From IMG/VR virus record IMGVR_UViG_3300046536_000202, positions 1 through 42,857 of that record: a stretch of 42,857 nucleotides of DNA. The stretch is one strand, 5' to 3'. The notes beneath the pieces are model-generated. The model made no database searches and had not been told where the DNA came from. It saw nothing but the letters and a program-made list of their open reading frames with translations. This DNA comes from a virus. This document shows, piece by piece, positions 1-42,857 of the stretch (positions are counted from its first letter, which is position 1; the number at the start of each line of letters is the position of its first letter). The position numbers and the translations under genes were made by a program.

Positions 1-36
1 TTGCAGACACCACCTCGCGAGCGCTACCATTCCCCC

Positions 37-891
37 ATGAACCTCCCCTGCTCGCCCAACGACGCCCCGGTCGGCATCTTCGACTCCGGCGTGGGCGGTT
101 TTTCGGTGCTGCGCCACATCCACGCCCAGCTTCCCCACGAACACCTGCTGTATTTCGCCGACGCCGGCTTCGCGCCCTACGGCGACAAGCCCGAGCACGT
201 CCTCGCCGAACGCGTGCTGACGGTCGCCGGTTTCCTGGTCGAACGCGGTGCGAAGGCGCTCGTGGTCGCCTGCAACACGGCAACCGTAGCGGCCGTCGCG
301 CGCCTGCGCGAGCGCTACCCCGCACTGCCGATCGTCGGCGTCGAGCCCGGCCTCAAGCCGGCGGCTGCATTGAGCCGCAATGGCAAGATCGGCGTGCTGG
401 CGACCGAGGGCACGCTGTCCGGCGAAAAATTCCTGCTGCTGCGCGACCAGATCTGCGCGGCCACCGACGCCGAATTCCTGCTGCAGCCCTGCCCCGGCCT
501 GGCCGACCAGATCGAACTCGGCGAGCCGGATACCGAGGCGACGACGGCCATGCTGGAGCGGTACATCCTGCCGCTGCTGGCGCAGGGCGCCGACACGTTG
601 GTGCTCGGCTGCACGCACTACCCGCTGGTGCAGGCGTCGATCGAACAGGTGATCGCGCGTGCCACCGACCGCGAGGTGACTCTGGTCGACACCGGCGAGG
701 CGGTCGCGCGCCAGCTCGGGCGCCTGCTCAACGCCGCGGGCAAGGCGCGGACGTCTAGCGACCCGGCACGGCTGGAAGGCTACACGTCGGCCAGCGCGAC
801 GGCGCTCTCGGCGGCGTTCAACGGCCTGCTCGGCCTCGATCCGCCGGTGCACGAGGCGGCGTTTGCCGACCCGGCGGGTACCGCAAGCTGA
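37..891 (+). CDS. murI: Glutamate racemase
   Basis: Glutamate racemase interconverts L- and D-glutamate in the cytoplasm and supplies D-glutamate for peptidoglycan. The family motif GIFDSGVGG lies at residues 13-21, the first catalytic cysteine in ACNTAT at Cys79, and the second in GCTHYP at Cys192. The ADxxxxPYG motif is also present. The length of 284 residues is normal for the family. I chose the ATG at 37. The frame is open back to a TTG at base 1, so a longer start inside or beyond the window edge cannot be excluded, and no strong ribosome-binding site precedes the ATG. This is host DNA, transcribed toward the tRNA gene that the phage used as its attachment site. Confidence 0.96.
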   Translation: MNLPCSPNDAPVGIFDSGVGGFSVLRHIHAQLPHEHLLYFADAGFAPYGDKPEHVLAERVLTVAGFLVERGAKALVVACNTATVAAVARLRERYPALPIVGVEPGLKPAAALSRNGKIGVLATEGTLSGEKFLLLRDQICAATDAEFLLQPCPGLADQIELGEPDTEATTAMLERYILPLLAQGADTLVLGCTHYPLVQASIEQVIARATDREVTLVDTGEAVARQLGRLLNAAGKARTSSDPARLEGYTSASATALSAAFNGLLGLDPPVHEAAFADPAGTAS

Positions 892-906
892 GCCGCACAT
901 TTAAAT

Positions 907-935
907 TTGCCTGACTCGCCACTTCTTTGTATAAT
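907..935 (+). promoter_or_regulatory. Sigma70-type promoter of tRNA-His
   Basis: TTGCCT (907-912) and a perfect TATAAT (930-935) are separated by 17 bp. The hexamers lie about 45 bp before the tRNA and after the murI stop, so the tRNA probably has its own promoter. Confidence 0.8.
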
Positions 936-978
936 CTCGAGCTGTTCCGGCGACGTCGGAACGCAAAGCAAGACCAGT

Positions 979-1055
979 GGTGGCTGTAGCTCAGTTGGTA
1001 GAGTCCAGGATTGTGATTCCTGTTGTCGTGGGTTCGAGTCCCATCAGCCACCCCA
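979..1055 (+). tRNA. tRNA-His (GTG anticodon), prophage attachment target
   Basis: The sequence closely matches bacterial tRNA-His. It has the extra 5' G (-1) opposite C73, a 7-bp acceptor stem (GTGGCTG with CAGCCAC), a D arm with AGCTCAGTTGGTAGAG, anticodon stem CAGGA/TCCTG around TTGTGAT, the GGTTCGAGTCC T arm, and an encoded CCA. The 5' part is host DNA. Bases from 1008 onward belong to the att core and are repeated at 42712, so integration keeps the tRNA intact. Confidence 0.97.
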
Positions 1056-1061
1056 AGAATT
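1008..1061 (+). repeat. attL core: 54-bp direct repeat within tRNA-His
   Basis: These 54 bases are identical to 42712-42765. They start in the anticodon stem and end 6 nt past the CCA end. An integrase of the tyrosine recombinase family and this tRNA-embedded repeat together define the left prophage junction. Confidence 0.95.
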
Positions 1062-1073
1062 AGTAGTGAAAAC

Positions 1074-1113
1074 AAAGGGTTACGATTTCTGAATCGTAAC
1101 CCTTTCGTTTTTT
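1074..1113 (+). terminator. Phage-borne intrinsic terminator behind tRNA-His (probably bidirectional)
   Basis: A perfect 14-bp stem (1074-1087 with 1092-1105, loop TCTG) is followed by CG and six T (1108-1113). It lies on the phage side of attL and can terminate the tRNA transcript. On the minus strand the same hairpin is followed by GTTTT, so it may also stop late transcription arriving from the DUF1353 gene. The original host terminator is now beyond attR at 42771. Confidence 0.85.
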
Positions 1114-1142
1114 CGGAAGATGATTTCATTTTTTCGGAAGAT
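1108..1142 (+). other. Two direct repeats near attL: candidate integrase arm-type sites
   Basis: TTTTTTCGGAAGAT occurs at 1108-1121 and again at 1129-1142, 21 bp apart (two helical turns). The same word occurs at 42584-42597 near attR, so the copies would flank the core in attP. This layout suits arm-type binding sites of a lambda-like integrase. The first copy shares its T run with the terminator. Binding is inferred. Confidence 0.5.
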
Positions 1143-1176
1143 CATTCCGCGTTGAGCCCGGCAGTCGGGGGTAGAT

Positions 1177-1530
1177 TTAAGCGGCCTCGACCTGCTGCGC
1201 GGGCGTGTAGTGCGAGCTACCGCCCAGGCGCACGCCAGCCCACATCAGCCAGCGGTACGCCTTCGGCACGCCGACAACTTCCATCGCCTCGCGGAACACG
1301 GCATCGGCCACTTCGCGCGGCACTTGCCCGGTGCTGTACAGGTAGTCGTGCAGCACGGCCGGCTTGTTGGCCCGGCCGCCGCACAGCCAGTAGACGACGG
1401 GAAGGCGCGGCACGCTCGCCAGGTTGGTGCGGAACCCCACCGGCACGAGGAACAGAGCCAGGTCCGCGATCCCGCGTGCCACGACGGACTGGTAGGACAG
1501 CGGCGCCCCCCACGATCCACTGGCCATCAT
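1177..1530 (-). CDS. DUF1353 family phage protein, probably a frameshifted remnant
   Basis: The product carries the DUF1353 signature: VPVGFRTNLASVPR, then KPAVLHDYLYSTG and EVADAVFREAMEVVGV. The family occurs in phage lysis and tail regions, and its function is unknown. In this frame the first ATG is at 1530 (117 residues). The expected N-terminus (MKGPAFLTEL..., ending QWIVGG) is encoded just upstream from an ATG at 1588 in another frame. That ATG overlaps the stop of the preceding gene as ATGA. The two frames meet in a run of six G (minus strand, near 1510). Removing one G would join them into QWIVGAPLSYQS, a normal DUF1353 start. I therefore read it as a +1 frameshift, either a real mutation or a base-calling error. 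Confidence 0.7.
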   Translation of the reverse strand: MMASGSWGAPLSYQSVVARGIADLALFLVPVGFRTNLASVPRLPVVYWLCGGRANKPAVLHDYLYSTGQVPREVADAVFREAMEVVGVPKAYRWLMWAGVRLGGSSHYTPAQQVEAA

Positions 1531-1584
1531 CGACGTTGTCGTCGGCCTCGCGCAGGTCGAGCTCCGTCAGGAATGCGGGGCCCT

Positions 1585-2142
1585 TCATTTGCCCGGTCCT
1601 GCCGCTGGTGCTACATAAGGCGGGGTCGGCGTCGGCTGCGTCAGCTCGACGCGCACCTGGCCGTCCTTGGCCTGCACGATGCCGACGTTCGGAATGGGGC
1701 AGGCGGTCAGGGCCGCATTCACCGCGTACGGGTTGCCGGTGGCATTGCGCGCCAGTGAGCCCAGCGGAAGCGCGCACGCCGCGTCGGCCCAGGTGATGAA
1801 TCGCATGTCATCGGCGCTCTTGATGTTTTGTTTCGCTCCGCTGTAGCCTGCCTCGGCTGAATTCAGCGCGGCCCCGGTGTACGCGTTCAGCGCGCCGCAG
1901 CCGGACAGCAGCAGCGCGCCGACGATGAGGACGAACAGCATGGGCAGCAGGGTGAAGCCCCCTTCCTTGCCAGCGGGCGGCGCGGACGGCGCCGTGCTCA
2001 GGTGGGTGACACCCAGGCCGAGCAGCGATGCATAAAGCAGGTCGACCAGGCGCTCGGCATGCGGTACCTGCAGCACGGTGAGTGCTACCAGCGTGGCGAA
2101 CAGCACAAGGCCGACGAGCAGCTTGATGTTGGTATTTTTCAC
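1585..2142 (-). CDS. Membrane/lipoprotein-like protein of the lysis cassette
   Basis: I do not recognise a family. The 185-residue product has a hydrophobic stretch at about 8-28, a second weakly hydrophobic stretch at about 33-48, then after a Pro/Gly-rich stretch a third hydrophobic segment ending in LLLSGC (about 67-82), which resembles a lipoprotein lipobox. The rest is Ala-rich and ends in a Pro-rich tail (PTPTPPYVAPAAGPGK). It could be a fusion of a small holin-like part with an outer-membrane spanin-like lipoprotein, or an internal ATG at 1941 could give the lipoprotein alone. The GTG start overlaps the stop of the upstream gene (GTGA), and its own stop overlaps the ATG at 1588, so it is translated within the lysis operon. 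The spanin role is inferred from position and lipobox only. Confidence 0.6.
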   Translation of the reverse strand: MKNTNIKLLVGLVLFATLVALTVLQVPHAERLVDLLYASLLGLGVTHLSTAPSAPPAGKEGGFTLLPMLFVLIVGALLLSGCGALNAYTGAALNSAEAGYSGAKQNIKSADDMRFITWADAACALPLGSLARNATGNPYAVNAALTACPIPNVGIVQAKDGQVRVELTQPTPTPPYVAPAAGPGK

Positions 2143-2639
2143 TTCGTAGCTCCTTCAGGTTGGGGTTGGGCTGCGGATTTCGCGATGAACTTGTCGTAGG
2201 CGGCGATCCAGTTACTCGCGACAGCGGCCTGCGCGTCGGCCAGCGTGATCGTGCCAGCGCAGACCGCGCGATGTAGGAAGTTCTCGAGCTGGTCCTTGGC
2301 GTGCGCGCCGAACTTGCCATCCCACGGCTGCGGCCAGAGGTTGCGCGGATCGGTCGGGTGGCCGCCTATCTCCAGGCTGACCAGGTGATCCTCTTCGAAC
2401 GTGCGCAGCTCTTGAGGGCTGGCGTAGGCGCCTGAAGCCAGTTGCGCGGCCTTCAGCCTATTCGTGTAGCTGGCCGGCGGCCGGATCGTCTTCGTCCAGC
2501 CAGGCACGCAGATCGTCGTGTGGATGTTCGCCTGCGTGACCAACGCATTGACCGCACCGGGCGTGGTGGCGGCATCGGGCAGTTCCCACCCAAACGCGGG
2601 CGCAGCAAGGAGGAAAAGCAGGGTGCTGAGAGTCTTCAT
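2139..2639 (-). CDS. Exported HNH-like protein
   Basis: The 166-residue product starts with a signal peptide (KTLSTLLFLLAAPAFGW). It contains the pattern EEDHLVSLEIGGHPTDPRN then LWPQPWDG and AHAKDQLEN, which resembles the core of small HNH nucleases (His of DH, Asn of RN, downstream Lys). The C-terminal part (VCAGTITLADAQAAVASNW) matches proteins in which this core is usually exported, as I recall them. The ATG at 2639 overlaps the stop of the endolysin gene (ATGA). A secreted nuclease in a lysis cassette could act on host DNA in the periplasm or during lysis. That role is inference. Confidence 0.65.
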   Translation of the reverse strand: MKTLSTLLFLLAAPAFGWELPDAATTPGAVNALVTQANIHTTICVPGWTKTIRPPASYTNRLKAAQLASGAYASPQELRTFEEDHLVSLEIGGHPTDPRNLWPQPWDGKFGAHAKDQLENFLHRAVCAGTITLADAQAAVASNWIAAYDKFIAKSAAQPQPEGATK

Positions 2640-3106
2640 GCTGCCGCCTGCACGGCGTCGAAGCGCCCCAGGTTGCGGCCGCGGATCACAGAGATGATCT
2701 TGTCCGCGTACTGCGGATCGGTGGCATAGCCGGCGGCCTGAACGGCATGTGCCCAGCCTTCCCCGGTCGTGCAGTCGAAGCACGCGCCGTAACGCGGGTT
2801 CTTTCTGAAGAAGCTGGCCCGGTCGAGCATGCAGGCCAGCCAATCGGGATAGGACCGCCACTTCGCGGGTACCGTGATGCGTTTTCCGTTGATGACTTCG
2901 GCCGTATCCATGTCGATAGTCGGCCCGGTCCAAGCCCGGTCAGCTTTGACGCCGAACAGGTTACAGCCCCGTTTGGCGAGCTGGGATGCGCCCCACGCGG
3001 ATTCGAGCGCCGCTTGCGCCAGCGTGAACGAGGCCGGGATACCGGTCTGGCGCTGGCAGGCGATAGCAGCTGGCAGCAGTTGGTCGAGGAATTGGTCAGG
3101 CTTCAT
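2636..3106 (-). CDS. Endolysin, GH73 glucosaminidase (FlgJ-like)
   Basis: The 156-residue product has the glucosaminidase signature SFTLAQAALESAWGASQLA with the catalytic Glu in ALES, followed by GCNLFGVKAD and later RSYPDWLACMLDRASFF and GYATDPQYADKI. GH73 enzymes hydrolyse the glycan backbone of peptidoglycan. There is no signal peptide, so release by the holin encoded directly upstream is likely. The start overlaps the end of the holin gene by 11 nt, and the stop overlaps the next ATG. Confidence 0.9.
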   Translation of the reverse strand: MKPDQFLDQLLPAAIACQRQTGIPASFTLAQAALESAWGASQLAKRGCNLFGVKADRAWTGPTIDMDTAEVINGKRITVPAKWRSYPDWLACMLDRASFFRKNPRYGACFDCTTGEGWAHAVQAAGYATDPQYADKIISVIRGRNLGRFDAVQAAA

Positions 3107-3461
3107 CGGGCGTTTTCTCCGGGGCGGGCGTTGGCACCTGGAGCTTGGCGGCAGCCAAGCGCTCCAGCATGAACAGGAATTTGGAACCCATGTGCGAGGT
3201 GATGCCCACGAGCGCGTATTTGAGCGGCTCGGGGTACGCCAGCCACGCGCACAGGTTGGCGGTGATGATGCCGGTCAGCGCGGCGGCGGTCATTTCGCCC
3301 AGCAGCTCGGTGATGTTCCACGCCCGGAGGTGACCGGCGCGCATCTTGCGAAGGAACGAGGCGAACCCGCCGAGGATGGACACGCCCAGCACCCACAGCC
3401 AGGCGAACAGCGGCGCCCAATCGGCAGGCACAGGGGGTGCGGTAGGTGGTTTCTCGAACAT
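3096..3461 (-). CDS. Phage holin (LydA-like, three membrane segments)
   Basis: The product of 121 residues has three hydrophobic segments: about 16-38 (FAWLWVLGVSILGGFASFL), 52-76 and 83-100, with GITSHMGSKFLFMLE typical of LydA-type holins. Such proteins open the inner membrane to let the endolysin reach the wall. The ATG at 3461 lies 1 nt beyond the stop of the tailspike gene, and the frame then runs into the endolysin gene. The open frame extends further upstream, but only through the tailspike gene, so the later start is right. Confidence 0.82.
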   Translation of the reverse strand: MFEKPPTAPPVPADWAPLFAWLWVLGVSILGGFASFLRKMRAGHLRAWNITELLGEMTAAALTGIITANLCAWLAYPEPLKYALVGITSHMGSKFLFMLERLAAAKLQVPTPAPEKTPDEA

Positions 3462-3462
3462 G

Positions 3463-6180
3463 TCAGGCCCCCAGGCGCGAACGGAGATGCGCACATTCCA
3501 GCGCGAGCGCCTCCTCGTACCGGACGCCGTAGCGGTTGCCGGCGGCCAGGACGAGTCGCTGTTCGCCGGTGTCGTATGTCTCGACTTTCGGGGTTCCGTC
3601 ATCGTTAAGCACCGGGCTCCCTTCCGCGTCCAGTACGGGGCGCTCGGCCATGACGGGCTCGTACTGGACCGGCCATTCGTCATAGCACAGCAGGCCGTAG
3701 GCAAAGGCGTCGAGCCCTTCTGATTCGAAGGCAGTCTTGATGCGCTGGGCCATGGCGCCGATGTGCCAGCGGGCGTCTGCGCCTTTGGCTTGCACGGCGT
3801 CGGTGAACTTGAATTGCAGCCATTCCACCTTCGCCCACGCGCGCAGGAGGGCCGGATCGATCGGGCCGATCTGTTCCTTCTCGCGCTCGTCGGACGTGTT
3901 GATCGTGGCCGTTCCCGCATACACCTGAGCCCATCGGAAGGCGGGGATGCCATTGTTTTGCGCATTGTCCACGCCTGAGTACAGGTGCCCGCTGTTGTCC
4001 AACGTTAGCCGAGTCGTAACGGCAGTCCCGGTGTTCGTGGGGTTCGTAGAGAATCGGATGGAACCGTTGGGGGCGTCAATAACTCCTCTTCGTACTGACT
4101 CGGTGCCGAAGCTGAGCGTCGGCGTGCCGGTTCCGTTGGCGATGATCTGCCACACTGCGCTGCCGTTCAGCGCCGTTTGCTGGACCGATCCGTAGTAGTA
4201 AGCCGCGTTGTACACATGCGGGTTCAGTGCGCTCCCGCCGAAGGCAAAGCCCAGCGCCGTCGCGGTGAGCGACAGCCCGTCCACCGACAGCGCGGCCGGA
4301 AGTCCGTTGGCCAGCGTACCGCCCACGATGATGTTGTCCGAGACGATGTTGCTGGCGCTATCGGCCGTGTGCAACGACGTGCCGGCCGTGACAGTCTGTG
4401 CCGCGCCCTTGACGAAGGTGTTTTCCCTGATCGTGACGTGGTCGCTGGTTGTCGTGACGCCCGTGCCGTAGAAAAAGAGCGCACGGGCTGCGGCGCCCGC
4501 CTGCGGGTTGTCAAAGGTATTTTTCCGGATCGTCAGGCGGCTAATGGAAGCAAAGCGGAGAAAACCGCCGCCGTCGCCCCCGTTGCGGAAGGTATTTTCC
4601 TCGATCAGTACGTCCCGGAGGTTCACGTTTGTGACGGTGGCGTCCCCGAAGTAGTTCGCCCCACCGTTGAGGATCGTGTTCTTGCGAATCGCCACGCCGC
4701 GCAGGCAGTTCAGGTTCAACGGATTGGCAATGCCGGTCGCTTCGATGTCGTTGCCCTCGATGAGGATACCCATCGGGTCAAGGGTGTCGCTGATCGTTTC
4801 GGCCGGGGCGCTGACACGGATGGCGTTGCCAGTAGTGTTGTCCAGCAGCCAGTTGTCCTTGATCTTGATGTCGCGCAGCTTGTTGGTCAGCGCGGCCTTC
4901 CACACGTTCACCGAGATCACCGAGTTCCCGCCGCATTCCGAGAACACGTTGTTTTGGATGAGGATGTTGCGCACGATTGCATTGCCGTCGTTCGGCTCAA
5001 TGTCGATTGCCCCCGGCATACCCGGCTTCGTGCAGCGCCGGAAGGCGTTGTTGGCGATGGTGATCTGCTCGCCGTTGACGATGCTGACGCCCTGGCGGTT
5101 TTGGTTGTTCACGCCGTCGAACACGTTTTTGCGAATCTTGATGTTCTGGCAGGGACCCGTTATCTGGCTGCCCAGGTAGATCGCATCACCGCGAAAACCG
5201 TAGAACTTGCAGCCCTCGACTAGCGCGTCGGCGACACCGTTCAGCGACAGCAGGCCGATCGTTTCAGCGAACGTTCCGTTCAGGTTCTCCATGCGCAGGT
5301 CGCGGATGCAGATGCTGGAGACGTTGGTGGCGCTCAGCATGTCCCCCGTCGCGGCCCAGCCCGGATCCTGCACCAGCACGCTCTCGTCGCCGTCCCCACA
5401 CAGCTCGACGCCAGCAGGAATGGTGACAGGCTTCTCGATCAGGAAGCGGCCCTTCGGGACGCGCACTTTGCCCGCGCCACTGTTCAATGCCGCCTGCACT
5501 GCATCGGCGCATGGGGTCAAGGCACCCGCGACGGCGCCGAAGTTCGTGATGCTTACCCTTTCGCGCAGCACGTCCCGCAGAGATTGTAGGACTGCGCCAA
5601 CGCCGGCCTGTATGAAACCGATCAGGGACGTACCGGCCAGCGGCGAGGCCAGGTCGGACCGTAGCCCTGCATCCGCACCGGTCCCAGCAGAGACGGTTGG
5701 GTTGCCGGTCGCGTCAAATGCGAGGAATTTAGCGGCTCGCGCGGATGCTGCCGGAAGTGTCGCGTTATCGACGTTATCCGAGAGCGCAAATCGAAGGCAT
5801 CGACCCACTGCTTCGGCCGTTTGCTGTGCCGCTATCGTAAGTTTGTCGAGTGCCTGCTCAATGACTTTCGGATAAAACCCCCCCATATTTGGGATGCTCA
5901 GGCCTTGGGTGAGAGGTATCGCGCTGCTGATCGTCAGCAGGAACCCCACAGGGGTTGCACTCAACATCGTTACCATGCCGCCTGGGGCGTCGTCTTGGTC
6001 CGCGTTCAGCACTACCGTGTACTGCGCGTTGAGCACCAGCGTGTTCTCGATTCCCGCCGCATCGGTCTGGACGACAAGTAAATCGCCGGCCGCAAAAACC
6101 TTGAAGTTGAACGGAAAACTAGTCTGTACGCCCGTACCGCTGAACGGGCCTGCCTTGCGCGCGGTTGAGCTGATCGTCAT
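3463..6180 (-). CDS. Tailspike with beta-helix and C-terminal S74 chaperone
   Basis: The 905-residue product has three parts. The N-terminus (about 1-130: GVQTSFPFNFKVFAAGDLLV and so on) resembles the virion-binding domain of podovirus tail fibres. The centre (about 210-620) is a series of short turns with IxIRxNxF patterns (IKIRKNVFDG, ILIQNNVFSE, LTIRKNTFDN), as in pectate-lyase-like right-handed beta-helices. The C-terminus has the peptidase S74 intramolecular chaperone: TSDEREKEQIGPID, then WLQFKFTDAV and GAMAQRI. The usual self-cleavage point is before the Ser of SDEREK. The protein probably recognises or cuts surface polysaccharide. It is the first gene after late-promoter site A and sits next to the lysis genes. 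Confidence 0.88.
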   Translation of the reverse strand: MTISSTARKAGPFSGTGVQTSFPFNFKVFAAGDLLVVQTDAAGIENTLVLNAQYTVVLNADQDDAPGGMVTMLSATPVGFLLTISSAIPLTQGLSIPNMGGFYPKVIEQALDKLTIAAQQTAEAVGRCLRFALSDNVDNATLPAASARAAKFLAFDATGNPTVSAGTGADAGLRSDLASPLAGTSLIGFIQAGVGAVLQSLRDVLRERVSITNFGAVAGALTPCADAVQAALNSGAGKVRVPKGRFLIEKPVTIPAGVELCGDGDESVLVQDPGWAATGDMLSATNVSSICIRDLRMENLNGTFAETIGLLSLNGVADALVEGCKFYGFRGDAIYLGSQITGPCQNIKIRKNVFDGVNNQNRQGVSIVNGEQITIANNAFRRCTKPGMPGAIDIEPNDGNAIVRNILIQNNVFSECGGNSVISVNVWKAALTNKLRDIKIKDNWLLDNTTGNAIRVSAPAETISDTLDPMGILIEGNDIEATGIANPLNLNCLRGVAIRKNTILNGGANYFGDATVTNVNLRDVLIEENTFRNGGDGGGFLRFASISRLTIRKNTFDNPQAGAAARALFFYGTGVTTTSDHVTIRENTFVKGAAQTVTAGTSLHTADSASNIVSDNIIVGGTLANGLPAALSVDGLSLTATALGFAFGGSALNPHVYNAAYYYGSVQQTALNGSAVWQIIANGTGTPTLSFGTESVRRGVIDAPNGSIRFSTNPTNTGTAVTTRLTLDNSGHLYSGVDNAQNNGIPAFRWAQVYAGTATINTSDEREKEQIGPIDPALLRAWAKVEWLQFKFTDAVQAKGADARWHIGAMAQRIKTAFESEGLDAFAYGLLCYDEWPVQYEPVMAERPVLDAEGSPVLNDDGTPKVETYDTGEQRLVLAAGNRYGVRYEEALALECAHLRSRLGA

Positions 6181-6187
6181 GGCGCAG

Positions 6188-6219
6188 ATTGTGCTGCGTC
6201 AACGATCATTCACGCGCAC
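6188..6219 (-). promoter_or_regulatory. Late-promoter motif, site A (before tailspike)
   Basis: Minus-strand GTGCGCGTGA (6219-6210) starts right after the stop of the preceding gene. After exactly 16 nt comes CACAAT (6193-6188). The tailspike ATG follows 29 nt after the motif. It is one of five sites with the same layout. Confidence 0.65.
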
Positions 6220-9200
6220 TCAGTGTTGCTTCATGTCCCCGTGCGATATCCCGTTGAACCAATCCTGCAGGCGCTGCGGATCCTGCTTGCCGTCGACCAC
6301 GTCCCACAGGAACTGCCCGGTGCTCGACGCCTGGCCGAGCGGCAGCCCGTACACGTAGCCGGCCGCCTGCACTGCATTCTTGGCCGCCTTCGGCGACGCC
6401 GGCTCGCCGTGCGCGACTTTGGCAGCATCCTGCGCGGCGGTCACCACGGCCTTGCCCGCGCTCTCGATCGGCGTCACCGTGTAGCTGCGCCCGTTCACTG
6501 CGGCGTTCGCCAGGTCGCGGATGAACGGGATGCCCGATACCGACCCCAGCCCAACCTCCTCGGCGATGTGCAGCAGGGTCGAAGACAGCTGATGGCCGTC
6601 GTCCTGCTGCGGGCTCGGCTTGAGCATCGCGTGGATCACCTGCGGCACGATGAAATACCACCACGAGCGCGCGAGCAGGCGGCCGAAGTCCTGCGTGCCG
6701 GTGCCCTGCCTGAACGAGTCGGGCAGGTTCGCGTAGCCCTTCACGATGTCGCGCTGGCGGTTGTACATGTGGTTCCAGAAGCTGTAGAACATGGTCGCCA
6801 TTGACACCGCGCCCTTGTCGCGCTGGATCGCAGCCAGGTCCTTCGTGCCGCCGCCTCCGTGAGCGTTGCGCACGGCGCGGTTCGCATACTCGATCGCCGC
6901 CTCCTCCGCCATGCCGTGGCCACCCTCGGCCTCGGGAGCCATTCCTTTCAGGTAGGCGGCATGCCAGGTAGGCATCGCCGACGCCATGTCCAGCATCGCG
7001 ACACCGAAGAACGCATAGCGCTTGCCCGCGTTGACCATCTTCTGCGCCACGCTCAGGGACTTGAAGGACGACTCCGAGGCGGTGATGTCGTGGATCGCCT
7101 CGCTCACGTTGCGGTCCATCTCGTTCATGCGGTTGCGCATCTCGGGCGAGCGCTCGTACACGAAGTCGATGGCGTTCTGGATCCGGTCGATGCCGGCGAA
7201 CTGGGCGACGCCCTTGGCCATCCACTTCGCGCCCACCTCGCCCACCGACGTCGACAGCGCAGACGCGCCGTGGATCATCATCGTGCTCAGGCGGTAGCCA
7301 AGGCCCATGATGGTGACGTTGGTGCGCGCCTTGCGGTAAAAGTTTTCCCAGGCGCTGTCGCCGCTGGTGTTGAACACCTTGTCGTTGGCCAGCGCCTGCA
7401 GCCAGGGGCGCAGCTGCTTGGTGTACTCCTTACCGTAGGTCTGGTCGATCTCGTCCTTGATGCGCGCATCGCTCAGGAACTTGTTAGCCTCGGTGATCGG
7501 CTCGCGCCACGCCAGGTCGTGCGTGACCTGGTCGAGGTGGCGCGAAATCACGCCCAGGCTGAGCATGACCGGACCCACGTAGCCGGTACGCTCGACCGTG
7601 TGCCCCTTGCTGGTAGTCGGTTTGGCCCACTGGTTTTCGAACAGCATGTCGGCGTTGCGAGCCTGCTTGGTCTCGACCGCGCGATCCTGGAAGGCGTCGT
7701 ACACCACCGGGTAGTAGCCGCCCTGGTACTGCCCGTGGCGCGTGCGCACCTGGCGCGGCTCGACCATCTTGGGTGCGACGCCGGTCTGGCGCTTCTGCAA
7801 CCCCTCGATCTCCGGGCCGTGCTTGCCGATCGCGTCCCACACGCCCTGCACGAACTCCCACTCGGGCGCGGACAGGTGCTTATCCAGCTCGCCCATCAGC
7901 TGCTGCTCGGTCCAGCCGTAGCCCTGGACCAGCTTTTTCAGGTTGCCCGCGTTGCCCGTGTTGAGCGCGGCGGCGAGCAGCTCCTCGCGGTACCACTGGG
8001 TGCCACGGCCCGGGCGCGGCAACCCCACCGACAGGCTGTCGTTGAGGCGCACGTTGGCCTCCTTCAGCTTGTCTGCCAGCGCGCGCAGGTCGGCCACCGA
8101 CTCGGACCGCAGGGTGCGCTCGGCGGATTCGGCGTCAGCCATGCTCTTGAAGATCTTGGAGAATGCGCCGTGGCTGGTGTCGGTCAGGCCCGCGCGGCCG
8201 CCGGCATCGAACATCTGGAACAGCTGCTCCATCTTCAGCAGCGCGGCGTCGCCCGAGCGCAGCCTGCTCTTGAGGTCCAGGAACTTGGCGCTGATGCGGC
8301 TCAGGCCCTGGGCGTGCTGCAGGTGCGGCTTCTGGTCGAGCGGGTCGGTATGCTCGACGCCCGACAGCGACTGCCGGGCCTCCTCCACCAGCGCGTCGAG
8401 GTCGAGACGCTTGCCGTCCAGGATGACCTGCGTCTGCTGTCGGCCGATGTGGTCCAGGCTGTGGATCGCGTCGCCCAGCCCGCGCAGCTCCTCCACCGTC
8501 AGGCTGCTCCAGTGCTTCGCCTGCGACATCACCGCGTCGCTCACCGCCGGCATGATGCCGGTGCGCTCGTACTGCTGCTGCATCCAGTCCTGCAGCGAGG
8601 TATCGCTCTTCTTCGGGCGGCGCGCCGACAGCTCGTAGTTGGACAGTATCTCCTGGATGCGCTCCATGTAGTCGGCGCCCACCTGCTTGGCTACCGACGC
8701 CCGGTCGAACTTCTTGAAGTAGATGCGCAGCGCTTCCGCCTCGGCGACGGCGTCGTTGGCGGCCTTGAACAGCTGGTTGTTCAGCAGGGCCGCGCGCTGA
8801 GCCTGCATTGCGCCGGCAGGGTCGCGCGGCGCGAGCTTCAGCGCCTCGCGGTTGGCGCGCGCCTCAGCCGCCGAGTACTGGGCCGGGCGCAGGTCGCGCA
8901 GCTGCTTGGCCGCCACCGCCGCCTCGGCTGCCTCGCGCGCGGCCTGGACCAGCATCGTGGACGGCGCCGTGGGCGTCTTGCTCAGCATCTTGAGGGCGGT
9001 GGCCGTGAAGCGCGCGCGCGCTTCGTTGTGGATCGCCGCCTCGGCCGCACGCTCGATGCTGGCCGGGTCGACCAGCTCGCCGTGCTGCTCGAGCATGCGC
9101 TGGTCGGTCAGGCGCTCGATCTGCTCGGTCATGTTGCCGGCATCCGCGATCGCCTTGCGCATCGCCTTACCGTTCTCGAAGCCGAACATTTCCGCGATCA

Positions 9201-12189
9201 CGTCCGCCTCCAGCTCGGCGTCCGGGCGCTCCGGCTTCGGGTTCTCCGACTCCCAGTGCAGCATCTGGCGCTCGACCTCGTTGTCGATCAGGCGCTTGTT
9301 GCGGGTCATGAACTGACCCTTCTGCAGCCCCTTCTGCCCCGCCGCCGCTTCAGGCGACTGATCCCACATCACGCCCTTGACCTGCTCGCGCACCTCGGAC
9401 ACGCGCGCTGCGTGCTGCGCATCCCATTCCTTGCGTGCTTCCGCGTACGACGGATCGGTACCGCCCGGCCGGCGCAGGTAGGCCTGCGCCTGGCGCACCG
9501 GCTCGGCCTCGACCTCGCGCGTGACGTCGGCGCGGATCGCTTGCCGCTGATCGTCCGCCTTGGCCTGCAGCTCCTTGAGCGCGCGCGCCTTGGCGTTGCT
9601 GGCCCACTGCATGTCGCGCAGGCTACGCGCCGTCATTTCCGCGATCGCCTGCTCGGTCGCCTCCTTGCCGGACTCCTGGTACTCGGCGAACTCGCGCGGC
9701 GACGCGCCCTCGGGTGGCGCCTCGAGCGGGAAGTAGGCGCGCGCCTTTTCCGCTTGTGTGATCGCCTCCTCCGACGCCAGCATCCGGTCCATCACCTCGC
9801 GTACCTCGGGCGACAGGTCGACCTTCAAGTTGGTCAGCGAGCGGTAGATGTTGACCATCCATGCGCGGAAGCGAGAAAACATCGTCTGCAGCTCGAGCGT
9901 GGGAGCCTTACCCTCCATCAGGTAGCGCTCGAAGCCGCGCGCGAACTGCTCGTGCCCGGCCCGCTTTTCCTCGAGCGACTTACCGGACCAGTCCGCCAGG
10001 CGCTGTTCGGGCGTCTCGCCCTGCTCGCCAAACGACTTGAGCAGGGTATCGAAATCGGCCTTGATGCCCTCGGGCGCATCCTCGCGCGCCGCCATGTCGT
10101 GCATCGCCTCCAAGAAGAAGTGGCCGGACTCGTGCAGGTAGGTCGAGAGGTCTGCGTCCTTCAGCAGGCCGATGGTATGCGTGGCGGGCGCGAAGCTGCC
10201 GCGCTCGGCTTGCTGCAGCGCCTCCCCACCCGTCAGGTTGCTGGTCACCTTCAGCGGGTAGCGCTCGTACAGCTCACCCGGCGACAGGCCGGAACGCGCG
10301 GCCATCGTGCTGTAGAACTCGCGCGTCATGGCGGCATAGGCCTCGTTCACCGCCGGCTGGAACCGCCCGGCGCCTTCGAGCTCGGAAAGCACCTTGTCGT
10401 GCACCGCCTGCGCGTCGGCGTGGGTGGCGTCGTCGGCCTGCTTGTCGGCCAGTATCTTCGTCGCCAGCTGCTGCATCCCGTCCTGCTGGGACTCGATATG
10501 GGCCTGGCTCTGGGCATAGGTCATGCCGTCCGGCTCGACCTTCAGGTGGGGCAGCAGTGCCGTGTCAACCTTGCCGCCGGCGAGGTGGGTGGCATAGTCC
10601 TCCACCGGGATCCGGATGTCACCCTGGGTGTGCACGGCCTCGGGGAACTGGGCGGCCACGTCCGGCATTTGCGCGGCCAGCTGCTCGAGCGTCACGCCCG
10701 ACTGGTTCAGCACCTCGGCGAACTTGTTCGCATCGACGTAGACCTCGCGCAGCTGGCCGTCGTCGGCGGCGTCGCGCACGAACTGCTTGAAGGCTTCCGG
10801 GTCGCGCTGCCGGGTCTTGCTGGCGGCGGCCAGCTCGCCGAGCCCCTGCAGGGTTGCGATGCCATCCTGGGCCGCCTGCGCCTTGACCGCGTCCGCGAAG
10901 CCACGCTGCACGTCCGGGTGATCGACAAACCAGCCGCCAGCGGTACGGCCGGCGCCCTGCATCGTGAACAGCGCGTTCAGGCCGTAGCCGAACAGCTTGT
11001 CCTCGAGCGGCCGGTCATCCAGCGGGTGGGCGCCCGAAATGGCATCCTGCACGGCGCTGACGCCAACGGCCCGCCCCAGCCATTGGGCGATCGTGTTGTC
11101 GGGCAGGAGCTTGCCGGCCGCGCCGAACGTCGCACCGGTTGCCGCGCCGCTGACGGCGCCGTGGCCGATGCGCGCAGCCGCCTCGCCAGCCGTGTGCGAA
11201 TCAAGTACCGCACCGCCAGTCTCCTGCAGCGCGCTGGCAAGGCCAAGCGTGGCCGCCTGCTGCAGGACGTTCTTGCCCAGGCCCGTCAGCCACGCCTCGC
11301 CCGCTACCGGAGCAAGCGCGCCGGCGCCCGGGAGCGCGCCGACGATCGAACCGGCGACTTTGCCAGGGCCGAGAATGAAACCGCCCAGGCTGCCGGCGGC
11401 GCCAGCGGTGGAAGCCTGCCACGAGTGCGGGTTGACCGGTACGGTGGGCGAGACGACGCCGAACGTCGCCGCCTGGACGAAGCGCTCGGCCGCCATCTGC
11501 GGGACCTGCGACATGCCGCCGATCGCCTGCCGCGACGACTCCCAGGCGCGATTGTTCAGTGCATCGATCTGCGCCATCGTCGCATCGGGTGCCGGCCGTA
11601 GCGACGGATTGGCGGCGCGCGCGGCCAGGATCGCGTTGGCTTCGGCATCGCCCTGCGCCTGACGGCGCTGCGCCGCGGTTGGCTGGCCGGTGATGCCGGC
11701 CCACCAGTCGATCATCCGGTCACGCAGCGTTGGCGCTTGCTCCGGCAGCGCGACCAGAGTCTGGCCGCCGATCGGCGCCGGGGCGGCCGGGAGCGCCTTG
11801 ACGGCCTGCTCGACACCGGCCAGCGGCGCCACGTCGTCGTGCGACTTGGCGGCATTGCCCGGGTCGGTCATGTACTTGGCCAGCGTGGGGTAGTCGCTGA
11901 CCATCCTGTCCGCGTCCATCGACTTGAGCGCGGCCTGCTGCCGGACGGCGTCTGGCTGCGCCTGCACGGTCTCGACCGGCACGCCCACGTACTTGGCCAG
12001 GTGCTGGTATTGCGCCGCCTGGTCGGGGTTCTGGCCGACAGCGAACTGGATGTTGTTGCGGATCTGGACCGCGGCGCCCTGGGCGTCGTCGTGCATCACG
12101 GCGCCGGCGGCCGCGTCGAACGGGTTGGCCGGTTGCTGCTGCCCGGTGACCAGGTCAGACAGGCTGAGGTTGCTAACTTTATCGGGCAT
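6220..12189 (-). CDS. Giant internal virion (polyvalent-type) protein with zincin motif
   Basis: The 1989-residue product is the largest in the prophage and resembles the large ejection proteins of podoviruses. Near residue 685 it contains LSTYLHESGHFFLEAMHDMA, a zinc-metallopeptidase HExxH-type motif. Such a domain is known in phage polyvalent proteins that travel with the DNA. The N-terminal 200 residues and the long helical, Ala/Gln-rich middle (about 800-1250) are without clear match. The last 500 residues have a repeated hydrophobic and amphipathic character (for example AGKRYAFFGVAMLDMASAMP). ATG 12189 is chosen because it overlaps the end of the upstream gene by 11 nt. It is likely packaged under the portal and injected. 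The substrate of the peptidase is unknown. Confidence 0.8.
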   Translation of the reverse strand: MPDKVSNLSLSDLVTGQQQPANPFDAAAGAVMHDDAQGAAVQIRNNIQFAVGQNPDQAAQYQHLAKYVGVPVETVQAQPDAVRQQAALKSMDADRMVSDYPTLAKYMTDPGNAAKSHDDVAPLAGVEQAVKALPAAPAPIGGQTLVALPEQAPTLRDRMIDWWAGITGQPTAAQRRQAQGDAEANAILAARAANPSLRPAPDATMAQIDALNNRAWESSRQAIGGMSQVPQMAAERFVQAATFGVVSPTVPVNPHSWQASTAGAAGSLGGFILGPGKVAGSIVGALPGAGALAPVAGEAWLTGLGKNVLQQAATLGLASALQETGGAVLDSHTAGEAAARIGHGAVSGAATGATFGAAGKLLPDNTIAQWLGRAVGVSAVQDAISGAHPLDDRPLEDKLFGYGLNALFTMQGAGRTAGGWFVDHPDVQRGFADAVKAQAAQDGIATLQGLGELAAASKTRQRDPEAFKQFVRDAADDGQLREVYVDANKFAEVLNQSGVTLEQLAAQMPDVAAQFPEAVHTQGDIRIPVEDYATHLAGGKVDTALLPHLKVEPDGMTYAQSQAHIESQQDGMQQLATKILADKQADDATHADAQAVHDKVLSELEGAGRFQPAVNEAYAAMTREFYSTMAARSGLSPGELYERYPLKVTSNLTGGEALQQAERGSFAPATHTIGLLKDADLSTYLHESGHFFLEAMHDMAAREDAPEGIKADFDTLLKSFGEQGETPEQRLADWSGKSLEEKRAGHEQFARGFERYLMEGKAPTLELQTMFSRFRAWMVNIYRSLTNLKVDLSPEVREVMDRMLASEEAITQAEKARAYFPLEAPPEGASPREFAEYQESGKEATEQAIAEMTARSLRDMQWASNAKARALKELQAKADDQRQAIRADVTREVEAEPVRQAQAYLRRPGGTDPSYAEARKEWDAQHAARVSEVREQVKGVMWDQSPEAAAGQKGLQKGQFMTRNKRLIDNEVERQMLHWESENPKPERPDAELEADVIAEMFGFENGKAMRKAIADAGNMTEQIERLTDQRMLEQHGELVDPASIERAAEAAIHNEARARFTATALKMLSKTPTAPSTMLVQAAREAAEAAVAAKQLRDLRPAQYSAAEARANREALKLAPRDPAGAMQAQRAALLNNQLFKAANDAVAEAEALRIYFKKFDRASVAKQVGADYMERIQEILSNYELSARRPKKSDTSLQDWMQQQYERTGIMPAVSDAVMSQAKHWSSLTVEELRGLGDAIHSLDHIGRQQTQVILDGKRLDLDALVEEARQSLSGVEHTDPLDQKPHLQHAQGLSRISAKFLDLKSRLRSGDAALLKMEQLFQMFDAGGRAGLTDTSHGAFSKIFKSMADAESAERTLRSESVADLRALADKLKEANVRLNDSLSVGLPRPGRGTQWYREELLAAALNTGNAGNLKKLVQGYGWTEQQLMGELDKHLSAPEWEFVQGVWDAIGKHGPEIEGLQKRQTGVAPKMVEPRQVRTRHGQYQGGYYPVVYDAFQDRAVETKQARNADMLFENQWAKPTTSKGHTVERTGYVGPVMLSLGVISRHLDQVTHDLAWREPITEANKFLSDARIKDEIDQTYGKEYTKQLRPWLQALANDKVFNTSGDSAWENFYRKARTNVTIMGLGYRLSTMMIHGASALSTSVGEVGAKWMAKGVAQFAGIDRIQNAIDFVYERSPEMRNRMNEMDRNVSEAIHDITASESSFKSLSVAQKMVNAGKRYAFFGVAMLDMASAMPTWHAAYLKGMAPEAEGGHGMAEEAAIEYANRAVRNAHGGGGTKDLAAIQRDKGAVSMATMFYSFWNHMYNRQRDIVKGYANLPDSFRQGTGTQDFGRLLARSWWYFIVPQVIHAMLKPSPQQDDGHQLSSTLLHIAEEVGLGSVSGIPFIRDLANAAVNGRSYTVTPIESAGKAVVTAAQDAAKVAHGEPASPKAAKNAVQAAGYVYGLPLGQASSTGQFLWDVVDGKQDPQRLQDWFNGISHGDMKQH

Positions 12190-14182
12190 TCTTGGTTGTC
12201 CAGTAGGCCCGCAGGATCTGGTCGTCGGTCGGGCGCGTGTTGCCGCGCGCGGCGAAGGCGGCACGGATCGAGTTCTGCGATTCGCTCGGGATGTCGCCGA
12301 CCTTCATGCCGAGCAGCGACTGCTGCGAGGTGCCGGTCGACATGCCGAGGAAGGTGTTGCGGAAGGTGACGTTCTTGGCCATGGTCTGGTCCACGTAGTC
12401 CGAGACCTCCTGCGCCGTCATCTTCCGGCCGAGCTGCTGCTGCTGGGCGAAGATGCCATCGCTGACAAACTTCTGGATGCTGCCGACGCGCGACTTCTCG
12501 CCCAGGTCCTTCGGCGCCGGGTTAATGCCGATCGCCTCGAGGCGGCTGTTGAGGGCCGTGTTCAGGGCCGGCCGGTTGATGCTGCCGATGCCCGCTTCGG
12601 CCTTCCCGCTCACATACTCCTGCCGCAGGTCGGCGATCCGCTTGCCGTCGAGCTGCGAGAAATTGGTGATCGCGAAGTGGTTGAAGGTCGCGTCGGACAT
12701 CTTCGCCAGCTCCTCCGGGTGCGCCACCGCATCCAGGTAGGCCGGCATGTTCGTCGTGTTCTCGCCCTTGGCCAGCTTCTTGGAAAAGTCGATCAGGTTG
12801 TCGTACTTGTCGGGCGCGTACTGCGTCACCGCCTGGAGGATGTCAGGGGGAAGCGCCGCCAGATTGCCGTTGTTTTTCACCAGCCCTTGCTGAGCAGCCA
12901 GCATGGCGTTCTCGCCCTTGGCCTTGCGGTCATTGGTGAAGTCGGTGTACATGCGCGTGCCTTCGGCCAGCGCGGCCTGCAGCAGCTTGGGGTCGGGGTT
13001 ATCGCCCAGTTTCTTGCGGATCGCATCGTGCACATCCTGCTGCGAAGGTATTTTTGCGAGCGCAGGCGCGTTGTAGGCAGTTACCGCCGCCGTCAATTTC
13101 GCCTGGTCGGCCGGAGAGAGCTTGGTCGTCCAGTCGCCGTCCTTGCCAGCGTCCTTGATCGCTACGTCAACCACATCCTCGTCGATCGCGGTGGCTCCCA
13201 GCACCTTCGCCGAATCCCCCGCGTACTTGGTCACCAGCTTATTGACGTAGGCTGCCCCGCCGCCGCCTTTCGTGTTATCGGTCACGCCAGCTGCTTCCAG
13301 TATCCGGCTTGTGGCCGATGGCTGGGCGCTGCGCTGTACATCGGTCATGGCATCCATGGCAGTACTGGTCGCGGTGCGCGCCCGCGCGTCGGCCTTAACG
13401 ATCCCGTTCACCTTGAGCAGGTCGTCCGCCGTCATCTCGCCCTTCTTGGCGTTGATGTAGGTCAGCGCATAGTCGGGGTTGTTGTTCTCGAGTGCCGCTT
13501 GGATCACGCCCGCATGGATTGCGCTCGTGGTCTGCTGAATGTTCCCTGAAACGAGATTGGCAGGGGTGCCGTTGATCCGCCCAGCATTCCACACCGCCGC
13601 CTTCGCGCTCTCGACCTGCTGCGCGATCTGGTCCGGGTCGTCCCAGTTCCGCTTCGCCGCATCAGCGGCGAGCTTGATGGTGCCCTCCTGCGTCTCCAGC
13701 CCGAAGGTGCGGAATTCCTGCAGCATGTGCCGCTGCACGTCACCGCCGAACTGCGTGGCCAGCGCGGCCGCCTGCTCGCCGAACACGCGGCGCTGGGCGT
13801 CATTGCCGAGATTCGTGGCGACGTTGTTGATGGTGTCCTGCAGCTGTTCGCCGTACTGCTGCGTCAACGGGCGCCCCAGCGGGTCGGGATTGAGCGCAGC
13901 GGCGCCTTTCTTGTTCAGGTAGCCATTTTCCGGGTCGTACGTCAGCGCGAGCTGCTGCTGGCGCACCGTGTTGAGCGCAGCGTCGACGCGCACCTGGTTG
14001 GCCATCGACTGCGCGTAGACTTCCTCCTGGGTCAGCAGCGCGCCGGTGTCCTGCAGCGCCGCGCCGGCATTGCCCATCTGGCGCGCGCTGGCCTGGTTGT
14101 CGACCGGGGCCGGCTGGCGGTACGGCGCCGGGCCGCCGGATGGCAGCACCTGCGGGGTGTCGTAGGTCGGGACGGTAGGCAT
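12179..14182 (-). CDS. Internal virion protein (gp15-like position)
   Basis: The 667-residue product is rich in Ala, Gln and Asn and predicted mostly helical, with no membrane segment. By position, between a gp14-like small protein and the giant protein, it corresponds to the middle ejection protein of T7-like and BPP-1-like podoviruses. A region around residues 290-370 (GGAAYVNKLVTKYAGDSAKVLGATAIDEDVV) vaguely recalls the structural repeat of transglycosylase-bearing virion proteins, but I see no catalytic motif. The ATG at 14182 overlaps the stop of the preceding gene by one base (TGATG). The open frame extends upstream only as an overlap with that gene. Confidence 0.75.
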   Translation of the reverse strand: MPTVPTYDTPQVLPSGGPAPYRQPAPVDNQASARQMGNAGAALQDTGALLTQEEVYAQSMANQVRVDAALNTVRQQQLALTYDPENGYLNKKGAAALNPDPLGRPLTQQYGEQLQDTINNVATNLGNDAQRRVFGEQAAALATQFGGDVQRHMLQEFRTFGLETQEGTIKLAADAAKRNWDDPDQIAQQVESAKAAVWNAGRINGTPANLVSGNIQQTTSAIHAGVIQAALENNNPDYALTYINAKKGEMTADDLLKVNGIVKADARARTATSTAMDAMTDVQRSAQPSATSRILEAAGVTDNTKGGGGAAYVNKLVTKYAGDSAKVLGATAIDEDVVDVAIKDAGKDGDWTTKLSPADQAKLTAAVTAYNAPALAKIPSQQDVHDAIRKKLGDNPDPKLLQAALAEGTRMYTDFTNDRKAKGENAMLAAQQGLVKNNGNLAALPPDILQAVTQYAPDKYDNLIDFSKKLAKGENTTNMPAYLDAVAHPEELAKMSDATFNHFAITNFSQLDGKRIADLRQEYVSGKAEAGIGSINRPALNTALNSRLEAIGINPAPKDLGEKSRVGSIQKFVSDGIFAQQQQLGRKMTAQEVSDYVDQTMAKNVTFRNTFLGMSTGTSQQSLLGMKVGDIPSESQNSIRAAFAARGNTRPTDDQILRAYWTTKNAR

Positions 14183-14751
14183 CAGCCGTTCCCTCCGAAG
14201 CTCGCCCACATGTTCGATGCCTTGGTCTTGATCGTGGTGCCGAAGTCCGGCGTGCCGTTGACCCTGGCCTTGGCGTCCCACGCGGCGCCAACGCGGGTTG
14301 CTCCCGTCAACAGCGAGGTGCCGGCCGCCATCCACGGACTGATGGTGCTGGCCTCCCCCTCGGCGCGGTTGGCGTCATCCAGGAAGTTCTGCTGCTGCGT
14401 GCGGTAGCCCCAGGCGGCCAGCATTGCGTTGTCGTGGATCTGCAGCGCGTCGCGCGTGCCCATGTACTTGGTGGTGGTCAGCACGTCGTTAGCGCTGCCC
14501 TCGCCCAGGTCAACGCCGTTGGCGGCCATGATCGCGCGCTGTTTGCCGAGCACCTGCCCGGTCCGAAGGTCTTGAATCCCTTCGGCGGTCTGCCCGTTGC
14601 GGACCGCGTCCGATGCCTGGTCGCCGGCGAACATCGCGTTCGTGCGCGCGACCGACGCCTGGTACTGAAGGGCCGAGCGCTGGCCCTGCGCCTGCTGGTA
14701 CGCGCTCCCTGCTGACATGACTGCGCCGGCGGCGGATGCCCCAATGCCCAT
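14182..14751 (-). CDS. Small internal virion protein (gp14-like)
   Basis: The 189-residue product starts with a small-residue-rich hydrophobic stretch (GIGASAAGAVMSAGSAYQQAQGQ), followed by a helical region with SALQYQASVARTNAMFAGDQA and TGQVLGKQRAIMAANGVDLG. This pattern is typical of the T7 gp14-like virion core proteins in podoviruses. It is the first gene after late-promoter site B and starts with a good ribosome-binding site (GGGAGAC). It probably inserts in the host envelope during DNA ejection. Confidence 0.78.
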   Translation of the reverse strand: MGIGASAAGAVMSAGSAYQQAQGQRSALQYQASVARTNAMFAGDQASDAVRNGQTAEGIQDLRTGQVLGKQRAIMAANGVDLGEGSANDVLTTTKYMGTRDALQIHDNAMLAAWGYRTQQQNFLDDANRAEGEASTISPWMAAGTSLLTGATRVGAAWDAKARVNGTPDFGTTIKTKASNMWASFGGNG

Positions 14752-14776
14752 AGATTCGTCTCCCGTTTACGCCAAA

Positions 14777-14808
14777 AGTGTGCACGGAGCGCCGGCGGTC
14801 ACGCGCAC
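14777..14808 (-). promoter_or_regulatory. Late-promoter motif, site B (before internal virion proteins)
   Basis: Minus-strand GTGCGCGTGA (14808-14799) directly abuts the stop of the nozzle gene. After 16 nt comes CACACT (14782-14777). The gp14-like gene starts 47 nt after the motif. Confidence 0.65.
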
Positions 14809-17130
14809 TCAGCCGGCGGCTGCCACGTCCATCGCGAGCGACACGATCGTCAGCGGCAGCGGGTCGGACTGGCGCACGCACACCGCCCCGTCCGCCCCCC
14901 ACGATGGGGTGACCGCGACCGACACCTCGCCGGACTTCAGCGCCGGCGGCGCGCCGTAGGGCTCGGTGGTGCGTTCCTTGACCTCGACCAGCTTGTCGAA
15001 CGACGGGCCAGCGAAGATGCCGCTCGAGCGGTTGACCCGCATCCAGACCTTGTTGACGTTCTTGGGCTTGCCGATCCCCGCGGCCGCGTCGAGCGCCAGC
15101 AGCGCCACCGGCAGGGTTTGCACATCGGCCTCGATGGGCAGGCCAACCTGCACGGTGCTGGCCGGGTTATCCAGCTTGATCGCGCCGCCCGTCACCACCT
15201 GGCGCGGCTGCACGGCGCCATCGGCCAGGATCGCCACGCTCTGCCCCTCAAGCCACCCAAGGCCGCTGATCGTGGTCGTGGCCGCGCCGCTGTAGGTGGC
15301 GCCGCAATCGACGAAGAAGGCGTCTGCGGGCGTGGCGAAATAGCGGGTGTGCATGCGCTCGACGAAGCGCTTCTGGGCGCCGCCGATGCTCCTGCTCACG
15401 ATCACATACAGCATATCCTCGGCGGACACCTGGCCGGCGGGCGTCTCGGACACCGCGCAGACCGCCTCGAAGGCGCCGCCCACGGTGTCGTGCCGGTGCC
15501 AGGCCGCGATCTGCTGCTCGGGCACGTAGGTCATGCCGAGCAGCTGGCCGCTGGTGCTGACCGTCCACAGGATCGGGCATGGCGACTGGCAGAACGCCAT
15601 GTCAGTGATGTTCTGGTAATCGAACAGGTGCGGCGCCAGAATGCTGATGTCGTTGGCCAGGTAGCCGCCCGCTTGCCAGCTGTAGGACATTTCGCGGATC
15701 CGCCCGCCGCGCGCCTGCGCGAACAGAATCGAGTTGCTCCCCACCAGCATGGGCGTGACGTTGTTGCAGCCGACGCGCGACTGCGGCTTGGGCGAGATCG
15801 AGGACGGCGTGATCACGTCGCCGCTCGGGTTCATCCGGTATTCGCAGGAGGCGGTCAGCAGCACCATGTTGGCGACCGGGACGATGTGGCGGATCGCGCT
15901 GGCCTCGCGCGCGGCGATGCGGAAGGCGATGCGGTTGTCGTCGCGGGTCGGGATCGAGTACGACAGGTTCGACTCGGTGCCGCTCCTGGTGCCCCACACG
16001 TTCTGCGGCTTGTTAAGGGTGCCGCCGAACCAGCGGCGCTGTTCGAAGTACGACACGGCGCGCGGGTAGTTGCCGACCGCGTCGTTGAACCCGATGTCGT
16101 TCATGGGCGGCGTGACCGACACGTCGGGCGTGATGTTGTCGTCCACGAACGACAGTGCGCCGCTTTGTCCGATGTAGCCATACAGGCCGTTCGCGAGCTT
16201 GTAGACGTTGTACCGGACGATGGCGCCGGTTGCGGGCGCCATCCAGGTGATCGTGTTGTAGTGGCCGGCCAGCGTCAGGTCGTTCGCGACGGGCGCAGAC
16301 GAGGCGGACGCGATCGTCTCCTCGAGGTTATCCGAGTTGATGGCAGTGACCACGTACTGGCACTGCGGCGCCGGGGCCGAGCTGATCGTCGTGGCGGTCC
16401 TGGTCCGCGTCACCGGGTCGGTAGGCTCGGTGTAGGTGGTATCGGTCGCGCTCCCCGTGCTCGTGGCCGTGCTCGAAGTAGTGCCGGAAGTGGTCGTGCT
16501 GCCCGATGTCGTGCTGGACGATTCATCGGTCGTGGTGGTATTGCCGCTCGTGGTGGCGCTGGAGGTGGTAATCCTCGGGGCGGCCAACTGCGTCGTTTCG
16601 GTGGTCGTGGTCGACGCGGTTGCGGTGGACGCCACGGCCGCGACGCCAGTCGGCACGTTGGTCGGCGCCAGGAACGTGGGCGCAGTCAGCTGCCAGTTGG
16701 CCGCGCCGAGGCGGCGCAGCTCCTGCACCGGGTAGTTGGGGTGCACCAGCGTCAGTACGTCCGCCGACTGCACGTAATGGATGTCGAACAGATCCGCTTC
16801 CGCATAGGGGTTGACCACCTCGTACGGCGCACTGCCGGCCAGCAGCGTCGCGCCCTGGGTGTGGAAGCGGAAGTAGCCCGCGCCCAGCTCGATCGCCATG
16901 GTCTGGTCGACCGAATAGGTGAACGGGATCAGGCGCGTGCGCTTGGTGCTGTCCTTCACCTCGAGCACGAACTCGGTACCGGGGCGGTTGGCCGCGGGGC
17001 CGTGCGGCAGCACAATGAAGTTGCGGCAGGCGGCGAGACCGGACTGGAACTTGGCCAGGTCGATGCGGCCGAACAGCTCTGGCGTCAGCTCGCCGGATGA
17101 GAAGGAGCGTGCGAGGGTGCGCTGGTTCAT
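14809..17130 (-). CDS. Tail nozzle protein (tail tubular protein B type)
   Basis: The product from ATG 17130 has 773 residues. The start QRTLARSFSSGELTPELFGR, followed by GLAACRNFIVLPHGPAANRPGTEFV, is characteristic of a podovirus nozzle family often labelled with an FCCH-type ubiquitin-activating domain, as I recall. A strikingly low-complexity Ser/Thr region lies at about residues 165-245 and may be a flexible linker. Beyond it the sequence is a beta-rich propeller-like body (WFGGTLNKPQNVWGTRSG, GGRIREMSYSW). It forms the distal tail tube with the adaptor encoded just upstream, whose stop overlaps this ATG (ATGA). Confidence 0.82.
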   Translation of the reverse strand: MNQRTLARSFSSGELTPELFGRIDLAKFQSGLAACRNFIVLPHGPAANRPGTEFVLEVKDSTKRTRLIPFTYSVDQTMAIELGAGYFRFHTQGATLLAGSAPYEVVNPYAEADLFDIHYVQSADVLTLVHPNYPVQELRRLGAANWQLTAPTFLAPTNVPTGVAAVASTATASTTTTETTQLAAPRITTSSATTSGNTTTTDESSSTTSGSTTTSGTTSSTATSTGSATDTTYTEPTDPVTRTRTATTISSAPAPQCQYVVTAINSDNLEETIASASSAPVANDLTLAGHYNTITWMAPATGAIVRYNVYKLANGLYGYIGQSGALSFVDDNITPDVSVTPPMNDIGFNDAVGNYPRAVSYFEQRRWFGGTLNKPQNVWGTRSGTESNLSYSIPTRDDNRIAFRIAAREASAIRHIVPVANMVLLTASCEYRMNPSGDVITPSSISPKPQSRVGCNNVTPMLVGSNSILFAQARGGRIREMSYSWQAGGYLANDISILAPHLFDYQNITDMAFCQSPCPILWTVSTSGQLLGMTYVPEQQIAAWHRHDTVGGAFEAVCAVSETPAGQVSAEDMLYVIVSRSIGGAQKRFVERMHTRYFATPADAFFVDCGATYSGAATTTISGLGWLEGQSVAILADGAVQPRQVVTGGAIKLDNPASTVQVGLPIEADVQTLPVALLALDAAAGIGKPKNVNKVWMRVNRSSGIFAGPSFDKLVEVKERTTEPYGAPPALKSGEVSVAVTPSWGADGAVCVRQSDPLPLTIVSLAMDVAAAG

Positions 17131-17798
17131 CGGTTGGCGATCCACGAGGGGTTCTGCACGACTTGCTGGCGTTGCTGGTTGGCGTCCGATTCCTTGGCCT
17201 GGGCGAGCCACTTGTCAGCGCGGTCGCCCCATAGGGCCGCTGCCTTAATCCCCTCATCGCCTTTGAGCACTGGTCCGGCCAGCATCGACGCCAGCCGCAT
17301 GGCCAGTCCCTGCACGAACGTCGGGGGAAACTTGGTCGAGTCGGTCACCTTGGTCGTGTAGCGCAGGACCGCGTTCTGCTGGTTCGTGTACAGCACCGTA
17401 TTGCCGCTGTCATCGGTCTCGCACACGAACGGCTGCGGCGTGTATCCGCCCGGAAGATCGATGGGCAGACAGCCGTAGCCGCCAACTGCCGGCAGGCCCA
17501 CGCTGTTGTCGTCGAGCGCATCAGGCGCCAGCACCGAGATGAGGTTCAATGCGGCGCCCGGGACTGCGTAGGCGTAACGCCAGGTGCTCGGAGGCGTGCT
17601 GCTCAACAGGGCCAGCGACACGCGCCGGGTTGCGAATGCCCAATGGTGCGCGTCCAGCAGCAGGTCGCGCGCAAGCGGATAGAAGCGTGCGCAATGATCG
17701 GCCTGGGCGCTGCCCTCGGGCGGATCGAGGCTGGCCACCGTGGCATCGTCGCCGAGGTGGCCGAGGGCGAGATTGCAGATGTCGACTTCGCTGGTCAC
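17127..17798 (-). CDS. Tail adaptor (tail tubular protein A, gp11-like)
   Basis: The 223-residue product begins SEVDICNLALGHLGDDATVASLDPPEGSA, the classic start of T7 gp11-like tail adaptors, followed by CARFYPLARDLLLDAHHWAFATRR. Such proteins join the portal to the tail nozzle. It is translationally coupled to the nozzle gene by an ATGA overlap. A strong terminator lies upstream at 17813-17840, so transcription of this gene needs read-through or a separate promoter that I do not see. Confidence 0.88.
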   Translation of the reverse strand: MTSEVDICNLALGHLGDDATVASLDPPEGSAQADHCARFYPLARDLLLDAHHWAFATRRVSLALLSSTPPSTWRYAYAVPGAALNLISVLAPDALDDNSVGLPAVGGYGCLPIDLPGGYTPQPFVCETDDSGNTVLYTNQQNAVLRYTTKVTDSTKFPPTFVQGLAMRLASMLAGPVLKGDEGIKAAALWGDRADKWLAQAKESDANQQRQQVVQNPSWIANR

Positions 17799-17812
17799 TT
17801 CCGGTTCCTCTC

Positions 17813-17840
17813 AAAAAGAACGGGGCACGCGGCCCCGTTC
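17813..17840 (-). terminator. Intrinsic terminator between head and tail genes
   Basis: On the minus strand, GAACGGGGC pairs perfectly with GCCCCGTTC (9 bp, loop CGCGT) and is followed by five T. It lies after the 17867 gene and before the tail adaptor gene. It may lower tail gene expression relative to capsid genes. Confidence 0.85.
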
Positions 17841-17866
17841 GCAAAAGACACGCGGAGACAGGCGCG

Positions 17867-18328
17867 TCAGGACGACTTGGTCTTGCCAGCCGGTTTTGCA
17901 GCCGCGTCGGCGGCTCCAGTGTCGGCGGTGTTGGTGTTGGTGTTGGTGGCGTCGGTGGCGCCAGCTGGCGCAGCGGGCGCTGCCTCCACAGCAATCCCTT
18001 TCGGGAATGCGGTGGCCATGGCCTGCGCCACGGCGGCGGCGATCATGCCGGGGATCGATGCCACGAATTCGTCGTTGGCCTTCTTCAGCTCAGCGGCGAA
18101 GGTGGCGGCGAACTTGGCAGGATCGCCCACGCCGCTCTCGCTGAACTGCTCCTTCAGCTTGGCGACACGATCGGCGTTGGTTTTCAGGTATTCCTGGTAC
18201 TTCGCACGGCCCTCGTCGCACAGCGGCTCGAGGTTTTCCGCCGGAAGGCCATCGTATTCGACGGTCTCGCCAGCTTCGTGCAGGGTATTCCCGATCAGGG
18301 ACTTTTCTTTCACGAGGTACTTGGGCAT
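17867..18328 (-). CDS. Head-region protein of unknown function
   Basis: The 153-residue product begins PKYLVKEKSLIGNTLHEAGETVEYDG, a short beta-rich domain found in small phage head proteins, and continues with EPLCDEGRAKYQEYLK. The middle is helical (AAELKKANDEFVASIPGMIAAAVAQAMAT). The end is a low-complexity Ala/Thr/Asn tail. It lies directly after the cement and capsid genes and is followed by a terminator. It could be a head decoration or head-completion protein; I cannot decide. The ATG at 18328 is preferred over one 12 nt upstream, because it begins the conserved part. Confidence 0.65.
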   Translation of the reverse strand: MPKYLVKEKSLIGNTLHEAGETVEYDGLPAENLEPLCDEGRAKYQEYLKTNADRVAKLKEQFSESGVGDPAKFAATFAAELKKANDEFVASIPGMIAAAVAQAMATAFPKGIAVEAAPAAPAGATDATNTNTNTADTGAADAAAKPAGKTKSS

Positions 18329-18376
18329 TGCGTTCTCCACGGGAGGGGCTCAGGGGCCGGAGCCCCTGGCCTTGGG

Positions 18377-18871
18377 TTAGCTGACGGTGTAGCCGGACTT
18401 GGCGTAGATGTTCTTCGCGTCCTGCAGGTCCTTCACGATTGCGGCCGTGAACGAGCCTGCCGTGAGCGGGCCGGTACCGACGATGTACTGCAGGCCGACG
18501 TAGCGGCGCGGCGCGAGCGGTGCGGCGCGATCCAGGTGCAGCGGCACGATGGTGCCGGCCGTCAGCTTGGCGATCGGCAGCGGGCCGGTCTGCACGACGA
18601 TTTCCACGTTGGTGGTCAGCGCCGCGTCGTCGGCCTGCACCCAGGCGAAGTTCACGGTCGCGGCGCCGGCCGCGGTGGCGGTCTGCAGCACGCTGATCGC
18701 CAGTTCGGTCGCGGCGCCCGGGCCGTACTCGTTCGGCTGGTTGCCGCCCAGGCCGTCCGGGTTGGTGTCGATCGAGTTGGTCGAGACCGCAGTCACGGTG
18801 ACGGCCTGGCCAGTGAGGGCGCCGGACGCGGAGACGCTGCCCGAAACCATCCCGAGATTGTCGAGGATCAT
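18377..18871 (-). CDS. Capsid cement protein, Bbp16 family
   Basis: The 164-residue product begins ILDNLGMVSGSVSASGALTGQAVTVTAVSTN and includes YVGLQYIVGTGPLTAGSFTAAIVKD near the end. This matches the cement protein family named after Bbp16 of Bordetella phage BPP-1, a jelly-roll protein that clamps neighbouring capsid subunits. It follows the major capsid gene, as in BPP-1-like phages. The ATG at 18871 begins the conserved part. Confidence 0.85.
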   Translation of the reverse strand: MILDNLGMVSGSVSASGALTGQAVTVTAVSTNSIDTNPDGLGGNQPNEYGPGAATELAISVLQTATAAGAATVNFAWVQADDAALTTNVEIVVQTGPLPIAKLTAGTIVPLHLDRAAPLAPRRYVGLQYIVGTGPLTAGSFTAAIVKDLQDAKNIYAKSGYTVS

Positions 18872-18899
18872 GGTGTTTTCCTTGGTTGACTTCAACGGG

Positions 18900-18919
18900 C
18901 CGCGCCTTGGAAGGCGCGG
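18900..18919 (-). other. Strong hairpin between capsid and cement genes
   Basis: CCGCGCCTT and AAGGCGCGG form a 9-bp stem with only two bases between (8 bp if four bases loop out). There is no T run after it on the minus strand, so it is not a classical terminator. It could be an RNA processing or stabilising element. Confidence 0.4.
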
Positions 18920-18955
18920 GACTCGTTTTGTTGATTAACCTTAACGCGCCGTTAC

Positions 18956-19975
18956 TTAAACGACACGCGACTCGGTGTTCAGCAGCTGGTCCACCTTGCG
19001 CAGCGGGACGCCCAGGAAGCTCGTCAGCTGCGTCGGGGTGCCAAACTGCGTCAGGCCTTTCTCGATCGAGAGCGCGGCATTCGACTTGTTCAGCGCCGCC
19101 ACGCGCAGCATCGAGTACACGGTGCGGTTGGCGTAGAAGCAGGCGCGCCCCATGCTCAGGTTCGGGATGCGGTCCAGCGCGCGGCTCATCAGGTTGATGA
19201 TCGCGGTCGCCGCCGTCGCCGCCTGGGTGCCGGACTGGCCGGTCAGGTCGGAGACGTTGATGTTCGAGATCCGCACAATGTAGCGCCAGTCCTTCACGGC
19301 CATGCCGTTCTTCCACTGGTACAGCGCGCGCAGCGCCTGGTAGAAGTTGCCGTTCGCGTCCGGCACCGACTCTTCGCCCAGGTCCTGGTGCTGCAGGCCG
19401 GCCTTGGAGCCTTTCGGGAATGGGCAGAACACGGTGTTCTCGCCCCACACGACCAGCCAGATCGAGCAGTTGTTCGAGCCCGTGCCGCCGGCGTCGATGA
19501 TGTTCTGGCCATTGCCGGCCGTGAGCGAGCTGTAACGGGTTTGCAGGCCGAGGAACTGGCGCGGGTCGGTGCCAGGGTTACCGTAGAACATGGCGCCGGC
19601 CTGCGTCTGGTTCATCGCCTCGAGGAAGGCCTGGTCTTCGGACAGGCGGAATTCGGCGGTGTTACCGTTCAGGTTGGCCAGCTCCACGTCGATGTGCGAG
19701 CGGGCTTCCAGGATGCCGCACGCCTCGTCAACCTGCGCCGTGACCGACTTGGAGGTCGGCACGCCCTGGTTGATCATGCGGTAGTACACCTGCGGCAGGC
19801 CGGTACGGATGGTGATGCGGTGGCCGGTCGGCAGGTTGCCTTGCACGAACACAGCGTCTTCGAGGATCTCGTTGGTTTGCGAGAGCAGCTCGGCCACCTT
19901 CGGCACCTGGCCGTTGGGGTCGAGTCGTTTGGCCCAGTCGGCCAGCGTCAGAGCGCCAGATGCGAGTACAGCCAT
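18956..19975 (-). CDS. Major capsid protein (BPP-1 type)
   Basis: The 339-residue product has the profile of a HK97-fold major capsid protein of BPP-1-like phages: AVLASGALTLADWAKRLDPNG, QTNEILEDAVFVQGNLPTGHRITIR, FYGNPGTDPRQFLGLQTRYS, and a C-terminal LTSFLGVPLRKVDQLLNTESRVV. It is flanked by the scaffold gene upstream and the cement gene downstream, the usual order. It shows no N-terminal cleavage region, in keeping with a separate scaffold protein. Confidence 0.9.
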   Translation of the reverse strand: MAVLASGALTLADWAKRLDPNGQVPKVAELLSQTNEILEDAVFVQGNLPTGHRITIRTGLPQVYYRMINQGVPTSKSVTAQVDEACGILEARSHIDVELANLNGNTAEFRLSEDQAFLEAMNQTQAGAMFYGNPGTDPRQFLGLQTRYSSLTAGNGQNIIDAGGTGSNNCSIWLVVWGENTVFCPFPKGSKAGLQHQDLGEESVPDANGNFYQALRALYQWKNGMAVKDWRYIVRISNINVSDLTGQSGTQAATAATAIINLMSRALDRIPNLSMGRACFYANRTVYSMLRVAALNKSNAALSIEKGLTQFGTPTQLTSFLGVPLRKVDQLLNTESRVV

Positions 19976-19981
19976 GGTCGT

Positions 19982-20695
19982 TTATCCTTTTGCTTGAGTG
20001 GGGTAGAGGACGGCGGCCGCACTCTTGTCCGAGGACGACGAGGCGCCGCCCGGGACGAAGTTGGAACCGCTGATTTTCTGCCCGGCGCGGTAGAACGCCC
20101 GGATGATCTCCGGATGATTCCCCAGGCCGGTGTCGTTGAGCAGGGTGCGCAGCTCGGGCGTCCCGAAGGTGTCCAGCGCCTTCTTTGCCACCGCCAGGTT
20201 CTCGGGCAGCTTGTCGCCGCCGAACTCCTTGTCAGTCCGCGCGCTATCGGCCCACCCGGTCTTGATCGACTCGAACTGCGCAGTTTGCGCAGCAGCGAGC
20301 TGGGGAGCCATCGCGTCGACGACTTTTTGCGCCGCATCCTGCGACAGGCCCAGCTCCCGCGCCACGCCTTCGAACTTGCTGATCACTTCCGGATTGAGCT
20401 GCGTGCCCTCGGGGGGCGTGAACTCGTACTTTTCCGGAACGGTCGGCTTGTCATCCGGCTTCGGGGCTTCGCCCTCGGCCGGCTTGTCGGCGGGTTTGGG
20501 ATCCGTACCACCGGCCGGCTTCTCGGCAGGCGCGGCGGCGGGCTGTGCGGCAGAAGCGTTCTGCTCGGTTGCTGCGGCTGCTGCCGGCGCCGGTTCTCCG
20601 GCAGCAGGTGCCGGGGCCGGTGCTGGAGCTGCTGCAGCGGGTTGCGCAGCGCCGGTATCTGGTGTGTTCCCGGCGATCAGCGATTCGGTGCTCAT
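19982..20695 (-). CDS. Capsid scaffolding protein
   Basis: The 237-residue product has an extremely Ala/Pro-rich N-terminal half (about 1-85), then a helical region (NPEVISKFEGVARELGLSQDAAQKVVDAMAPQLAAAQ) and a C-terminal part with FGGDKLPENLAVAKKALDTFGTPELR. This composition and its position just before the major capsid gene are typical for phage scaffold proteins, which direct procapsid assembly and then leave. It overlaps the upstream gene by ATGA. Confidence 0.82.
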   Translation of the reverse strand: MSTESLIAGNTPDTGAAQPAAAAPAPAPAPAAGEPAPAAAAATEQNASAAQPAAAPAEKPAGGTDPKPADKPAEGEAPKPDDKPTVPEKYEFTPPEGTQLNPEVISKFEGVARELGLSQDAAQKVVDAMAPQLAAAQTAQFESIKTGWADSARTDKEFGGDKLPENLAVAKKALDTFGTPELRTLLNDTGLGNHPEIIRAFYRAGQKISGSNFVPGGASSSSDKSAAAVLYPTQAKG

Positions 20696-20994
20696 TTGTC
20701 TTTTGCCTCGTTCAGTAGTTCGGTGTAGCGCTCAGGGCAGTGCGCCGTGACCAGTGCCAGCAGCGCGTTCCCCTGGTTGCGGTTGCCTTCGTTGAACGCC
20801 ATCTGCAAGGCGTTGGTGTGGAACGAAATCCGGAACACGCCTGCGCCTTCCAGAAAGCGGTGCACGATGCGGCGCCCGCGCTTGCTGCTCATCAGCCACT
20901 TGATGTCGTCGGCTTCCGTTTGTGCCGCGAGCCGGCCGCGCTGCTTCTGTTCTTCACTGCGGGCCTCCTGGGCGGCGATATCGGTCGGTTCCAT
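20692..20994 (-). CDS. Bbp19-like head protein
   Basis: The 100-residue charged product contains WLMSSKRGRRIVHRFLEGAGVFRISFHTNALQMAFNEGNRNQGNALLALV, a pattern of the small Bbp19-like phage family that lies between portal and scaffold genes in BPP-1 relatives. Its function is not known to me. It is the first gene after late-promoter site C and is coupled to the scaffold gene. Confidence 0.72.
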   Translation of the reverse strand: MEPTDIAAQEARSEEQKQRGRLAAQTEADDIKWLMSSKRGRRIVHRFLEGAGVFRISFHTNALQMAFNEGNRNQGNALLALVTAHCPERYTELLNEAKDK

Positions 20995-21002
20995 GAGCGC
21001 CC

Positions 21003-21034
21003 AATGTAATAGCCGATGAGCAAGTCACGCGCAC
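21003..21034 (-). promoter_or_regulatory. Late-promoter motif, site C (before capsid genes)
   Basis: Minus-strand GTGCGCGTGA (21034-21025) directly follows the TAG stop of the staple-like gene. After 16 nt comes TACATT (21008-21003), the best -10 match of the five. The Bbp19-like gene starts 30 nt after the motif. Confidence 0.68.
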
Positions 21035-21367
21035 CTAAGCGCTGCCGCCAGTGCCGTACAGGACCGTCGCGGCAGACGGCTCGGCCTGTGCCGGCACCAG
21101 CTCCATGTCGGTGATCTGCAGGTCCATGCTCACGTCCTTGCCGTCCTGCGTCTGGCGCTGCGAGTTGCCGGTCACGTCGACCAGCGCGATGAGGCGCAGC
21201 TTGGTGCCGACATCTGGCATCGATGTCATGCCCAGCTTCTGGAGCGTCTCGTCGTTCAGGTACAACGACAGGCCGTACGGGTATTTGGGCGTGTCGTCGT
21301 CCGAGCTGGTGACCATGCAGCCAGCTTCTTCCTTTGCCTCGTCCGGCGTCAGGGCCATGTTGATCAT
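21035..21367 (-). CDS. Capsid staple-like protein
   Basis: The 110-residue product begins MALTPDEAKEEAGCMVT after a three-residue leader, then YPYGLSLYLNDETLQKLGMTSMPDVG and DLQITDMELVP. Small phage proteins of this pattern are annotated as capsid staple proteins and lie near the portal gene. The assignment rests on recalled family resemblance. A clear AGGAGA ribosome-binding site precedes the ATG at 21367, and an alternative ATG lies nine bases further in. Confidence 0.7.
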   Translation of the reverse strand: MINMALTPDEAKEEAGCMVTSSDDDTPKYPYGLSLYLNDETLQKLGMTSMPDVGTKLRLIALVDVTGNSQRQTQDGKDVSMDLQITDMELVPAQAEPSAATVLYGTGGSA

Positions 21368-21377
21368 TGCGGTTCTC

Positions 21378-23033
21378 CTATTGTGCGAACAAGCTCATCA
21401 CGTCGCTGGCGGCATTGCCGCCGGTGGTAGGGGTAGCGCCCAGCTTCTGCGCTGTGTCGGCAGCCATGTTGGACTGCTGCTGCGCGGCAGCCTGCGCCTG
21501 CGCCTTGGCGCGTGCCTGGCGCACTTGCTGCACCTGGTCTTCCGGCACGATCAGGTCCGGCGAGACGCCCAGCATGTCGCTGTACTGGTCGGCCCATTTG
21601 TCGCTGTTGAACTTGTCCAGCACGTCCGGCTTGAATGCCGCGATCTGGCCCAGGTTGCCGACGAAGCGGTCCACGCCGTTGGTCGCGATCGCGCGCTGCG
21701 CCTGCGCCAGCACGCTGACCAGTTCGACGTGCAGCTCCATGCCCTGCAGCTCCCGCGGCGGCGGCGGCACCAGCCCGGCCTCGACCATCTGGTCGAATGT
21801 CGTGTCGATCAGCGGGTCGAGCAGCTCGTCCTGCAGGCGCTCGAGCACCGGGCCCAGCATGAGCATCTTTTCCTCGTGGCGCTCGGCCACTTCCGTCGCG
21901 GTCATGCGGCCATTCGACTCGGTGATGGCGAGGAACAGGTCGGTGAAGAAGCTGCCGCGGATCCGGTTGCGCACGTCCCCGATGTCCTCGAGCAGGTGCT
22001 GCAGGTTCAGCTGCACGTCGTAGGCCGAGCGGATACCCTGCCCGCCGGCGGCGTCGATGAACGTGATCCCGCCAGGCATGCGGTCCACATCGCGGTTCTT
22101 CATCGAGGTCGGCACCTGCAGCGGCGGGTTCACCTGGAAGTCGATGGCCTGCGCCTTGCGCAGCTGCTCGTGCTGGAGCTGCTTGATGTCGCCCAGCGCC
22201 TCCATGCCCGGGCTGTTGCCGTAGATGTCGCCGCCCTCCACGTCCCAGCGCGGGCACATTGCCGGGAATCGCTTGAAGCCAGACTCGCGCAGCAGCACGT
22301 CCGGATTACCGGCCCGCTCGAAATAGATGTCCTTCCACGCCATGTTCAGCGTGTCGATCTTGGTCACGTCACGGTCGGCGCGCGGCTCGATGCAGTGCAC
22401 GATGGTGACCCACTGGTCCAGCTGGCCGCGGTCGGACAGGTTCTGCACCGATGTGCTGCACTTGTCGCGCCCGAACTCCTTGACCATCTGCCCCACCGTT
22501 ACGTCGAACTCGCGGTACAGGGTGCACGCCTTGCCCTGGAAGTCGGTCGCGATACAGAACTCGCCCGTGGTCAGCGGGTGGTTGTGGATCACATGGTCGA
22601 AGTTGGGCATCAGGATGTTGGCCGCGGTGCCAAACACGCCGAGCTCCTTGTAGACCATGTGCAGCGCGCGATAGGTGTTCGAACGCTGGAAGATCGCGAG
22701 CATGGTGTTGGTGCGGTCGGCCATCCACTGCTTGACGGCCGGCGCCTTGTTCAGCTCTTCGTCGGCGGTGGCCAGCTTGAACCACGGGCGCGCGGGCGAG
22801 GTCAGGCCGCCCATCAGGCCCGCCGCCAGGACGTTCAGCGAGCGTGAGCCCGTGTTGTCATAGATCGAATTGTGGCGCCGGGTGCCCTTGTTACGGTCGG
22901 TGACGAAGTAGCGGCCCTGGCGCGGCGCGAGGTAGGCCGAGAGCTGCTGCCAATGCTCCATCCAGCTCGCCCGCTCGGTCTTGAGCTGGCCGAGCCGGTT
23001 GAACATCAACTGGCGCTGGGTGAGTTCTGCCAT
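21378..23033 (-). CDS. Portal (head-to-tail connector) protein
   Basis: The 551-residue product has the T7-like and BPP-1-like connector profile: ELTQRQLMFNRLGQLKTERASWMEHWQQLSAYLAPR near the start, TGSRSLNVLAAGLMGGLTSPARPWFKL, and GRMTATEVAERHEEKMLMLGPVLERLQDELLDPLID. The C-terminal 60 residues are Gln/Ala-rich. It forms the dodecameric DNA gate and binds terminase and tail adaptor. The start overlaps the stop of the preceding gene by one base (TGATG). Confidence 0.92.
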   Translation of the reverse strand: MAELTQRQLMFNRLGQLKTERASWMEHWQQLSAYLAPRQGRYFVTDRNKGTRRHNSIYDNTGSRSLNVLAAGLMGGLTSPARPWFKLATADEELNKAPAVKQWMADRTNTMLAIFQRSNTYRALHMVYKELGVFGTAANILMPNFDHVIHNHPLTTGEFCIATDFQGKACTLYREFDVTVGQMVKEFGRDKCSTSVQNLSDRGQLDQWVTIVHCIEPRADRDVTKIDTLNMAWKDIYFERAGNPDVLLRESGFKRFPAMCPRWDVEGGDIYGNSPGMEALGDIKQLQHEQLRKAQAIDFQVNPPLQVPTSMKNRDVDRMPGGITFIDAAGGQGIRSAYDVQLNLQHLLEDIGDVRNRIRGSFFTDLFLAITESNGRMTATEVAERHEEKMLMLGPVLERLQDELLDPLIDTTFDQMVEAGLVPPPPRELQGMELHVELVSVLAQAQRAIATNGVDRFVGNLGQIAAFKPDVLDKFNSDKWADQYSDMLGVSPDLIVPEDQVQQVRQARAKAQAQAAAQQQSNMAADTAQKLGATPTTGGNAASDVMSLFAQ

Positions 23034-23335
23034 CAGCCGCCACCCAGCAGCGTGTTCTTGCCCAGGTTGAGCAGGGACGGATCAACGCCGGACGCGCCGG
23101 TGAGGAAAGTCTGCGCGACGCCGGGCGCGCCGCCGCCCTGCCCTGCGCCTGCCTGGCTGGCCTGAACCGCCTGAACGTTTGGCGCCTTGGATGGCTGCGG
23201 GCGGTTCGCCTGTGCCTCGGCGGCGGATTCCTTCTGCGCGTTAATCGAATCCTCCTGCGCCATGCGCTGCTGGTGCGAGCTGTACATTGTGGCGCCGGCG
23301 GCCGCGACGGCCATCACTGCGGCGGATACGCCCAT
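23033..23335 (-). CDS. Small Ala/Gln-rich protein next to portal
   Basis: The 100-residue product has one N-terminal hydrophobic small-residue stretch (SAAVMAVAAAGATMYSS), a charged middle and a Gly-rich end (GKNTLLGGG). I do not recognise a family. It lies between the acetyltransferase and portal genes and is coupled to portal. The composition resembles small internal virion proteins. Confidence 0.6.
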   Translation of the reverse strand: MGVSAAVMAVAAAGATMYSSHQQRMAQEDSINAQKESAAEAQANRPQPSKAPNVQAVQASQAGAGQGGGAPGVAQTFLTGASGVDPSLLNLGKNTLLGGG

Positions 23336-23337
23336 GG

Positions 23338-23784
23338 TTAGAGCTCCTTAGAAAAGATGATTTCCTGCACCTTGCAGCCCATCCTGGGGAGGATGGCCGC
23401 CAGCGGTGTCTGTTCCTTGGCGTGCCACAGCATCAGGTGGGCGCCGCGATCGCGTGCCGCGCGCTCCGTCTCGCGAATGAGCTTCAGGCCCAGCGCGCTC
23501 TCGCGGTGCTCCTTTGCCACGAACAGCACGTCGTTGTGCGCGCACAGCAGCTCGGCGTAGTGCAGGTGCGGGCTGAGGATGTTGACCGAGTAGCCGACGA
23601 TCTCCTCGTCGGCGTATGCCACCAGCGACAGCAGCGAGCCGGCCGCCTCGAGCGCCTGGTAGCGCACCACATCGGGCTTGAGCACCATCAGGTGCTTGTT
23701 GCGCGCCGATTCGTGCCAGTGCGCCTCGAGCAGCCCGGGGACGTGCTCGATCTTGTCGGCGATGGTGGTTTCAACGATGCGCAT
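23338..23784 (-). CDS. GNAT-type N-acetyltransferase
   Basis: The 148-residue product has the GNAT layout: an N-terminal strand-helix, AYADEEIVGYSVNIL, then LFVAKEHRESALGLKLIRETERAARDRGAHLMLW, where the helix before RESALGLKLI would bind acetyl-CoA, although the usual RGxGxG is degenerate (KEHRESALGL). It lies between the large terminase and portal genes, a place where related podoviruses often have such an enzyme. Substrate unknown. It is the first gene after late-promoter site D, and its ATG overlaps the terminase stop (TGATG). Confidence 0.8.
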   Translation of the reverse strand: MRIVETTIADKIEHVPGLLEAHWHESARNKHLMVLKPDVVRYQALEAAGSLLSLVAYADEEIVGYSVNILSPHLHYAELLCAHNDVLFVAKEHRESALGLKLIRETERAARDRGAHLMLWHAKEQTPLAAILPRMGCKVQEIIFSKEL

Positions 23785-25376
23785 CAGGCGTAGGGGTCGT
23801 GGATTCGAGATTTGTACGGATCGTGCCAGTGATCGGTCGAGTCACGCGCACTTCGCAGCGCCGCGCGCTTGGGCGTGTCGATCAGCCCCAGACAGTAGGC
23901 GCTGGCCAGGTCGGGCGAGCGGCCGATGCGCTTGATGATGTCCTCGCGGCTCTCCACCTGGATGGTCGCGCCGGACAGCTTCCACGTCGGCGCGCACAAC
24001 TCCACCAGCAGCTGGCGGTTCGGCGGCAGCGCGATGCCGGTGTTGTTCGACGGGTCGAGCGCCTCGCGCATCATCCACCACAGCTCACTGCGCTGGTTCA
24101 TAAAGCGCAGGCGGCCAGACTTGTCGGTGGCCAGCGACTTCTCGGACACGTTCACGCCAAGCACCTGCTGGTTGTTCGAGTTGAGGAAGTCGTACGGGCT
24201 TGCGCCGACGCCGATCACGTCCAGGTGGATCGGCGCGTCGTCGCGCTTGGCCGCGATGGTCAGGCCTGCCACGGTCGGGCCGTCCGGGGTTTTCGTGCCC
24301 TCGTAGATCAGCGGCTCGTCGAACCACATGCCGTGACGGCGCGCGATAGTCGTGTTGTCGCGTCCGCCGCGCGCCACGTCAACGCCCATACTGTCCATCG
24401 GGTCGAGCTTGTCGGGCCGGCGCCAGCGCGCCTGCGCCGCCTCCACCCACGCGGTCGGGATCACCTGGAAGGCCGAGTCCTCGACGCCGGCCAAGAAGTC
24501 GCCGCGTAGCATCTGCGAGCGCAGCGGCTCGGGAAGTGATTGCAATGTGGTCATGTAGCCGGTGCCGTACAGGTAGGGGTTATCGGTGATGCGCGACGGG
24601 ACGAAGGTGCGCGAGCGAGGCTTGATGATTTCGTCAGGCGCATGACTGGCCGGATCGAACTCGTATTCAGGCACGCCGGCCAGCACCACGAACTCGCGCG
24701 CGTCGGCCACCTCGATCTCCTTGCCCGCGACGGTCGCGAAGTAGCGCAGCTCGCCCGGCTTGGCCGGATTCGGGTGCTTGGGATCCAGCCAGGGCCCAAA
24801 GAAGTCGATGATCCAGCGGCCTTCCGAGTCGGTTGGTGGGTTGAAGCACAGGAGCGCCTGGCACACCTGCTTCGGGTCAACCGAGCGCAGCCAGCCCAGC
24901 AGGAAGCGCACCTGCTGCTCGAGGAAGTTGGCGGCCTCGTCGAACACCAGCAGGTCGTGGGGGCGGCCCTGGTATTTCTTCTCGTCGCCTGCGTATTGCG
25001 TGGCGCCGAACTCGATCTGCAGGCGCTTGCCGTCGAAGCGCGTAGTGCGCCAGATGTTCTTCTGGGAGTTATAGCCATCGGTTCCGTCGAACAGCTCCTC
25101 GAAGCGGTCCAGCACGCCCGTGAGCTGGGTGCCCTCGCGCCGCAGCACCATCACCTTCTGGTGCTGGGTGATCGCCTTGCCGCACGCCAGGTCGGTCTTG
25201 CCGCCGCCGGCCGCGCCGCCATAGCCGATCACATCGGCGGTTGACTCGTAGGCCATCGTCTGCGGGCCGGGCAGCGGGAACCAGGGACGCTTGTCGAGCG
25301 CGAGCAGTCGGTTCAGCTCGGCGCGCTCCGCGGGGGTCAGATACGGCAGCGCGGCCTCGATGTCGCTTGGCTTCAC
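23784..25376 (-). CDS. terL: Terminase large subunit
   Basis: The 530-residue product has a Walker A-type motif GYGGAAGGGKT at 51-61, Walker B DLLVFDEA at 141-148, and a nuclease region beginning MGVDVARGGRDNTTIA near residue 328. It is the packaging motor that translocates and cuts phage DNA. The start is GTG and overlaps the small-subunit stop (GTGA). The last 20 residues are encoded across and beyond late-promoter site D. That short tail may be a later extension of the reading frame. Confidence 0.95.
   Translation of the reverse strand: MKPSDIEAALPYLTPAERAELNRLLALDKRPWFPLPGPQTMAYESTADVIGYGGAAGGGKTDLACGKAITQHQKVMVLRREGTQLTGVLDRFEELFDGTDGYNSQKNIWRTTRFDGKRLQIEFGATQYAGDEKKYQGRPHDLLVFDEAANFLEQQVRFLLGWLRSVDPKQVCQALLCFNPPTDSEGRWIIDFFGPWLDPKHPNPAKPGELRYFATVAGKEIEVADAREFVVLAGVPEYEFDPASHAPDEIIKPRSRTFVPSRITDNPYLYGTGYMTTLQSLPEPLRSQMLRGDFLAGVEDSAFQVIPTAWVEAAQARWRRPDKLDPMDSMGVDVARGGRDNTTIARRHGMWFDEPLIYEGTKTPDGPTVAGLTIAAKRDDAPIHLDVIGVGASPYDFLNSNNQQVLGVNVSEKSLATDKSGRLRFMNQRSELWWMMREALDPSNNTGIALPPNRQLLVELCAPTWKLSGATIQVESREDIIKRIGRSPDLASAYCLGLIDTPKRAALRSARDSTDHWHDPYKSRIHDPYA
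23820..23851 (-). promoter_or_regulatory. Late-promoter motif, site D (inside 3' end of terL)
   Basis: Minus-strand GTGCGCGTGA (23851-23842) is followed after 16 nt by CACGAT (23825-23820). Unlike the other four sites it lies within a coding region, 55 bases before the end of the terminase stop codon. The acetyltransferase ATG follows 57 nt after the motif. Confidence 0.6.
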
Positions 25377-25948
25377 GCGGCCGCCTCCTTGCGCTTCTGT
25401 GCTTCTGCCAGCAGCGCGGCCAGCTTGGACGCGGTCTGGGTATCGGTAACGAGCGGCGCGTCATCCTCCGGCTTGTTCATCGCCTCGATCGTTTCCTTGT
25501 TCGCGCGCAGCAGGTTGATACCGATCTCGCTGGCGGCGTTGGCCATCTTGGTCAGGCCTGCGATGCGCTGCAGCGCATCGACCGACTTTTCCGGCTCGGC
25601 GTCGTCCACCTTCTCGGCCTGGCCGTTGGCGATGCCGGCGAGGCGGTGCGCGGTCAGCGCGCCGTAGTGCGCGGCGTCCGCGAGGTTCTCGGAGATCGAT
25701 TTCAGCCGGTCGGCCAAAGTGCGCGCCTTGATCTGCGCACTTATCGGAAGTGCGCGAAAATTCGTCTCAGCTACAACCAGTTGATTTGCAACGACTTTTA
25801 TTTGTTCGCACTGCGCACCTAAGCGCTTTCGGATTGCAGCTTCGGAAATTTCGAACTCGCGCGCCAGCGCCCGGGCCTTCTCCCCGTCCAGCAGCCGCTT
25901 GCTGATCTCCTCCCACTGCACGTCTGTGAGCTTCGAATTACGGCCCAT
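25373..25948 (-). CDS. terS: Terminase small subunit
   Basis: The 191-residue product has an N-terminal helix-turn-helix (DVQWEEISKRLLDGEKARALAREFEISEAAIRKRLG, about 8-45), then a coiled helical middle, fitting a DNA-recognising small terminase. Position immediately before terL with a 4-bp overlap supports this. It is the first gene after late-promoter site E. Confidence 0.85.
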   Translation of the reverse strand: MGRNSKLTDVQWEEISKRLLDGEKARALAREFEISEAAIRKRLGAQCEQIKVVANQLVVAETNFRALPISAQIKARTLADRLKSISENLADAAHYGALTAHRLAGIANGQAEKVDDAEPEKSVDALQRIAGLTKMANAASEIGINLLRANKETIEAMNKPEDDAPLVTDTQTASKLAALLAEAQKRKEAAA

Positions 25949-25992
25949 GATGTTCTGCTGCCTCCGTCAAATTGTTCAGCCCCATGCGCCGC

Positions 25993-26024
25993 ACGATAGC
26001 GGCGGCGCACGGCATCACGCGCAC
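25993..26024 (-). promoter_or_regulatory. Late-promoter motif, site E (before terminase)
   Basis: Minus-strand GTGCGCGTGA (26024-26015) shares its first G with the TAG stop of the HTH gene. After 16 nt comes TATCGT (25998-25993). The small terminase gene starts 66 nt after the motif. It would be the first late promoter. Confidence 0.65.
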
Positions 26025-26203
26025 TAGCGCCGCTTGTAGGTGCAGATGTCGCGCACCGTGCGCTTGGGCACCTCGAACTTCTCGGCCAGCCAGTTCCAGG
26101 TCATTCCCTCGTCGCGCAGCTGGCGCATCAATTCGACCTCGTGGTCGCTCAGTACCGCCATCGGATGTCGCTCGCCAGTGGGCCGCCCCTTCAAAGTCCG
26201 CAT
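26024..26203 (-). CDS. Small helix-turn-helix protein at the early-late junction
   Basis: The 59-residue product is nearly all one HTH unit: LSDHEVELMRQLRDEGMTWNWLAEKFEVPKRTVRDICTYKRR. The ATG at 26203 follows a strong GGAGG; longer frames upstream overlap the recombinase end. It is the last gene of the early operon and sits directly before the first late-promoter motif. Its position would suit a late activator that reads that motif, but this is inference. It may also be an excisionase-type or packaging accessory protein. Confidence 0.65.
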   Translation of the reverse strand: MRTLKGRPTGERHPMAVLSDHEVELMRQLRDEGMTWNWLAEKFEVPKRTVRDICTYKRR

Positions 26204-26237
26204 GCATCCCCTCCCTATTACCGATGATTGAAGATAA

Positions 26238-27317
26238 TCACGAGCATTCGCTGCCGCTTGGCGGCGGGGCGAGGTGTTCGCCACTTTCGCGCCGCTCGAA
26301 TCCGATTCGCTCGCCGATCCGGTCAGCACCGCGCGCGACCGTGCCGAGGTTCTTCTCCAGGTACCCCATCGTCGTCATCGGGTGCTTGTGGCGCATGACT
26401 GCCTGGATGTTCTGGACCGGCACGCCGTCCTCCGACAACAGGGTGGCGAAGGTGCCGCGCAGGCGGTGCGGCGTGATGCCCTTGGTCGCGCACACCGCGT
26501 TGGCGGCGCGCATGGCGCTGCGTGCATACCCGGCCGGCAGCTGCGAGCCGTCGGCGCGTGCGGCGATCAGGCCATGGTCGCGGCGCAGCGGCTGCAGGTA
26601 TTCGACCAGCCAGCGCGGCAGCGGTACCGGCTCGGCCTCGCGCCCTTTGGTGATGCCCGGCGTGTAGGTGGAGCGCTGCCAGTCGATCCATTCCCAGTGC
26701 GCAGTAGCCGACTCGGACTCACGCAGGCCGAGGCCGAACATCAGGCGCACGCCGGTGCCGACGGCCTGGCTGCGTGCTGCCTTGTCGATCGCGGCGAACC
26801 AGGTGCGCGCGACATCGATGGGCAAGATCGCGCGCGGGCGCTTTTGCAGCTTCAGCATCTGCACCTTCCAAGGCAAGGCCGGGATGATCTCGCGCTTGAC
26901 CGCCCACATCGCGATCAGCTTGAGCACGCGCAGCCAGTGGTTCGCGCTGGCTGGCTTGTGCGTCTCCAGGTGCGTGTTGCGCGCCAGCTCGACGTCGGTG
27001 GTGGTGACCTGGTTGATCGGCAGTTCGCCCAGGTCGTACAGGTGCAGCCGCCCGAACGTTTCGACGCTGCGGATGTGTGCACGGCTGCGCACCGGTGGCT
27101 GGTGGATTCGCAGCCATTCGGCGATCAACTCGCGCAGCGTCGGTACCGGCTGGCCGCCGTTGGCCCGCACGACGGCGGCGTCGAATGCCTTCTGCGCGAT
27201 CATCTCGGCGCGGGGCCGTTTCGTTTCACGCGTGCTGCGCTGGATGCGTACACCGGCGACTTGAAAGCGGTAGTGCCAGACCTTACAGGTGCCAACACGG
27301 AACAGGCGGTAGCTCAA
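26238..27317 (-). CDS. Second tyrosine recombinase, within the early operon
   Basis: The 359-residue product has the full catalytic set of the family: GLGLRESESATAHW (Arg I), a Lys-bearing beta-hairpin (GITKGREAEP), ITPHRLRGTFATLL (His-x-x-Arg), VMRHKHPMTTMGYLEKN (His/Lys and the Tyr nucleophile). It starts with TTG, which overlaps the stop of the P-like gene (TTGA). It is far from both att sites and divergent from the main integrase. It could resolve phage dimers, serve another site, or be a relic of an older integration module. Confidence 0.88.
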   Translation of the reverse strand: MSYRLFRVGTCKVWHYRFQVAGVRIQRSTRETKRPRAEMIAQKAFDAAVVRANGGQPVPTLRELIAEWLRIHQPPVRSRAHIRSVETFGRLHLYDLGELPINQVTTTDVELARNTHLETHKPASANHWLRVLKLIAMWAVKREIIPALPWKVQMLKLQKRPRAILPIDVARTWFAAIDKAARSQAVGTGVRLMFGLGLRESESATAHWEWIDWQRSTYTPGITKGREAEPVPLPRWLVEYLQPLRRDHGLIAARADGSQLPAGYARSAMRAANAVCATKGITPHRLRGTFATLLSEDGVPVQNIQAVMRHKHPMTTMGYLEKNLGTVARGADRIGERIGFERRESGEHLAPPPSGSECS

Positions 27318-28111
27318 GGCGTGGCCTCCTGCGGCGCAACCAAGCCGAGCGCATCACGCGCTAGATTTGCCGTCGTGAGCGTGACCGATTTGTCGCCATC
27401 AGCCACGCGCTTGAGGATGCGGCGGGCCCAGCGCTTATGGTCGACGCTGTCGTCCGGCCGCTTGGCCACTGCGCGCACGACGATACCCTGCTCCTCGAGC
27501 TGGCGGATCATCGCCGCCGCAGACTCGCGCGACATCATCGTCTTGCCGGGTGCCGGAAGCTGCTGGCGCGGCTGCGGGATCTCAGCCCAGTTCGGCTGCC
27601 CCAGCTGCGCCTTCAAGATCGCGACCCAGCGGTCCTTCACCGCCGAGTAGGCCTGTCCCATCAGCTCGTTCTGTAGGTAGGTCGCGGCCCAGTAGATCGC
27701 GGGATGCGACCACGTTCCCATTTCTCCCTTGCGCCGGGCCTCAAGGCCTGCGACCGCCTCGTGGTATGCAGCGACGGGGTCGGCGAACGGCTTGCACGCC
27801 TGGATGAATTCAGCGCACGACGGCGGCCATGCGTAGCGGCTGCGGCACGCCTTCAGGCCCGACTTCACATCGTCGGGCGTGATGCCTTCCTCCTCGAACG
27901 CCTCGACCCACGATTCCTGCCAGTTGTCGATCGCCTGCGCGTCCGGGAAGTTGGCGCGCCACTTGTGCGGGTAGGCGCCATCGAGCCGGTTGAACAGGTG
28001 ATCCATCAGCGAAATGCCCAGCCCGGGGTGCGGCTCGAACCACTTCGAGTGCGGCCGGGTGGTGATGGGCGCGGCATGCGCCGCTTGCAGCGAGGTCTGC
28101 GATTGGGTCAT
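27314..28111 (-). CDS. Replication protein P-like helicase loader
   Basis: The 265-residue product resembles the lambda P-type replication proteins of betaproteobacterial phages: LMDHLFNRLDGAYPHKWRANFPDAQAIDNWQESWVEAF and GLKACRSRYAWPPSCAEFIQAC. Such proteins bring the host DnaB helicase to the phage origin. It follows the O-like gene with ATGA overlap. Confidence 0.8.
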   Translation of the reverse strand: MTQSQTSLQAAHAAPITTRPHSKWFEPHPGLGISLMDHLFNRLDGAYPHKWRANFPDAQAIDNWQESWVEAFEEEGITPDDVKSGLKACRSRYAWPPSCAEFIQACKPFADPVAAYHEAVAGLEARRKGEMGTWSHPAIYWAATYLQNELMGQAYSAVKDRWVAILKAQLGQPNWAEIPQPRQQLPAPGKTMMSRESAAAMIRQLEEQGIVVRAVAKRPDDSVDHKRWARRILKRVADGDKSVTLTTANLARDALGLVAPQEATP

Positions 28112-28869
28112 GGGTTCGAGTTCCGGTTACGGTTGACGTGGGCGGTCGGGTTGAAGCGCGGCGGCGCGCCGGCCGGCGAGTCGCGCACCCCCTTCAGCAC
28201 CCAGGCGGCCTCGAAGCCGGTCCAGCCACGGCTGCAGCTCAGGGCCAGTGCCTGCTCGAGCGTCAGGCCGGCCAGCGCCGCCTCGGCGAGGTGTTTCTCG
28301 ACGACGGTCTTGGTGACCACCGCGCGCTTCTTCCCGCGGTGGGTCAGCCAGTCCACGATCGTCTGCTCGCTGACCCCGTTCGCGACCAGGTCCGGCTTGG
28401 GGTCATAGGGGGGCGCAGCCCGCGCTTTGGGTTTTGGTTCTTTCTTTTCTTTTCTACTCTTCTCTTCTCTAGGTAACGCTCCGCTAACGCTCTCAGCGTT
28501 AGCATCAGCGTTACCATTGCCGTTACTCTTGTGGTTGGCGACCCGTTTTGCGGTCAGCGCACGCTCTTTTGCTGTCTTTCCGTTATGCCGGGAGAAATTC
28601 GGCAGGCTCAAACCGCTGCCTGACGCGATCAACCAACCCACATCGCACATCGCCTGCGACAATCCGGTAACGCCCGCGATACGGTCGAGTAACGCCAGAC
28701 TAACGCTCGGAGCGTTACCGTCCGTCGTGTGCTGGTCGAACCAGCGCCAGACCTTCAGAAGCTTCCCGACGGTCAGGTCCGGATCGTCCCAGCCGAGCGC
28801 TGCCGTGATCGCAAACACCTCCGGCTTTTCCGGAGTGTTCGCTTCGAACTTGAGCCATTCACCTGCCAT
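28108..28869 (-). CDS. O-like replication initiator with origin inside
   Basis: The 253-residue product begins AGEWLKFEANTPEKPEVFAITAALGWDDPDLTVGKLLKVW, a winged-helix-like phage replication domain, and has FSRHNGKTAKERALTAKRVANHK. A linker at about 113-150 is Asn/Ala- and then Lys/Glu-rich, and the C-terminal domain (IVDWLTHRGKKRAVVTKTVVEKHLAEAALAGLTLEQAL) is helical. A cluster of repeats lies within the coding region, as in lambda O. It overlaps the DUF4406 gene by 11 nt and the P-like gene by 4 nt. Confidence 0.75.
   Translation of the reverse strand: MAGEWLKFEANTPEKPEVFAITAALGWDDPDLTVGKLLKVWRWFDQHTTDGNAPSVSLALLDRIAGVTGLSQAMCDVGWLIASGSGLSLPNFSRHNGKTAKERALTAKRVANHKSNGNGNADANAESVSGALPREEKSRKEKKEPKPKARAAPPYDPKPDLVANGVSEQTIVDWLTHRGKKRAVVTKTVVEKHLAEAALAGLTLEQALALSCSRGWTGFEAAWVLKGVRDSPAGAPPRFNPTAHVNRNRNSNP
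28434..28718. other. Putative phage replication origin: TAACGC iterons and pyrimidine tract
   Basis: Nine copies of (G/C)TAACGC(T/C), one with a mismatch, lie in two groups. At 28473, 28484, 28495 (inverted), 28507 (inverted) and 28519 (inverted, one mismatch); and at 28667, 28689, 28700 and 28711 (inverted). A long C/T tract with few purines (28434-28470) is next to the first group and may be the melting region. The layout inside the initiator gene recalls lambda ori. Confidence 0.6.
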
Positions 28870-29170
28870 CGCAGCCTCCCGCCACTGCGTGCGTGACTTC
28901 AAGGCCAAGGGCTGATGCAATGTGATGTTCGAGCATCGCGCCGCGCGATTTCTCCCAGCCACCCAGCAGATGGATGCCGTCGCAGGTGACCAGCTGTGCG
29001 ATGTCGGCGCGCATGCAGTCTTCCCACTTGGCGCCGACATCCGGGTTGATCTCGGCCGGATTGACCACCTGCAGGCCCTGCGCGCGCAGGTGGGCAGCTT
29101 CGGCATGGAAGGCCGCGAAATTCAGCCCTGGGAGGCCCGACATCGGACCAGCGATGTAGATTTTTTTCAT
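28859..29170 (-). CDS. DUF4406 / nucleoside deoxyribosyltransferase-like protein
   Basis: The 103-residue product begins KKIYIAGPMSGLPGLNFAAF and has NPAEINPD, WEDCMRADIAQLVTCDGIHLLGGWEKSRGAMLEH. This is the compact DUF4406 pattern, related to nucleoside 2-deoxyribosyltransferases, with the Glu of MLEH in the likely active site. It may act on phage or host nucleotides. It precedes the O-like gene with an 11-nt overlap. Confidence 0.78.
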   Translation of the reverse strand: MKKIYIAGPMSGLPGLNFAAFHAEAAHLRAQGLQVVNPAEINPDVGAKWEDCMRADIAQLVTCDGIHLLGGWEKSRGAMLEHHIASALGLEVTHAVAGGCDGR

Positions 29171-29197
29171 GCTTGTGCTTTCTTATTCCAGCAACAC

Positions 29198-29581
29198 TCA
29201 GACGGACGTTGTCACGCGGCTGGCGACGTTGGCGCATACTCCAGCCAGGTAAGGACGGGCGCCCCCCCCCCTCACGACCGGGTTGCCTTTCTTGTCGATC
29301 TTCGGGCCGCGCACCATCACGCGCGCCAGCTTCACCTCACCCGGGCTCACGGCCAGCCAGTCATGGCAGAACTGCGGCGCGTCGAATTCAGGACTGACCT
29401 TCACCGGGCGGTCGGCCTCGTCAAAGAGCTTGGCCGCGTGCGCATCGCGCCGGGCCGCCCACTCCACCGGGGACAACTCGCGCTTCGTGTTCTTGTCCAC
29501 GACGACGAACGTCGGGATCTTGCGCGCGGCCTTGTGCTTGCACAGGCCCTTGCTGACGCCAAATACACAAAATGCACCCAT
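29198..29581 (-). CDS. Early phage protein with a run of ten G near its end
   Basis: The 127-residue product (GAFCVFGVSKGLCKHKAARK ... RVMVRGPKIDKKGNPVVRGGG) belongs to no family I recognise. Start at ATG 29581 is supported by a GGAGC site. Near the C-terminus the coding strand has a homopolymer of ten G (29262-29271). This could cause slippage of the last 25 or so codons or reflect a sequencing problem. Confidence 0.55.
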   Translation of the reverse strand: MGAFCVFGVSKGLCKHKAARKIPTFVVVDKNTKRELSPVEWAARRDAHAAKLFDEADRPVKVSPEFDAPQFCHDWLAVSPGEVKLARVMVRGPKIDKKGNPVVRGGGARPYLAGVCANVASRVTTSV

Positions 29582-29630
29582 CGCTGCTGCTCCTTTCAGA
29601 GGTTGAACGTAACGAGAGAGGCCAGGACGT

Positions 29631-30212
29631 TCATGCCTCACCCAACTTTGTGAGGAACTCGATCAGCTCATCGACCTCATCCAACGTCAGCTCCATGGCG
29701 CCTTGACCGGACTTCCGGATCTCGACCAGCCCATGCGACCAGATCGCGAACTTGCAGTCAGAGGATTTTTTGCGGGGCGCAGCCGGCGCTGCTGTTGGTG
29801 CAGGTGTTGGTGCAGCAGTTGGTGCGCCCGTAGGCGCTGCGGCGGGAGCAAACGTCGGCACCTGCAGCTCCGGCTTATTGATTCGTCCCAGCTCTCGACT
29901 AGATGCAAGCGCATCACCTTCCCTGGTGCTTGGGATAGCCTTCGGCCCGAGCTTCCACGTCCGGCCGACGCACACCAGGCGATCTCCCTGCACAGAGCTG
30001 CGCAGCTCTACGGACGGGTACTGGTCCGGACGCAGGTCGAGCAGCACACTGAGCTCGGACGATGTAGCGCTGCCGCGCTGTTCGATGAAGGCGATGGCCA
30101 GCGCCGCGGTGCCGAGCGTCTTGTGCTGCTCGCGGAAGGCGATGATCTCGGCTTTGGCGGCAGTCAACTCTGCGGCGCTGGGCCGCTCGGCCAGGTCGAG
30201 GTCGTCCATCAT
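29631..30212 (-). CDS. Early phage protein with Ala/Pro/Thr linker
   Basis: The 193-residue product has an N-terminal helical region (SAAELTAAKAEIIAFREQHKTLGTAALAIAFIEQ), a winged-helix-like part (SSELSVLLDLRPDQYPSVELRSSVQGDRLVCVGRTWKLG), an Ala/Pro/Thr linker at about 130-155 and a C-terminal acidic helix (LTLDEVDELIEFLTKLG). It may bind DNA, but I do not recognise a family. The ATGA overlap with the upstream gene supports the start at 30212. Confidence 0.6.
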   Translation of the reverse strand: MMDDLDLAERPSAAELTAAKAEIIAFREQHKTLGTAALAIAFIEQRGSATSSELSVLLDLRPDQYPSVELRSSVQGDRLVCVGRTWKLGPKAIPSTREGDALASSRELGRINKPELQVPTFAPAAAPTGAPTAAPTPAPTAAPAAPRKKSSDCKFAIWSHGLVEIRKSGQGAMELTLDEVDELIEFLTKLGEA

Positions 30213-30469
30213 TTGACACCCCGCACGTGCGACTTGTGTCGCTGCACGTTGCGCGCCTTGCGTGCCGCGCGCTGCTGCTGGGCCATGTTGATCCCGACGC
30301 CGCGGGTGCCGTAGAAGCGCGACGAACTCGATGCCGAAGCGCTGCGCGACAGGCGCCTGGAAGGACGCGGGGCCTCGGCGCGTGCGATCGGCGTCGGCTG
30401 GATCGGGAAGACGCCGGCACCGAATGCCAGCGTGGCGCCGATGATTGCAGCCAGTGATTTTCTGAACAT
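30209..30469 (-). CDS. Small basic protein with signal-like N-terminus
   Basis: The 86-residue product starts FRKSLAAIIGATLAFGAGVFPIQ, a likely signal peptide or membrane anchor, followed by a Ser/Arg-rich basic part. No family recognised. It is coupled to the following gene. The 195 bp upstream (30470-30664) hold no gene that I can support. Confidence 0.5.
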   Translation of the reverse strand: MFRKSLAAIIGATLAFGAGVFPIQPTPIARAEAPRPSRRLSRSASASSSSRFYGTRGVGINMAQQQRAARKARNVQRHKSHVRGVK

Positions 30470-30664
30470 CGTTATCCCTTGTTTTGGTTGGTTGGTGCGC
30501 CTGCATGGTCCCTGGCGCGAGGGGTAGCGCGTTGGCGCGCGCTTCCATTGGTTCGCTGGGCAGGCACCCTACAGCTTCAGTTGGTATGCACCGGCTTTCG
30601 CCGCCCGCGCCGCCTGCGGGGTCTTAATCGATTCAAATCACCTCGATTCGCAGTTCGGGGGCGG

Positions 30665-30958
30665 CTACGCGGCCGCCCTCAGCACGTCCCAGCCGCGGTA
30701 GTTCGCGGCCGTGTAGCCCTGTTGACCTTTGACGCAGGCGCGGCTCGCCAAGCCCCATTCGATCAAGTCGTCGCGCGCATTCTTCGAGACCACGTCACCG
30801 TCGTAAATCGGCCCCTGGTGCACCAGCTGGGCGAGCTGCTCGCGCTGAGCAGCGCTCATGACAACGTTCAGGACGAACGCCGCGAGCTCGTATTCCTCGC
30901 TACCCTGCCCATGCGAAATGAGCTGAGACAGTGCGACATTCAATTTTTCGTTTGCCAT
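30665..30958 (-). CDS. Small early phage protein of unknown function
   Basis: The 97-residue product (ANEKLNVALSQLISHGQGSEEYELAAFVLNVVMSAAQREQLAQLV ... GLASRACVKGQQGYTAANYRGWDVL) is predicted mostly helical with a C-terminal winged-helix-like end. The start at 30958 is fixed by a strong AGGAGG seven bases upstream. Function unknown. Confidence 0.6.
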   Translation of the reverse strand: MANEKLNVALSQLISHGQGSEEYELAAFVLNVVMSAAQREQLAQLVHQGPIYDGDVVSKNARDDLIEWGLASRACVKGQQGYTAANYRGWDVLRAAA

Positions 30959-31029
30959 CGGTACCCCTCCTTTTGGTTCTTCGGTTAAGCGCTCTCGCGC
31001 GGATCTGTTCCGGCAATGGTCAGCCCAGG

Positions 31030-31194
31030 TCAAGCTCCAAACTGGCGTTCGTTCACGGTCATGCTCGGTACGCGCGCGGCGGGGACAGCGGTGCGCAGGT
31101 GCTGCCAGGGCAGACCTGCTTCGCACAGGCGCTGCTCCTCCGCGGTCTGAGGGAACGGCCAGGCTGCCCTTCGCTCAGGAGTGAGCCAGGTCAT
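31030..31194 (-). CDS. 54-residue early protein, coupled to DUF551 gene
   Basis: A short frame starts at ATG 31194, overlapping the stop of the DUF551 gene (ATGA), and encodes TWLTPERRAAWPF ... VPSMTVNERQFGA. The 4-bp overlap at its start is the main support. No family recognised. Confidence 0.5.
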   Translation of the reverse strand: MTWLTPERRAAWPFPQTAEEQRLCEAGLPWQHLRTAVPAARVPSMTVNERQFGA

Positions 31195-31616
31195 TGCGGC
31201 GCTTCCGGAAAGCTCATCCAGTGGGTCACGCTCGTGAACTCGACTGGCATGCCGTCAGCGAAGCGCCAGGTATCGCCGTCCAGGTATCCGGTCCAGACCT
31301 CGCGCTCGGGCGTCGCGATCAGCAGCAAGGTGTCAGCGTCGGGCAGCTTCGTGGAGACCGGAATCCAGGTGACGGCCGGAGAGTTCGGCGGCGCCGCCTC
31401 CCCCTGCAGCCGACTGAGCGCCTGCAGCAAGGCTTTGGCCACGCGGCGCCCGTACGGGCCGAGGCCAAGAAACAACGTCGACGCTTGAGCGAGCTCAACA
31501 TCAGTGCCATTGGCCAGCGCAGAATCAATACTGGGGGAGCGTGCGGGCAGCGAAAATGGCGCGCACGAAGCGCACAAGCAGTCGGGCGCGTGCACATCGT
31601 CGGCAAGGGCGATCAC
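31191..31616 (-). CDS. DUF551 domain protein
   Basis: The last 65 residues carry the DUF551 pattern: WIPVSTKLPDADTLLLIAT, then VWTGYLDGDTWRF and VTHWMSFPEAPQ. The N-terminal half has CLCASC, a possible metal knuckle. The start is GTG 31616, overlapping the preceding stop (GTGA). DUF551 genes are frequent in phage early regions and their role is unknown. Confidence 0.75.
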   Translation of the reverse strand: MIALADDVHAPDCLCASCAPFSLPARSPSIDSALANGTDVELAQASTLFLGLGPYGRRVAKALLQALSRLQGEAAPPNSPAVTWIPVSTKLPDADTLLLIATPEREVWTGYLDGDTWRFADGMPVEFTSVTHWMSFPEAPQ

Positions 31617-31798
31617 GCTGCCTCCAGCTGCTCGACGTTCCCGCTTGCGCGGGAATCCTCTTCGTCCCAGCCGGCCTGCCATTCGGCTACGGCCGCCACC
31701 CACGGGTTCATGCCGTGCTGGTTCCGGCCCTTGCCAGCGATGCGTGCCGTGCGGCCGCGTGCGCGAATCGCCTCGCGCGAGATGATTGGTTCGTCCAT
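31613..31798 (-). CDS. Small Rmf-like protein
   Basis: The 61-residue product has REAIRARGRTARIAGKGRNQHGMNPW and AEWQAGWDEED. This resembles the short ribosome modulation factor-like family common in phages (basic helix, Asn-Pro pair, then W-x-x-GW). It might act on ribosomes, but this is only sequence resemblance. It follows the Cro-like gene in the early operon. Confidence 0.5.
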   Translation of the reverse strand: MDEPIISREAIRARGRTARIAGKGRNQHGMNPWVAAVAEWQAGWDEEDSRASGNVEQLEAA

Positions 31799-31843
31799 CA
31801 GGTTCCCTCGTTGTGGTTGCAGCGCTCTGACGGCGCCTGTTGC

Positions 31844-32065
31844 TTAGGCCGCGGCTGTGTCTTTGCCGCGATACATGGCGTTGCAGTCTTCGCACGAAAC
31901 TTCGTGCTCGGTGACGCGGTCAATCTGCACGGCGGAATCGAGAGTGATGCGGACTTCGCCGCGCTCCCACTGGCTGATCAGGCTCTGCGACGCAGGCGGA
32001 TTCAACAGAGCGCCGAACTCCGCCTGTGTCTGTTTTTTTTTCTTGCGGTACTCGGTAAGGTGCAT
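31844..32065 (-). CDS. Cro-like helix-turn-helix regulator
   Basis: The 73-residue product has an XRE-type HTH: TEYRKKKKQTQAEFGALLNPPASQSLISQWERGEVRITLDSAVQIDRVT. The C-terminal end carries a CEDC pair that may bind metal. It is the first gene of the leftward early operon, opposite to the repressor, with operators and a promoter in between. This is the position of Cro in lambdoid phages. Confidence 0.82.
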   Translation of the reverse strand: MHLTEYRKKKKQTQAEFGALLNPPASQSLISQWERGEVRITLDSAVQIDRVTEHEVSCEDCNAMYRGKDTAAA

Positions 32066-32084
32066 GTGCGCTCCGGAGGGATGA

Positions 32085-32168
32085 TTAGCAATGCTGATAA
32101 ATGCTTATATTCTACATTAACAGCATTGCTAATCAACCCCTCGCGCTAAAAATTAGGATTGCTTATAA
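32085..32168. promoter_or_regulatory. Right operator region with early leftward promoter
   Basis: Operator-like 16-mers: TTAGCAATGCTGATAA at 32085-32100, its inverted form TTAACAGCATTGCTAA at 32117-32132, and a weaker TTAGGATTGCTTATAA at 32153-32168. On the minus strand TTGATT (32136-32131), 16 bp, TAGAAT (32114-32109) forms a promoter for the Cro-like gene. The second operator fills its spacer and the first lies around the start point. Confidence 0.72.
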
Positions 32169-32178
32169 AATTCCGCAG

Positions 32179-32604
32179 ATGAAACGACGCGATTTGACAA
32201 CAGAAGAAAGAGAAGAGACCCGGCGACTCGCCAACGAATGGGAGGTTTTTCGCGCGGAGAACAAGGGCGCGACCCAAACTTGGCTGGGAGCTGAGACCGG
32301 GCTGGGCGGCCAGAGTGCGGTCAGTCAGTATCTGAACGGCGTGATCCCGTTGAACCTGACGGCCTTACTAGCATTTTGTCGAGTGCTTAATCTTGAGCCA
32401 AAGCAGATCAGTCCACGCCTGTCGAGCATGGTCGGCGACGTCGAGCTGATGCAGCTCGCAGGCCAGGGGAACGCTCCAATTAGTCTCACCGCTGCACAAA
32501 CCGCCAGGGAGCAATTGCTGCTGATGGCGTACCGCGTCGGCAGTGACACGGATCGTACTGCCATGGACGTGCTGGCCGAGCAAATCCTCAGGCGCGCTGG
32601 CTAG
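32179..32604 (+). CDS. Short prophage repressor, no peptidase domain
   Basis: The 141-residue product has an XRE-like HTH at about 22-75 (WEVFRAENKGATQTWLGAETGLGGQSAVSQYLNGVIPLNLTALLAFCRVLN). The C-terminal part is short and helical. It lacks the Ser-Lys S24/LexA peptidase domain of the CI type. It is divergent from the Cro-like gene and lies between two operator groups, so it is the best immunity repressor candidate. Without the peptidase, induction would not be by RecA-stimulated self-cleavage. I chose ATG 32179; the open frame extends upstream to 32101 through operator DNA. Confidence 0.78.
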   Translation: MKRRDLTTEEREETRRLANEWEVFRAENKGATQTWLGAETGLGGQSAVSQYLNGVIPLNLTALLAFCRVLNLEPKQISPRLSSMVGDVELMQLAGQGNAPISLTAAQTAREQLLLMAYRVGSDTDRTAMDVLAEQILRRAG

Positions 32605-32764
32605 GCGTCGAACGGGGCGAGGCTGATTTTCGGGATTTCCGGTCTCGCGTTCGAGTGGTTGCCGGCATCCGCTCGCTGAGCCCTTTCGCGAAATCACGGA
32701 GCAACTCCCTAGTGTACGGATCCATTGAAGCGTAGGCCGAAATCAGTTCAGGAAGGTGCTTCAT
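32588..32764 (-). CDS. Small basic protein convergent with the repressor
   Basis: A 58-residue frame begins KHLPELISAYASMDPYTRELLRDFAKGLSERM and ends in a basic Ser/Arg/Thr-rich tail. A GAGG site lies seven bases before the ATG at 32764. Its 3' end overlaps the repressor gene end by 17 bp on the opposite strand. Upstream, 32783-32798 is a weak match to the operator word (11 of 16). Function unknown. Confidence 0.45.
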   Translation of the reverse strand: MKHLPELISAYASMDPYTRELLRDFAKGLSERMPATTRTRDRKSRKSASPRSTPSQRA

Positions 32765-32976
32765 CGGTAACCTCATAACTTAAAAGTATTGCTGATATAG
32801 GGCAACTATATGCGCTCTGGGTTACGGTAGTCCACCTCCTCTACTAAAAATCATCGGGTGAATTGTGACCAGATATTTCCGCGCCAATTTCTGTAACGAT
32901 TCGTCGAAGAGCCTCTCCACAGACGCGATAGATTGTGTGGTGACTCCATGTAACAAAGTAGCAGTGTTGTTTTTTT

Positions 32977-32998
32977 GTGGTGTCATATCTGACACCAC
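32977..32998. promoter_or_regulatory. 22-bp perfect palindrome before Arc-like gene
   Basis: GTGGTGTCA and TGACACCAC, nine bases each, flank TATC. The palindrome lies 38 bp before the Arc-like gene in AT-rich DNA. It is a likely operator for the ribbon-helix-helix product (autoregulation, inferred). Confidence 0.6.
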
Positions 32999-33036
32999 TT
33001 TTGTTCGATGATTTCCTGACGCGCAACAATCGCGCG

Positions 33037-33261
33037 ATGGAAAAACGACACAAGACTGAACGAACTCAGCGAACACTGCGCCTTCCCCCTGATCTGGATG
33101 CGGAGGTCGAGGAGGCGGCCGCGCGGGCCGGTCGCTCCATGAACGATGAGATCGTGTTTCGGCTCCGTGCTTACACCCAGGCGACAACGCTGAGCAAAGT
33201 AGCCCAGCAGAATGCCGAGCTGAAACGGATGGTGCAGCAACTGATCGACAGGTTGTGCTAG
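33037..33261 (+). CDS. Arc-like ribbon-helix-helix regulator
   Basis: The 74-residue product has RTLRLPPDLDAEVEEAAARAGRSMNDEIVFRLRAYTQ, the Arc/MetJ ribbon-helix-helix pattern with a beta strand (TLRLPP) and two helices, and a C-terminal coiled tail (VAQQNAELKRMVQQLIDRL). It binds DNA as a dimer of dimers in known relatives. The 22-bp palindrome just upstream fits as its operator. Confidence 0.82.
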   Translation: MEKRHKTERTQRTLRLPPDLDAEVEEAAARAGRSMNDEIVFRLRAYTQATTLSKVAQQNAELKRMVQQLIDRLC

Positions 33262-33294
33262 GTAGGTTACCCAAGTACTCACACGGAGGAAAAA

Positions 33295-33648
33295 TTGAGA
33301 CTGCTCATACCATTGGCCGTTGCCGTTGCCATTTCTGGATGTGCCGCCGCCCCTGCGGTTCCTACCGCCACACCCGCTGAGCAGCAAAGCGCCATAGTCG
33401 CTTATATGAATTGCTTGGCTCCTTTCGCCAAACGTCTTGACGATGGCCGATCGGATGCCCAAACGATTGCGCTCGCGATGCGCGGCGCCTGCCCAACCGA
33501 ACTGGAGGCGGTTTTCGAAACCATATCTCGTGGCGACAATCCTTACGTTAAGCAGGAGATTCGCGCGCGCGGCCACTCCCTCGAGCAATCGTCAGCGCTG
33601 CAGGTAGTTCTGGACATTCGGAACTTCAAGGCTAACCAGACCAAGTAG
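33295..33648 (+). CDS. Lysogeny-region lipoprotein
   Basis: The 117-residue product begins RLLIPLAVAVAISGCAAAP, a signal peptide with lipobox (ISGC). The mature part is soluble (NCLAPFAKRLDDGRSDAQTIALAMRGACP). The start codon is TTG at 33295, eight bases after GGAGG. It lies next to the repressor, in the same direction, and ends before a terminator, so it may be expressed in the lysogen. Superinfection exclusion or another surface change is possible but not shown. Confidence 0.7.
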   Translation: MRLLIPLAVAVAISGCAAAPAVPTATPAEQQSAIVAYMNCLAPFAKRLDDGRSDAQTIALAMRGACPTELEAVFETISRGDNPYVKQEIRARGHSLEQSSALQVVLDIRNFKANQTK

Positions 33649-33669
33649 TCCGCAAATCCCTCCATCGCA

Positions 33670-33694
33670 AAGCCCGCTACGAGCGGGCTTTTTT
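33670..33694 (+). terminator. Intrinsic terminator after lipoprotein gene
   Basis: AAGCCCGCT and AGCGGGCTT form a 9-bp stem with loop ACG, followed by further T to a run of six. It separates the lysogeny genes from the operator-controlled operon that follows. Confidence 0.9.
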
Positions 33695-33734
33695 GCGTCT
33701 GTACCACTAGCGTAAAAAAAATTCATCAATTTTA

Positions 33735-33784
33735 TTAGCAATGCTGTTGACACGCTTAACAGCATCGCTAATAATTGCTGATAA
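33735..33784 (+). promoter_or_regulatory. Repressor-controlled promoter of the DGR-integrase operon
   Basis: TTGACA (33747-33752), 17 bp, AATAAT (33770-33775). Operator words overlap it: TTAGCAATGCTGTTGA at 33735-33750 over the -35, TTAACAGCATCGCTAA at 33756-33771 in the spacer and -10, and a weaker copy at 33769-33784. The words match those at the repressor-Cro interval. Confidence 0.82.
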
Positions 33785-33814
33785 CCAACCAAGCTCTTCA
33801 ACTTTCCGGAGACC

Positions 33815-34189
33815 ATGATGGACGACATCAAGCCGCAAGCACAGCACACCCAAGGGCCGTGGCAGGTCCGCGACGATCATCCGGCCCGTTCCTGCTTGTC
33901 GATCGAAGGCCCCGACTGCGCTCCCATCGCGACCCTCTACTGGGCGCGCGATGACGGCATGTACGTCGACGCGGACGGGGTTGTGCGCAATGACCTGGTG
34001 CGCCAGGCTAACGCACACCTGCTCGGCGCTGCGGAGGTCCTGCTAAAAGCAGCACAAGCGGCCGAAGCCATCCTCGCCCGCCAGAACTGGCTCGACACCT
34101 CCACCGCCCCCGAAGCGCTCGCGCTGCGCCAGCTGCGCGCCGCCATCGCCCAAGCCACCGGCGCGACCGCCACCAGCTCCCCAGAGTAG
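33815..34189 (+). CDS. First gene of the rightward operon, unknown function
   Basis: The 124-residue product contains THQxxGPWQVRDDHPARSCLSIEGPD-type residues (QHTQGPWQV near 10-18), a start seen in many small phage proteins of unknown role, and an Ala-rich helical end. It is the first gene after the operator-covered promoter. Confidence 0.6.
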   Translation: MMDDIKPQAQHTQGPWQVRDDHPARSCLSIEGPDCAPIATLYWARDDGMYVDADGVVRNDLVRQANAHLLGAAEVLLKAAQAAEAILARQNWLDTSTAPEALALRQLRAAIAQATGATATSSPE

Positions 34190-34193
34190 CGCC

Positions 34194-34787
34194 ATGATCT
34201 TCCCTACCGCCCGCCGCACCTGGAACGGCGTCGACATCGAGGGCCAGCACATCGTCCTGCGCCTGCAACCGTCTGACGATGGGACGATCGGCGTGAGCAT
34301 TGCCGGCCTGCCGGCGCTCACCGGCTTTGACAGCCCGTGCCGCCTCTCCGACGACAACTCCCGGCACTTCCCACCGGCCGGGATCACGGTGCACGACACG
34401 CGCCTCGAGTGCTTCGCCGCCAACCAATTCGCGCCGATGCTGCGCGAAGGGTTCACGCTCGAGCTCGAACCCGGGATGGCGCCGCTGCTGCGCACATGGC
34501 TGGACAAGCTGGCGGCGGTCGCCGCGACAGCAAAGGCGATCGCGGACAAGTTCAGCGCGCAGCTGGCGCCGCCCATCCACCACATGCTCGACGCGATCAC
34601 GTCGGTGGTCGCCCGCATCGTGCTGGACGGGTGGGACGTTGAACACTCGGTCGCCTACGAGCGCGCGCACGGGATCTGTGGCCGGGAACAGGCGTTCATG
34701 GACCAGTTCGACACCGAAGGCGTGCAGCAGCAGCTCGCACAACGATCGGGCGCGTCGCCCACCGGCACCACATCCACTGGAGCATGA
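34194..34787 (+). CDS. Phage protein of unknown function upstream of the DGR
   Basis: The 197-residue product has a beta-rich first half (TWNGVDIEGQHIVLRLQPSDDGTIGVSIAGLP) and a helical second half (LDKLAAVAATAKAIADKFSAQL, then MLDAITSVVARIVLDGWDVEHSVAYERAHG). It starts four bases after the preceding stop and overlaps the next gene by four. No family recognised. Confidence 0.6.
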   Translation: MIFPTARRTWNGVDIEGQHIVLRLQPSDDGTIGVSIAGLPALTGFDSPCRLSDDNSRHFPPAGITVHDTRLECFAANQFAPMLREGFTLELEPGMAPLLRTWLDKLAAVAATAKAIADKFSAQLAPPIHHMLDAITSVVARIVLDGWDVEHSVAYERAHGICGREQAFMDQFDTEGVQQQLAQRSGASPTGTTSTGA

Positions 34788-34996
34788 CCATGGCCGCCAT
34801 CCACGCCCAGCAGCGCTTCATGGTGAGCCCGGACGGCCATCAGGCCGACTGGCTCAACCCGGCCTCGTGCCCCGGCTGGATCGACTGCACCGACATGAGC
34901 CCCGAGAAGCTTCAGCGCTTCATCGCCGAGAAGCAGGGCGTGCGGCCGCACATCGTCGGCGTGGTCGCACCAGGCCAGCCGCGCAGCACCGATTAA
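34784..34996 (+). CDS. Small protein before DGR target 1
   Basis: The 70-residue product (AAIHAQQRFMVSPDGHQADWLNPASCPGWIDCTDMSPEKLQRFIAEKQG) is coupled by ATGA to the gene before it and precedes the first target gene by 35 bp. No family recognised. Confidence 0.6.
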   Translation: MTMAAIHAQQRFMVSPDGHQADWLNPASCPGWIDCTDMSPEKLQRFIAEKQGVRPHIVGVVAPGQPRSTD

Positions 34997-35031
34997 CCGT
35001 AGCACCCACAACCACAACCAGGGAGAACCAG

Positions 35032-35841
35032 ATGTCCACCGAGACCATCAGCGCAGCACCCGAAGCAGCACCCACGAAAGCACCGGCCAAGACGATCCTG
35101 AACCCGACCGCCGCGTGGCCGTTCCCGACCGCACGCGTCGCGCAGCACTTGTTCGTCACCGTCCCCGAGACCACGCTGCCGAACGGCACGGTGGTCCCGG
35201 CCTTCCAGGTCGGCCAGTACCACTGCGCGAAGGGTGAAGACGGCAAGGTCGCGATCAGCGCCACCGCCAAGCCGTGGCTCGAGATCAACTATGCGGACGC
35301 GCGCCAGGCCTGCACCGACGCCGGCTACGCGCTGCTGACCGAGCTGCAGGCGCTGGCGATCGCGTTCAACGTGGCGCAGCAGGACGCCAACTGGAGCGGC
35401 GGCAAGGTCGGCGAAGGCAAGCTGCTGCAGGGCCTGCACCTGGACCCGGACAACGTGGACGAAGCCTATGCCGGCGACTACGTGTCGCCCGATCCGGCCG
35501 AGCGCCGCACCTTCGTGCTGTCGAACGGCCAGACCATCTTCGACGCGGCCGGCAACGTGTACAGCTGGATCTTCGACGACGTCCAGGGCGACGAGAACGG
35601 GCTGGTGGCGCGCGCCTTCGCCGCCGACTCGCCGTCGATCACCACGGCGCCCTACCCTTCCCTCGAGCGCGGCATGGGCTGGTATCCGAAGGCTGGCAGC
35701 GATTGGTCGGGCTATGCGCTCGTCCGCGGCGGCTGCTGGTGCTCGGACGACCGTGCCGGCGTGTTCCTTCTCGACCACGACTGGCCCGTCGACGCCTACG
35801 ACCACGTGGGTTTCCGCTGCACCAAACCCGTGGGTCTCTGA
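35032..35841 (+). CDS. DGR target protein 1 (C-type lectin / FGE-sulfatase fold)
   Basis: The 269-residue product has a Pro/Ala/Thr-rich N-terminus without signal peptide, then an FGE-sulfatase-like domain: FQVGQYHC, ALLTELQALAIAFNVAQQDANW, VGEGKLLQGLH, LSNGQTIFDAAGNVYSWIFDDVQGDENG. It ends in the variable repeat (about residues 225-263: GYALVRGGCWCSDDRAGVF ... HVGFRCTK). The repeat codes for the exposed ligand-binding part in known C-type lectin DGR targets. ATG 35032 is preceded by GGGAGAA. It is paralogous to target 2 from about residue 38 on. What it binds, and whether it is in the virion, is unknown. Confidence 0.9.
   Translation: MSTETISAAPEAAPTKAPAKTILNPTAAWPFPTARVAQHLFVTVPETTLPNGTVVPAFQVGQYHCAKGEDGKVAISATAKPWLEINYADARQACTDAGYALLTELQALAIAFNVAQQDANWSGGKVGEGKLLQGLHLDPDNVDEAYAGDYVSPDPAERRTFVLSNGQTIFDAAGNVYSWIFDDVQGDENGLVARAFAADSPSITTAPYPSLERGMGWYPKAGSDWSGYALVRGGCWCSDDRAGVFLLDHDWPVDAYDHVGFRCTKPVGL
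35703..35819 (+). repeat. DGR variable repeat VR1
   Basis: 117 bp aligned without gaps to the template repeat at 38341-38457. There are 16 mismatches and all are at template adenines (26 in the template). The bordering bases differ at non-adenine positions, which marks the ends. Confidence 0.95.
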
Positions 35842-35852
35842 TCACTGGTCCC

Positions 35853-35875
35853 GGGTCGCCGCGAAGCGGTGGCCC
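35853..35875 (+). other. Hairpin downstream of VR1
   Basis: A 10-bp stem (two wobble pairs) with loop GAA lies 12 nt past the target 1 stop codon. The same element follows VR2 with a base change that keeps pairing. In BPP-1 a comparable hairpin behind VR aids retrohoming. Confidence 0.65.
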
Positions 35876-35893
35876 TTTCACACAGGAGCAACG

Positions 35894-36157
35894 ATGCCAA
35901 CGATCTACCAGGGCAAGCCGCCCGAAAGCCAAACGTGGCTGGAAATCCCAGCCGAGTTCGTTCCCGAATTCAGGAAGCTCGGCCACGAGATCCGCGAGCT
36001 GGTGCTGCGTGAGGATGCAGATCGCAGCAGCCTGGTGTCGTTCAACCTCGGCGTCGAGAAGGCCGCTGCGCTGGCCGAGTCGCACAACGCGGCCACCGAG
36101 GCGATCGCGAAGCTGATCCGCGCGTTGAAAAAGAACCAGCCAATGGTGTCGGCATGA
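35894..36157 (+). CDS. Small helical protein between the DGR targets
   Basis: The 87-residue product (PTIYQGKPPESQTWLEIPAEFVPEFRKLGHEIRELVLREDADRSSLVSFNLGVEKAAALAESHNAATEAIAKLIRALK) looks mostly helical. A CAGGAG site precedes the ATG. It could be a chaperone or partner of the target proteins by position, but I recognise no family. Confidence 0.6.
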   Translation: MPTIYQGKPPESQTWLEIPAEFVPEFRKLGHEIRELVLREDADRSSLVSFNLGVEKAAALAESHNAATEAIAKLIRALKKNQPMVSA

Positions 36158-36363
36158 TTCGCGCCTACCGCCGCCTGCGCGAGCGCGTGCGGCGCGCGGT
36201 CAAGCCGTACGTGCTGCTGATGAATGCATGGCGCTTCAAGCTCAGCGAAGATCACCTGGCGTATCTGAATGCCCAGCGCGAGGGTGCGAACGATGCACTC
36301 AAGCGTGAGCATTTGCGTCAGGTGCGGCTGCGCATCAAGCGTGACCAGATTGCGAAGTGGTGA
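36154..36363 (+). CDS. Small basic helical protein
   Basis: The 69-residue product is Arg-rich (IRAYRRLRERVRRAVKPYVLLMNAWRFKLSEDHLAYLNAQREGANDALKREHLRQVRLRIKRDQ). It overlaps the preceding gene by ATGA. Function unknown. Confidence 0.58.
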   Translation: MIRAYRRLRERVRRAVKPYVLLMNAWRFKLSEDHLAYLNAQREGANDALKREHLRQVRLRIKRDQIAKW

Positions 36364-36382
36364 ACTCAAACGAGGGGAAAAA

Positions 36383-36493
36383 ATGAAAACCATCCGCTTC
36401 ATCATGAGCCAGTACCGCCTGTCGTGCCGGGCCGGGTTCGGCCGGCGCAAGTCGCTCCGTCGCGCTGTCAACATCTACGTCAGCGGCTTTTAA
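36383..36493 (+). CDS. 36-residue basic peptide gene
   Basis: A short frame (KTIRFIMSQYRLSCRAGFGRRKSLRRAVNIYVSGF) follows a GAGGGG site and ends 15 bp before target 2. Support is the ribosome-binding site and position; no family recognised. Confidence 0.4.
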   Translation: MKTIRFIMSQYRLSCRAGFGRRKSLRRAVNIYVSGF

Positions 36494-36508
36494 TCAGAAA
36501 GAACAAAA

Positions 36509-37402
36509 ATGAAAATCGAACTCACCCAAGAGGATACCTTTACCGCCCGCGCCGGCGCCCACGCCATTCACGGCCTGCGCCGCACCGCACAGTGGGAGGG
36601 CCTGAGCAAGCTGGTCGACCAGTCCGAGCGCTACCTGATCGTCTCCGACGATGACGGCGCCGTGGTGAAAGGCACGCCCGCGCTGCTCAACGTGCTGCAC
36701 CTGACCACCCGCACCGACCTGTTCGTCACGGTGCCCGAAACGACCCTGCCGAATGGCCAAGTCGTGCCGTCGTTCCAGGTCGGCCAGTACCACTGCTGCG
36801 CCAAGGACGACGGGATCGCCATCGACCCGGCGCTGGCGCCGCTGGTGAACGTCAACTACCGCACCGCAAAGGCGCGCTGCGAAGCGGCCGGCTACAAGCT
36901 GATCACCGAACTGCAATGCCTGGCGATCGCCACCAACATCGCGCAGCAGGACATCAACTGGACGAGCGGCGCGGTCGGCGAAGGCAGTCTCTACCAGGGC
37001 ATCCACAAAGAAAATGTCCGCCGCGCGCAACCGGGCAGCTACGAGCCCGAGGATCCGCTCGAGCGCCGCTGGCACCAGCTGTCGAATGGCGAGCGCATCT
37101 ACGACTTCGCCGGCAACGTTTTCACCTGGGTGCACGACGACGTGCAAGGCGATGCCGACGGCCTGGTCAGCGGCACGATCGCGAAGGACTCCCCATCGCT
37201 GACGTGCGCGCCTTTCCCGAGCAGGGAGAAAGGCGTTGGGTATATCCCGGGCGGCCCGCTGCAATGGTCGGGCTATGCGCTCCTCCGCGGCGGCTGCTGG
37301 TGCTCGGACGACCGTGCCGGCGTGTTCCATCTCGGCCACGGCTGGCCCGACGGCGCCGGCGGCAACGTGGGTTTCCGCTGCACCAAACCCGTGGGTCTCT
37401 GA
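36509..37402 (+). CDS. DGR target protein 2 (C-type lectin / FGE-sulfatase fold)
   Basis: The 297-residue product has a distinct N-terminal domain of about 68 residues (KIELTQEDTFTARAGAHAIHGLRR ... LIVSDDDGAVVKGTP) and then the same FGE-like body as target 1: FVTVPETTLPNG, FQVGQYHCC, LITELQCLAIATNIAQQDINW, LSNGERIYDFAGNVFTWVHDDVQGDADG. VR2 covers about residues 253-291. The different N-terminus suggests that the two targets attach the same variable head to different partners. No signal peptide or membrane segment. Confidence 0.9.
   Translation: MKIELTQEDTFTARAGAHAIHGLRRTAQWEGLSKLVDQSERYLIVSDDDGAVVKGTPALLNVLHLTTRTDLFVTVPETTLPNGQVVPSFQVGQYHCCAKDDGIAIDPALAPLVNVNYRTAKARCEAAGYKLITELQCLAIATNIAQQDINWTSGAVGEGSLYQGIHKENVRRAQPGSYEPEDPLERRWHQLSNGERIYDFAGNVFTWVHDDVQGDADGLVSGTIAKDSPSLTCAPFPSREKGVGYIPGGPLQWSGYALLRGGCWCSDDRAGVFHLGHGWPDGAGGNVGFRCTKPVGL
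37264..37380 (+). repeat. DGR variable repeat VR2
   Basis: 117 bp aligned without gaps to the template repeat. There are 17 mismatches, all at template adenines. In the 12 positions changed in both VRs, 10 carry the same new base as VR1. Confidence 0.95.
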
Positions 37403-37414
37403 TCCCTGGTCTCG

Positions 37415-37436
37415 GGTCGCCGCGTAAGCGGTGACC
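37415..37436 (+). other. Hairpin downstream of VR2
   Basis: A 9-bp stem (GGTCGCCGC with GCGGTGACC, one wobble) with loop GTAA lies 12 nt past the target 2 stop codon. The surrounding 55 or so non-coding bases are nearly the same as those after VR1. Confidence 0.65.
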
Positions 37437-37464
37437 TTCCACAACAATAAACAGAACGAGAATC

Positions 37465-38319
37465 ATGCAACAGGCAGCAACACAGCATCCCACCGATGAC
37501 GAGCTGAACAAGTTCGCCATCAGCAAGTTCAAGGGCATCGACGTCGGGCTGGGCCAAGCCGACCCGATGACGGGCATCGCCAAGAAGCTCGAGCAGCAGT
37601 ATCCGAACCACCTGATCCTGATCCAGGCCGGCAAGTTCCTGCACGGCTTCGACCGCACCGCGCACGCGCTCGGCACCCTGAAGGGCTACCAGCTCAAGCT
37701 GATCGGCACCACCGACGAGCCACACCTGCGTGTCGGCTTCCCGGCCGGTAACTTCAAGAGCCGCTTGTGGTCGATGGTCGAGGAGTTCGGCATCCCCTAC
37801 GTGGTGGCGCTGGGCACGCTCGCGCAGGGCCATACCGTCTACGTGTCGGACCAGTCCAGCCAGCAGTCGCCCGTGCTCGCGGCCGTAACGCCGGAGATCG
37901 TCGCCCAGGTGATCGAGGATCTGCGCCAGCGTGGCAACCTCAACAAAGCAGCGGCCAAGCAGGTGCTGGCCAACCCGGACAGCTCGGGCTTCAAGCTGAA
38001 ACAGCAGGCCCAGGCGCTCGACACGCAGCTGCTGCAGGACATCATCAGGATGCCGCGCGACGTGCGCGTAACCTACGGCGAGAACCTGCGTGCATGCATG
38101 GCACGGCTGATGCGCGCCGTGTTCGCCTTCGGCCTGGATGTGAACCGGACCGCCACCCTGCACGCGATCTCCGCCGACGTCGACCTCCTCAAGCACTACC
38201 TGGCACAGGCCCAACGGCTAAGCATGATCAAGTTCGCATTCGAGCACCGAGTGGGCTTAGCCGTTGAGCTTGGGCGGCTGGTCGGCGGGCTGATCCGTTC
38301 CGAAAAGGCCGCATCATGA
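37465..38319 (+). CDS. avd: DGR accessory protein: MutS domain I-like plus Avd-like fusion
   Basis: The 284-residue product has two parts. Residues 35-118 (IAKKLEQQYPNHLILIQAGKF, then GYQLKLIGTTDEPHLRVGFP and FGIPYVVALG) resemble MutS domain I, the mismatch-sensing domain. Where MutS has the F-x-E motif, this protein has F58-L-H60. Residues 183-280 (QLLQDIIRMPRDVRVTYGENL, then KHYLAQAQRLSMIKFAFEH and ELGRLVGGLIRSE) match the four-helix-bundle Avd family, which binds the RT and the template RNA in known DGRs. The gene lies between target 2 and the template repeat, the usual avd place, and its stop overlaps the ATG of the RT frame (ATGA). MutS-like DGR accessory proteins have been reported, as I recall. 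A fusion with Avd I do not recall. Confidence 0.82.
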   Translation: MQQAATQHPTDDELNKFAISKFKGIDVGLGQADPMTGIAKKLEQQYPNHLILIQAGKFLHGFDRTAHALGTLKGYQLKLIGTTDEPHLRVGFPAGNFKSRLWSMVEEFGIPYVVALGTLAQGHTVYVSDQSSQQSPVLAAVTPEIVAQVIEDLRQRGNLNKAAAKQVLANPDSSGFKLKQQAQALDTQLLQDIIRMPRDVRVTYGENLRACMARLMRAVFAFGLDVNRTATLHAISADVDLLKHYLAQAQRLSMIKFAFEHRVGLAVELGRLVGGLIRSEKAAS

Positions 38320-39647
38320 TCAACGAAGGGGGATTTCTGGAAGGTCGAGCAATGCGCTCATCCGCGGCGGCTACTGGTACTCGGACGACAATGCCGGCGT
38401 GTTCAATCTCGACAACGACTGGCCCGACAACGCCAACGACAACGTGGGTTTCCGCTGACCCAAAAATTACATGCCTGGACGCTCAGCCCTGCGCTGGCGG
38501 GAGGTCAATTCTTGGTCGAAATCCTCCTGGGGCATCCCCAAAAGCAGGGCGTCAAGCCACACCGAGAACCGCGCCGGGGCCTACGGGCGCCGGCGCGGGA
38601 CGTGGCAGCGACAGCGCTTTCACTACCCTGACGGGCCTGCCCAACCTGTACGCCTGCTGGCTGAAGGCTAAGCGCAGCAAGTCGCACTGCCCGCGCGTGC
38701 AGCGCTTCGACGCGGACCCGCTGCACTACCTGCTGACGATCCAGCAGCGCCTGCGCGCGCGCCAGTTCACCTTCGGCCCGTACAAGGCGTTCACCGTGCG
38801 CGAGAAGAAGTTCCGCCAGGTGATCGACGCCCCGATGAAGGACCGCGTGGTGCACTGGATGCTGTACCAGTACCTGCTGCCGATCTGGCAGCCCCGCTTT
38901 ATCCACGATACCTACGGCAACCTGCCGGGGCGCGGCACGCACGCGGCCGTCGATCGCCTGGCCGGGTTCTGCCGCGGCGCCAGCGCTCGATGGGCGCTGC
39001 AGCTAGACATCTCGAAGTACTTCTATTCGGTCAGCCATGAACTGCTGAAGGCGCGCGCGCTGCGCTACGTGGGCGACCACGCCCTGCGCCAGCTGATCGT
39101 CGCACTGATCGATTCGTTCCGCACCGATGGCAGCTACGACCACCTGTTCGACGACGAGACACCCTACCGGCGCACCGCGGCCAAGGGCATGCCGATCGGG
39201 AACCTGAGCAGCCAGCTGTTCGCGAACATCTTCCTGGCCGACTTCGATCACTGGGTGAAGGGCGGCCTGCGCGTGCGCCGCTACATCCGCTACGTCGATG
39301 ACCTGGTGGTGATCGGCGAGACGTGCGCCGAGCTGGTGGCGGTGAAAGACGCGATCGTGGCGAAGCTGGCCGCCGACGGCCTGGTGGTCCACCCTCGCAA
39401 GATGCGCATCGCCCCGGTGTCGGCCGGCGTGCCATTCCTCGGGTACGTCGTCTGGTCGAACCACGTATCGGCCGGAGCTTACGTGCGCGGCCGGTACATC
39501 CGGCGCCTGCGCGAGCACGAGGCGGGCGGCTATGACCGCAGCGAGACCTTGCAAGCCTACCGGGCAATCCTTTCGCACACCGGGCCCACCAACACGCGCA
39601 GGGGCGCCGCGCGCAGCCAAACTCGACACACGGAGACCATGCTATGA
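38316..39647 (+). CDS. DGR reverse transcriptase
   Basis: The conserved part (about residues 104-430 of this frame) has the DGR RT pattern: LTGLPNLYACWLKAKRSK at its start, FIHDTYGNLPGRGTHAAV, motif A LQLDISKYFYS with Asp231, IGNLSSQ at 294-300 (the DGR-type variant of the RT motif 4), and YVDD at 326-329. It copies the template RNA into adenine-mutated cDNA. The only ATGs in this frame are at 38316, overlapping the avd stop, and 38352, both before or in the template repeat. Either RT is translated through TR, which stays open in this frame, or a non-ATG start nearer 38620 is used. The first 100 residues look non-conserved. Confidence 0.93.
   Translation: MINEGGFLEGRAMRSSAAATGTRTTMPACSISTTTGPTTPTTTWVSADPKITCLDAQPCAGGRSILGRNPPGASPKAGRQATPRTAPGPTGAGAGRGSDSAFTTLTGLPNLYACWLKAKRSKSHCPRVQRFDADPLHYLLTIQQRLRARQFTFGPYKAFTVREKKFRQVIDAPMKDRVVHWMLYQYLLPIWQPRFIHDTYGNLPGRGTHAAVDRLAGFCRGASARWALQLDISKYFYSVSHELLKARALRYVGDHALRQLIVALIDSFRTDGSYDHLFDDETPYRRTAAKGMPIGNLSSQLFANIFLADFDHWVKGGLRVRRYIRYVDDLVVIGETCAELVAVKDAIVAKLAADGLVVHPRKMRIAPVSAGVPFLGYVVWSNHVSAGAYVRGRYIRRLREHEAGGYDRSETLQAYRAILSHTGPTNTRRGAARSQTRHTETML
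38341..38457 (+). repeat. DGR template repeat (TR)
   Basis: 117 bp with 26 adenines, many in AAC/AAT codons of the VR reading frame (N at each diversified site). In that frame it ends with a TGA stop just past the repeat, and where the VRs have Cys. Mismatches to both VRs occur only at its adenines. It lies between the avd-like gene and the conserved RT region. The 160 bp or so that follow, before the conserved RT part, may be the structured RNA spacer. Confidence 0.96.
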
Positions 39648-39796
39648 ACTTCTGGACGATTTGCCTGATCTTCTGCCGTATGTGGACCACGGCACCGACA
39701 TGCAGCGGCAGCTGCAACCAGGGCCGCCAGCCGTGCGACTGTAGGAACACTGCAAGCCCGTGCACATCTGGACGGACGGGAGAAACGGAACAATGA
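39644..39796 (+). CDS. 50-residue Cys-rich peptide coupled to RT
   Basis: A short frame has ATGA overlaps at both ends: its ATG with the RT stop and its stop with the next ATG. It encodes a peptide with seven Cys (for example FWTICLIFC, APTCSGSC, PCDC). Double coupling is the main support. No family recognised. It might bind metal or be a coupling leader. Confidence 0.5.
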   Translation: MNFWTICLIFCRMWTTAPTCSGSCNQGRQPCDCRNTASPCTSGRTGETEQ

Positions 39797-40023
39797 TTTA
39801 CCTTTCCGCCCAAGAACTCGCGGACTTGATCGGGTGTGCCCCGAACAGCTTCGCGTGTATGCGCCGCTACCTCACACGCAACAACTGGCCGTTCGCGCCG
39901 ACCCTGCGTGGCTTCCCTCACGTCAGTCGAGCATATTATGATGCCAGGATGAGCGGCGCGACCAGCGCACCCGCGCAGACGCAGCCCGAAGAAGAACCCG
40001 ATTTCAGCATGTTCCAGAAATGA
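39793..40023 (+). CDS. DUF4224-type protein next to integrase
   Basis: The 76-residue product begins IYLSAQELADLIGCAPNSFACMRRYLTRNNWPFAPTLRGFPHVSRAYYDA. This resembles DUF4224, a small domain encoded just before many phage integrases, possibly an excision or integration cofactor. It overlaps the integrase gene (ATGA). Confidence 0.72.
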   Translation: MIYLSAQELADLIGCAPNSFACMRRYLTRNNWPFAPTLRGFPHVSRAYYDARMSGATSAPAQTQPEEEPDFSMFQK

Positions 40024-41120
40024 GCGGACGACGTAAAGCCCCAGACGGCATGCCGTTTCGCCTCTATGAGCGCATCGGCAAATTCAAGGTCAGCTATACC
40101 TACAAGCTGCCGGACGGGACGTGCGCATTCTGGCTGTCGGCGCCGGCCAGCGACAAGGAAGGGGTGGCCCAGATCAAGGCCGAGGCCATCCAGCGCGCCA
40201 ACGAACTGAACGGCGTGGTGCCGGAGGCGAGCGGGGAAACCGAAGAACTGTTCCGTGAATACTTCGCCTGGCAGCGCCGCCTGCCCAGGGAGAGCGAGGA
40301 ACGGAAAGCCGACAACACGCTCAAGGAAAACGAACGCGAGCAGAAGCCGCTCCTGCGCAGCTTCGGCAAGGTCAAGCCGGAGAAGATCAAGCCCGTGCAC
40401 ATCTACCGCTACCTGGACGGGCGCGCGGCCGAAGGCGCGCCGGCCAAGGCGAACAAGGAGGTGGCGCTGCTATCAGCGGTATTCGAATTCGGGCGCCGGC
40501 GCGGCAGGATCGAGACGAATCCCTGCCGCGGCATCAAGTACAACAAGACCAGGCCGAAGACCAGTTATGTGGACGCCGCAGCGCGCGGCCTGGTAATGCG
40601 CGTGGCGCGCGAGCGCGGCGGGATGTACCTGGTGGTGGCGCTCTGCCTGCGCGTGGCGTACCTGACTGTCAGCCGCCCGGACGAGACGCGTTCGATGATG
40701 CGGCAGGCGGTCGAGTCAGATGGCGTGCGGGTCCCGGTGGGCAAGCGCAAGAAGGGCCAAGCGCAGAAGTACAAGCTAATCGAGTGGTCGCCGGACCTGC
40801 GCGCCGCGATCGACGAGGCGCTGTCGCTGCAGCGCACCGCGAGCATGTGCGTGTTCGGCAATAGCGACGGCCAGCCGTACACCATCAGCGGATTCAATAC
40901 CACCCTGCGCCGGCTGATGGCGCACTGCGAGAAGAAGGCAGCAGAGGAAGGCATCGCGTTCACCAGGTTCACGCTGGCCGACATGCGCCCGGCGGCGGTG
41001 ACCGACCGGGTGGACGACGGCGACGAGCACATCACCAATGCCACTGGCCACAACAGCGAGCGCATGGTCAAGCAGGTCTATGACCGCCGCAAGGTCAAGA
41101 AGGCGCGCGCTACGGAATAG
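40020..41120 (+). CDS. int: Phage integrase (tyrosine recombinase)
   Basis: The 366-residue product has an N-terminal arm-binding-like part, a core-binding helical domain (about 95-165) and a catalytic domain with CLRVAYLTVSRPDETRSM (Arg I), VGKRKKGQAQKYKL (Lys), FTLADMRPAAVTD (Arg II; the usual His or Lys before the Asp is Ala), ATGHNSERMVKQVYDRR (His and Tyr). It lies 1.6 kb from attR and is the last gene of the DGR operon. It is the likely enzyme for tRNA-His integration. Confidence 0.92.
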   Translation: MSGRRKAPDGMPFRLYERIGKFKVSYTYKLPDGTCAFWLSAPASDKEGVAQIKAEAIQRANELNGVVPEASGETEELFREYFAWQRRLPRESEERKADNTLKENEREQKPLLRSFGKVKPEKIKPVHIYRYLDGRAAEGAPAKANKEVALLSAVFEFGRRRGRIETNPCRGIKYNKTRPKTSYVDAAARGLVMRVARERGGMYLVVALCLRVAYLTVSRPDETRSMMRQAVESDGVRVPVGKRKKGQAQKYKLIEWSPDLRAAIDEALSLQRTASMCVFGNSDGQPYTISGFNTTLRRLMAHCEKKAAEEGIAFTRFTLADMRPAAVTDRVDDGDEHITNATGHNSERMVKQVYDRRKVKKARATE

Positions 41121-41232
41121 GCGCTCGAGCTAGCGCCTCCGCTTGACCTGATGCTGGGCTCCCCTTGAGCGGCACCAAGTTGCCGTAAACACAATTCAGC
41201 CATGATGAAGCCTCACCAACTACGGAGGCAAC

Positions 41233-41724
41233 ATGGCAATCGACGCATACCTGCAGCTAGGAGAGATCAAGGGGGAGTCGGCGGACAGTGCGCACCAGGG
41301 CTGGATCGAGTGCGAGTCGGTCAACTGGTCGATACGGCAGCCGAAGAGCGCGACCTCATCGACGGCGGGCGGCCACACGGCCGAGCGCGCCGAACTCTCG
41401 GACGTCACCTTCCACAAGATCTGCGACCTGGCATCGCCGCTCCTGGCGCAGCACTGCGCGATGGGCAAGACAATCCCGAAGGCGAAGTTTGAGTTCTACC
41501 GCGCCGACGGCAACGGTACCCGCGTCAAATATTACGAGGTTGAGCTCGAGAACGTCATGATCGGCCACGTGGCGCAAGGCGTCGCGGCTGGCGGTATGAA
41601 TGACAGCATCGGCTTGAAGTTCTCGAAAGTGAAGTGGCGGTACACCCAGCAGAAGATCGCAGGCGGCGCCGGCGGCAACACCGCGGGCGGGTGGGACTTG
41701 TCGACCAATCGGGTAGCGGCATGA
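41233..41724 (+). CDS. hcp: Hcp1-family type VI secretion tube protein
   Basis: The 163-residue product matches Hcp from end to end: AIDAYLQLGEIKGESADSAHQGWIE, SATSSTAGGHTAERAELSDVTFHKICDLASPLL, VKYYEVELENVMIG and the C-terminal KVKWRYTQQKIAGGAGGN, then GGWDLSTNR. Hcp hexamers form the inner tube of the type VI secretion system and carry small effectors. There are no other type VI structural genes here. The start follows GGAGG. It is coupled to the next gene by ATGA. The 110 bp upstream hold no clear promoter. Confidence 0.93.
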   Translation: MAIDAYLQLGEIKGESADSAHQGWIECESVNWSIRQPKSATSSTAGGHTAERAELSDVTFHKICDLASPLLAQHCAMGKTIPKAKFEFYRADGNGTRVKYYEVELENVMIGHVAQGVAAGGMNDSIGLKFSKVKWRYTQQKIAGGAGGNTAGGWDLSTNRVAA

Positions 41725-42110
41725 GGCGCGCGCTGCTTGTGGCCGCGCTGGCGCTGGCGCTAACGGCGCAGGCTCAGGATGATGAGCACCGCGAACTGCC
41801 ACCGATCCCCACGGTTGCACCGTATCTGACCGGCGCGGAGCTGGTGCGCAAGCTGGCGAGCCCGCAAGAGGCGCATGACGCCGAGCTGTATATCAAGGGC
41901 GCGCACGACGCCACCGAGCGCAAGCTGTGGTGCCTGCGCGACCGCAGCTGGAAGGCACCGCCCAAGATGCGCTCGCCCGATCTACAGGCGTTCGCGCTCA
42001 ACGGGCTGCGCGCCTTGCCGCCCGCCCAACTGAAGCGCAATGCGGCGGATCTGCTGCTGGAATTATGGCAGGACAAATGGCCATGCCCGCCCGATGGGTG
42101 CTGCCCGTGA
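41721..42110 (+). CDS. Rap1a/Tai-type immunity protein
   Basis: The 129-residue product has a signal peptide (RRALLVAALALALTAQAQ). The mature part has YLTGAELVRKL, AELYIKGAHDATERKLWCL, ALNGLRALPPAQLKRNAADLLLELWQDKWPC, the layout of the periplasmic Rap1a/Tai immunity family with its paired Cys. It would protect the cell from the amidase encoded next. Overlaps on both sides (ATGA with hcp, GTGA with the effector) support a single module. Confidence 0.75.
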   Translation: MRRALLVAALALALTAQAQDDEHRELPPIPTVAPYLTGAELVRKLASPQEAHDAELYIKGAHDATERKLWCLRDRSWKAPPKMRSPDLQAFALNGLRALPPAQLKRNAADLLLELWQDKWPCPPDGCCP

Positions 42111-42577
42111 GTGCGCCGCTGTTTACCCTCCTGAAAGTCCATCACATGGGCGCACGCTTTACCGCGCCGCAGGTGCTGGACGCCATCGGTCACCCCGAAC
42201 TGGCGCTCGATCCGGCCTGGGGCAATACCTGCGCAATCCGGATGAGCGTGGCCCTGGTCTGGGCCGGGGTCAAGATCCGCACAGGCCCGGCCCGGCTGCG
42301 CCTCAATGCCGGGCCGCTCAAGGGCGAGCAGATCGAGCCGAGCCAGAAAGTGCTGTCCGAGTTCCTGGCGCATGAAATCGGCAAGCCAGAACGGTACCGG
42401 AGTGGACCGGATGCAAACAACGCGGTTGCCTGGCGCCACGGCATCGTGTCGTTCTTCAGCCTGCACGGCTCCAGTCAGGGCCATATTGACCTGGTATCGG
42501 TTCAGGACTGGCCGCAGCATTGCAGCCTGTCGTGCTACTGGGATTGCCGGGAGGTATGGTTTTGGCCGCTGCACTAG
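42107..42577 (+). CDS. Tae4-like type VI amidase effector
   Basis: The 156-residue product has NTCAIRMSVALVWAGV with the likely catalytic Cys42 and GIVSFFSLHGSSQGHIDLV with the likely catalytic His126, plus a C-terminal Cys group (QHCSLSCYWDC). This is the Tae4 layout of papain-like amidases that cut peptidoglycan stem peptides. I prefer the GTG at 42107, overlapping the immunity stop as GTGA, because it gives the normal family start. ATGs at 42065-42083 in the same frame are alternatives. No signal peptide, as expected for an Hcp-delivered effector. Confidence 0.8.
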   Translation: MSAPLFTLLKVHHMGARFTAPQVLDAIGHPELALDPAWGNTCAIRMSVALVWAGVKIRTGPARLRLNAGPLKGEQIEPSQKVLSEFLAHEIGKPERYRSGPDANNAVAWRHGIVSFFSLHGSSQGHIDLVSVQDWPQHCSLSCYWDCREVWFWPLH

Positions 42578-42583
42578 CCCCGA

Positions 42584-42663
42584 TTTTTTCGGAAGATGCA
42601 AAAAACTGCCGAGAGCTCCATAGGGAGAATTGTATCCTTGCGGAAATCTCATCTTCTGAAAAT
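42584..42663 (+). other. attR-side arm region
   Basis: TTTTTTCGGAAGATG at 42584-42598 repeats the word near attL. A related inverted copy, CATCTTCTGAAAA, lies at 42650-42662. The AT-rich 134 bp between the effector gene and attR (42578-42711) hold no gene. Confidence 0.45.
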
Positions 42664-42711
42664 TCATGCGATAATCGTGTTAAATCAAAGGCTTACGCCG
42701 TTTTGAGAGGC

Positions 42712-42765
42712 GGATTGTGATTCCTGTTGTCGTGGGTTCGAGTCCCATCAGCCACCCCAAGAATT
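42712..42765 (+). repeat. attR core: 54-bp direct repeat
   Basis: Identical to 1008-1061. It is the displaced 3' part of the host tRNA-His gene and marks the right prophage end. Confidence 0.95.
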
Positions 42766-42770
42766 CCGAA

Positions 42771-42797
42771 GGCCGCAAGTTCGCTTGCGGCCTTTTT
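42771..42797 (+). terminator. Original host terminator of tRNA-His
   Basis: GGCCGCAAG and CTTGCGGCC form a perfect 9-bp stem with loop TTCG, followed by TTTTTGTTTTT. It lies six bases past attR and must have ended the tRNA transcript before integration. Confidence 0.88.
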
Positions 42798-42857
42798 GTT
42801 TTTCCGCGCAACGGATTCCTGCGGGCTTGCTTGAGATCAGCCCGTACGGTAGCGAGA

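Follow-up and report, generated by a model that had tools for sequence, protein, structure and literature searches.

We conclude that a 59-aa helix-turn-helix (HTH) protein of a BPP-1-like phage is probably a late activator that acts at the −35 position and directs host σ70 RNA polymerase to the late promoters. The window analyzed here, a 42,857-nucleotide IMG/VR virus record, is a BPP-1-like podovirus, probably a temperate one, with five copies of a 10-mer on its minus strand as the candidate late promoters. In the initial annotation, the sites were taken as a family of late promoters at which host polymerase works with a phage activator reading the 10-mer, and sequence comparison with relatives supports this proposal.

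Five promoter-like sites in the window

The window represents a BPP-1-like podovirus: its gene order is that of Bordetella phage BPP-1, the model phage for diversity-generating retroelements, and the BPP-1 portal is 61% identical. On the minus strand, a small HTH gene is followed, in the direction of transcription, by genes for a putative small terminase (TerS), TerL, GNAT acetyltransferase, portal, bbp19 homologue, protease, major head protein, tail proteins, internal virion protein, an endolysin-type protein, a 2014-aa protein, and tail spike (Table 1). Parts of a diversity-generating retroelement lie on the plus strand (36509–39647); in BPP-1, by contrast, the late strand carries the cassette. 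A tRNA-His is found near the left end (980–1055), and the same type of attachment site is annotated for BPP-1. Two integrase-like genes are present in this one phage (26238–27317 and 40020–41120), and a gene of the Hcp (type VI secretion) family adjoins the right end (41233–41724, plus strand) and may be host DNA or cargo.

As described in the initial annotation, the 10-mer GTGCGCGTGA has five minus-strand copies, at 6219, 14808, 21034, 23851, and 26024, and the window holds no other exact copy. The combination of 10-mer, 16 nt, and the hexamer YAYNNT (all hexamers being YANNNT) gives exactly five exact matches, and the A at hexamer position 2 and the T at position 6 never vary (5/5 sites), again in agreement with the first reading. 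So is the relation to stop codons: three sites abut one, and at 26024 the first G of the P1 10-mer is the final base of the HTH-gene stop codon. The first reading had also placed all sites at late-gene seams. They do precede late operons, and the seam classes P1–P5 recur across relatives, but the site at 23851 falls within the 3′-terminal part of the TerL gene and not in a gap. There, the TerL codons ...SARDSTDHWHDPY... (23820–23851, minus strand) double as 10-mer and −10 hexamer.

The GC content of the window is 66%, and other GC-rich 10-mers are equally frequent (five to seven copies), so the five-copy count alone is little evidence. When we asked for a 10-mer present four or more times on one strand, each time with.A...T at one fixed offset, 0 of 200 first-order Markov shuffles matched; the observed number was five. 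The first base of the −10 hexamer is C at three of the five sites, which is poorer than TANNNT and counts against a promoter reading. A one-mismatch copy of the 10-mer at 3243 was rejected; it resembles coding sequence and has no −10 hexamer.

Table 1. Predicted promoters and associated genes of the window
Feature	Position	Strand	Remarks
P1, terminase promoter	25993..26024	−	10-mer 26015–26024; −10-like TATCGT 25993–25998
P2, GNAT-acetyltransferase/portal promoter	23820..23851	−	inside TerL 3′ coding end; −10-like CACGAT 23820–23825
P3, capsid-block promoter before bbp19 homologue	21003..21034	−	−10-like TACATT 21003–21008; ATG of the gene 8 nt on
P4, internal-virion-protein promoter	14777..14808	−	−10-like CACACT 14777–14782; GGGAG leader before ATG
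P5, tail-spike/lysis promoter	6188..6219	−	−10-like CACAAT 6188–6193; ATG of the gene 7 nt on
59-aa HTH protein (MRTLKGRPTGERHP...KRTVRDICTYKRR), proposed late activator	26024..26203	−	just upstream of P1, late orientation
Putative small terminase (TerS), HTH_7-like N terminus, first full gene after P1	25373..25948	−	synteny with BPP-1 bbp26
GNAT acetyltransferase, first gene after P2	23338..23784	−	
bbp19 homologue (phrog_528), first gene after P3	20692..20994	−	predicted leaderless
Internal virion protein, first gene after P4	14182..14751	−	
Tail spike, first gene after P5	3463..6180	−	predicted leaderless
FGE-sulfatase-type candidate variable protein	36509–37402	+	
bAvd-like	37465–38319	+	
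Reverse transcriptase	38316–39647	+	

The promoter-like layout in related phages

Querying the phage collection at the DNA level with the tail region gave no matches, and relatives were then found through the portal protein. The motif search in BPP-1-like phages that had been proposed at the outset as a check was strongly positive. In about 45 relatives, BPP-1 included, a 9- to 10-mer, 16 nt, and a TANNNT-like hexamer stand at the same late-gene seams. Seams, spacing, and hexamer are kept, while the 10-mer is phage specific: it is constant within a phage and varies between phages, with about 20 versions of gGTGCNCGTR. The family consensus is gGTGCNCGTR, a 16- to 17-nt spacer with almost no information, then TANANT. 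BPP-1 itself carries four copies of GTGCCCGTGC, before bbp26, bbp24, bbp19, and bbp9, each followed by 16 nt and a −10-like hexamer. The 10-mer of the window recurs at the same seams in L010, L011/L086 (Janthinobacterium sp. CG3 prophage), and L012; the motif is GTGTACGT in L007 and L008, GTGTACAAG in the Aquitalea prophage L088, GTACCCGTA in Limnohabitans phage DC33 and zth2-2, and GTGCACGTA or GTGCGCGTA in many other relatives.

Across 48 phages, the phage-specific 9-mer is present in 155 copies on the late strand versus 4 on the other. Neither this strand bias nor the seam positions were built into motif choice. The pattern.A...T is found at +26 in 143 of the 155 sites (92%, against 0–16 at neighboring offsets), a figure that arises partly by construction, as motif calls required a GT start and two or more copies with.A...T at +26. 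Among phages with related portals, epsilon15 and Pseudomonas phage AF have neither the HTH protein nor the motif. Caulobacter phage SR18 has the HTH protein and three GTGCGCATGA sites, but its −10 is irregular, which counts against the promoter reading. The initial annotation had held that its proposal would fall were the motif common in the host chromosome; host chromosomes carry it essentially only in the prophage, with 3–5 occurrences there and 0–3 in the remainder of the named host genomes.

In BPP-1 (L123, NC_005357; ~6130–6186), a terminator-like hairpin (CCCCTGGGGAAG...CTTCCCCAGGGGTTTTT) holds the −10 of the bbp9 promoter in its loop, and the predicted promoter and terminator seem to be nested. 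L092 has an extra copy of its own motif upstream of its HTH gene (5193), which suggests that this gene may be positively autoregulated. In L116, L117, and L119 (alphaproteobacterial hosts), the bbp19 seam carries another element (AATCGT...) at roughly the corresponding position; no HTH homologue was found in these three, and the element possibly has another reader.

A start codon lies 5–9 nt after the hexamer at 86 sites of the family; 80 of these codons open frames of at least 60 aa, and SD-like sequence is seen upstream in only 3. At about half of the family sites, the start codon is 6–8 nt after the −10 box, that is, at the predicted +1, and those late mRNAs should therefore be leaderless. 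This arrangement is found at the bbp19 seam in nearly all phages, with the N terminus MSNYDPxD conserved from that very codon; in the window, the bbp19 homologue and the tail spike are of this type, and P4 is unlike them in having a leader. At P1, the +1 ATG opens a 15-codon frame (MGLNNLTEAAEHHGP; 25942–25986, minus strand) that overlaps the TerS start; in relatives, the +1 ATG opens a full-length gene. The BPP-1 TerS gene (bbp26; L123 25734–26318) is annotated as starting 21 codons upstream of the post-promoter leaderless ATG, and this start may be misannotated.

A small HTH protein whose predicted recognition helix covaries with the motif

When all window ORFs were compared, the HTH protein was the only non-structural one with homologues in nearly all complete relatives; tblastn also recovered a homologue in L080, the one relative missed by ORF comparison. 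A profile search placed the family, 59–90 aa in size, at the head of the late region in more than 70 related loci. The BPP-1 copy is Bbp27, labeled “endonuclease.” A longer frame upstream of P1 (25938–26207) was discarded as it gave no family, the conserved ORF there being that of the HTH protein.

We next consider which protein column follows the motif. Mutual information was calculated for 47 non-redundant motif/protein pairs, each motif base being scored against the ~1,700 alignment columns of seven proteins (HTH, portal, MCP, protease, bbp19, TerL, and tail). The top column for motif base 5 was HTH residue 52 (z = 13.2), and for motif base 3 it was HTH residue 51 (z = 7.4). With C at base 5, residue 52 is K in 12/12 cases; with G, it is D in 14 of 19, G in three, and S in two; with A, it is R, K, Y, S, N, or A. 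The pairing of G at base 5 with glycine, in L094, L074, and L100, means that the code is not one-to-one. For seven of the 47 pairs, the motif was assigned by eye from the bbp19 seam, and leaving these out does not change the contingency.

Kinship was controlled for by simulating base evolution on the portal, TerL, MCP, and HTH (helix columns removed) trees. The base-5 link was reached in 0 of 2000 simulations on each of the four trees, and the base-3 link in 0–10 of 2000. Pairs of phages illustrate the same point. L006 has a portal 90% identical to that of the window, yet the motif changes from GCG to TAC and the helix from RD to AK, whereas L103, with a portal only 59% identical, shares the window 9-mer and the RD pair. 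The covariation of its predicted recognition helix with the motif makes the 59-aa HTH protein the most likely activator.

AlphaFold predicts a tri-helical HTH with moderate confidence (pLDDT 71.5), in which helix 3, the predicted recognition helix, spans residues 47–54 and contains the covarying, adjacent R51 and D52. The nearest folds to this model are the Hin and Tc3 DNA-binding domains (Z ~6), though such Z values are common and no proof of function. VIA-align gave Z 6.2 and an rmsd of 2.2 over 45 residues against Hin, and Z ~4.8, a value common among folds, against σ region 4 on −35 DNA. Foldseek with the model returned no match at E < 0.001. A PDB search with the single sequence was uninformative, as were the top matches obtained with the profile, designed helical-repeat proteins, which were followed by weak matches to σE and resolvase HTHs. 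Pfam matches to Sigma70_r4 were sub-threshold, and PHROG matches to late activators (phrog_836/532, E 0.03–0.05) and to HNH endonucleases were weak. An HNH match in Pfam was absent, the 59-aa protein being the HTH part only, with no catalytic domain; the weak HNH-endonuclease likeness may explain the label of Bbp27.

Proposed late switch, alternatives, and known systems

We propose that host RNA polymerase with its housekeeping σ would read the TANNNT-like −10 of promoters that have no normal −35 element. The phage-specific 10-mer, at about −38 to −29 and centered near −33 for a +1 predicted 7 nt after the hexamer, would take the place of the −35, and the small HTH protein would bind it and recruit polymerase. 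The proposed activator gene is oriented like the late genes and immediately precedes the terminase promoter. Its product, when synthesized, would jointly turn on the terminase, acetyltransferase/portal, capsid, internal-protein, and tail-spike blocks, with leaderless late mRNAs expected from about half of the family sites. The sequences themselves show the sites with their conservation, spacing, and orientation, the covariation with the HTH protein, and the start-codon position; HTH binding to DNA, activation over repression, σ70 use, and the exact +1 are what we infer.

The layout resembles an ordinary −35/−10 pair with fixed spacer, and the 10-mer could thus be the −35 of an alternative host σ, or the site of a host activator, borrowed by the phage. 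We consider this very unlikely: the 10-mer is identical within a phage yet differs even between phages with 90% identical portals, host genomes have it almost only in their prophage, and it tracks the recognition helix of a phage protein. If the phage protein is the reader, it might act as a repressor or timing brake of the late promoters, since repressors, too, bind at the −35 position that the site overlaps, and small HTH proteins are often repressors. That is also very unlikely. The 10-mer occupies the −35 position, and with a consensus −35 hexamer lacking from the conserved part of the site, an unaided promoter would be weak; moreover, a regulator gene directly before terS is the order known for late activators (PMC13123087). 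It is from the absence of another −35 and from this gene order that activation is preferred over repression.

The position of the sites at gene-block seams, and the HTH that the terminase small subunit also has, would fit repeats that are module-exchange boundaries or packaging/terminase sites and not promoters. A fixed −10 at +26, the orientation of 155 versus 4, and a start codon at the predicted +1 have no role in recombination, however, and the window TerS has no detectable homologue in phages with the identical 10-mer, for which reason it was also rejected as the reader of the 10-mer. We regard such boundaries or packaging sites as highly improbable, and late promoters read by the HTH protein remain our preferred explanation. 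A more far-reaching version of it is offered tentatively: the HTH protein may be a detached, exchangeable −35 reader that replaces σ region 4 while the host σ keeps the −10, with about 20 mutually specific pairs, a simple helix code (e.g., at base 5, K with C and D with G), and largely leaderless late mRNAs.

A phage late activator with a −10-only promoter is a known kind of system. P1 Lpa, P2 Ogr, and Mu C are phage activators of late promoters that lack a normal −35, and their sites lie elsewhere, at about −22 or −55; as far as examined, their protein families are unrelated to the HTH protein. As with RinA/Ltr of staphylococcal phages, where the regulator gene is immediately upstream of the late promoter and terS, the window has the HTH gene, P1, and the putative terS in succession. 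In contrast, Ltrs are ~130 aa and serve one late promoter (in Phi13, with direct repeats upstream of the start site), whereas here the proteins have 59–90 aa and there are four to five promoters with one 10-mer at the −35 position; sequence comparison gave no more than the weak phrog_836/532 matches. The T4 MotA box is centered near −30 and replaces the −35 element, the σ70 −10 being kept (PMC6755090). The window box, at about −38 to −29 from the predicted +1, likewise stands in place of the −35, as under MotA/AsiA, but MotA is a much larger protein than the HTH protein, whose tri-helical model is Hin/resolvase-like, and the genes concerned are late, not middle. An N-terminal G-R-P-like arm followed by a tri-helical HTH is shared with the DNA-binding domains of Hin/Tn3-type recombinases and HNH endonucleases, of which the window protein corresponds to the DNA-binding part only.

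For all its resemblance to the RinA/Ltr and T4 MotA systems, the HTH protein probably forms a new family. In the literature searched, which left most subscription journals outside, we found no description of this protein family, of an asymmetric box repeated four to five times at the −35 position, of the specificity code, or of the leaderless outputs, nor a report on BPP-1 late promoters or Bbp27 function, for which prior mention in subscription papers is possible.

The late switch of the BPP-1 group, a widespread group of phages, has very likely now been identified as a protein (Bbp27) and its promoters. The covariation predicts that a two-residue swap should move specificity between the promoters of different phages. 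About 20 natural pairs of tiny activator and promoter would be useful for studying the evolution of DNA-binding specificity and as orthogonal regulators, and the predicted leaderless starts would provide a clean test case for late phage translation without a Shine-Dalgarno sequence.

Follow-up and report, generated by a model that had tools for sequence, protein, structure and literature searches.

In the viral DNA analysed here (the window, 42,857 bases), one family of operator-like sites covers two promoters: that of the Cro-side lytic arm and that of an operon carrying a DGR together with excisionase and integrase genes. We consider it likely, with good confidence, that the two clusters correspond to OR and OL of a lambda-type immunity region, in which DGR, xis and int would form the PL operon, off in the lysogen and expressed early upon infection or derepression. 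The sites, the promoter, the terminator, the gene order, the adenine-specific differences between template repeat (TR) and VRs and the covariation between lineages are read from the sequence. The wiring is of the classical immunity type; what is unusual is the DGR as its cargo.

At up to three mismatches, the 16-mer TTAGCAATGCTGATAA occurs five times in the window: 32085(+), 32117(-), 32153(+), 33735(+) and 33756(-). Shuffled windows hold 0.06 such sites on average, and 0 of 100 shuffles reaches five. All five fall in two clusters, one in the repressor/Cro gap and one at the DGR promoter, which bears out the claim of an earlier note that the same operators serve the Cro-side promoter and the DGR-integrase promoter. 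The sixth site named in that note, TAATAATTGCTGATAA at 33769, holds up despite four mismatches to TTAGCAATGCTGATAA: it is the sixth-best match (25.0 bits; next best 19.7 bits) of a six-site matrix, a score that is circular because the matrix was built from all six sites, 33769 among them. With this one added, there are six 16-bp operator-like sites, three at 32085-32168 and three at 33735-33784, and many of them can be read off the sequence as imperfect dyads of the form TTA-N-CA-N4-TG-N-TAA. The second cluster lies past the repressor gene, is inverted, and sits over a promoter pointing away from the switch. The sites are as follows:

32085 to 32100, plus strand: operator TTAGCAATGCTGATAA, from the motif scan
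32117 to 32132, minus strand: operator TTAGCAATGCTGTTAA, from the motif scan
32153 to 32168, plus strand: operator TTAGGATTGCTTATAA, from the motif scan, directly 5' of the repressor gene
33735 to 33750, plus strand: OL-like operator overlapping the -35, from the motif scan
33756 to 33771, minus strand: OL-like operator in the spacer and over the -10, from the motif scan
33769 to 33784, plus strand: OL-like operator TAATAATTGCTGATAA over the -10, four mismatches to the 16-mer, from the matrix

The leftward ORF 32588-32776 has a weak seventh operator-like site (32780-32795, minus strand, 19.7 bits) just 5' of it, with a score that 0 of 60 simulated windows reaches. The 16-mer with two ambiguous bases was also scanned in viral contigs, where at least 120 stretches had one match each among the matches listed. 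These were set aside as evidence, because a single match to 14 fixed bases is expected by chance in so large a collection.

The promoter under the second cluster, proposed in the earlier note as TTGACA-17-AATAAT, proves to be the best promoter match in 31500-42857. Genes on the cro side lie on the minus strand; repressor, DGR, xis and int lie on the plus strand. The signals are:

33747 to 33775, plus strand: PL-like promoter of DGR, xis and int, TTGACA-17-AATAAT, 11/12 match
32109 to 32136, minus strand: leftward PR-like promoter, TTGATT-16-TAGAAT, covered by operators
33669 to 33691, plus strand: intrinsic terminator, hairpin AAAGCCCGCTACGAGCGGGCTTT with a T-rich tract after it, separating the repressor side from the DGR promoter

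The switch genes and the lytic arm comprise:

31844 to 32065, minus strand: Cro-like protein at the head of the leftward lytic arm (Pfam HTH_3 3.8e-6)
32179 to 32604, plus strand: probable CI-type repressor of 141 aa with XRE HTH (PHROG transcriptional regulators 3.2e-5)
27314 to 28111, minus strand: lambda P-like replication protein of the leftward arm (Pfam Phage_lambda_P 5.3e-13), showing the polarity of the lytic arm
21378 to 23033, minus strand: head-tail connector, a lytic gene running in the opposite direction to the DGR operon

The repressor matches Pfam HTH_3 at E 0.011, under Pfam's cutoff, and the Pfam search found no S24 domain in it, returning a weak HTH match only. S24, a self-cleavage domain, is common, though not universal, in repressors of lambda-type phages, and 9 of the 19 repressors scanned from related lineages have it. 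Since the window repressor is without S24, SOS-type induction is not to be assumed, and its inducing signal may be a different one. A second tyrosine-recombinase gene (26238-27317, minus strand; Phage_integrase 6.6e-17), separate from the integrase at 40020, adjoins the lambda P-like gene in the leftward arm.

Along the plus strand 3' of 33747, the order is a trio of small genes, the first variable protein, another two small genes, the second variable protein, the protein with the Avd domain, the TR, the RT, and the excisionase and integrase in which the window's left operon terminates:

33815 to 34189, 34194 to 34787 and 34784 to 34996, plus strand: three small genes at the operon head, the first being PHROG 1273 (unknown function)
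35032 to 35841, plus strand: variable protein 1, FGE-sulfatase fold (Pfam 2.7e-7), VR at 35705-35819
36509 to 37402, plus strand: variable protein 2, FGE-sulfatase fold (Pfam 3.8e-6), VR at 37266-37380
37465 to 38319, plus strand: Avd domain with an extra N-terminal region (bAvd 9.3e-7, under Pfam's cutoff; PHROG Avd 7.5e-9)
38343 to 38457, plus strand: template repeat with 24 adenines
38316 to 39647, plus strand: ORF with DGR reverse transcriptase (PHROG RT 1.9e-94; RT match over residues 109-428)
39760 to 40023, plus strand: excisionase-like protein (PHROG excisionase 3.6e-12)
40020 to 41120, plus strand: tyrosine integrase (PHROG integrase 1.2e-29)

The second small gene (34194-34787) had no match in protein-family searches. 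The FGE-sulfatase fold, found in both variable proteins, is a C-type-lectin-like one. The bAvd match recurs in 18 of 18 relatives of the 37465-38319 protein; compared with solved structures, the Avd family gave no match. The TR overlaps the 5' part of the RT ORF, whose start is provisional, and tblastn matches of the RT include annotated DGR phages. All differences between the TR and the VRs (14/14 for VR1, 16/16 for VR2) fall at TR adenines, and since the VRs differ from it at adenines alone, the DGR looks active over evolutionary time.

From this arrangement we infer binding, repression, timing and a mutagenesis that follows transcription. The XRE repressor, and probably also the Cro-like protein, would bind both clusters. 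Because the sites at 33735-33784 overlie -35, spacer and -10, bound repressor should block the DGR promoter and with it expression of the DGR, the variable proteins, xis and int; the terminator at 33669-33691 would exclude repressor-operon transcripts from the DGR operon. In a stable lysogen the operon would be silent; during infection, before repressor builds up, or upon derepression, it would come on early, and Cro or new repressor would perhaps close it again. Since Cro probably binds the same sites as the repressor, expression may be early and transient rather than continuing all through lytic growth. The earlier note had the DGR and integrase silent in the lysogen and opened at induction or infection, which site placement and lambda precedent favour, with the timing as the conditional part; its tie between diversification and the lytic or establishment phase is narrowed here to an early, maybe transient, phase, with SOS induction not assumed.

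The second cluster also occurs where there is no DGR. A search with the window repressor returned four loci (L005-L008). In the DGR-free L005, the repressor is 59% identical over residues 1-88, the switch is alike, and the second cluster lies over TTGATT-17-AATAAT, followed by RecT (1.1e-31) and YqaJ exonuclease (3.8e-15). L007 has a second operator cluster and no DGR, as judged by eye; L008 gave no interpretable switch, and L006 is truncated. In lambda, recombination genes occupy the left operon. Because the DGR-free L005 and L007 carry the second cluster, it would be a general OL, and the DGR would be cargo at the place where lambda has recombination genes. This bears on the idea that the repressor activates transcription from the DGR promoter, so that the DGR would be a lysogeny gene, which we regard as very unlikely: the RecT and YqaJ genes under the like promoter of L005 are lytic and would make little sense as lysogenic genes, and operators on the -10 and in the spacer are at positions where bound protein normally blocks polymerase, even though the DGR lies on the repressor's strand, a frequent home of lysogenic genes, and one of the three sites could be activating.

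Across related DGR phages and prophages, whose repressors differ, it is well supported that operator sequence varies between lineages and that the copies in the switch and in the DGR promoter change together. A search with the Avd protein gave 20 viral loci, and one with an Avd alignment gave 52 viral loci, those 20 included, and 13 genome loci, mostly from Betaproteobacteria, for a total of 65 loci plus the window. Cultured bacteria that carry relatives include Duganella sp. BJB476, Thauera butanivorans, Aromatoleum toluclasticum and Methylotenera oryzisoli. L130, L148, L136, L154, L182, L193, L171 and L191 were dropped as apparent copies, judged by matching coordinates and scores without alignment, and L144 as likely the same phage as L156. 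The test set consists of 30 lineages with a repressor switch; six switches were found in additional upstream DNA, and 27 of 66 loci lay outside the covariation test, being not testable or having no switch found. For each lineage, the best sigma70-like promoter between the switch and the first detected variable gene was taken, and its best ungapped match to each switch was scored.

In the 30 lineages, own switch-promoter pairs average 17.8 and other pairs 7.5, and own pairs sum to 534, with 345.5 as the highest sum among 100,000 permutations. In 23 of 30 lineages the own promoter comes out first, and in four (L129, L133, L164 and L165) second or third. These second and third ranks arise because like operators occur elsewhere (L129 resembles L177; L133, L166; L164, both L133 and L166; L165, L156): in all four, equal-or-higher scoring promoters come solely from lineages with a similar operator. 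Because the automatic promoter pick passed over the operators of L149, exact 15-mers located at its third-ranked promoter, this lineage comes seventh. L178 ranks first but is borderline, scoring 9.5 against a mismatched-pair 95th percentile of 10.0, and the own promoters of L155 and L157 rank last. The Avd of L129 is 90% identical to that of the window, yet its operator is different, of the AATATTAGTC-N-GACTGATT type; it is present in the repressor gap as well as at the DGR promoter, arranged as in the window.

In 9 of the 30 lineages, the switch was located or shifted by means of the repeat itself. In the 21 lineages with the switch placed from the HTH gene alone, own pairs sum to 345.5, the highest of 100,000 permutations being 249, and 17 of the 21 lie above the 95th percentile of mismatched pairs. 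Among the nine repeat-placed lineages, a plus-strand gene by the switch has a Pfam HTH or S24 match (E <0.1) in eight, some of these matches being under Pfam's cutoff; L138 is without any match. These results make it extremely unlikely that operator likeness reflects shared ancestry or AT-richness without regulatory meaning. Against a genome GC content of 65%, both regions are AT-rich, and L155 shows a mismatch, but the combination of difference between lineages and match within each phage exceeds all 100,000 permutations in both the 30- and the 21-lineage sets, and a control switch read backwards, its composition unchanged, scores 5.5-11.0.

In the positive loci of a first repeat test, the top switch match was inverted and adjoined the DGR operon, as OL stands to OR. 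L141, L152, L153, L164, L167, L176 and L178, negative in that test, were later found to have operators; they had appeared negative because of a misplaced HTH-gene start or short operators. In L155 and L157 the later analysis, too, was negative. The DGR promoter of L155 has a pair of ACAACTTA-GGTTGT dyads at 2525-2563 without counterpart in the adjoining XRE gap: a possible natural immunity mismatch, or this 13-kb MAG contig could be a recombinant. In L157, no operator-bearing DGR promoter was found.

In 20 of 30 lineages, the 300 bp just 5' of the DGR promoter contain a hairpin with T residues after it; of the remaining 300-bp windows from switch to promoter, 3 of 270 do. This enrichment favours a DGR promoter shielded from transcription of the repressor operon. 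On the plus strand, no terminator-like site was found from the promoter to the RT (Avd in L185) in any of the 30 lineages, the window included. Plus-strand ORF coverage over this interval is high in all lineages and was not counted as evidence, being uninformative in GC-rich DNA. Within the downstream DNA covered, a relative of the window integrase follows in 6 of 30 lineages, the window counted. Dyad centres cluster near the -10 in many promoters, by a noisy detector that serves as illustration only. Taken with covariation and the OL/PL-like layout, the insulating terminator strongly supports common control of both promoters, a reading of the earlier note that is very probably right.

OL-OR looping is well known in lambda, and the second cluster might chiefly be bound by Cro or act as a looping partner that stabilizes the switch, with weaker promoters feeding the DGR in lysogens, which would then also diversify. 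We think this unlikely: the sites overlap the -35 and -10 instead of lying beside the promoter, a terminator stands upstream of it, and in most lineages no promoter from the switch to the first variable gene scores higher than the operator-bearing one. The sites by themselves are silent on which protein dominates, and excerpts of the hankyphage study report DGR activity in uninduced lysogen cultures, which also released virions spontaneously (PMC12135933).

With the lambda immunity region, the window shares divergent repressor and Cro genes separated by several like operators, an inverted second operator set beyond the repressor at the promoter of an operon ending in xis/int, and a replication gene (lambda P-like) in the cro arm. 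It differs in that its left operon has a DGR and two variable proteins, not recombination genes (compare L005), and in that its repressor is without S24; the likeness appears to be one of layout, and the window repressor is not claimed as a lambda CI homologue. Bordetella phage BPP-1 (mtd-avd-TR-brt), Faecalibacterium phage Lagaffe and Aeromonas phage phiARM81mr have an RT, an Avd, a TR and adenine-specific changes in the VR in common with the window. In these three phages the DGR is found amid tail or structural genes, whereas the window DGR belongs to the early left operon and its targets lie outside the tail genes.

None of the isolate phages encodes a relative of the window Avd protein at E 1e-5, and none matches the window region by DNA. 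Pseudomonas phage Cruim01 (PP179333; L207) is an isolate, predicted to be temperate according to excerpts of its report (PMC11256456). It has a left operon that carries RT, RT-15 RNA and a pair of variable-protein-like genes and finishes with an integrase; this operon stands 3' of a terminator and of TTGACT-17-TAAATT flanked by TTTAG-N4-CT(T/A)AA dyads. Similar half-sites lie near its C2 repressor gene, a match made by eye that the automatic scan missed; its RT is only about 31% identical to that of the window. In the DGR isolate LPPA56, no second operator cluster was seen.

As far as titles and abstract openings in the open-licence literature go, no description of OL-type operators controlling a DGR promoter was found, and on that partial view the nearest published case is the hankyphage repressor study (PMC12135933). 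Its excerpts state that silencing the CI-like repressor RepC-HP raised most phage transcripts and DGR activity (PMC12135933). Hankyphage shares a CI-like repressor with the window but is a Mu-like transposable phage with a tail-fibre target, and the excerpts mention no operator at its DGR promoter (PMC12135933). Control of DGR activity in nature is described as open in the Discussion of one paper (PMC12875486); metagenomes have been read by Roux et al. as evidence of widespread, seemingly constant DGR activity (PMC8144416), which, like the hankyphage activity without induction, speaks against an operon silent in the lysogen, and BPP-1 homing assays, by an excerpt, used lytic infection or mitomycin induction (PMC3240598).

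Tentatively, and at less than even confidence, we propose that in a broad group of temperate phages the DGR and its non-tail targets are early PL genes, hypermutation being confined to infection or derepression and the targets acting early inside the cell. If so, the diversified proteins could counter host defences or competing phages, and not serve as receptor-binding tail parts; receptor switching is unlikely for the window targets because they sit in the early operon, a position that separates the window group from tail-fibre DGRs. The control element itself can be named at base level and is conserved across many phages as a wiring rule, not as a sequence, with the direct prediction that lysogens keep the DGR off and that infection or derepression turns it on.

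Two further features of the DGR proteins were observed. The approximately 170 residues ahead of the Avd domain (37465-38319) have a weak likeness to MutS domain I, with a MutS_I match in 13 of 18 Avd-protein relatives (best E 3.7e-4); since mismatch repair might act on mutagenic cDNA, the possibility that this region is a decoy is worth testing. Of the 11 positions at which VR1 and VR2 each depart from the TR, 9 have the identical base in the two VRs, which suggests recent duplication or VR-to-VR conversion, not independent mutagenesis.

Follow-up and report, generated by a model that had tools for sequence, protein, structure and literature searches.

An early-region diversity-generating retroelement of temperate phages whose template RNA is probably both structured and translated

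What does a phage vary when its diversity-generating retroelement (DGR) lies next to the integrase gene, and how is such an element built? The question is raised by a 42,857-bp IMG/VR virus entry, here called the window. The features needed to follow the argument are these:

980–1055: tRNA-His
1008–1061: attachment site, left member of a pair of 54-bp direct repeats, lying on the 3' part of the tRNA-His
3466–6180, minus strand: tailspike (PHROG tail spike)
35032–35841, plus strand: target 1, 269 aa, with an FGE-sulfatase/C-type-lectin-like domain and VR1 at its C-terminal end
35703–35819, plus strand: variable repeat 1 (VR1)
35853–35875, plus strand: hairpin 3' of VR1, 10-bp stem and GAA loop
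36509–37402, plus strand: target 2, 297 aa, with another N-terminal beta domain, the same FGE-like domain and VR2 at its C-terminal end
37264–37380, plus strand: variable repeat 2 (VR2)
37414–37437, plus strand: hairpin 3' of VR2, 10-bp stem and GTAA loop
37465–38319, plus strand: accessory protein, 284 aa, according to structure models a fusion of MutS domain I (N-terminal half) and Avd (C-terminal half)
38316–39647, plus strand: ORF from an ATG through template repeat and spacer into the reverse transcriptase (RT), RT domain from about 38628
38341–38457, plus strand: template repeat (TR), 117 nt
38458–38606, plus strand: spacer, a probable structured RNA supported by covariation; the RT frame is open through it as well
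39760–40023, plus strand: DUF4224-like protein (Pfam, below cut-off), encoded ahead of the integrase
40020–41120, plus strand: tyrosine integrase
42712–42765: right member of the 54-bp repeat pair

An initial annotation had proposed a DGR with one template, two targets and mismatches at adenines only. Our ungapped alignment of the TR to both VRs bears this out and reproduces its coordinates, its 16 and 17 mismatches and its 26 template adenines: all 16 mismatches in VR1 and all 17 in VR2 (33/33 together) lie opposite template adenines, for which the hypergeometric chance probabilities are 2.6e-13 and 2.6e-14. Between VR1 and VR2 there are 11 differences, every one of them at a template A. Homology to the TR stops at 38457, and each VR forms the 3' end of a complete ORF. 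Judged by this signature, the element is a DGR and apparently functional. Downstream of the window TR the best stem is only 6 bp long, compared with the 10-bp stems behind both VRs. In the relatives, GC-rich hairpins of 9–14 bp follow most VRs; shorter stems of 6–8 bp follow some VRs, and downstream of a few none reaching 6 bp was found. The best stem behind eleven TRs is 6 bp. Hairpins downstream of VRs have been reported for phage DGRs (PMC3240598).

The genes on the plus strand are ordered target 1, small ORFs, target 2, accessory gene, TR, RT, DUF4224-like gene and integrase. The two targets do have different N-terminal domains, as proposed initially, and share the C-terminal FGE-like one: PF03781 scores above cut-off in both, with the VR at the end of the domain. 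Compared as an AlphaFold model, target 2 resembles FGE enzymes as well as TaqVP, a DGR variable protein, though with moderate TM-scores (about 0.4). The FGE-like domain is also common to the related targets, which have at least three kinds of N-terminus, namely no extra domain, a GLYxKFxVxRTDG domain, or an IELxxExTFTxR domain as in target 2.

As for the accessory protein, structure models indicate that it is a MutS-domain-I/Avd fusion. Searching PDB sequences with a profile built from the accessory alignment gave nothing useful, so structure comparison was needed. The N-terminal half of the model matches MutS domain I (Foldseek, 1nne/1ewq, E values of 5e-4 to 9e-4) and its C-terminal half BPP-1 Avd (4dwl/8ub7); the latter half also matches PHROG Avd and, below cut-off, Pfam bAvd. 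Pfam MutS_I is found in just 4/41 members of the accessory family, with E values up to 0.01. The Phe-X-Glu wedge of MutS appears altered, with GKFLH, by eye, in place of the GDFYE of MutS; Phe or Trp is kept, and Glu is replaced by His or Gln. The RT carries the motifs GMPIGNLSSQ (of the GxxxSQ type) and YVDD, and matches PF00078 and phrog_1423, the PHROG family of DGR-type RTs. The initial annotation had mentioned neither this fusion nor the FGE/C-type-lectin fold of the targets, and the open template frame and second, tail-side cassette described below were likewise absent from it.

The 54-bp repeats bound the prophage, and the Hcp/Tae4 genes at 41.2–42.6 kb are therefore prophage cargo and not host flank. 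The minus strand carries structural genes (3–25 kb), replication genes (27–29 kb) and a Cro-like HTH gene (31.8–32.1 kb), and the DGR lies on the plus strand between the Cro-like HTH region and the integrase. The placing of the DGR on the integrase side, on the plus strand and away from the tail genes, was thus correct, the tail genes being on the minus strand, and the separate tailspike noted at the outset is the minus-strand PHROG match listed above. The window targets lie outside the tail module, where a BPP-1-type target would be found. By gene order, the DGR sits in a repressor-to-integrase, early-left-type region of a tRNA-His prophage, a position comparable to that of the left early operon of lambda. 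The integrase is found 0.3–9 kb downstream of the RT in 22/25 relatives' records with an integrase match. Some relatives have recE/YqaJ, recT-like or rdgC genes upstream. RecT was considered as a constant partner of the DGR and dropped, Pfam RecT occurring in 2/28 records and YqaJ in 9/28.

A scan of IMG/VR with the TR skeleton gave no closer copies of the window phage, and VR turnover could thus be tested in relatives only. We collected 58 RT relatives from viral contigs and four loci from bacterial genomes (Duganella, Pseudoduganella and a betaproteobacterial MAG), using the accessory gene as well; these loci, numbered with the prefix L, are related, and counts taken over them are not counts of independent events. 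A-biased VRs are present in nearly all loci holding the region, many of which have two or three. L005 and L007, from two different metagenome records, show 8 differences in 16,593 bp, all of them in VR1, all at template A and confined to its 3' half. A single recent retrohoming event, with crossover within the VR, would explain this pattern. In L002 and L003, both VRs differ at 15/26 adenines and 0/92 other sites, with an identical TR and 3.7% difference elsewhere, and L043 and L045 show turnover in all three VRs. VR differences at non-adenine positions between close relatives had been named in advance as evidence against a DGR; over seven locus pairs, we counted 158 differences at template A and 4 elsewhere, an outcome that the DGR reading survives. 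The same comparisons show, in relatives, one template serving several targets, in line with the early suggestion that one system varies two proteins. From these comparisons, the DGR family is, as far as sequences can tell, active.

The spacer raises a different issue, as it appears to be an RNA element and a coding sequence at the same time. Its 149 nt form six predicted helices with 98.2% of cells paired. Covariation is strong: two-sided changes number 150, where shuffling gives 39 ± 6 and slid controls reach no more than 36, although the count favours the structure in that both come from the same alignment. The spacer covariance model matches the held-out loci L018, L091, L041, L042 and L028 (truncated), and the four of them that were checked all have an open leader frame; the model has no match in the tail-side cassettes. 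We set aside weak antisense matches of the model in Magia (16.9 bits) and BPP-1 (10.1 bits).

Between the TR and the RT domain of the window, no ATG, GTG or TTG occurs in the RT frame. The ATGs available to it lie before or inside the TR, and the first, at 38316, overlaps the stop codon of the accessory gene as ATGA. In 55/55 loci the RT/leader frame runs across TR and spacer without a stop for 95 codons or more, the leader ATG being located 141 bases before the TR end in 52/55 and the ATGA overlap being present in 51/55. Across 37 spacers, stops number 0 in the RT frame and 45 and 31 in the other two frames; shuffling predicts about 6.6 loci of these 37 with an open spacer. Frame-shifting indels are compensated within the spacer, whose length is constant modulo 3 in 43/43 aligned sequences. 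Codon-level selection in the spacer is weak, with dN/dS-like values of 0.46–0.58 versus 0.10–0.24 for the opening codons of the RT; an additional constraint from RNA structure would lead one to expect this. The conserved open frame with its compensated indels, together with the spacer covariation, indicates that the template RNA is very probably a structured RNA and a translated leader at once.

The leader continues into the RT in most loci. In eight relatives it continues into an unrelated ORF, hereafter the passenger, and the RT there has its own ATG. The passengers are:

L036: N6/N4 methylase
L038: phage Dam
L045: D12 methylase
L043: PAPS reductase
L020: H-NS C-terminal domain
L050: PAPS-reductase/NinC-like protein (by BLAST)
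L029 and L051: two unassigned ORFs

The held-out locus L041 again has a PAPS-reductase fusion. The 291-nt leader is 97–99% identical among L036, L043, L045, L035 and L037, and beyond it identity drops to 20–39%, the change coming at one point. Most passengers are without a start codon at the junction; that of L029 has an ATG one codon after it, and that of L038 has an internal ATG where its homologue starts. No start codon precedes the first conserved motif of the passengers in L043, L045 and L050, whose stand-alone homologues begin at most two codons from the junction, and the stand-alone homologue of the L038 passenger begins a few codons inside. Rfam returned nothing in six passenger loci, and the long gaps between TR and RT thus match no curated intron or RNA family; in the window it returned the tRNA only. 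Among the controls, a stop lies between the TR and the RT start in five further phage DGRs and in the L009 tail cassette. In BPP-1 and Lagaffe the frame is open through the TR, yet the start codon comes after it.

Four relatives (L009, L014, L015 and L016) carry a second RT with a stand-alone Avd. The neighbours of this cassette, scanned in L009 and L016, are tail-fibre, baseplate or virion genes. It has an A-only TR/VR pair in L014 and L009 and, in L016, a pair visible by eye with some non-A differences; in L015 no TR/VR pair was found. The two RTs within one phage are 28–33% identical, and the 31 early-region RTs tested form a single clade with 100/100 support. As the tail has its own DGR in these two-cassette phages, their early targets probably do something other than tail function.

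How firmly these readings hold depends on what else could produce the same patterns. The window phage is represented by a single copy, and its own DGR might be a recently inactivated fossil; nevertheless, all window ORFs are intact, neither VR has a non-A mismatch and close relatives have changed recently at A only, which makes a fossil very improbable. The open frame might be passive, with the RT starting at an unrecognised codon after the TR and the passengers initiated internally. GC-rich DNA does open frames by chance (10/37 and 15/37 spacers are open in the other two frames), the BPP-1 frame is open too, and some relatives have ATG or GTG codons between TR and RT. A passive frame would have to account for a frame open in every locus behind a conserved ATG that overlaps the accessory stop, for indels that restore the frame, for passengers of L043, L045 and L050 with no start ahead of their first conserved motif, and for stand-alone homologues that start so close to the junction. 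We find a passive frame improbable and retain the translated leader.

Somewhat more weight, though still well short of our preference, goes to the idea that the targets serve the virion as receptor-binding proteins despite the uncommon location of their genes, so that the DGR would switch host tropism as it does in BPP-1. Most phage DGR targets known so far are tail proteins, the window targets share the FGE/C-type-lectin fold with known tail targets, and PHROG 2889 matches both of them as well as the tail-fibre DGR target of a relative; that no signal peptide is seen by eye is also expected of a virion protein. Their genes, however, lie between repressor and integrase on the strand opposite to the structural genes, the window has a separate tailspike, and in the four relatives above another RT-Avd cassette adjoins virion genes. 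An early, non-tail role is the one we favour.

Parts of this element have known counterparts. BPP-1 (mtd-avd-TR-brt) has the same order of target, Avd-type gene, TR, spacer and RT, A-only mutagenesis, a hairpin after the VR and a tRNA-His attachment site; it differs from the window in that its single target is a tail protein, its Avd stands alone and brt starts after the TR, and the two RTs are about 30% identical. That one TR can serve two targets was already known (PMC3521204, PMC6642488, PMC10743442), multi-target systems making up about 28.6% of DGRs (PMC6642488). The tentaclin phages nd4 and nd12 likewise have one TR and two C-type-lectin targets (PMC10743442); the targets there are reported to be receptor-binding proteins of the phage, whereas the window cassette is early and integrase-side, with a fused accessory gene. 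The TR overlaps the RT ORF in structural group 3 of DiGReF (PMC3521204) and in the phages Cruim01 and Magia, with just 4 and 21 nt from the TR to the start of the RT match in these two phages; what sets the window family apart is that the overlap is conserved as an open leader, that indels in it are compensated, that the spacer RNA shows covariation and that the genes downstream can be exchanged. PMC10053308 names, after an earlier survey, a DGR accessory protein MSL (Pfam MutS_I). As named there, MSL has MutS domain I in common with the window protein, in which this domain is clearly fused to Avd. Multi-target DGRs, a TR overlapping the RT ORF and an MSL accessory protein are thus each known in outline. 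A limited literature search, with few subscription papers and without the 2018 DGR survey, turned up neither a translated template leader whose passengers are exchangeable nor a phage that has both an early-region and a tail DGR.

The accessory protein and target 2 had no match in 50,697 phage records, and there is thus no deposited phage of the family from which to take annotation. The accessory gene occurs in 2/295 genomes of the family of Duganella BJB476, one being BJB476 itself, and the spacer RNA model matches 1/398 genomes of the phylum, again BJB476; the DGR family is therefore rare in sequenced hosts. We infer the host of the window phage from its relatives alone.

Taken as a whole, the locus is best explained, with good though not full confidence, as an early-region DGR with a fusion accessory protein, a folded and translated template and two diversified targets. 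The sequence signature, the VR turnover in close relatives, the RNA covariation, the conserved frame and the in-frame passenger fusions are observed, and to these we would add biochemical steps borrowed by analogy from BPP-1. An RNA with the TR and the folded spacer would be bound by the RT and the MutS-I/Avd fusion protein; the RT would copy the TR with errors at A, and the cDNA would replace VR1 or VR2 beside the downstream hairpins, so that two proteins would vary on their C-type-lectin-like face. The stretch of TR and spacer would also be translated as the N-terminal leader of the next gene, the RT here and others in relatives. Translation of the leader, the timing of expression and the non-tail role of the targets we infer. 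A broader proposal, whose chances we see as evenly balanced, is that a distinct RT clade of temperate phages uses TR and spacer as template, as structured RNA and as a translated leader fused to the following gene, and diversifies early non-tail proteins, in some phages beside a tail DGR.

If true, this would separate phage DGRs from tail-fibre switching, with mutable binding proteins kept among the early genes of temperate phages, and what else phages must vary would become a testable question. The natural MutS-I/Avd fusion may be a lead on how mismatches between cDNA and VR are handled. A translated template would be an unexpected constraint on DGR RNA, and the leader junction would offer a natural site for in-frame gene swaps that leave the retroelement undisturbed.

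The leader, in which template repeat (TR) and spacer share one open frame, is fused in frame to passenger genes in nine loci (L036, L038, L041, L043, L045, L050, L020, L029 and L051). These passengers are unrelated to the reverse transcriptase (RT) gene, and in all nine loci the junction is sharp, lying at a single point at the spacer end. In another locus, L032, positions 5574-7827 hold a near-identical duplication of the TR region together with a long stretch preceding it; the two copies match over 1184 nt with 16 mismatches, which are A-only. This duplication is a tandem copy inside the cassette.

Four relatives carry a second RT with a stand-alone Avd gene: L082 (on the contig of L016), L083 (L015), L084 (L014) and L085 (L009). 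These second RTs share only 28-33% identity with their phages' own early RTs, and the neighbours of their cassettes, where scanned, are tail or virion genes.

Among deposited phages, Magia (L100) and LPPA56 (L101) have an integrase or XerC gene near a DGR-type RT gene. The TR overlaps the RT ORF in Magia, whose annotation includes a lectin-fold target, and also in Cruim01 (L097). In the latter, an existing annotation lies immediately upstream of the TR:

2705-2897, misc_RNA 'RT-15'.

It is possible that this misc_RNA is a DGR RNA element on the opposite side of the TR.

The window encodes further genes outside the cassette:

6223-12264, minus strand, 2014-aa protein in the structural region, whose sole match is phrog_9880 (unknown function)
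26241-27317, minus strand, second integrase-like protein (phrog_1 match), flanked by terminase and helicase-loader genes
41233-42577, plus strand, three genes, encoding Hcp (PF05638), an immunity protein of the Rap1a type and the amidase Tae4 (PF14113)

The last three genes, placed between the integrase gene and the right attachment site, are cargo of the prophage and make up an effector-immunity module of type VI secretion.

What the first reader, a model, noticed from the sequence alone, without database searches (positions are those of the whole stretch)
37465..38319. DGR accessory protein appears to fuse a MutS domain I-like part to an Avd-like bundle
Residues 35-118 look like the MutS mismatch-sensing domain with the F-x-E motif changed to F-L-H, and residues 183-280 look like Avd. 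Avd and MutS-like proteins have been described as separate DGR accessory types, as I recall. One chain with both suggests that mismatch sensing or nucleic acid kinking is tied to mutagenic cDNA synthesis, or that the fold is reused to hold template RNA.
Basis: partly seen in the sequence, partly recalled or inferred. Interest (0 to 1): 0.85.

Follow-up and report, generated by a model that had tools for sequence, protein, structure and literature searches.

The report
MutS-domain-fused Avd in phage DGR
A phage gene-diversifying element makes its helper protein with an extra part shaped like the mismatch-sensing piece of the DNA repair protein MutS, but with the key sensing residue changed, so it may grip the copying RNA or DNA rather than find mismatches.

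Summary
ORF 37465-38319 (284 aa) is a DGR accessory protein with a C-terminal Avd bundle (residues ~172-283) and an N-terminal domain with the fold of MutS domain I (~28-130). The N-domain model alone matches only MutS-family chains at Z above 9 (ranks 1-43, Z 9.1-13.2; next Z 4.6). Sequence evidence for MutS I is weak in this protein (13.8 bits, below Pfam's cut-off) but recurs in 20 of 42 relatives (best 8.6e-5). The fusion marks one clade of betaproteobacterial phage DGRs: 36 of 39 related-RT loci carry both halves in one ORF and the other three are cut by contig ends. None of 79 more distant DGR loci has the N domain. MutS-I accessory proteins ("MSL") are already in print; I found no statement that they contain Avd, but the defining paper is not held. 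The MutS Phe is kept as Phe/Trp in 49 of 49, the Glu is His/Gln in 49 of 49, and the loop charge goes from about -4 to +1. That speaks against mismatch sensing and for a non-selective nucleic-acid wedge (inferred). Unexpectedly, the RT reading frame in this clade runs open from the accessory stop (ATGA) through TR and a covarying spacer RNA.

The parts
35032..35841 (+). DGR target gene 1 (269 aa), VR1 at 35710-35818
   Evidence: 14 of 14 TR-VR1 mismatches lie at TR adenines over 109 nt; repeat family D1
36509..37402 (+). DGR target gene 2 (297 aa), VR2 at 37271-37379, FGE-sulfatase-like domain
   Evidence: 16 of 16 TR-VR2 mismatches at TR adenines; Pfam FGE-sulfatase E 3.8e-6
37415..37436 (.). 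DNA hairpin (9-bp stem, 4-nt loop) downstream of VR2, in the place of the BPP-1 target hairpin/cruciform
   Evidence: -10.3 kcal/mol, z -2.9, 2 of 200 shuffles as good; a counterpart after VR1 is not above chance (29 of 200)
37465..38319 (+). MutS-I::Avd accessory protein (284 aa)
37546..37854 (+). MutS domain I-like domain, residues 28-130
   Evidence: fold of the domain alone: only MutS-family chains above Z 9; Pfam MutS_I in 20 of 42 members
37630..37662 (+). wedge loop G56-A66 (F-x-E motif changed to F58-L59-H60)
   Evidence: F/W 49 of 49, H/Q 49 of 49; loop net charge 0 to +2 versus -3 to -4 in 30 MutS
37891..37971 (+). linker helix, residues 143-169, low confidence at 162-171
   Evidence: DSSP and pLDDT of the model
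37978..38313 (+). Avd helical bundle, residues 172-283
   Evidence: Z 14.2-14.5 to 4dwl and 8ub7/8ub8 Avd chains; bAvd 42 of 42
38316..38319 (+). ATGA: accessory stop overlapping a start codon in the RT frame
   Evidence: 52 of 52 distinct relatives, 1 of 52 Avd-only control DGRs
38348..38456 (+). template repeat (TR), 24 adenines in 109 nt
38447..38612 (+). 3' end of TR plus structured spacer RNA
   Evidence: 40 pairs, 22 with changes on both sides in 25 sequences; 0 of 500 shuffles reach any measure
38316..39647 (+). RT open frame (443 codons); conserved RT part begins near 38628
   Evidence: RVT_1 E 2.2e-21; PHROG RT E 1.9e-94; frame open through TR and spacer
39760..40023 (+). excisionase-like gene beside the DGR
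   Evidence: PHROG excisionase E 3.6e-12
40020..41120 (+). phage integrase beside the DGR
   Evidence: PHROG integrase E 1.2e-29

Best explanation
It is the accessory subunit of an apparently active phage DGR, made of an ordinary Avd bundle with a MutS domain I-like arm on its N terminus. SHOWN here: the two folds (as predicted models), the fusion as the fixed state of one RT clade, the complete cassette around it, and the motif change. INFERRED from known Avd biology: the Avd half assembles with the RT on the spacer RNA, so several arms (five, if it is a pentamer like BPP-1 Avd, which I recall) surround the template. PROPOSED: the arm uses its kept aromatic (F58) and its now basic loop (K57, H60, R64) to clamp or kink nucleic acid in the complex, that is TR RNA, spacer helices or the RNA-cDNA hybrid, without choosing mismatches, since the Glu that gives MutS its discrimination is gone. 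It would thus be a processivity or template-holding device, not a mismatch sensor.
For: N-domain fold. Avd fold and profile. One ORF with both halves in 36 of 39 RT-clade loci, the other three cut by contig ends, and in 162 of 168 N-domain ORFs held, the other six from two contig ends and one deletion. Aromatic wedge kept 49 of 49, Glu lost 49 of 49. Loop charge 0 to +2 in 49 relatives against -3 to -4 in 30 MutS; median domain pI 9.4 against 6.9. Active DGR signature: all 14 and all 16 mismatches at adenines, A-biased repeats in 59 of 60 relatives' loci. Covarying spacer RNA, the element that in BPP-1 recruits the RT-Avd complex (PMC12875486, passages). Glu38Gln abolishes discrimination in MutS (PMC3848065, passages).
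Against: No binding of any kind was tested. Sequence similarity to MutS is thin: this protein misses Pfam's cut-off, a profile of 30 Pseudomonadota MutS finds nothing in loci L001-L058, profile-profile alignment is reached by 4 of 300 column-shuffled controls, and the best PDB sequence match of the N-domain profile is an unrelated SIGIRR chain (E 0.022) ahead of Taq MutS (E 1.2). A shared fold does not show shared binding. The full-length model has pTM 0.48, so the placement of the arm relative to the bundle is unknown.
Confidence: 0.42

Rival explanations
1. Heteroduplex shield: the arm binds the mismatches that form when mutated cDNA pairs with the VR and keeps the host MutS off them, so that the adenine changes survive.
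For: MutS-I fold with the stacking aromatic kept; no ATPase or other MutS domain in the chain, as expected of a binder that cannot signal repair; authors of PMC12875486 deleted mutS to help preserve DGR substitutions (passages).
Against: Glu replaced in 49 of 49, by Gln in three, a change reported to abolish discrimination in MutS. Most DGRs do without the arm (0 of 79 more distant loci).
Confidence: 0.18
2. Target-site factor: the arm binds the target DNA, such as the hairpin/cruciform downstream of VR or IMH, and brings the RT-cDNA complex there.
For: A hairpin lies about 35 nt downstream of VR2; the BPP-1 hairpin is important for homing and its partner is unknown (PMC3240598, passages); MutS-type proteins bind bent DNA (recalled).
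Against: BPP-1 has such a hairpin and a plain Avd; the hairpin after VR1 is not better than chance by energy.
Confidence: 0.2
3. Structural or protein-docking arm: the fold is reused to hold RT, for example its N-terminal region, and has lost nucleic-acid binding.
For: Much of the conserved set (H49, L69, L72, K73, Y75, R100, L101, W102, Y112) lies outside the MutS-type loop and could be core or protein interface; arm and RT clade go strictly together.
Against: Invariant aromatic at the tip position and the acidic-to-basic switch of the same loop suggest contact with nucleic acid.
Confidence: 0.15
4. The N-terminal similarity to MutS is convergence of a small alpha/beta fold, not common descent.
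For: Weak sequence statistics.
Against: 43 MutS-family rows at Z 9.1-13.2 before an unrelated best of 4.6; Pfam MutS_I in 20 of 42 members and no other family besides Avd in more than 8; co-linear loop G-x-F, with G-F-P matching G-V-P.
Confidence: 0.05

Closest known systems
MSL (MutS-like) DGR accessory type, cited in PMC10053308 to its reference 12 (Wu et al. by my recall; not held, not read)
   Same: Pfam PF01624 (MutS domain I) protein in a DGR cassette
   Different: Nothing I could read says that MSL proteins contain an Avd half; whether the published MSL set is this very family could not be checked. I think it likely.
Avd of Bordetella phage BPP-1 (PDB 4dwl; RNP entries 8ub7, 8ub8)
   Same: C-terminal bundle: 107-110 aligned residues, rmsd 1.8-1.9, Z 14.2-14.5; gene order accessory, TR, RT
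   Different: BPP-1 Avd has no N-terminal MutS-I domain; here the RT frame runs through TR
MutS domain I (mismatch-binding domain; Taq MutS 1nne, E. coli MutS 1e3m)
   Same: Fold, the G-x-F tip and its aromatic
   Different: Glu of F-x-E replaced by His/Gln, loop basic instead of acidic, no connector, core, clamp or ATPase domain
HRDC DGR accessory protein (Treponema denticola; PMC4891356, passages)
   Same: Another nucleic-acid-binding fold in the accessory slot of a DGR
   Different: Different fold; not fused here; lies between TR and RT there

Membership tests
Avd family | Avd sequence profile | tested here: met
   bAvd E 9.3e-7, PHROG Avd E 7.5e-9, NCBIfam Avd E 2.5e-8, below the curated cut-offs where given; bAvd in 42 of 42 members; hhalign with 52 Avd ORFs from other DGRs, probability 98.5
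Avd family | Avd helical-bundle fold | tested here: met
   Z 14.2-14.5, rmsd 1.8-1.9 to solved Avd; only a little above the 13 or so that unrelated bundles can reach
Avd family | gene beside DGR TR and RT | tested here: met
Avd family | pentamer, RT binding, needed for cDNA synthesis | not testable with these tools
   needs experiment
MutS family (mismatch repair protein) | domain I fold | tested here: met
MutS family (mismatch repair protein) | F-x-E mismatch motif | tested here: not met
   Glu replaced by His or Gln in 49 of 49
MutS family (mismatch repair protein) | core, clamp and ATPase domains | tested here: not met
   284 aa filled by MutS I and Avd; no other MutS Pfam domain
MutS family (mismatch repair protein) | mismatch binding | not testable with these tools
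   needs experiment
MSL-type DGR accessory protein | MutS_I domain in a DGR accessory gene | tested here: met
   definition taken from PMC10053308
MSL-type DGR accessory protein | homology to the published MSL sequences | not testable with these tools
   defining paper not held
DGR | RT of the DGR type | tested here: met
   PHROG RT E 1.9e-94; motifs IGxxxSQ and YVDD seen in the alignment (that the first marks DGR RTs is recalled)
DGR | TR/VR pair with adenine-directed mismatches | tested here: met
   14 of 14 and 16 of 16

The most novel reading that the evidence does not exclude
This clade is a distinct DGR design with two linked novelties: an Avd that carries base-wedging arms freed from mismatch selection, and a template RNA nested inside the RT reading frame, so that each transcript must be either translated into RT (by re-initiation at the ATGA) or held by the MutS-I::Avd-RT complex and copied. 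The arms would then help the complex win that competition by clamping TR and spacer RNA.
Probability: 0.25. Interest if true: 0.82.

Novelty: new variant of a known kind. Interest (0 to 1): 0.6.

Why it matters
How DGR accessory proteins help a weak RT copy its RNA and deliver mutated cDNA is still open. A natural Avd with a MutS domain I arm, fixed throughout one clade and with the discriminating residue swapped, gives a clean test: remove the arm and see which step fails. It also suggests that two published accessory types (Avd and MSL) overlap. The open RT frame through the template repeat, if real at the protein level, would be an unusual case of one RNA serving as template, structured scaffold and coding sequence.

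Tried and rejected
Mismatch sensing as the arm's function: lowered, because Glu is replaced in 49 of 49.

Stand-alone MutS-I accessory genes: none found. Two weak family-level hits (E 3e-5 and 2e-4, with in-frame stops) were set aside; for one I read 801 bases and saw nothing DGR-like in them, the other was not inspected.

Sequence-only proof of MutS homology: hmmsearch with a 30-member Pseudomonadota MutS profile found nothing, hhalign was marginal, PDB profile searches were not significant. SIGIRR (E 0.022) judged a chance match, since the fold search of the domain returns MutS.

An effect of the arm on mutation pattern: TR adenines substituted 59% in relatives with the arm and 50% in controls, not used, because loci are related and flanks differ.

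Rfam: nothing above chance in 37300-39000. No covariance model was built.

Is the fusion in print? Searches (open-licence PubMed Central only) gave one DGR paper naming MSL (PMC10053308) and none stating a MutS-Avd fusion. For TR inside an RT frame: one search gave nothing specific; PMC8144416 (passages) says TR is intergenic 'in most cases'.

Rows dropped: I left out four loci with an insertion between spacer and RT (L015, L035, L045, L050), four cut or deleted ones (L048, L056-L058) and the window's own copy L021; one search includes L035 and L045 as failures.

Full report
WHAT IS THERE. The window is an unnamed 42,857-base virus record with phage tail, head, connector, terminase, endolysin and replication genes on the minus strand. 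On the plus strand lies a complete DGR: two paralogous targets with VRs (35032-35841 and 36509-37402), the accessory gene (37465-38319), TR (38348-38456), a structured spacer and an RT, followed by an excisionase-like gene and an integrase. Over 109 nt, all 14 TR-VR1 and all 16 TR-VR2 mismatches sit at TR adenines, the mark of adenine-directed mutagenesis.

THE AVD HALF. Three libraries give Avd for residues 174-283 (E 9.3e-7, 7.5e-9, 2.5e-8), and bAvd matches all 42 family members scanned. The only tblastn match in the phage collection is a gene beside a DGR RT, and the only one in the plasmid collection is an annotated avd. The full-length model (pLDDT 74.7, pTM 0.48) superposes residues 172-284 on solved Avd with Z 14.2-14.5 and rmsd 1.8-1.9.

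THE MUTS-I HALF. In sequence the match is weak: 13.8 bits against a cut-off of 20.6, and 20 of 42 members at E<=1 with best 8.6e-5. Against it, a profile of 30 Pseudomonadota MutS finds nothing in the relatives' loci L001-L058, and hhalign with that profile is equalled by 4 of 300 column-shuffled controls. The fold is clear. Residues 25-135 alone give a confident model (pLDDT 88, pTM 0.81) whose 50 listed Foldseek matches are all MutS-family (best E 1.5e-5). By VIA-align, ranks 1-43 are MutS-family at Z 9.1-13.2 and the next, unrelated, row is Z 4.6.

THE MOTIF. The loop G-x-F-x-E of MutS aligns with G56-K57-F58-L59-H60. In 49 relatives the aromatic is Phe (44) or Trp (5), and the Glu position is His (46) or Gln (3). 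The 11-residue loop has a net charge of 0, +1 or +2 in the 49 relatives, and of -3 or -4 in 30 MutS, whose F and E were fixed by the way I picked them. In E. coli MutS the Phe stacks on a mismatched base, and Glu38Gln abolishes discrimination (PMC3848065, passages). The arm therefore looks like a wedge without a mismatch sensor. This is inference.

HOW WIDESPREAD. A scan with an RT alignment kept the best 80 loci. Thirty-nine have RTs 63% or more identical to this one, then identity falls to 38% or less. Of the 39, 36 have both halves in one ORF and three are cut by contig ends (L108, L119, L121). Of 79 more distant DGR loci, none has the N domain and 55 show an Avd. A scan with the N domain alone gave 72 contigs. 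Among all 168 N-domain ORFs then held (many contigs counted more than once), 162 also carry Avd; the other six come from two contig ends and one deletion. In 399 genomes of the host order, the only strong full-length match is in G002 itself, the Duganella genome used as centre; two further matches cover mainly the Avd part. In 392 genomes of the family, five have the N domain strongly, two of them plus G002 being genomes already known to carry it. Named hosts are Duganella, Pseudoduganella and a betaproteobacterial MAG. So the fusion is fixed in one RT clade and, in these collections, confined to it.

THE RNA. Across 25 relatives the end of TR and the spacer fold into a common structure of 40 pairs, 22 with changes on both sides, with 96.5% of cells paired against 87.6% in shuffles and 34-45% when slid; none of 500 shuffles reaches any measure. 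In BPP-1 the spacer folds and recruits the RT-Avd complex (PMC12875486, passages).

AN UNEXPECTED FRAME. In 52 of 52 evaluable distinct relatives the accessory stop codon overlaps an ATG (ATGA), and in 50 of 52 the frame of that ATG, which is the RT frame, is open from there through TR and spacer to the RT. Composition predicts 2.0, the other two frames are open in 1 and 10, and Avd-only control DGRs show 7 of 52 open and 1 of 52 ATGA. The two failures have extra sequence between the accessory gene and RT. Lengths vary in steps of three (50 of 50, after leaving out four loci with insertions and four cut or deleted ones). Shuffling columns would put a stop into 11-26 of 50 sequences, and none has one. 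In 22 of 50, the window among them, no ATG, GTG or TTG lies in frame between TR and the RT core. Codon-position variability in the spacer is nearly flat (0.69, 0.74, 0.82 bits, against 0.65, 0.51, 1.25 in the RT core), so the peptide itself seems little constrained. RT thus appears to be translated through its own template. Relatedness of the sequences weakens the shuffle test, and no protein evidence exists.

HOW IT MAY WORK. Best supported (0.42): Avd does its usual job with RT and spacer RNA, and the MutS-I arms clamp or kink TR RNA or the RNA-cDNA hybrid without selecting mismatches. Rivals: target-DNA factor (0.20), shield against host MutS (0.18), docking arm (0.15), chance fold likeness (0.05).

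NOVELTY. MutS-I accessory proteins of DGRs (MSL) are in print (PMC10053308, first part of Results read). No open-licence paper I found states that one chain holds MutS-I and Avd. The paper that defined MSL was not available, so the fusion may already be described there. I file it as a new variant of a known kind.

Noticed in passing
38316-38628 in the window; 52 distinct relatives: The RT frame is open from the accessory stop (ATGA) through TR and spacer in 50 of 52 relatives; TR looks nested in the RT coding sequence.
   Followed up: yes
38447-38612: The end of TR pairs with the spacer in a strongly covarying RNA structure of seven helices.
   Followed up: yes
L058 4953-5771: A deletion joins accessory residue about 71 to late RT sequence: a decayed DGR in a phage contig.
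   Followed up: partly
L270 273-2543: An accessory gene with an altered C-terminal end is followed by a RadC-like gene (by its motif, recalled), another short gene and only a 47-residue RT remnant.
   Followed up: partly
L041 and L183 (contig IMGVR_UViG_3300050139_000358): One 71-kb phage contig has a MutS-I::Avd DGR at one end and an ordinary Avd DGR at the other.
   Followed up: no
L060 3965-7364: Ideonella dechloratans plasmid with tandem avd, RT, avd, RT.
   Followed up: no
L038 10148-10795: A second RT-like sequence (31% identity) on the minus strand near a MutS-I::Avd DGR.
   Followed up: no
L117, L275: In the diverged subgroup the accessory-to-RT interval is 545-554 nt and still open in the RT frame at 48-49% GC.
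   Followed up: partly
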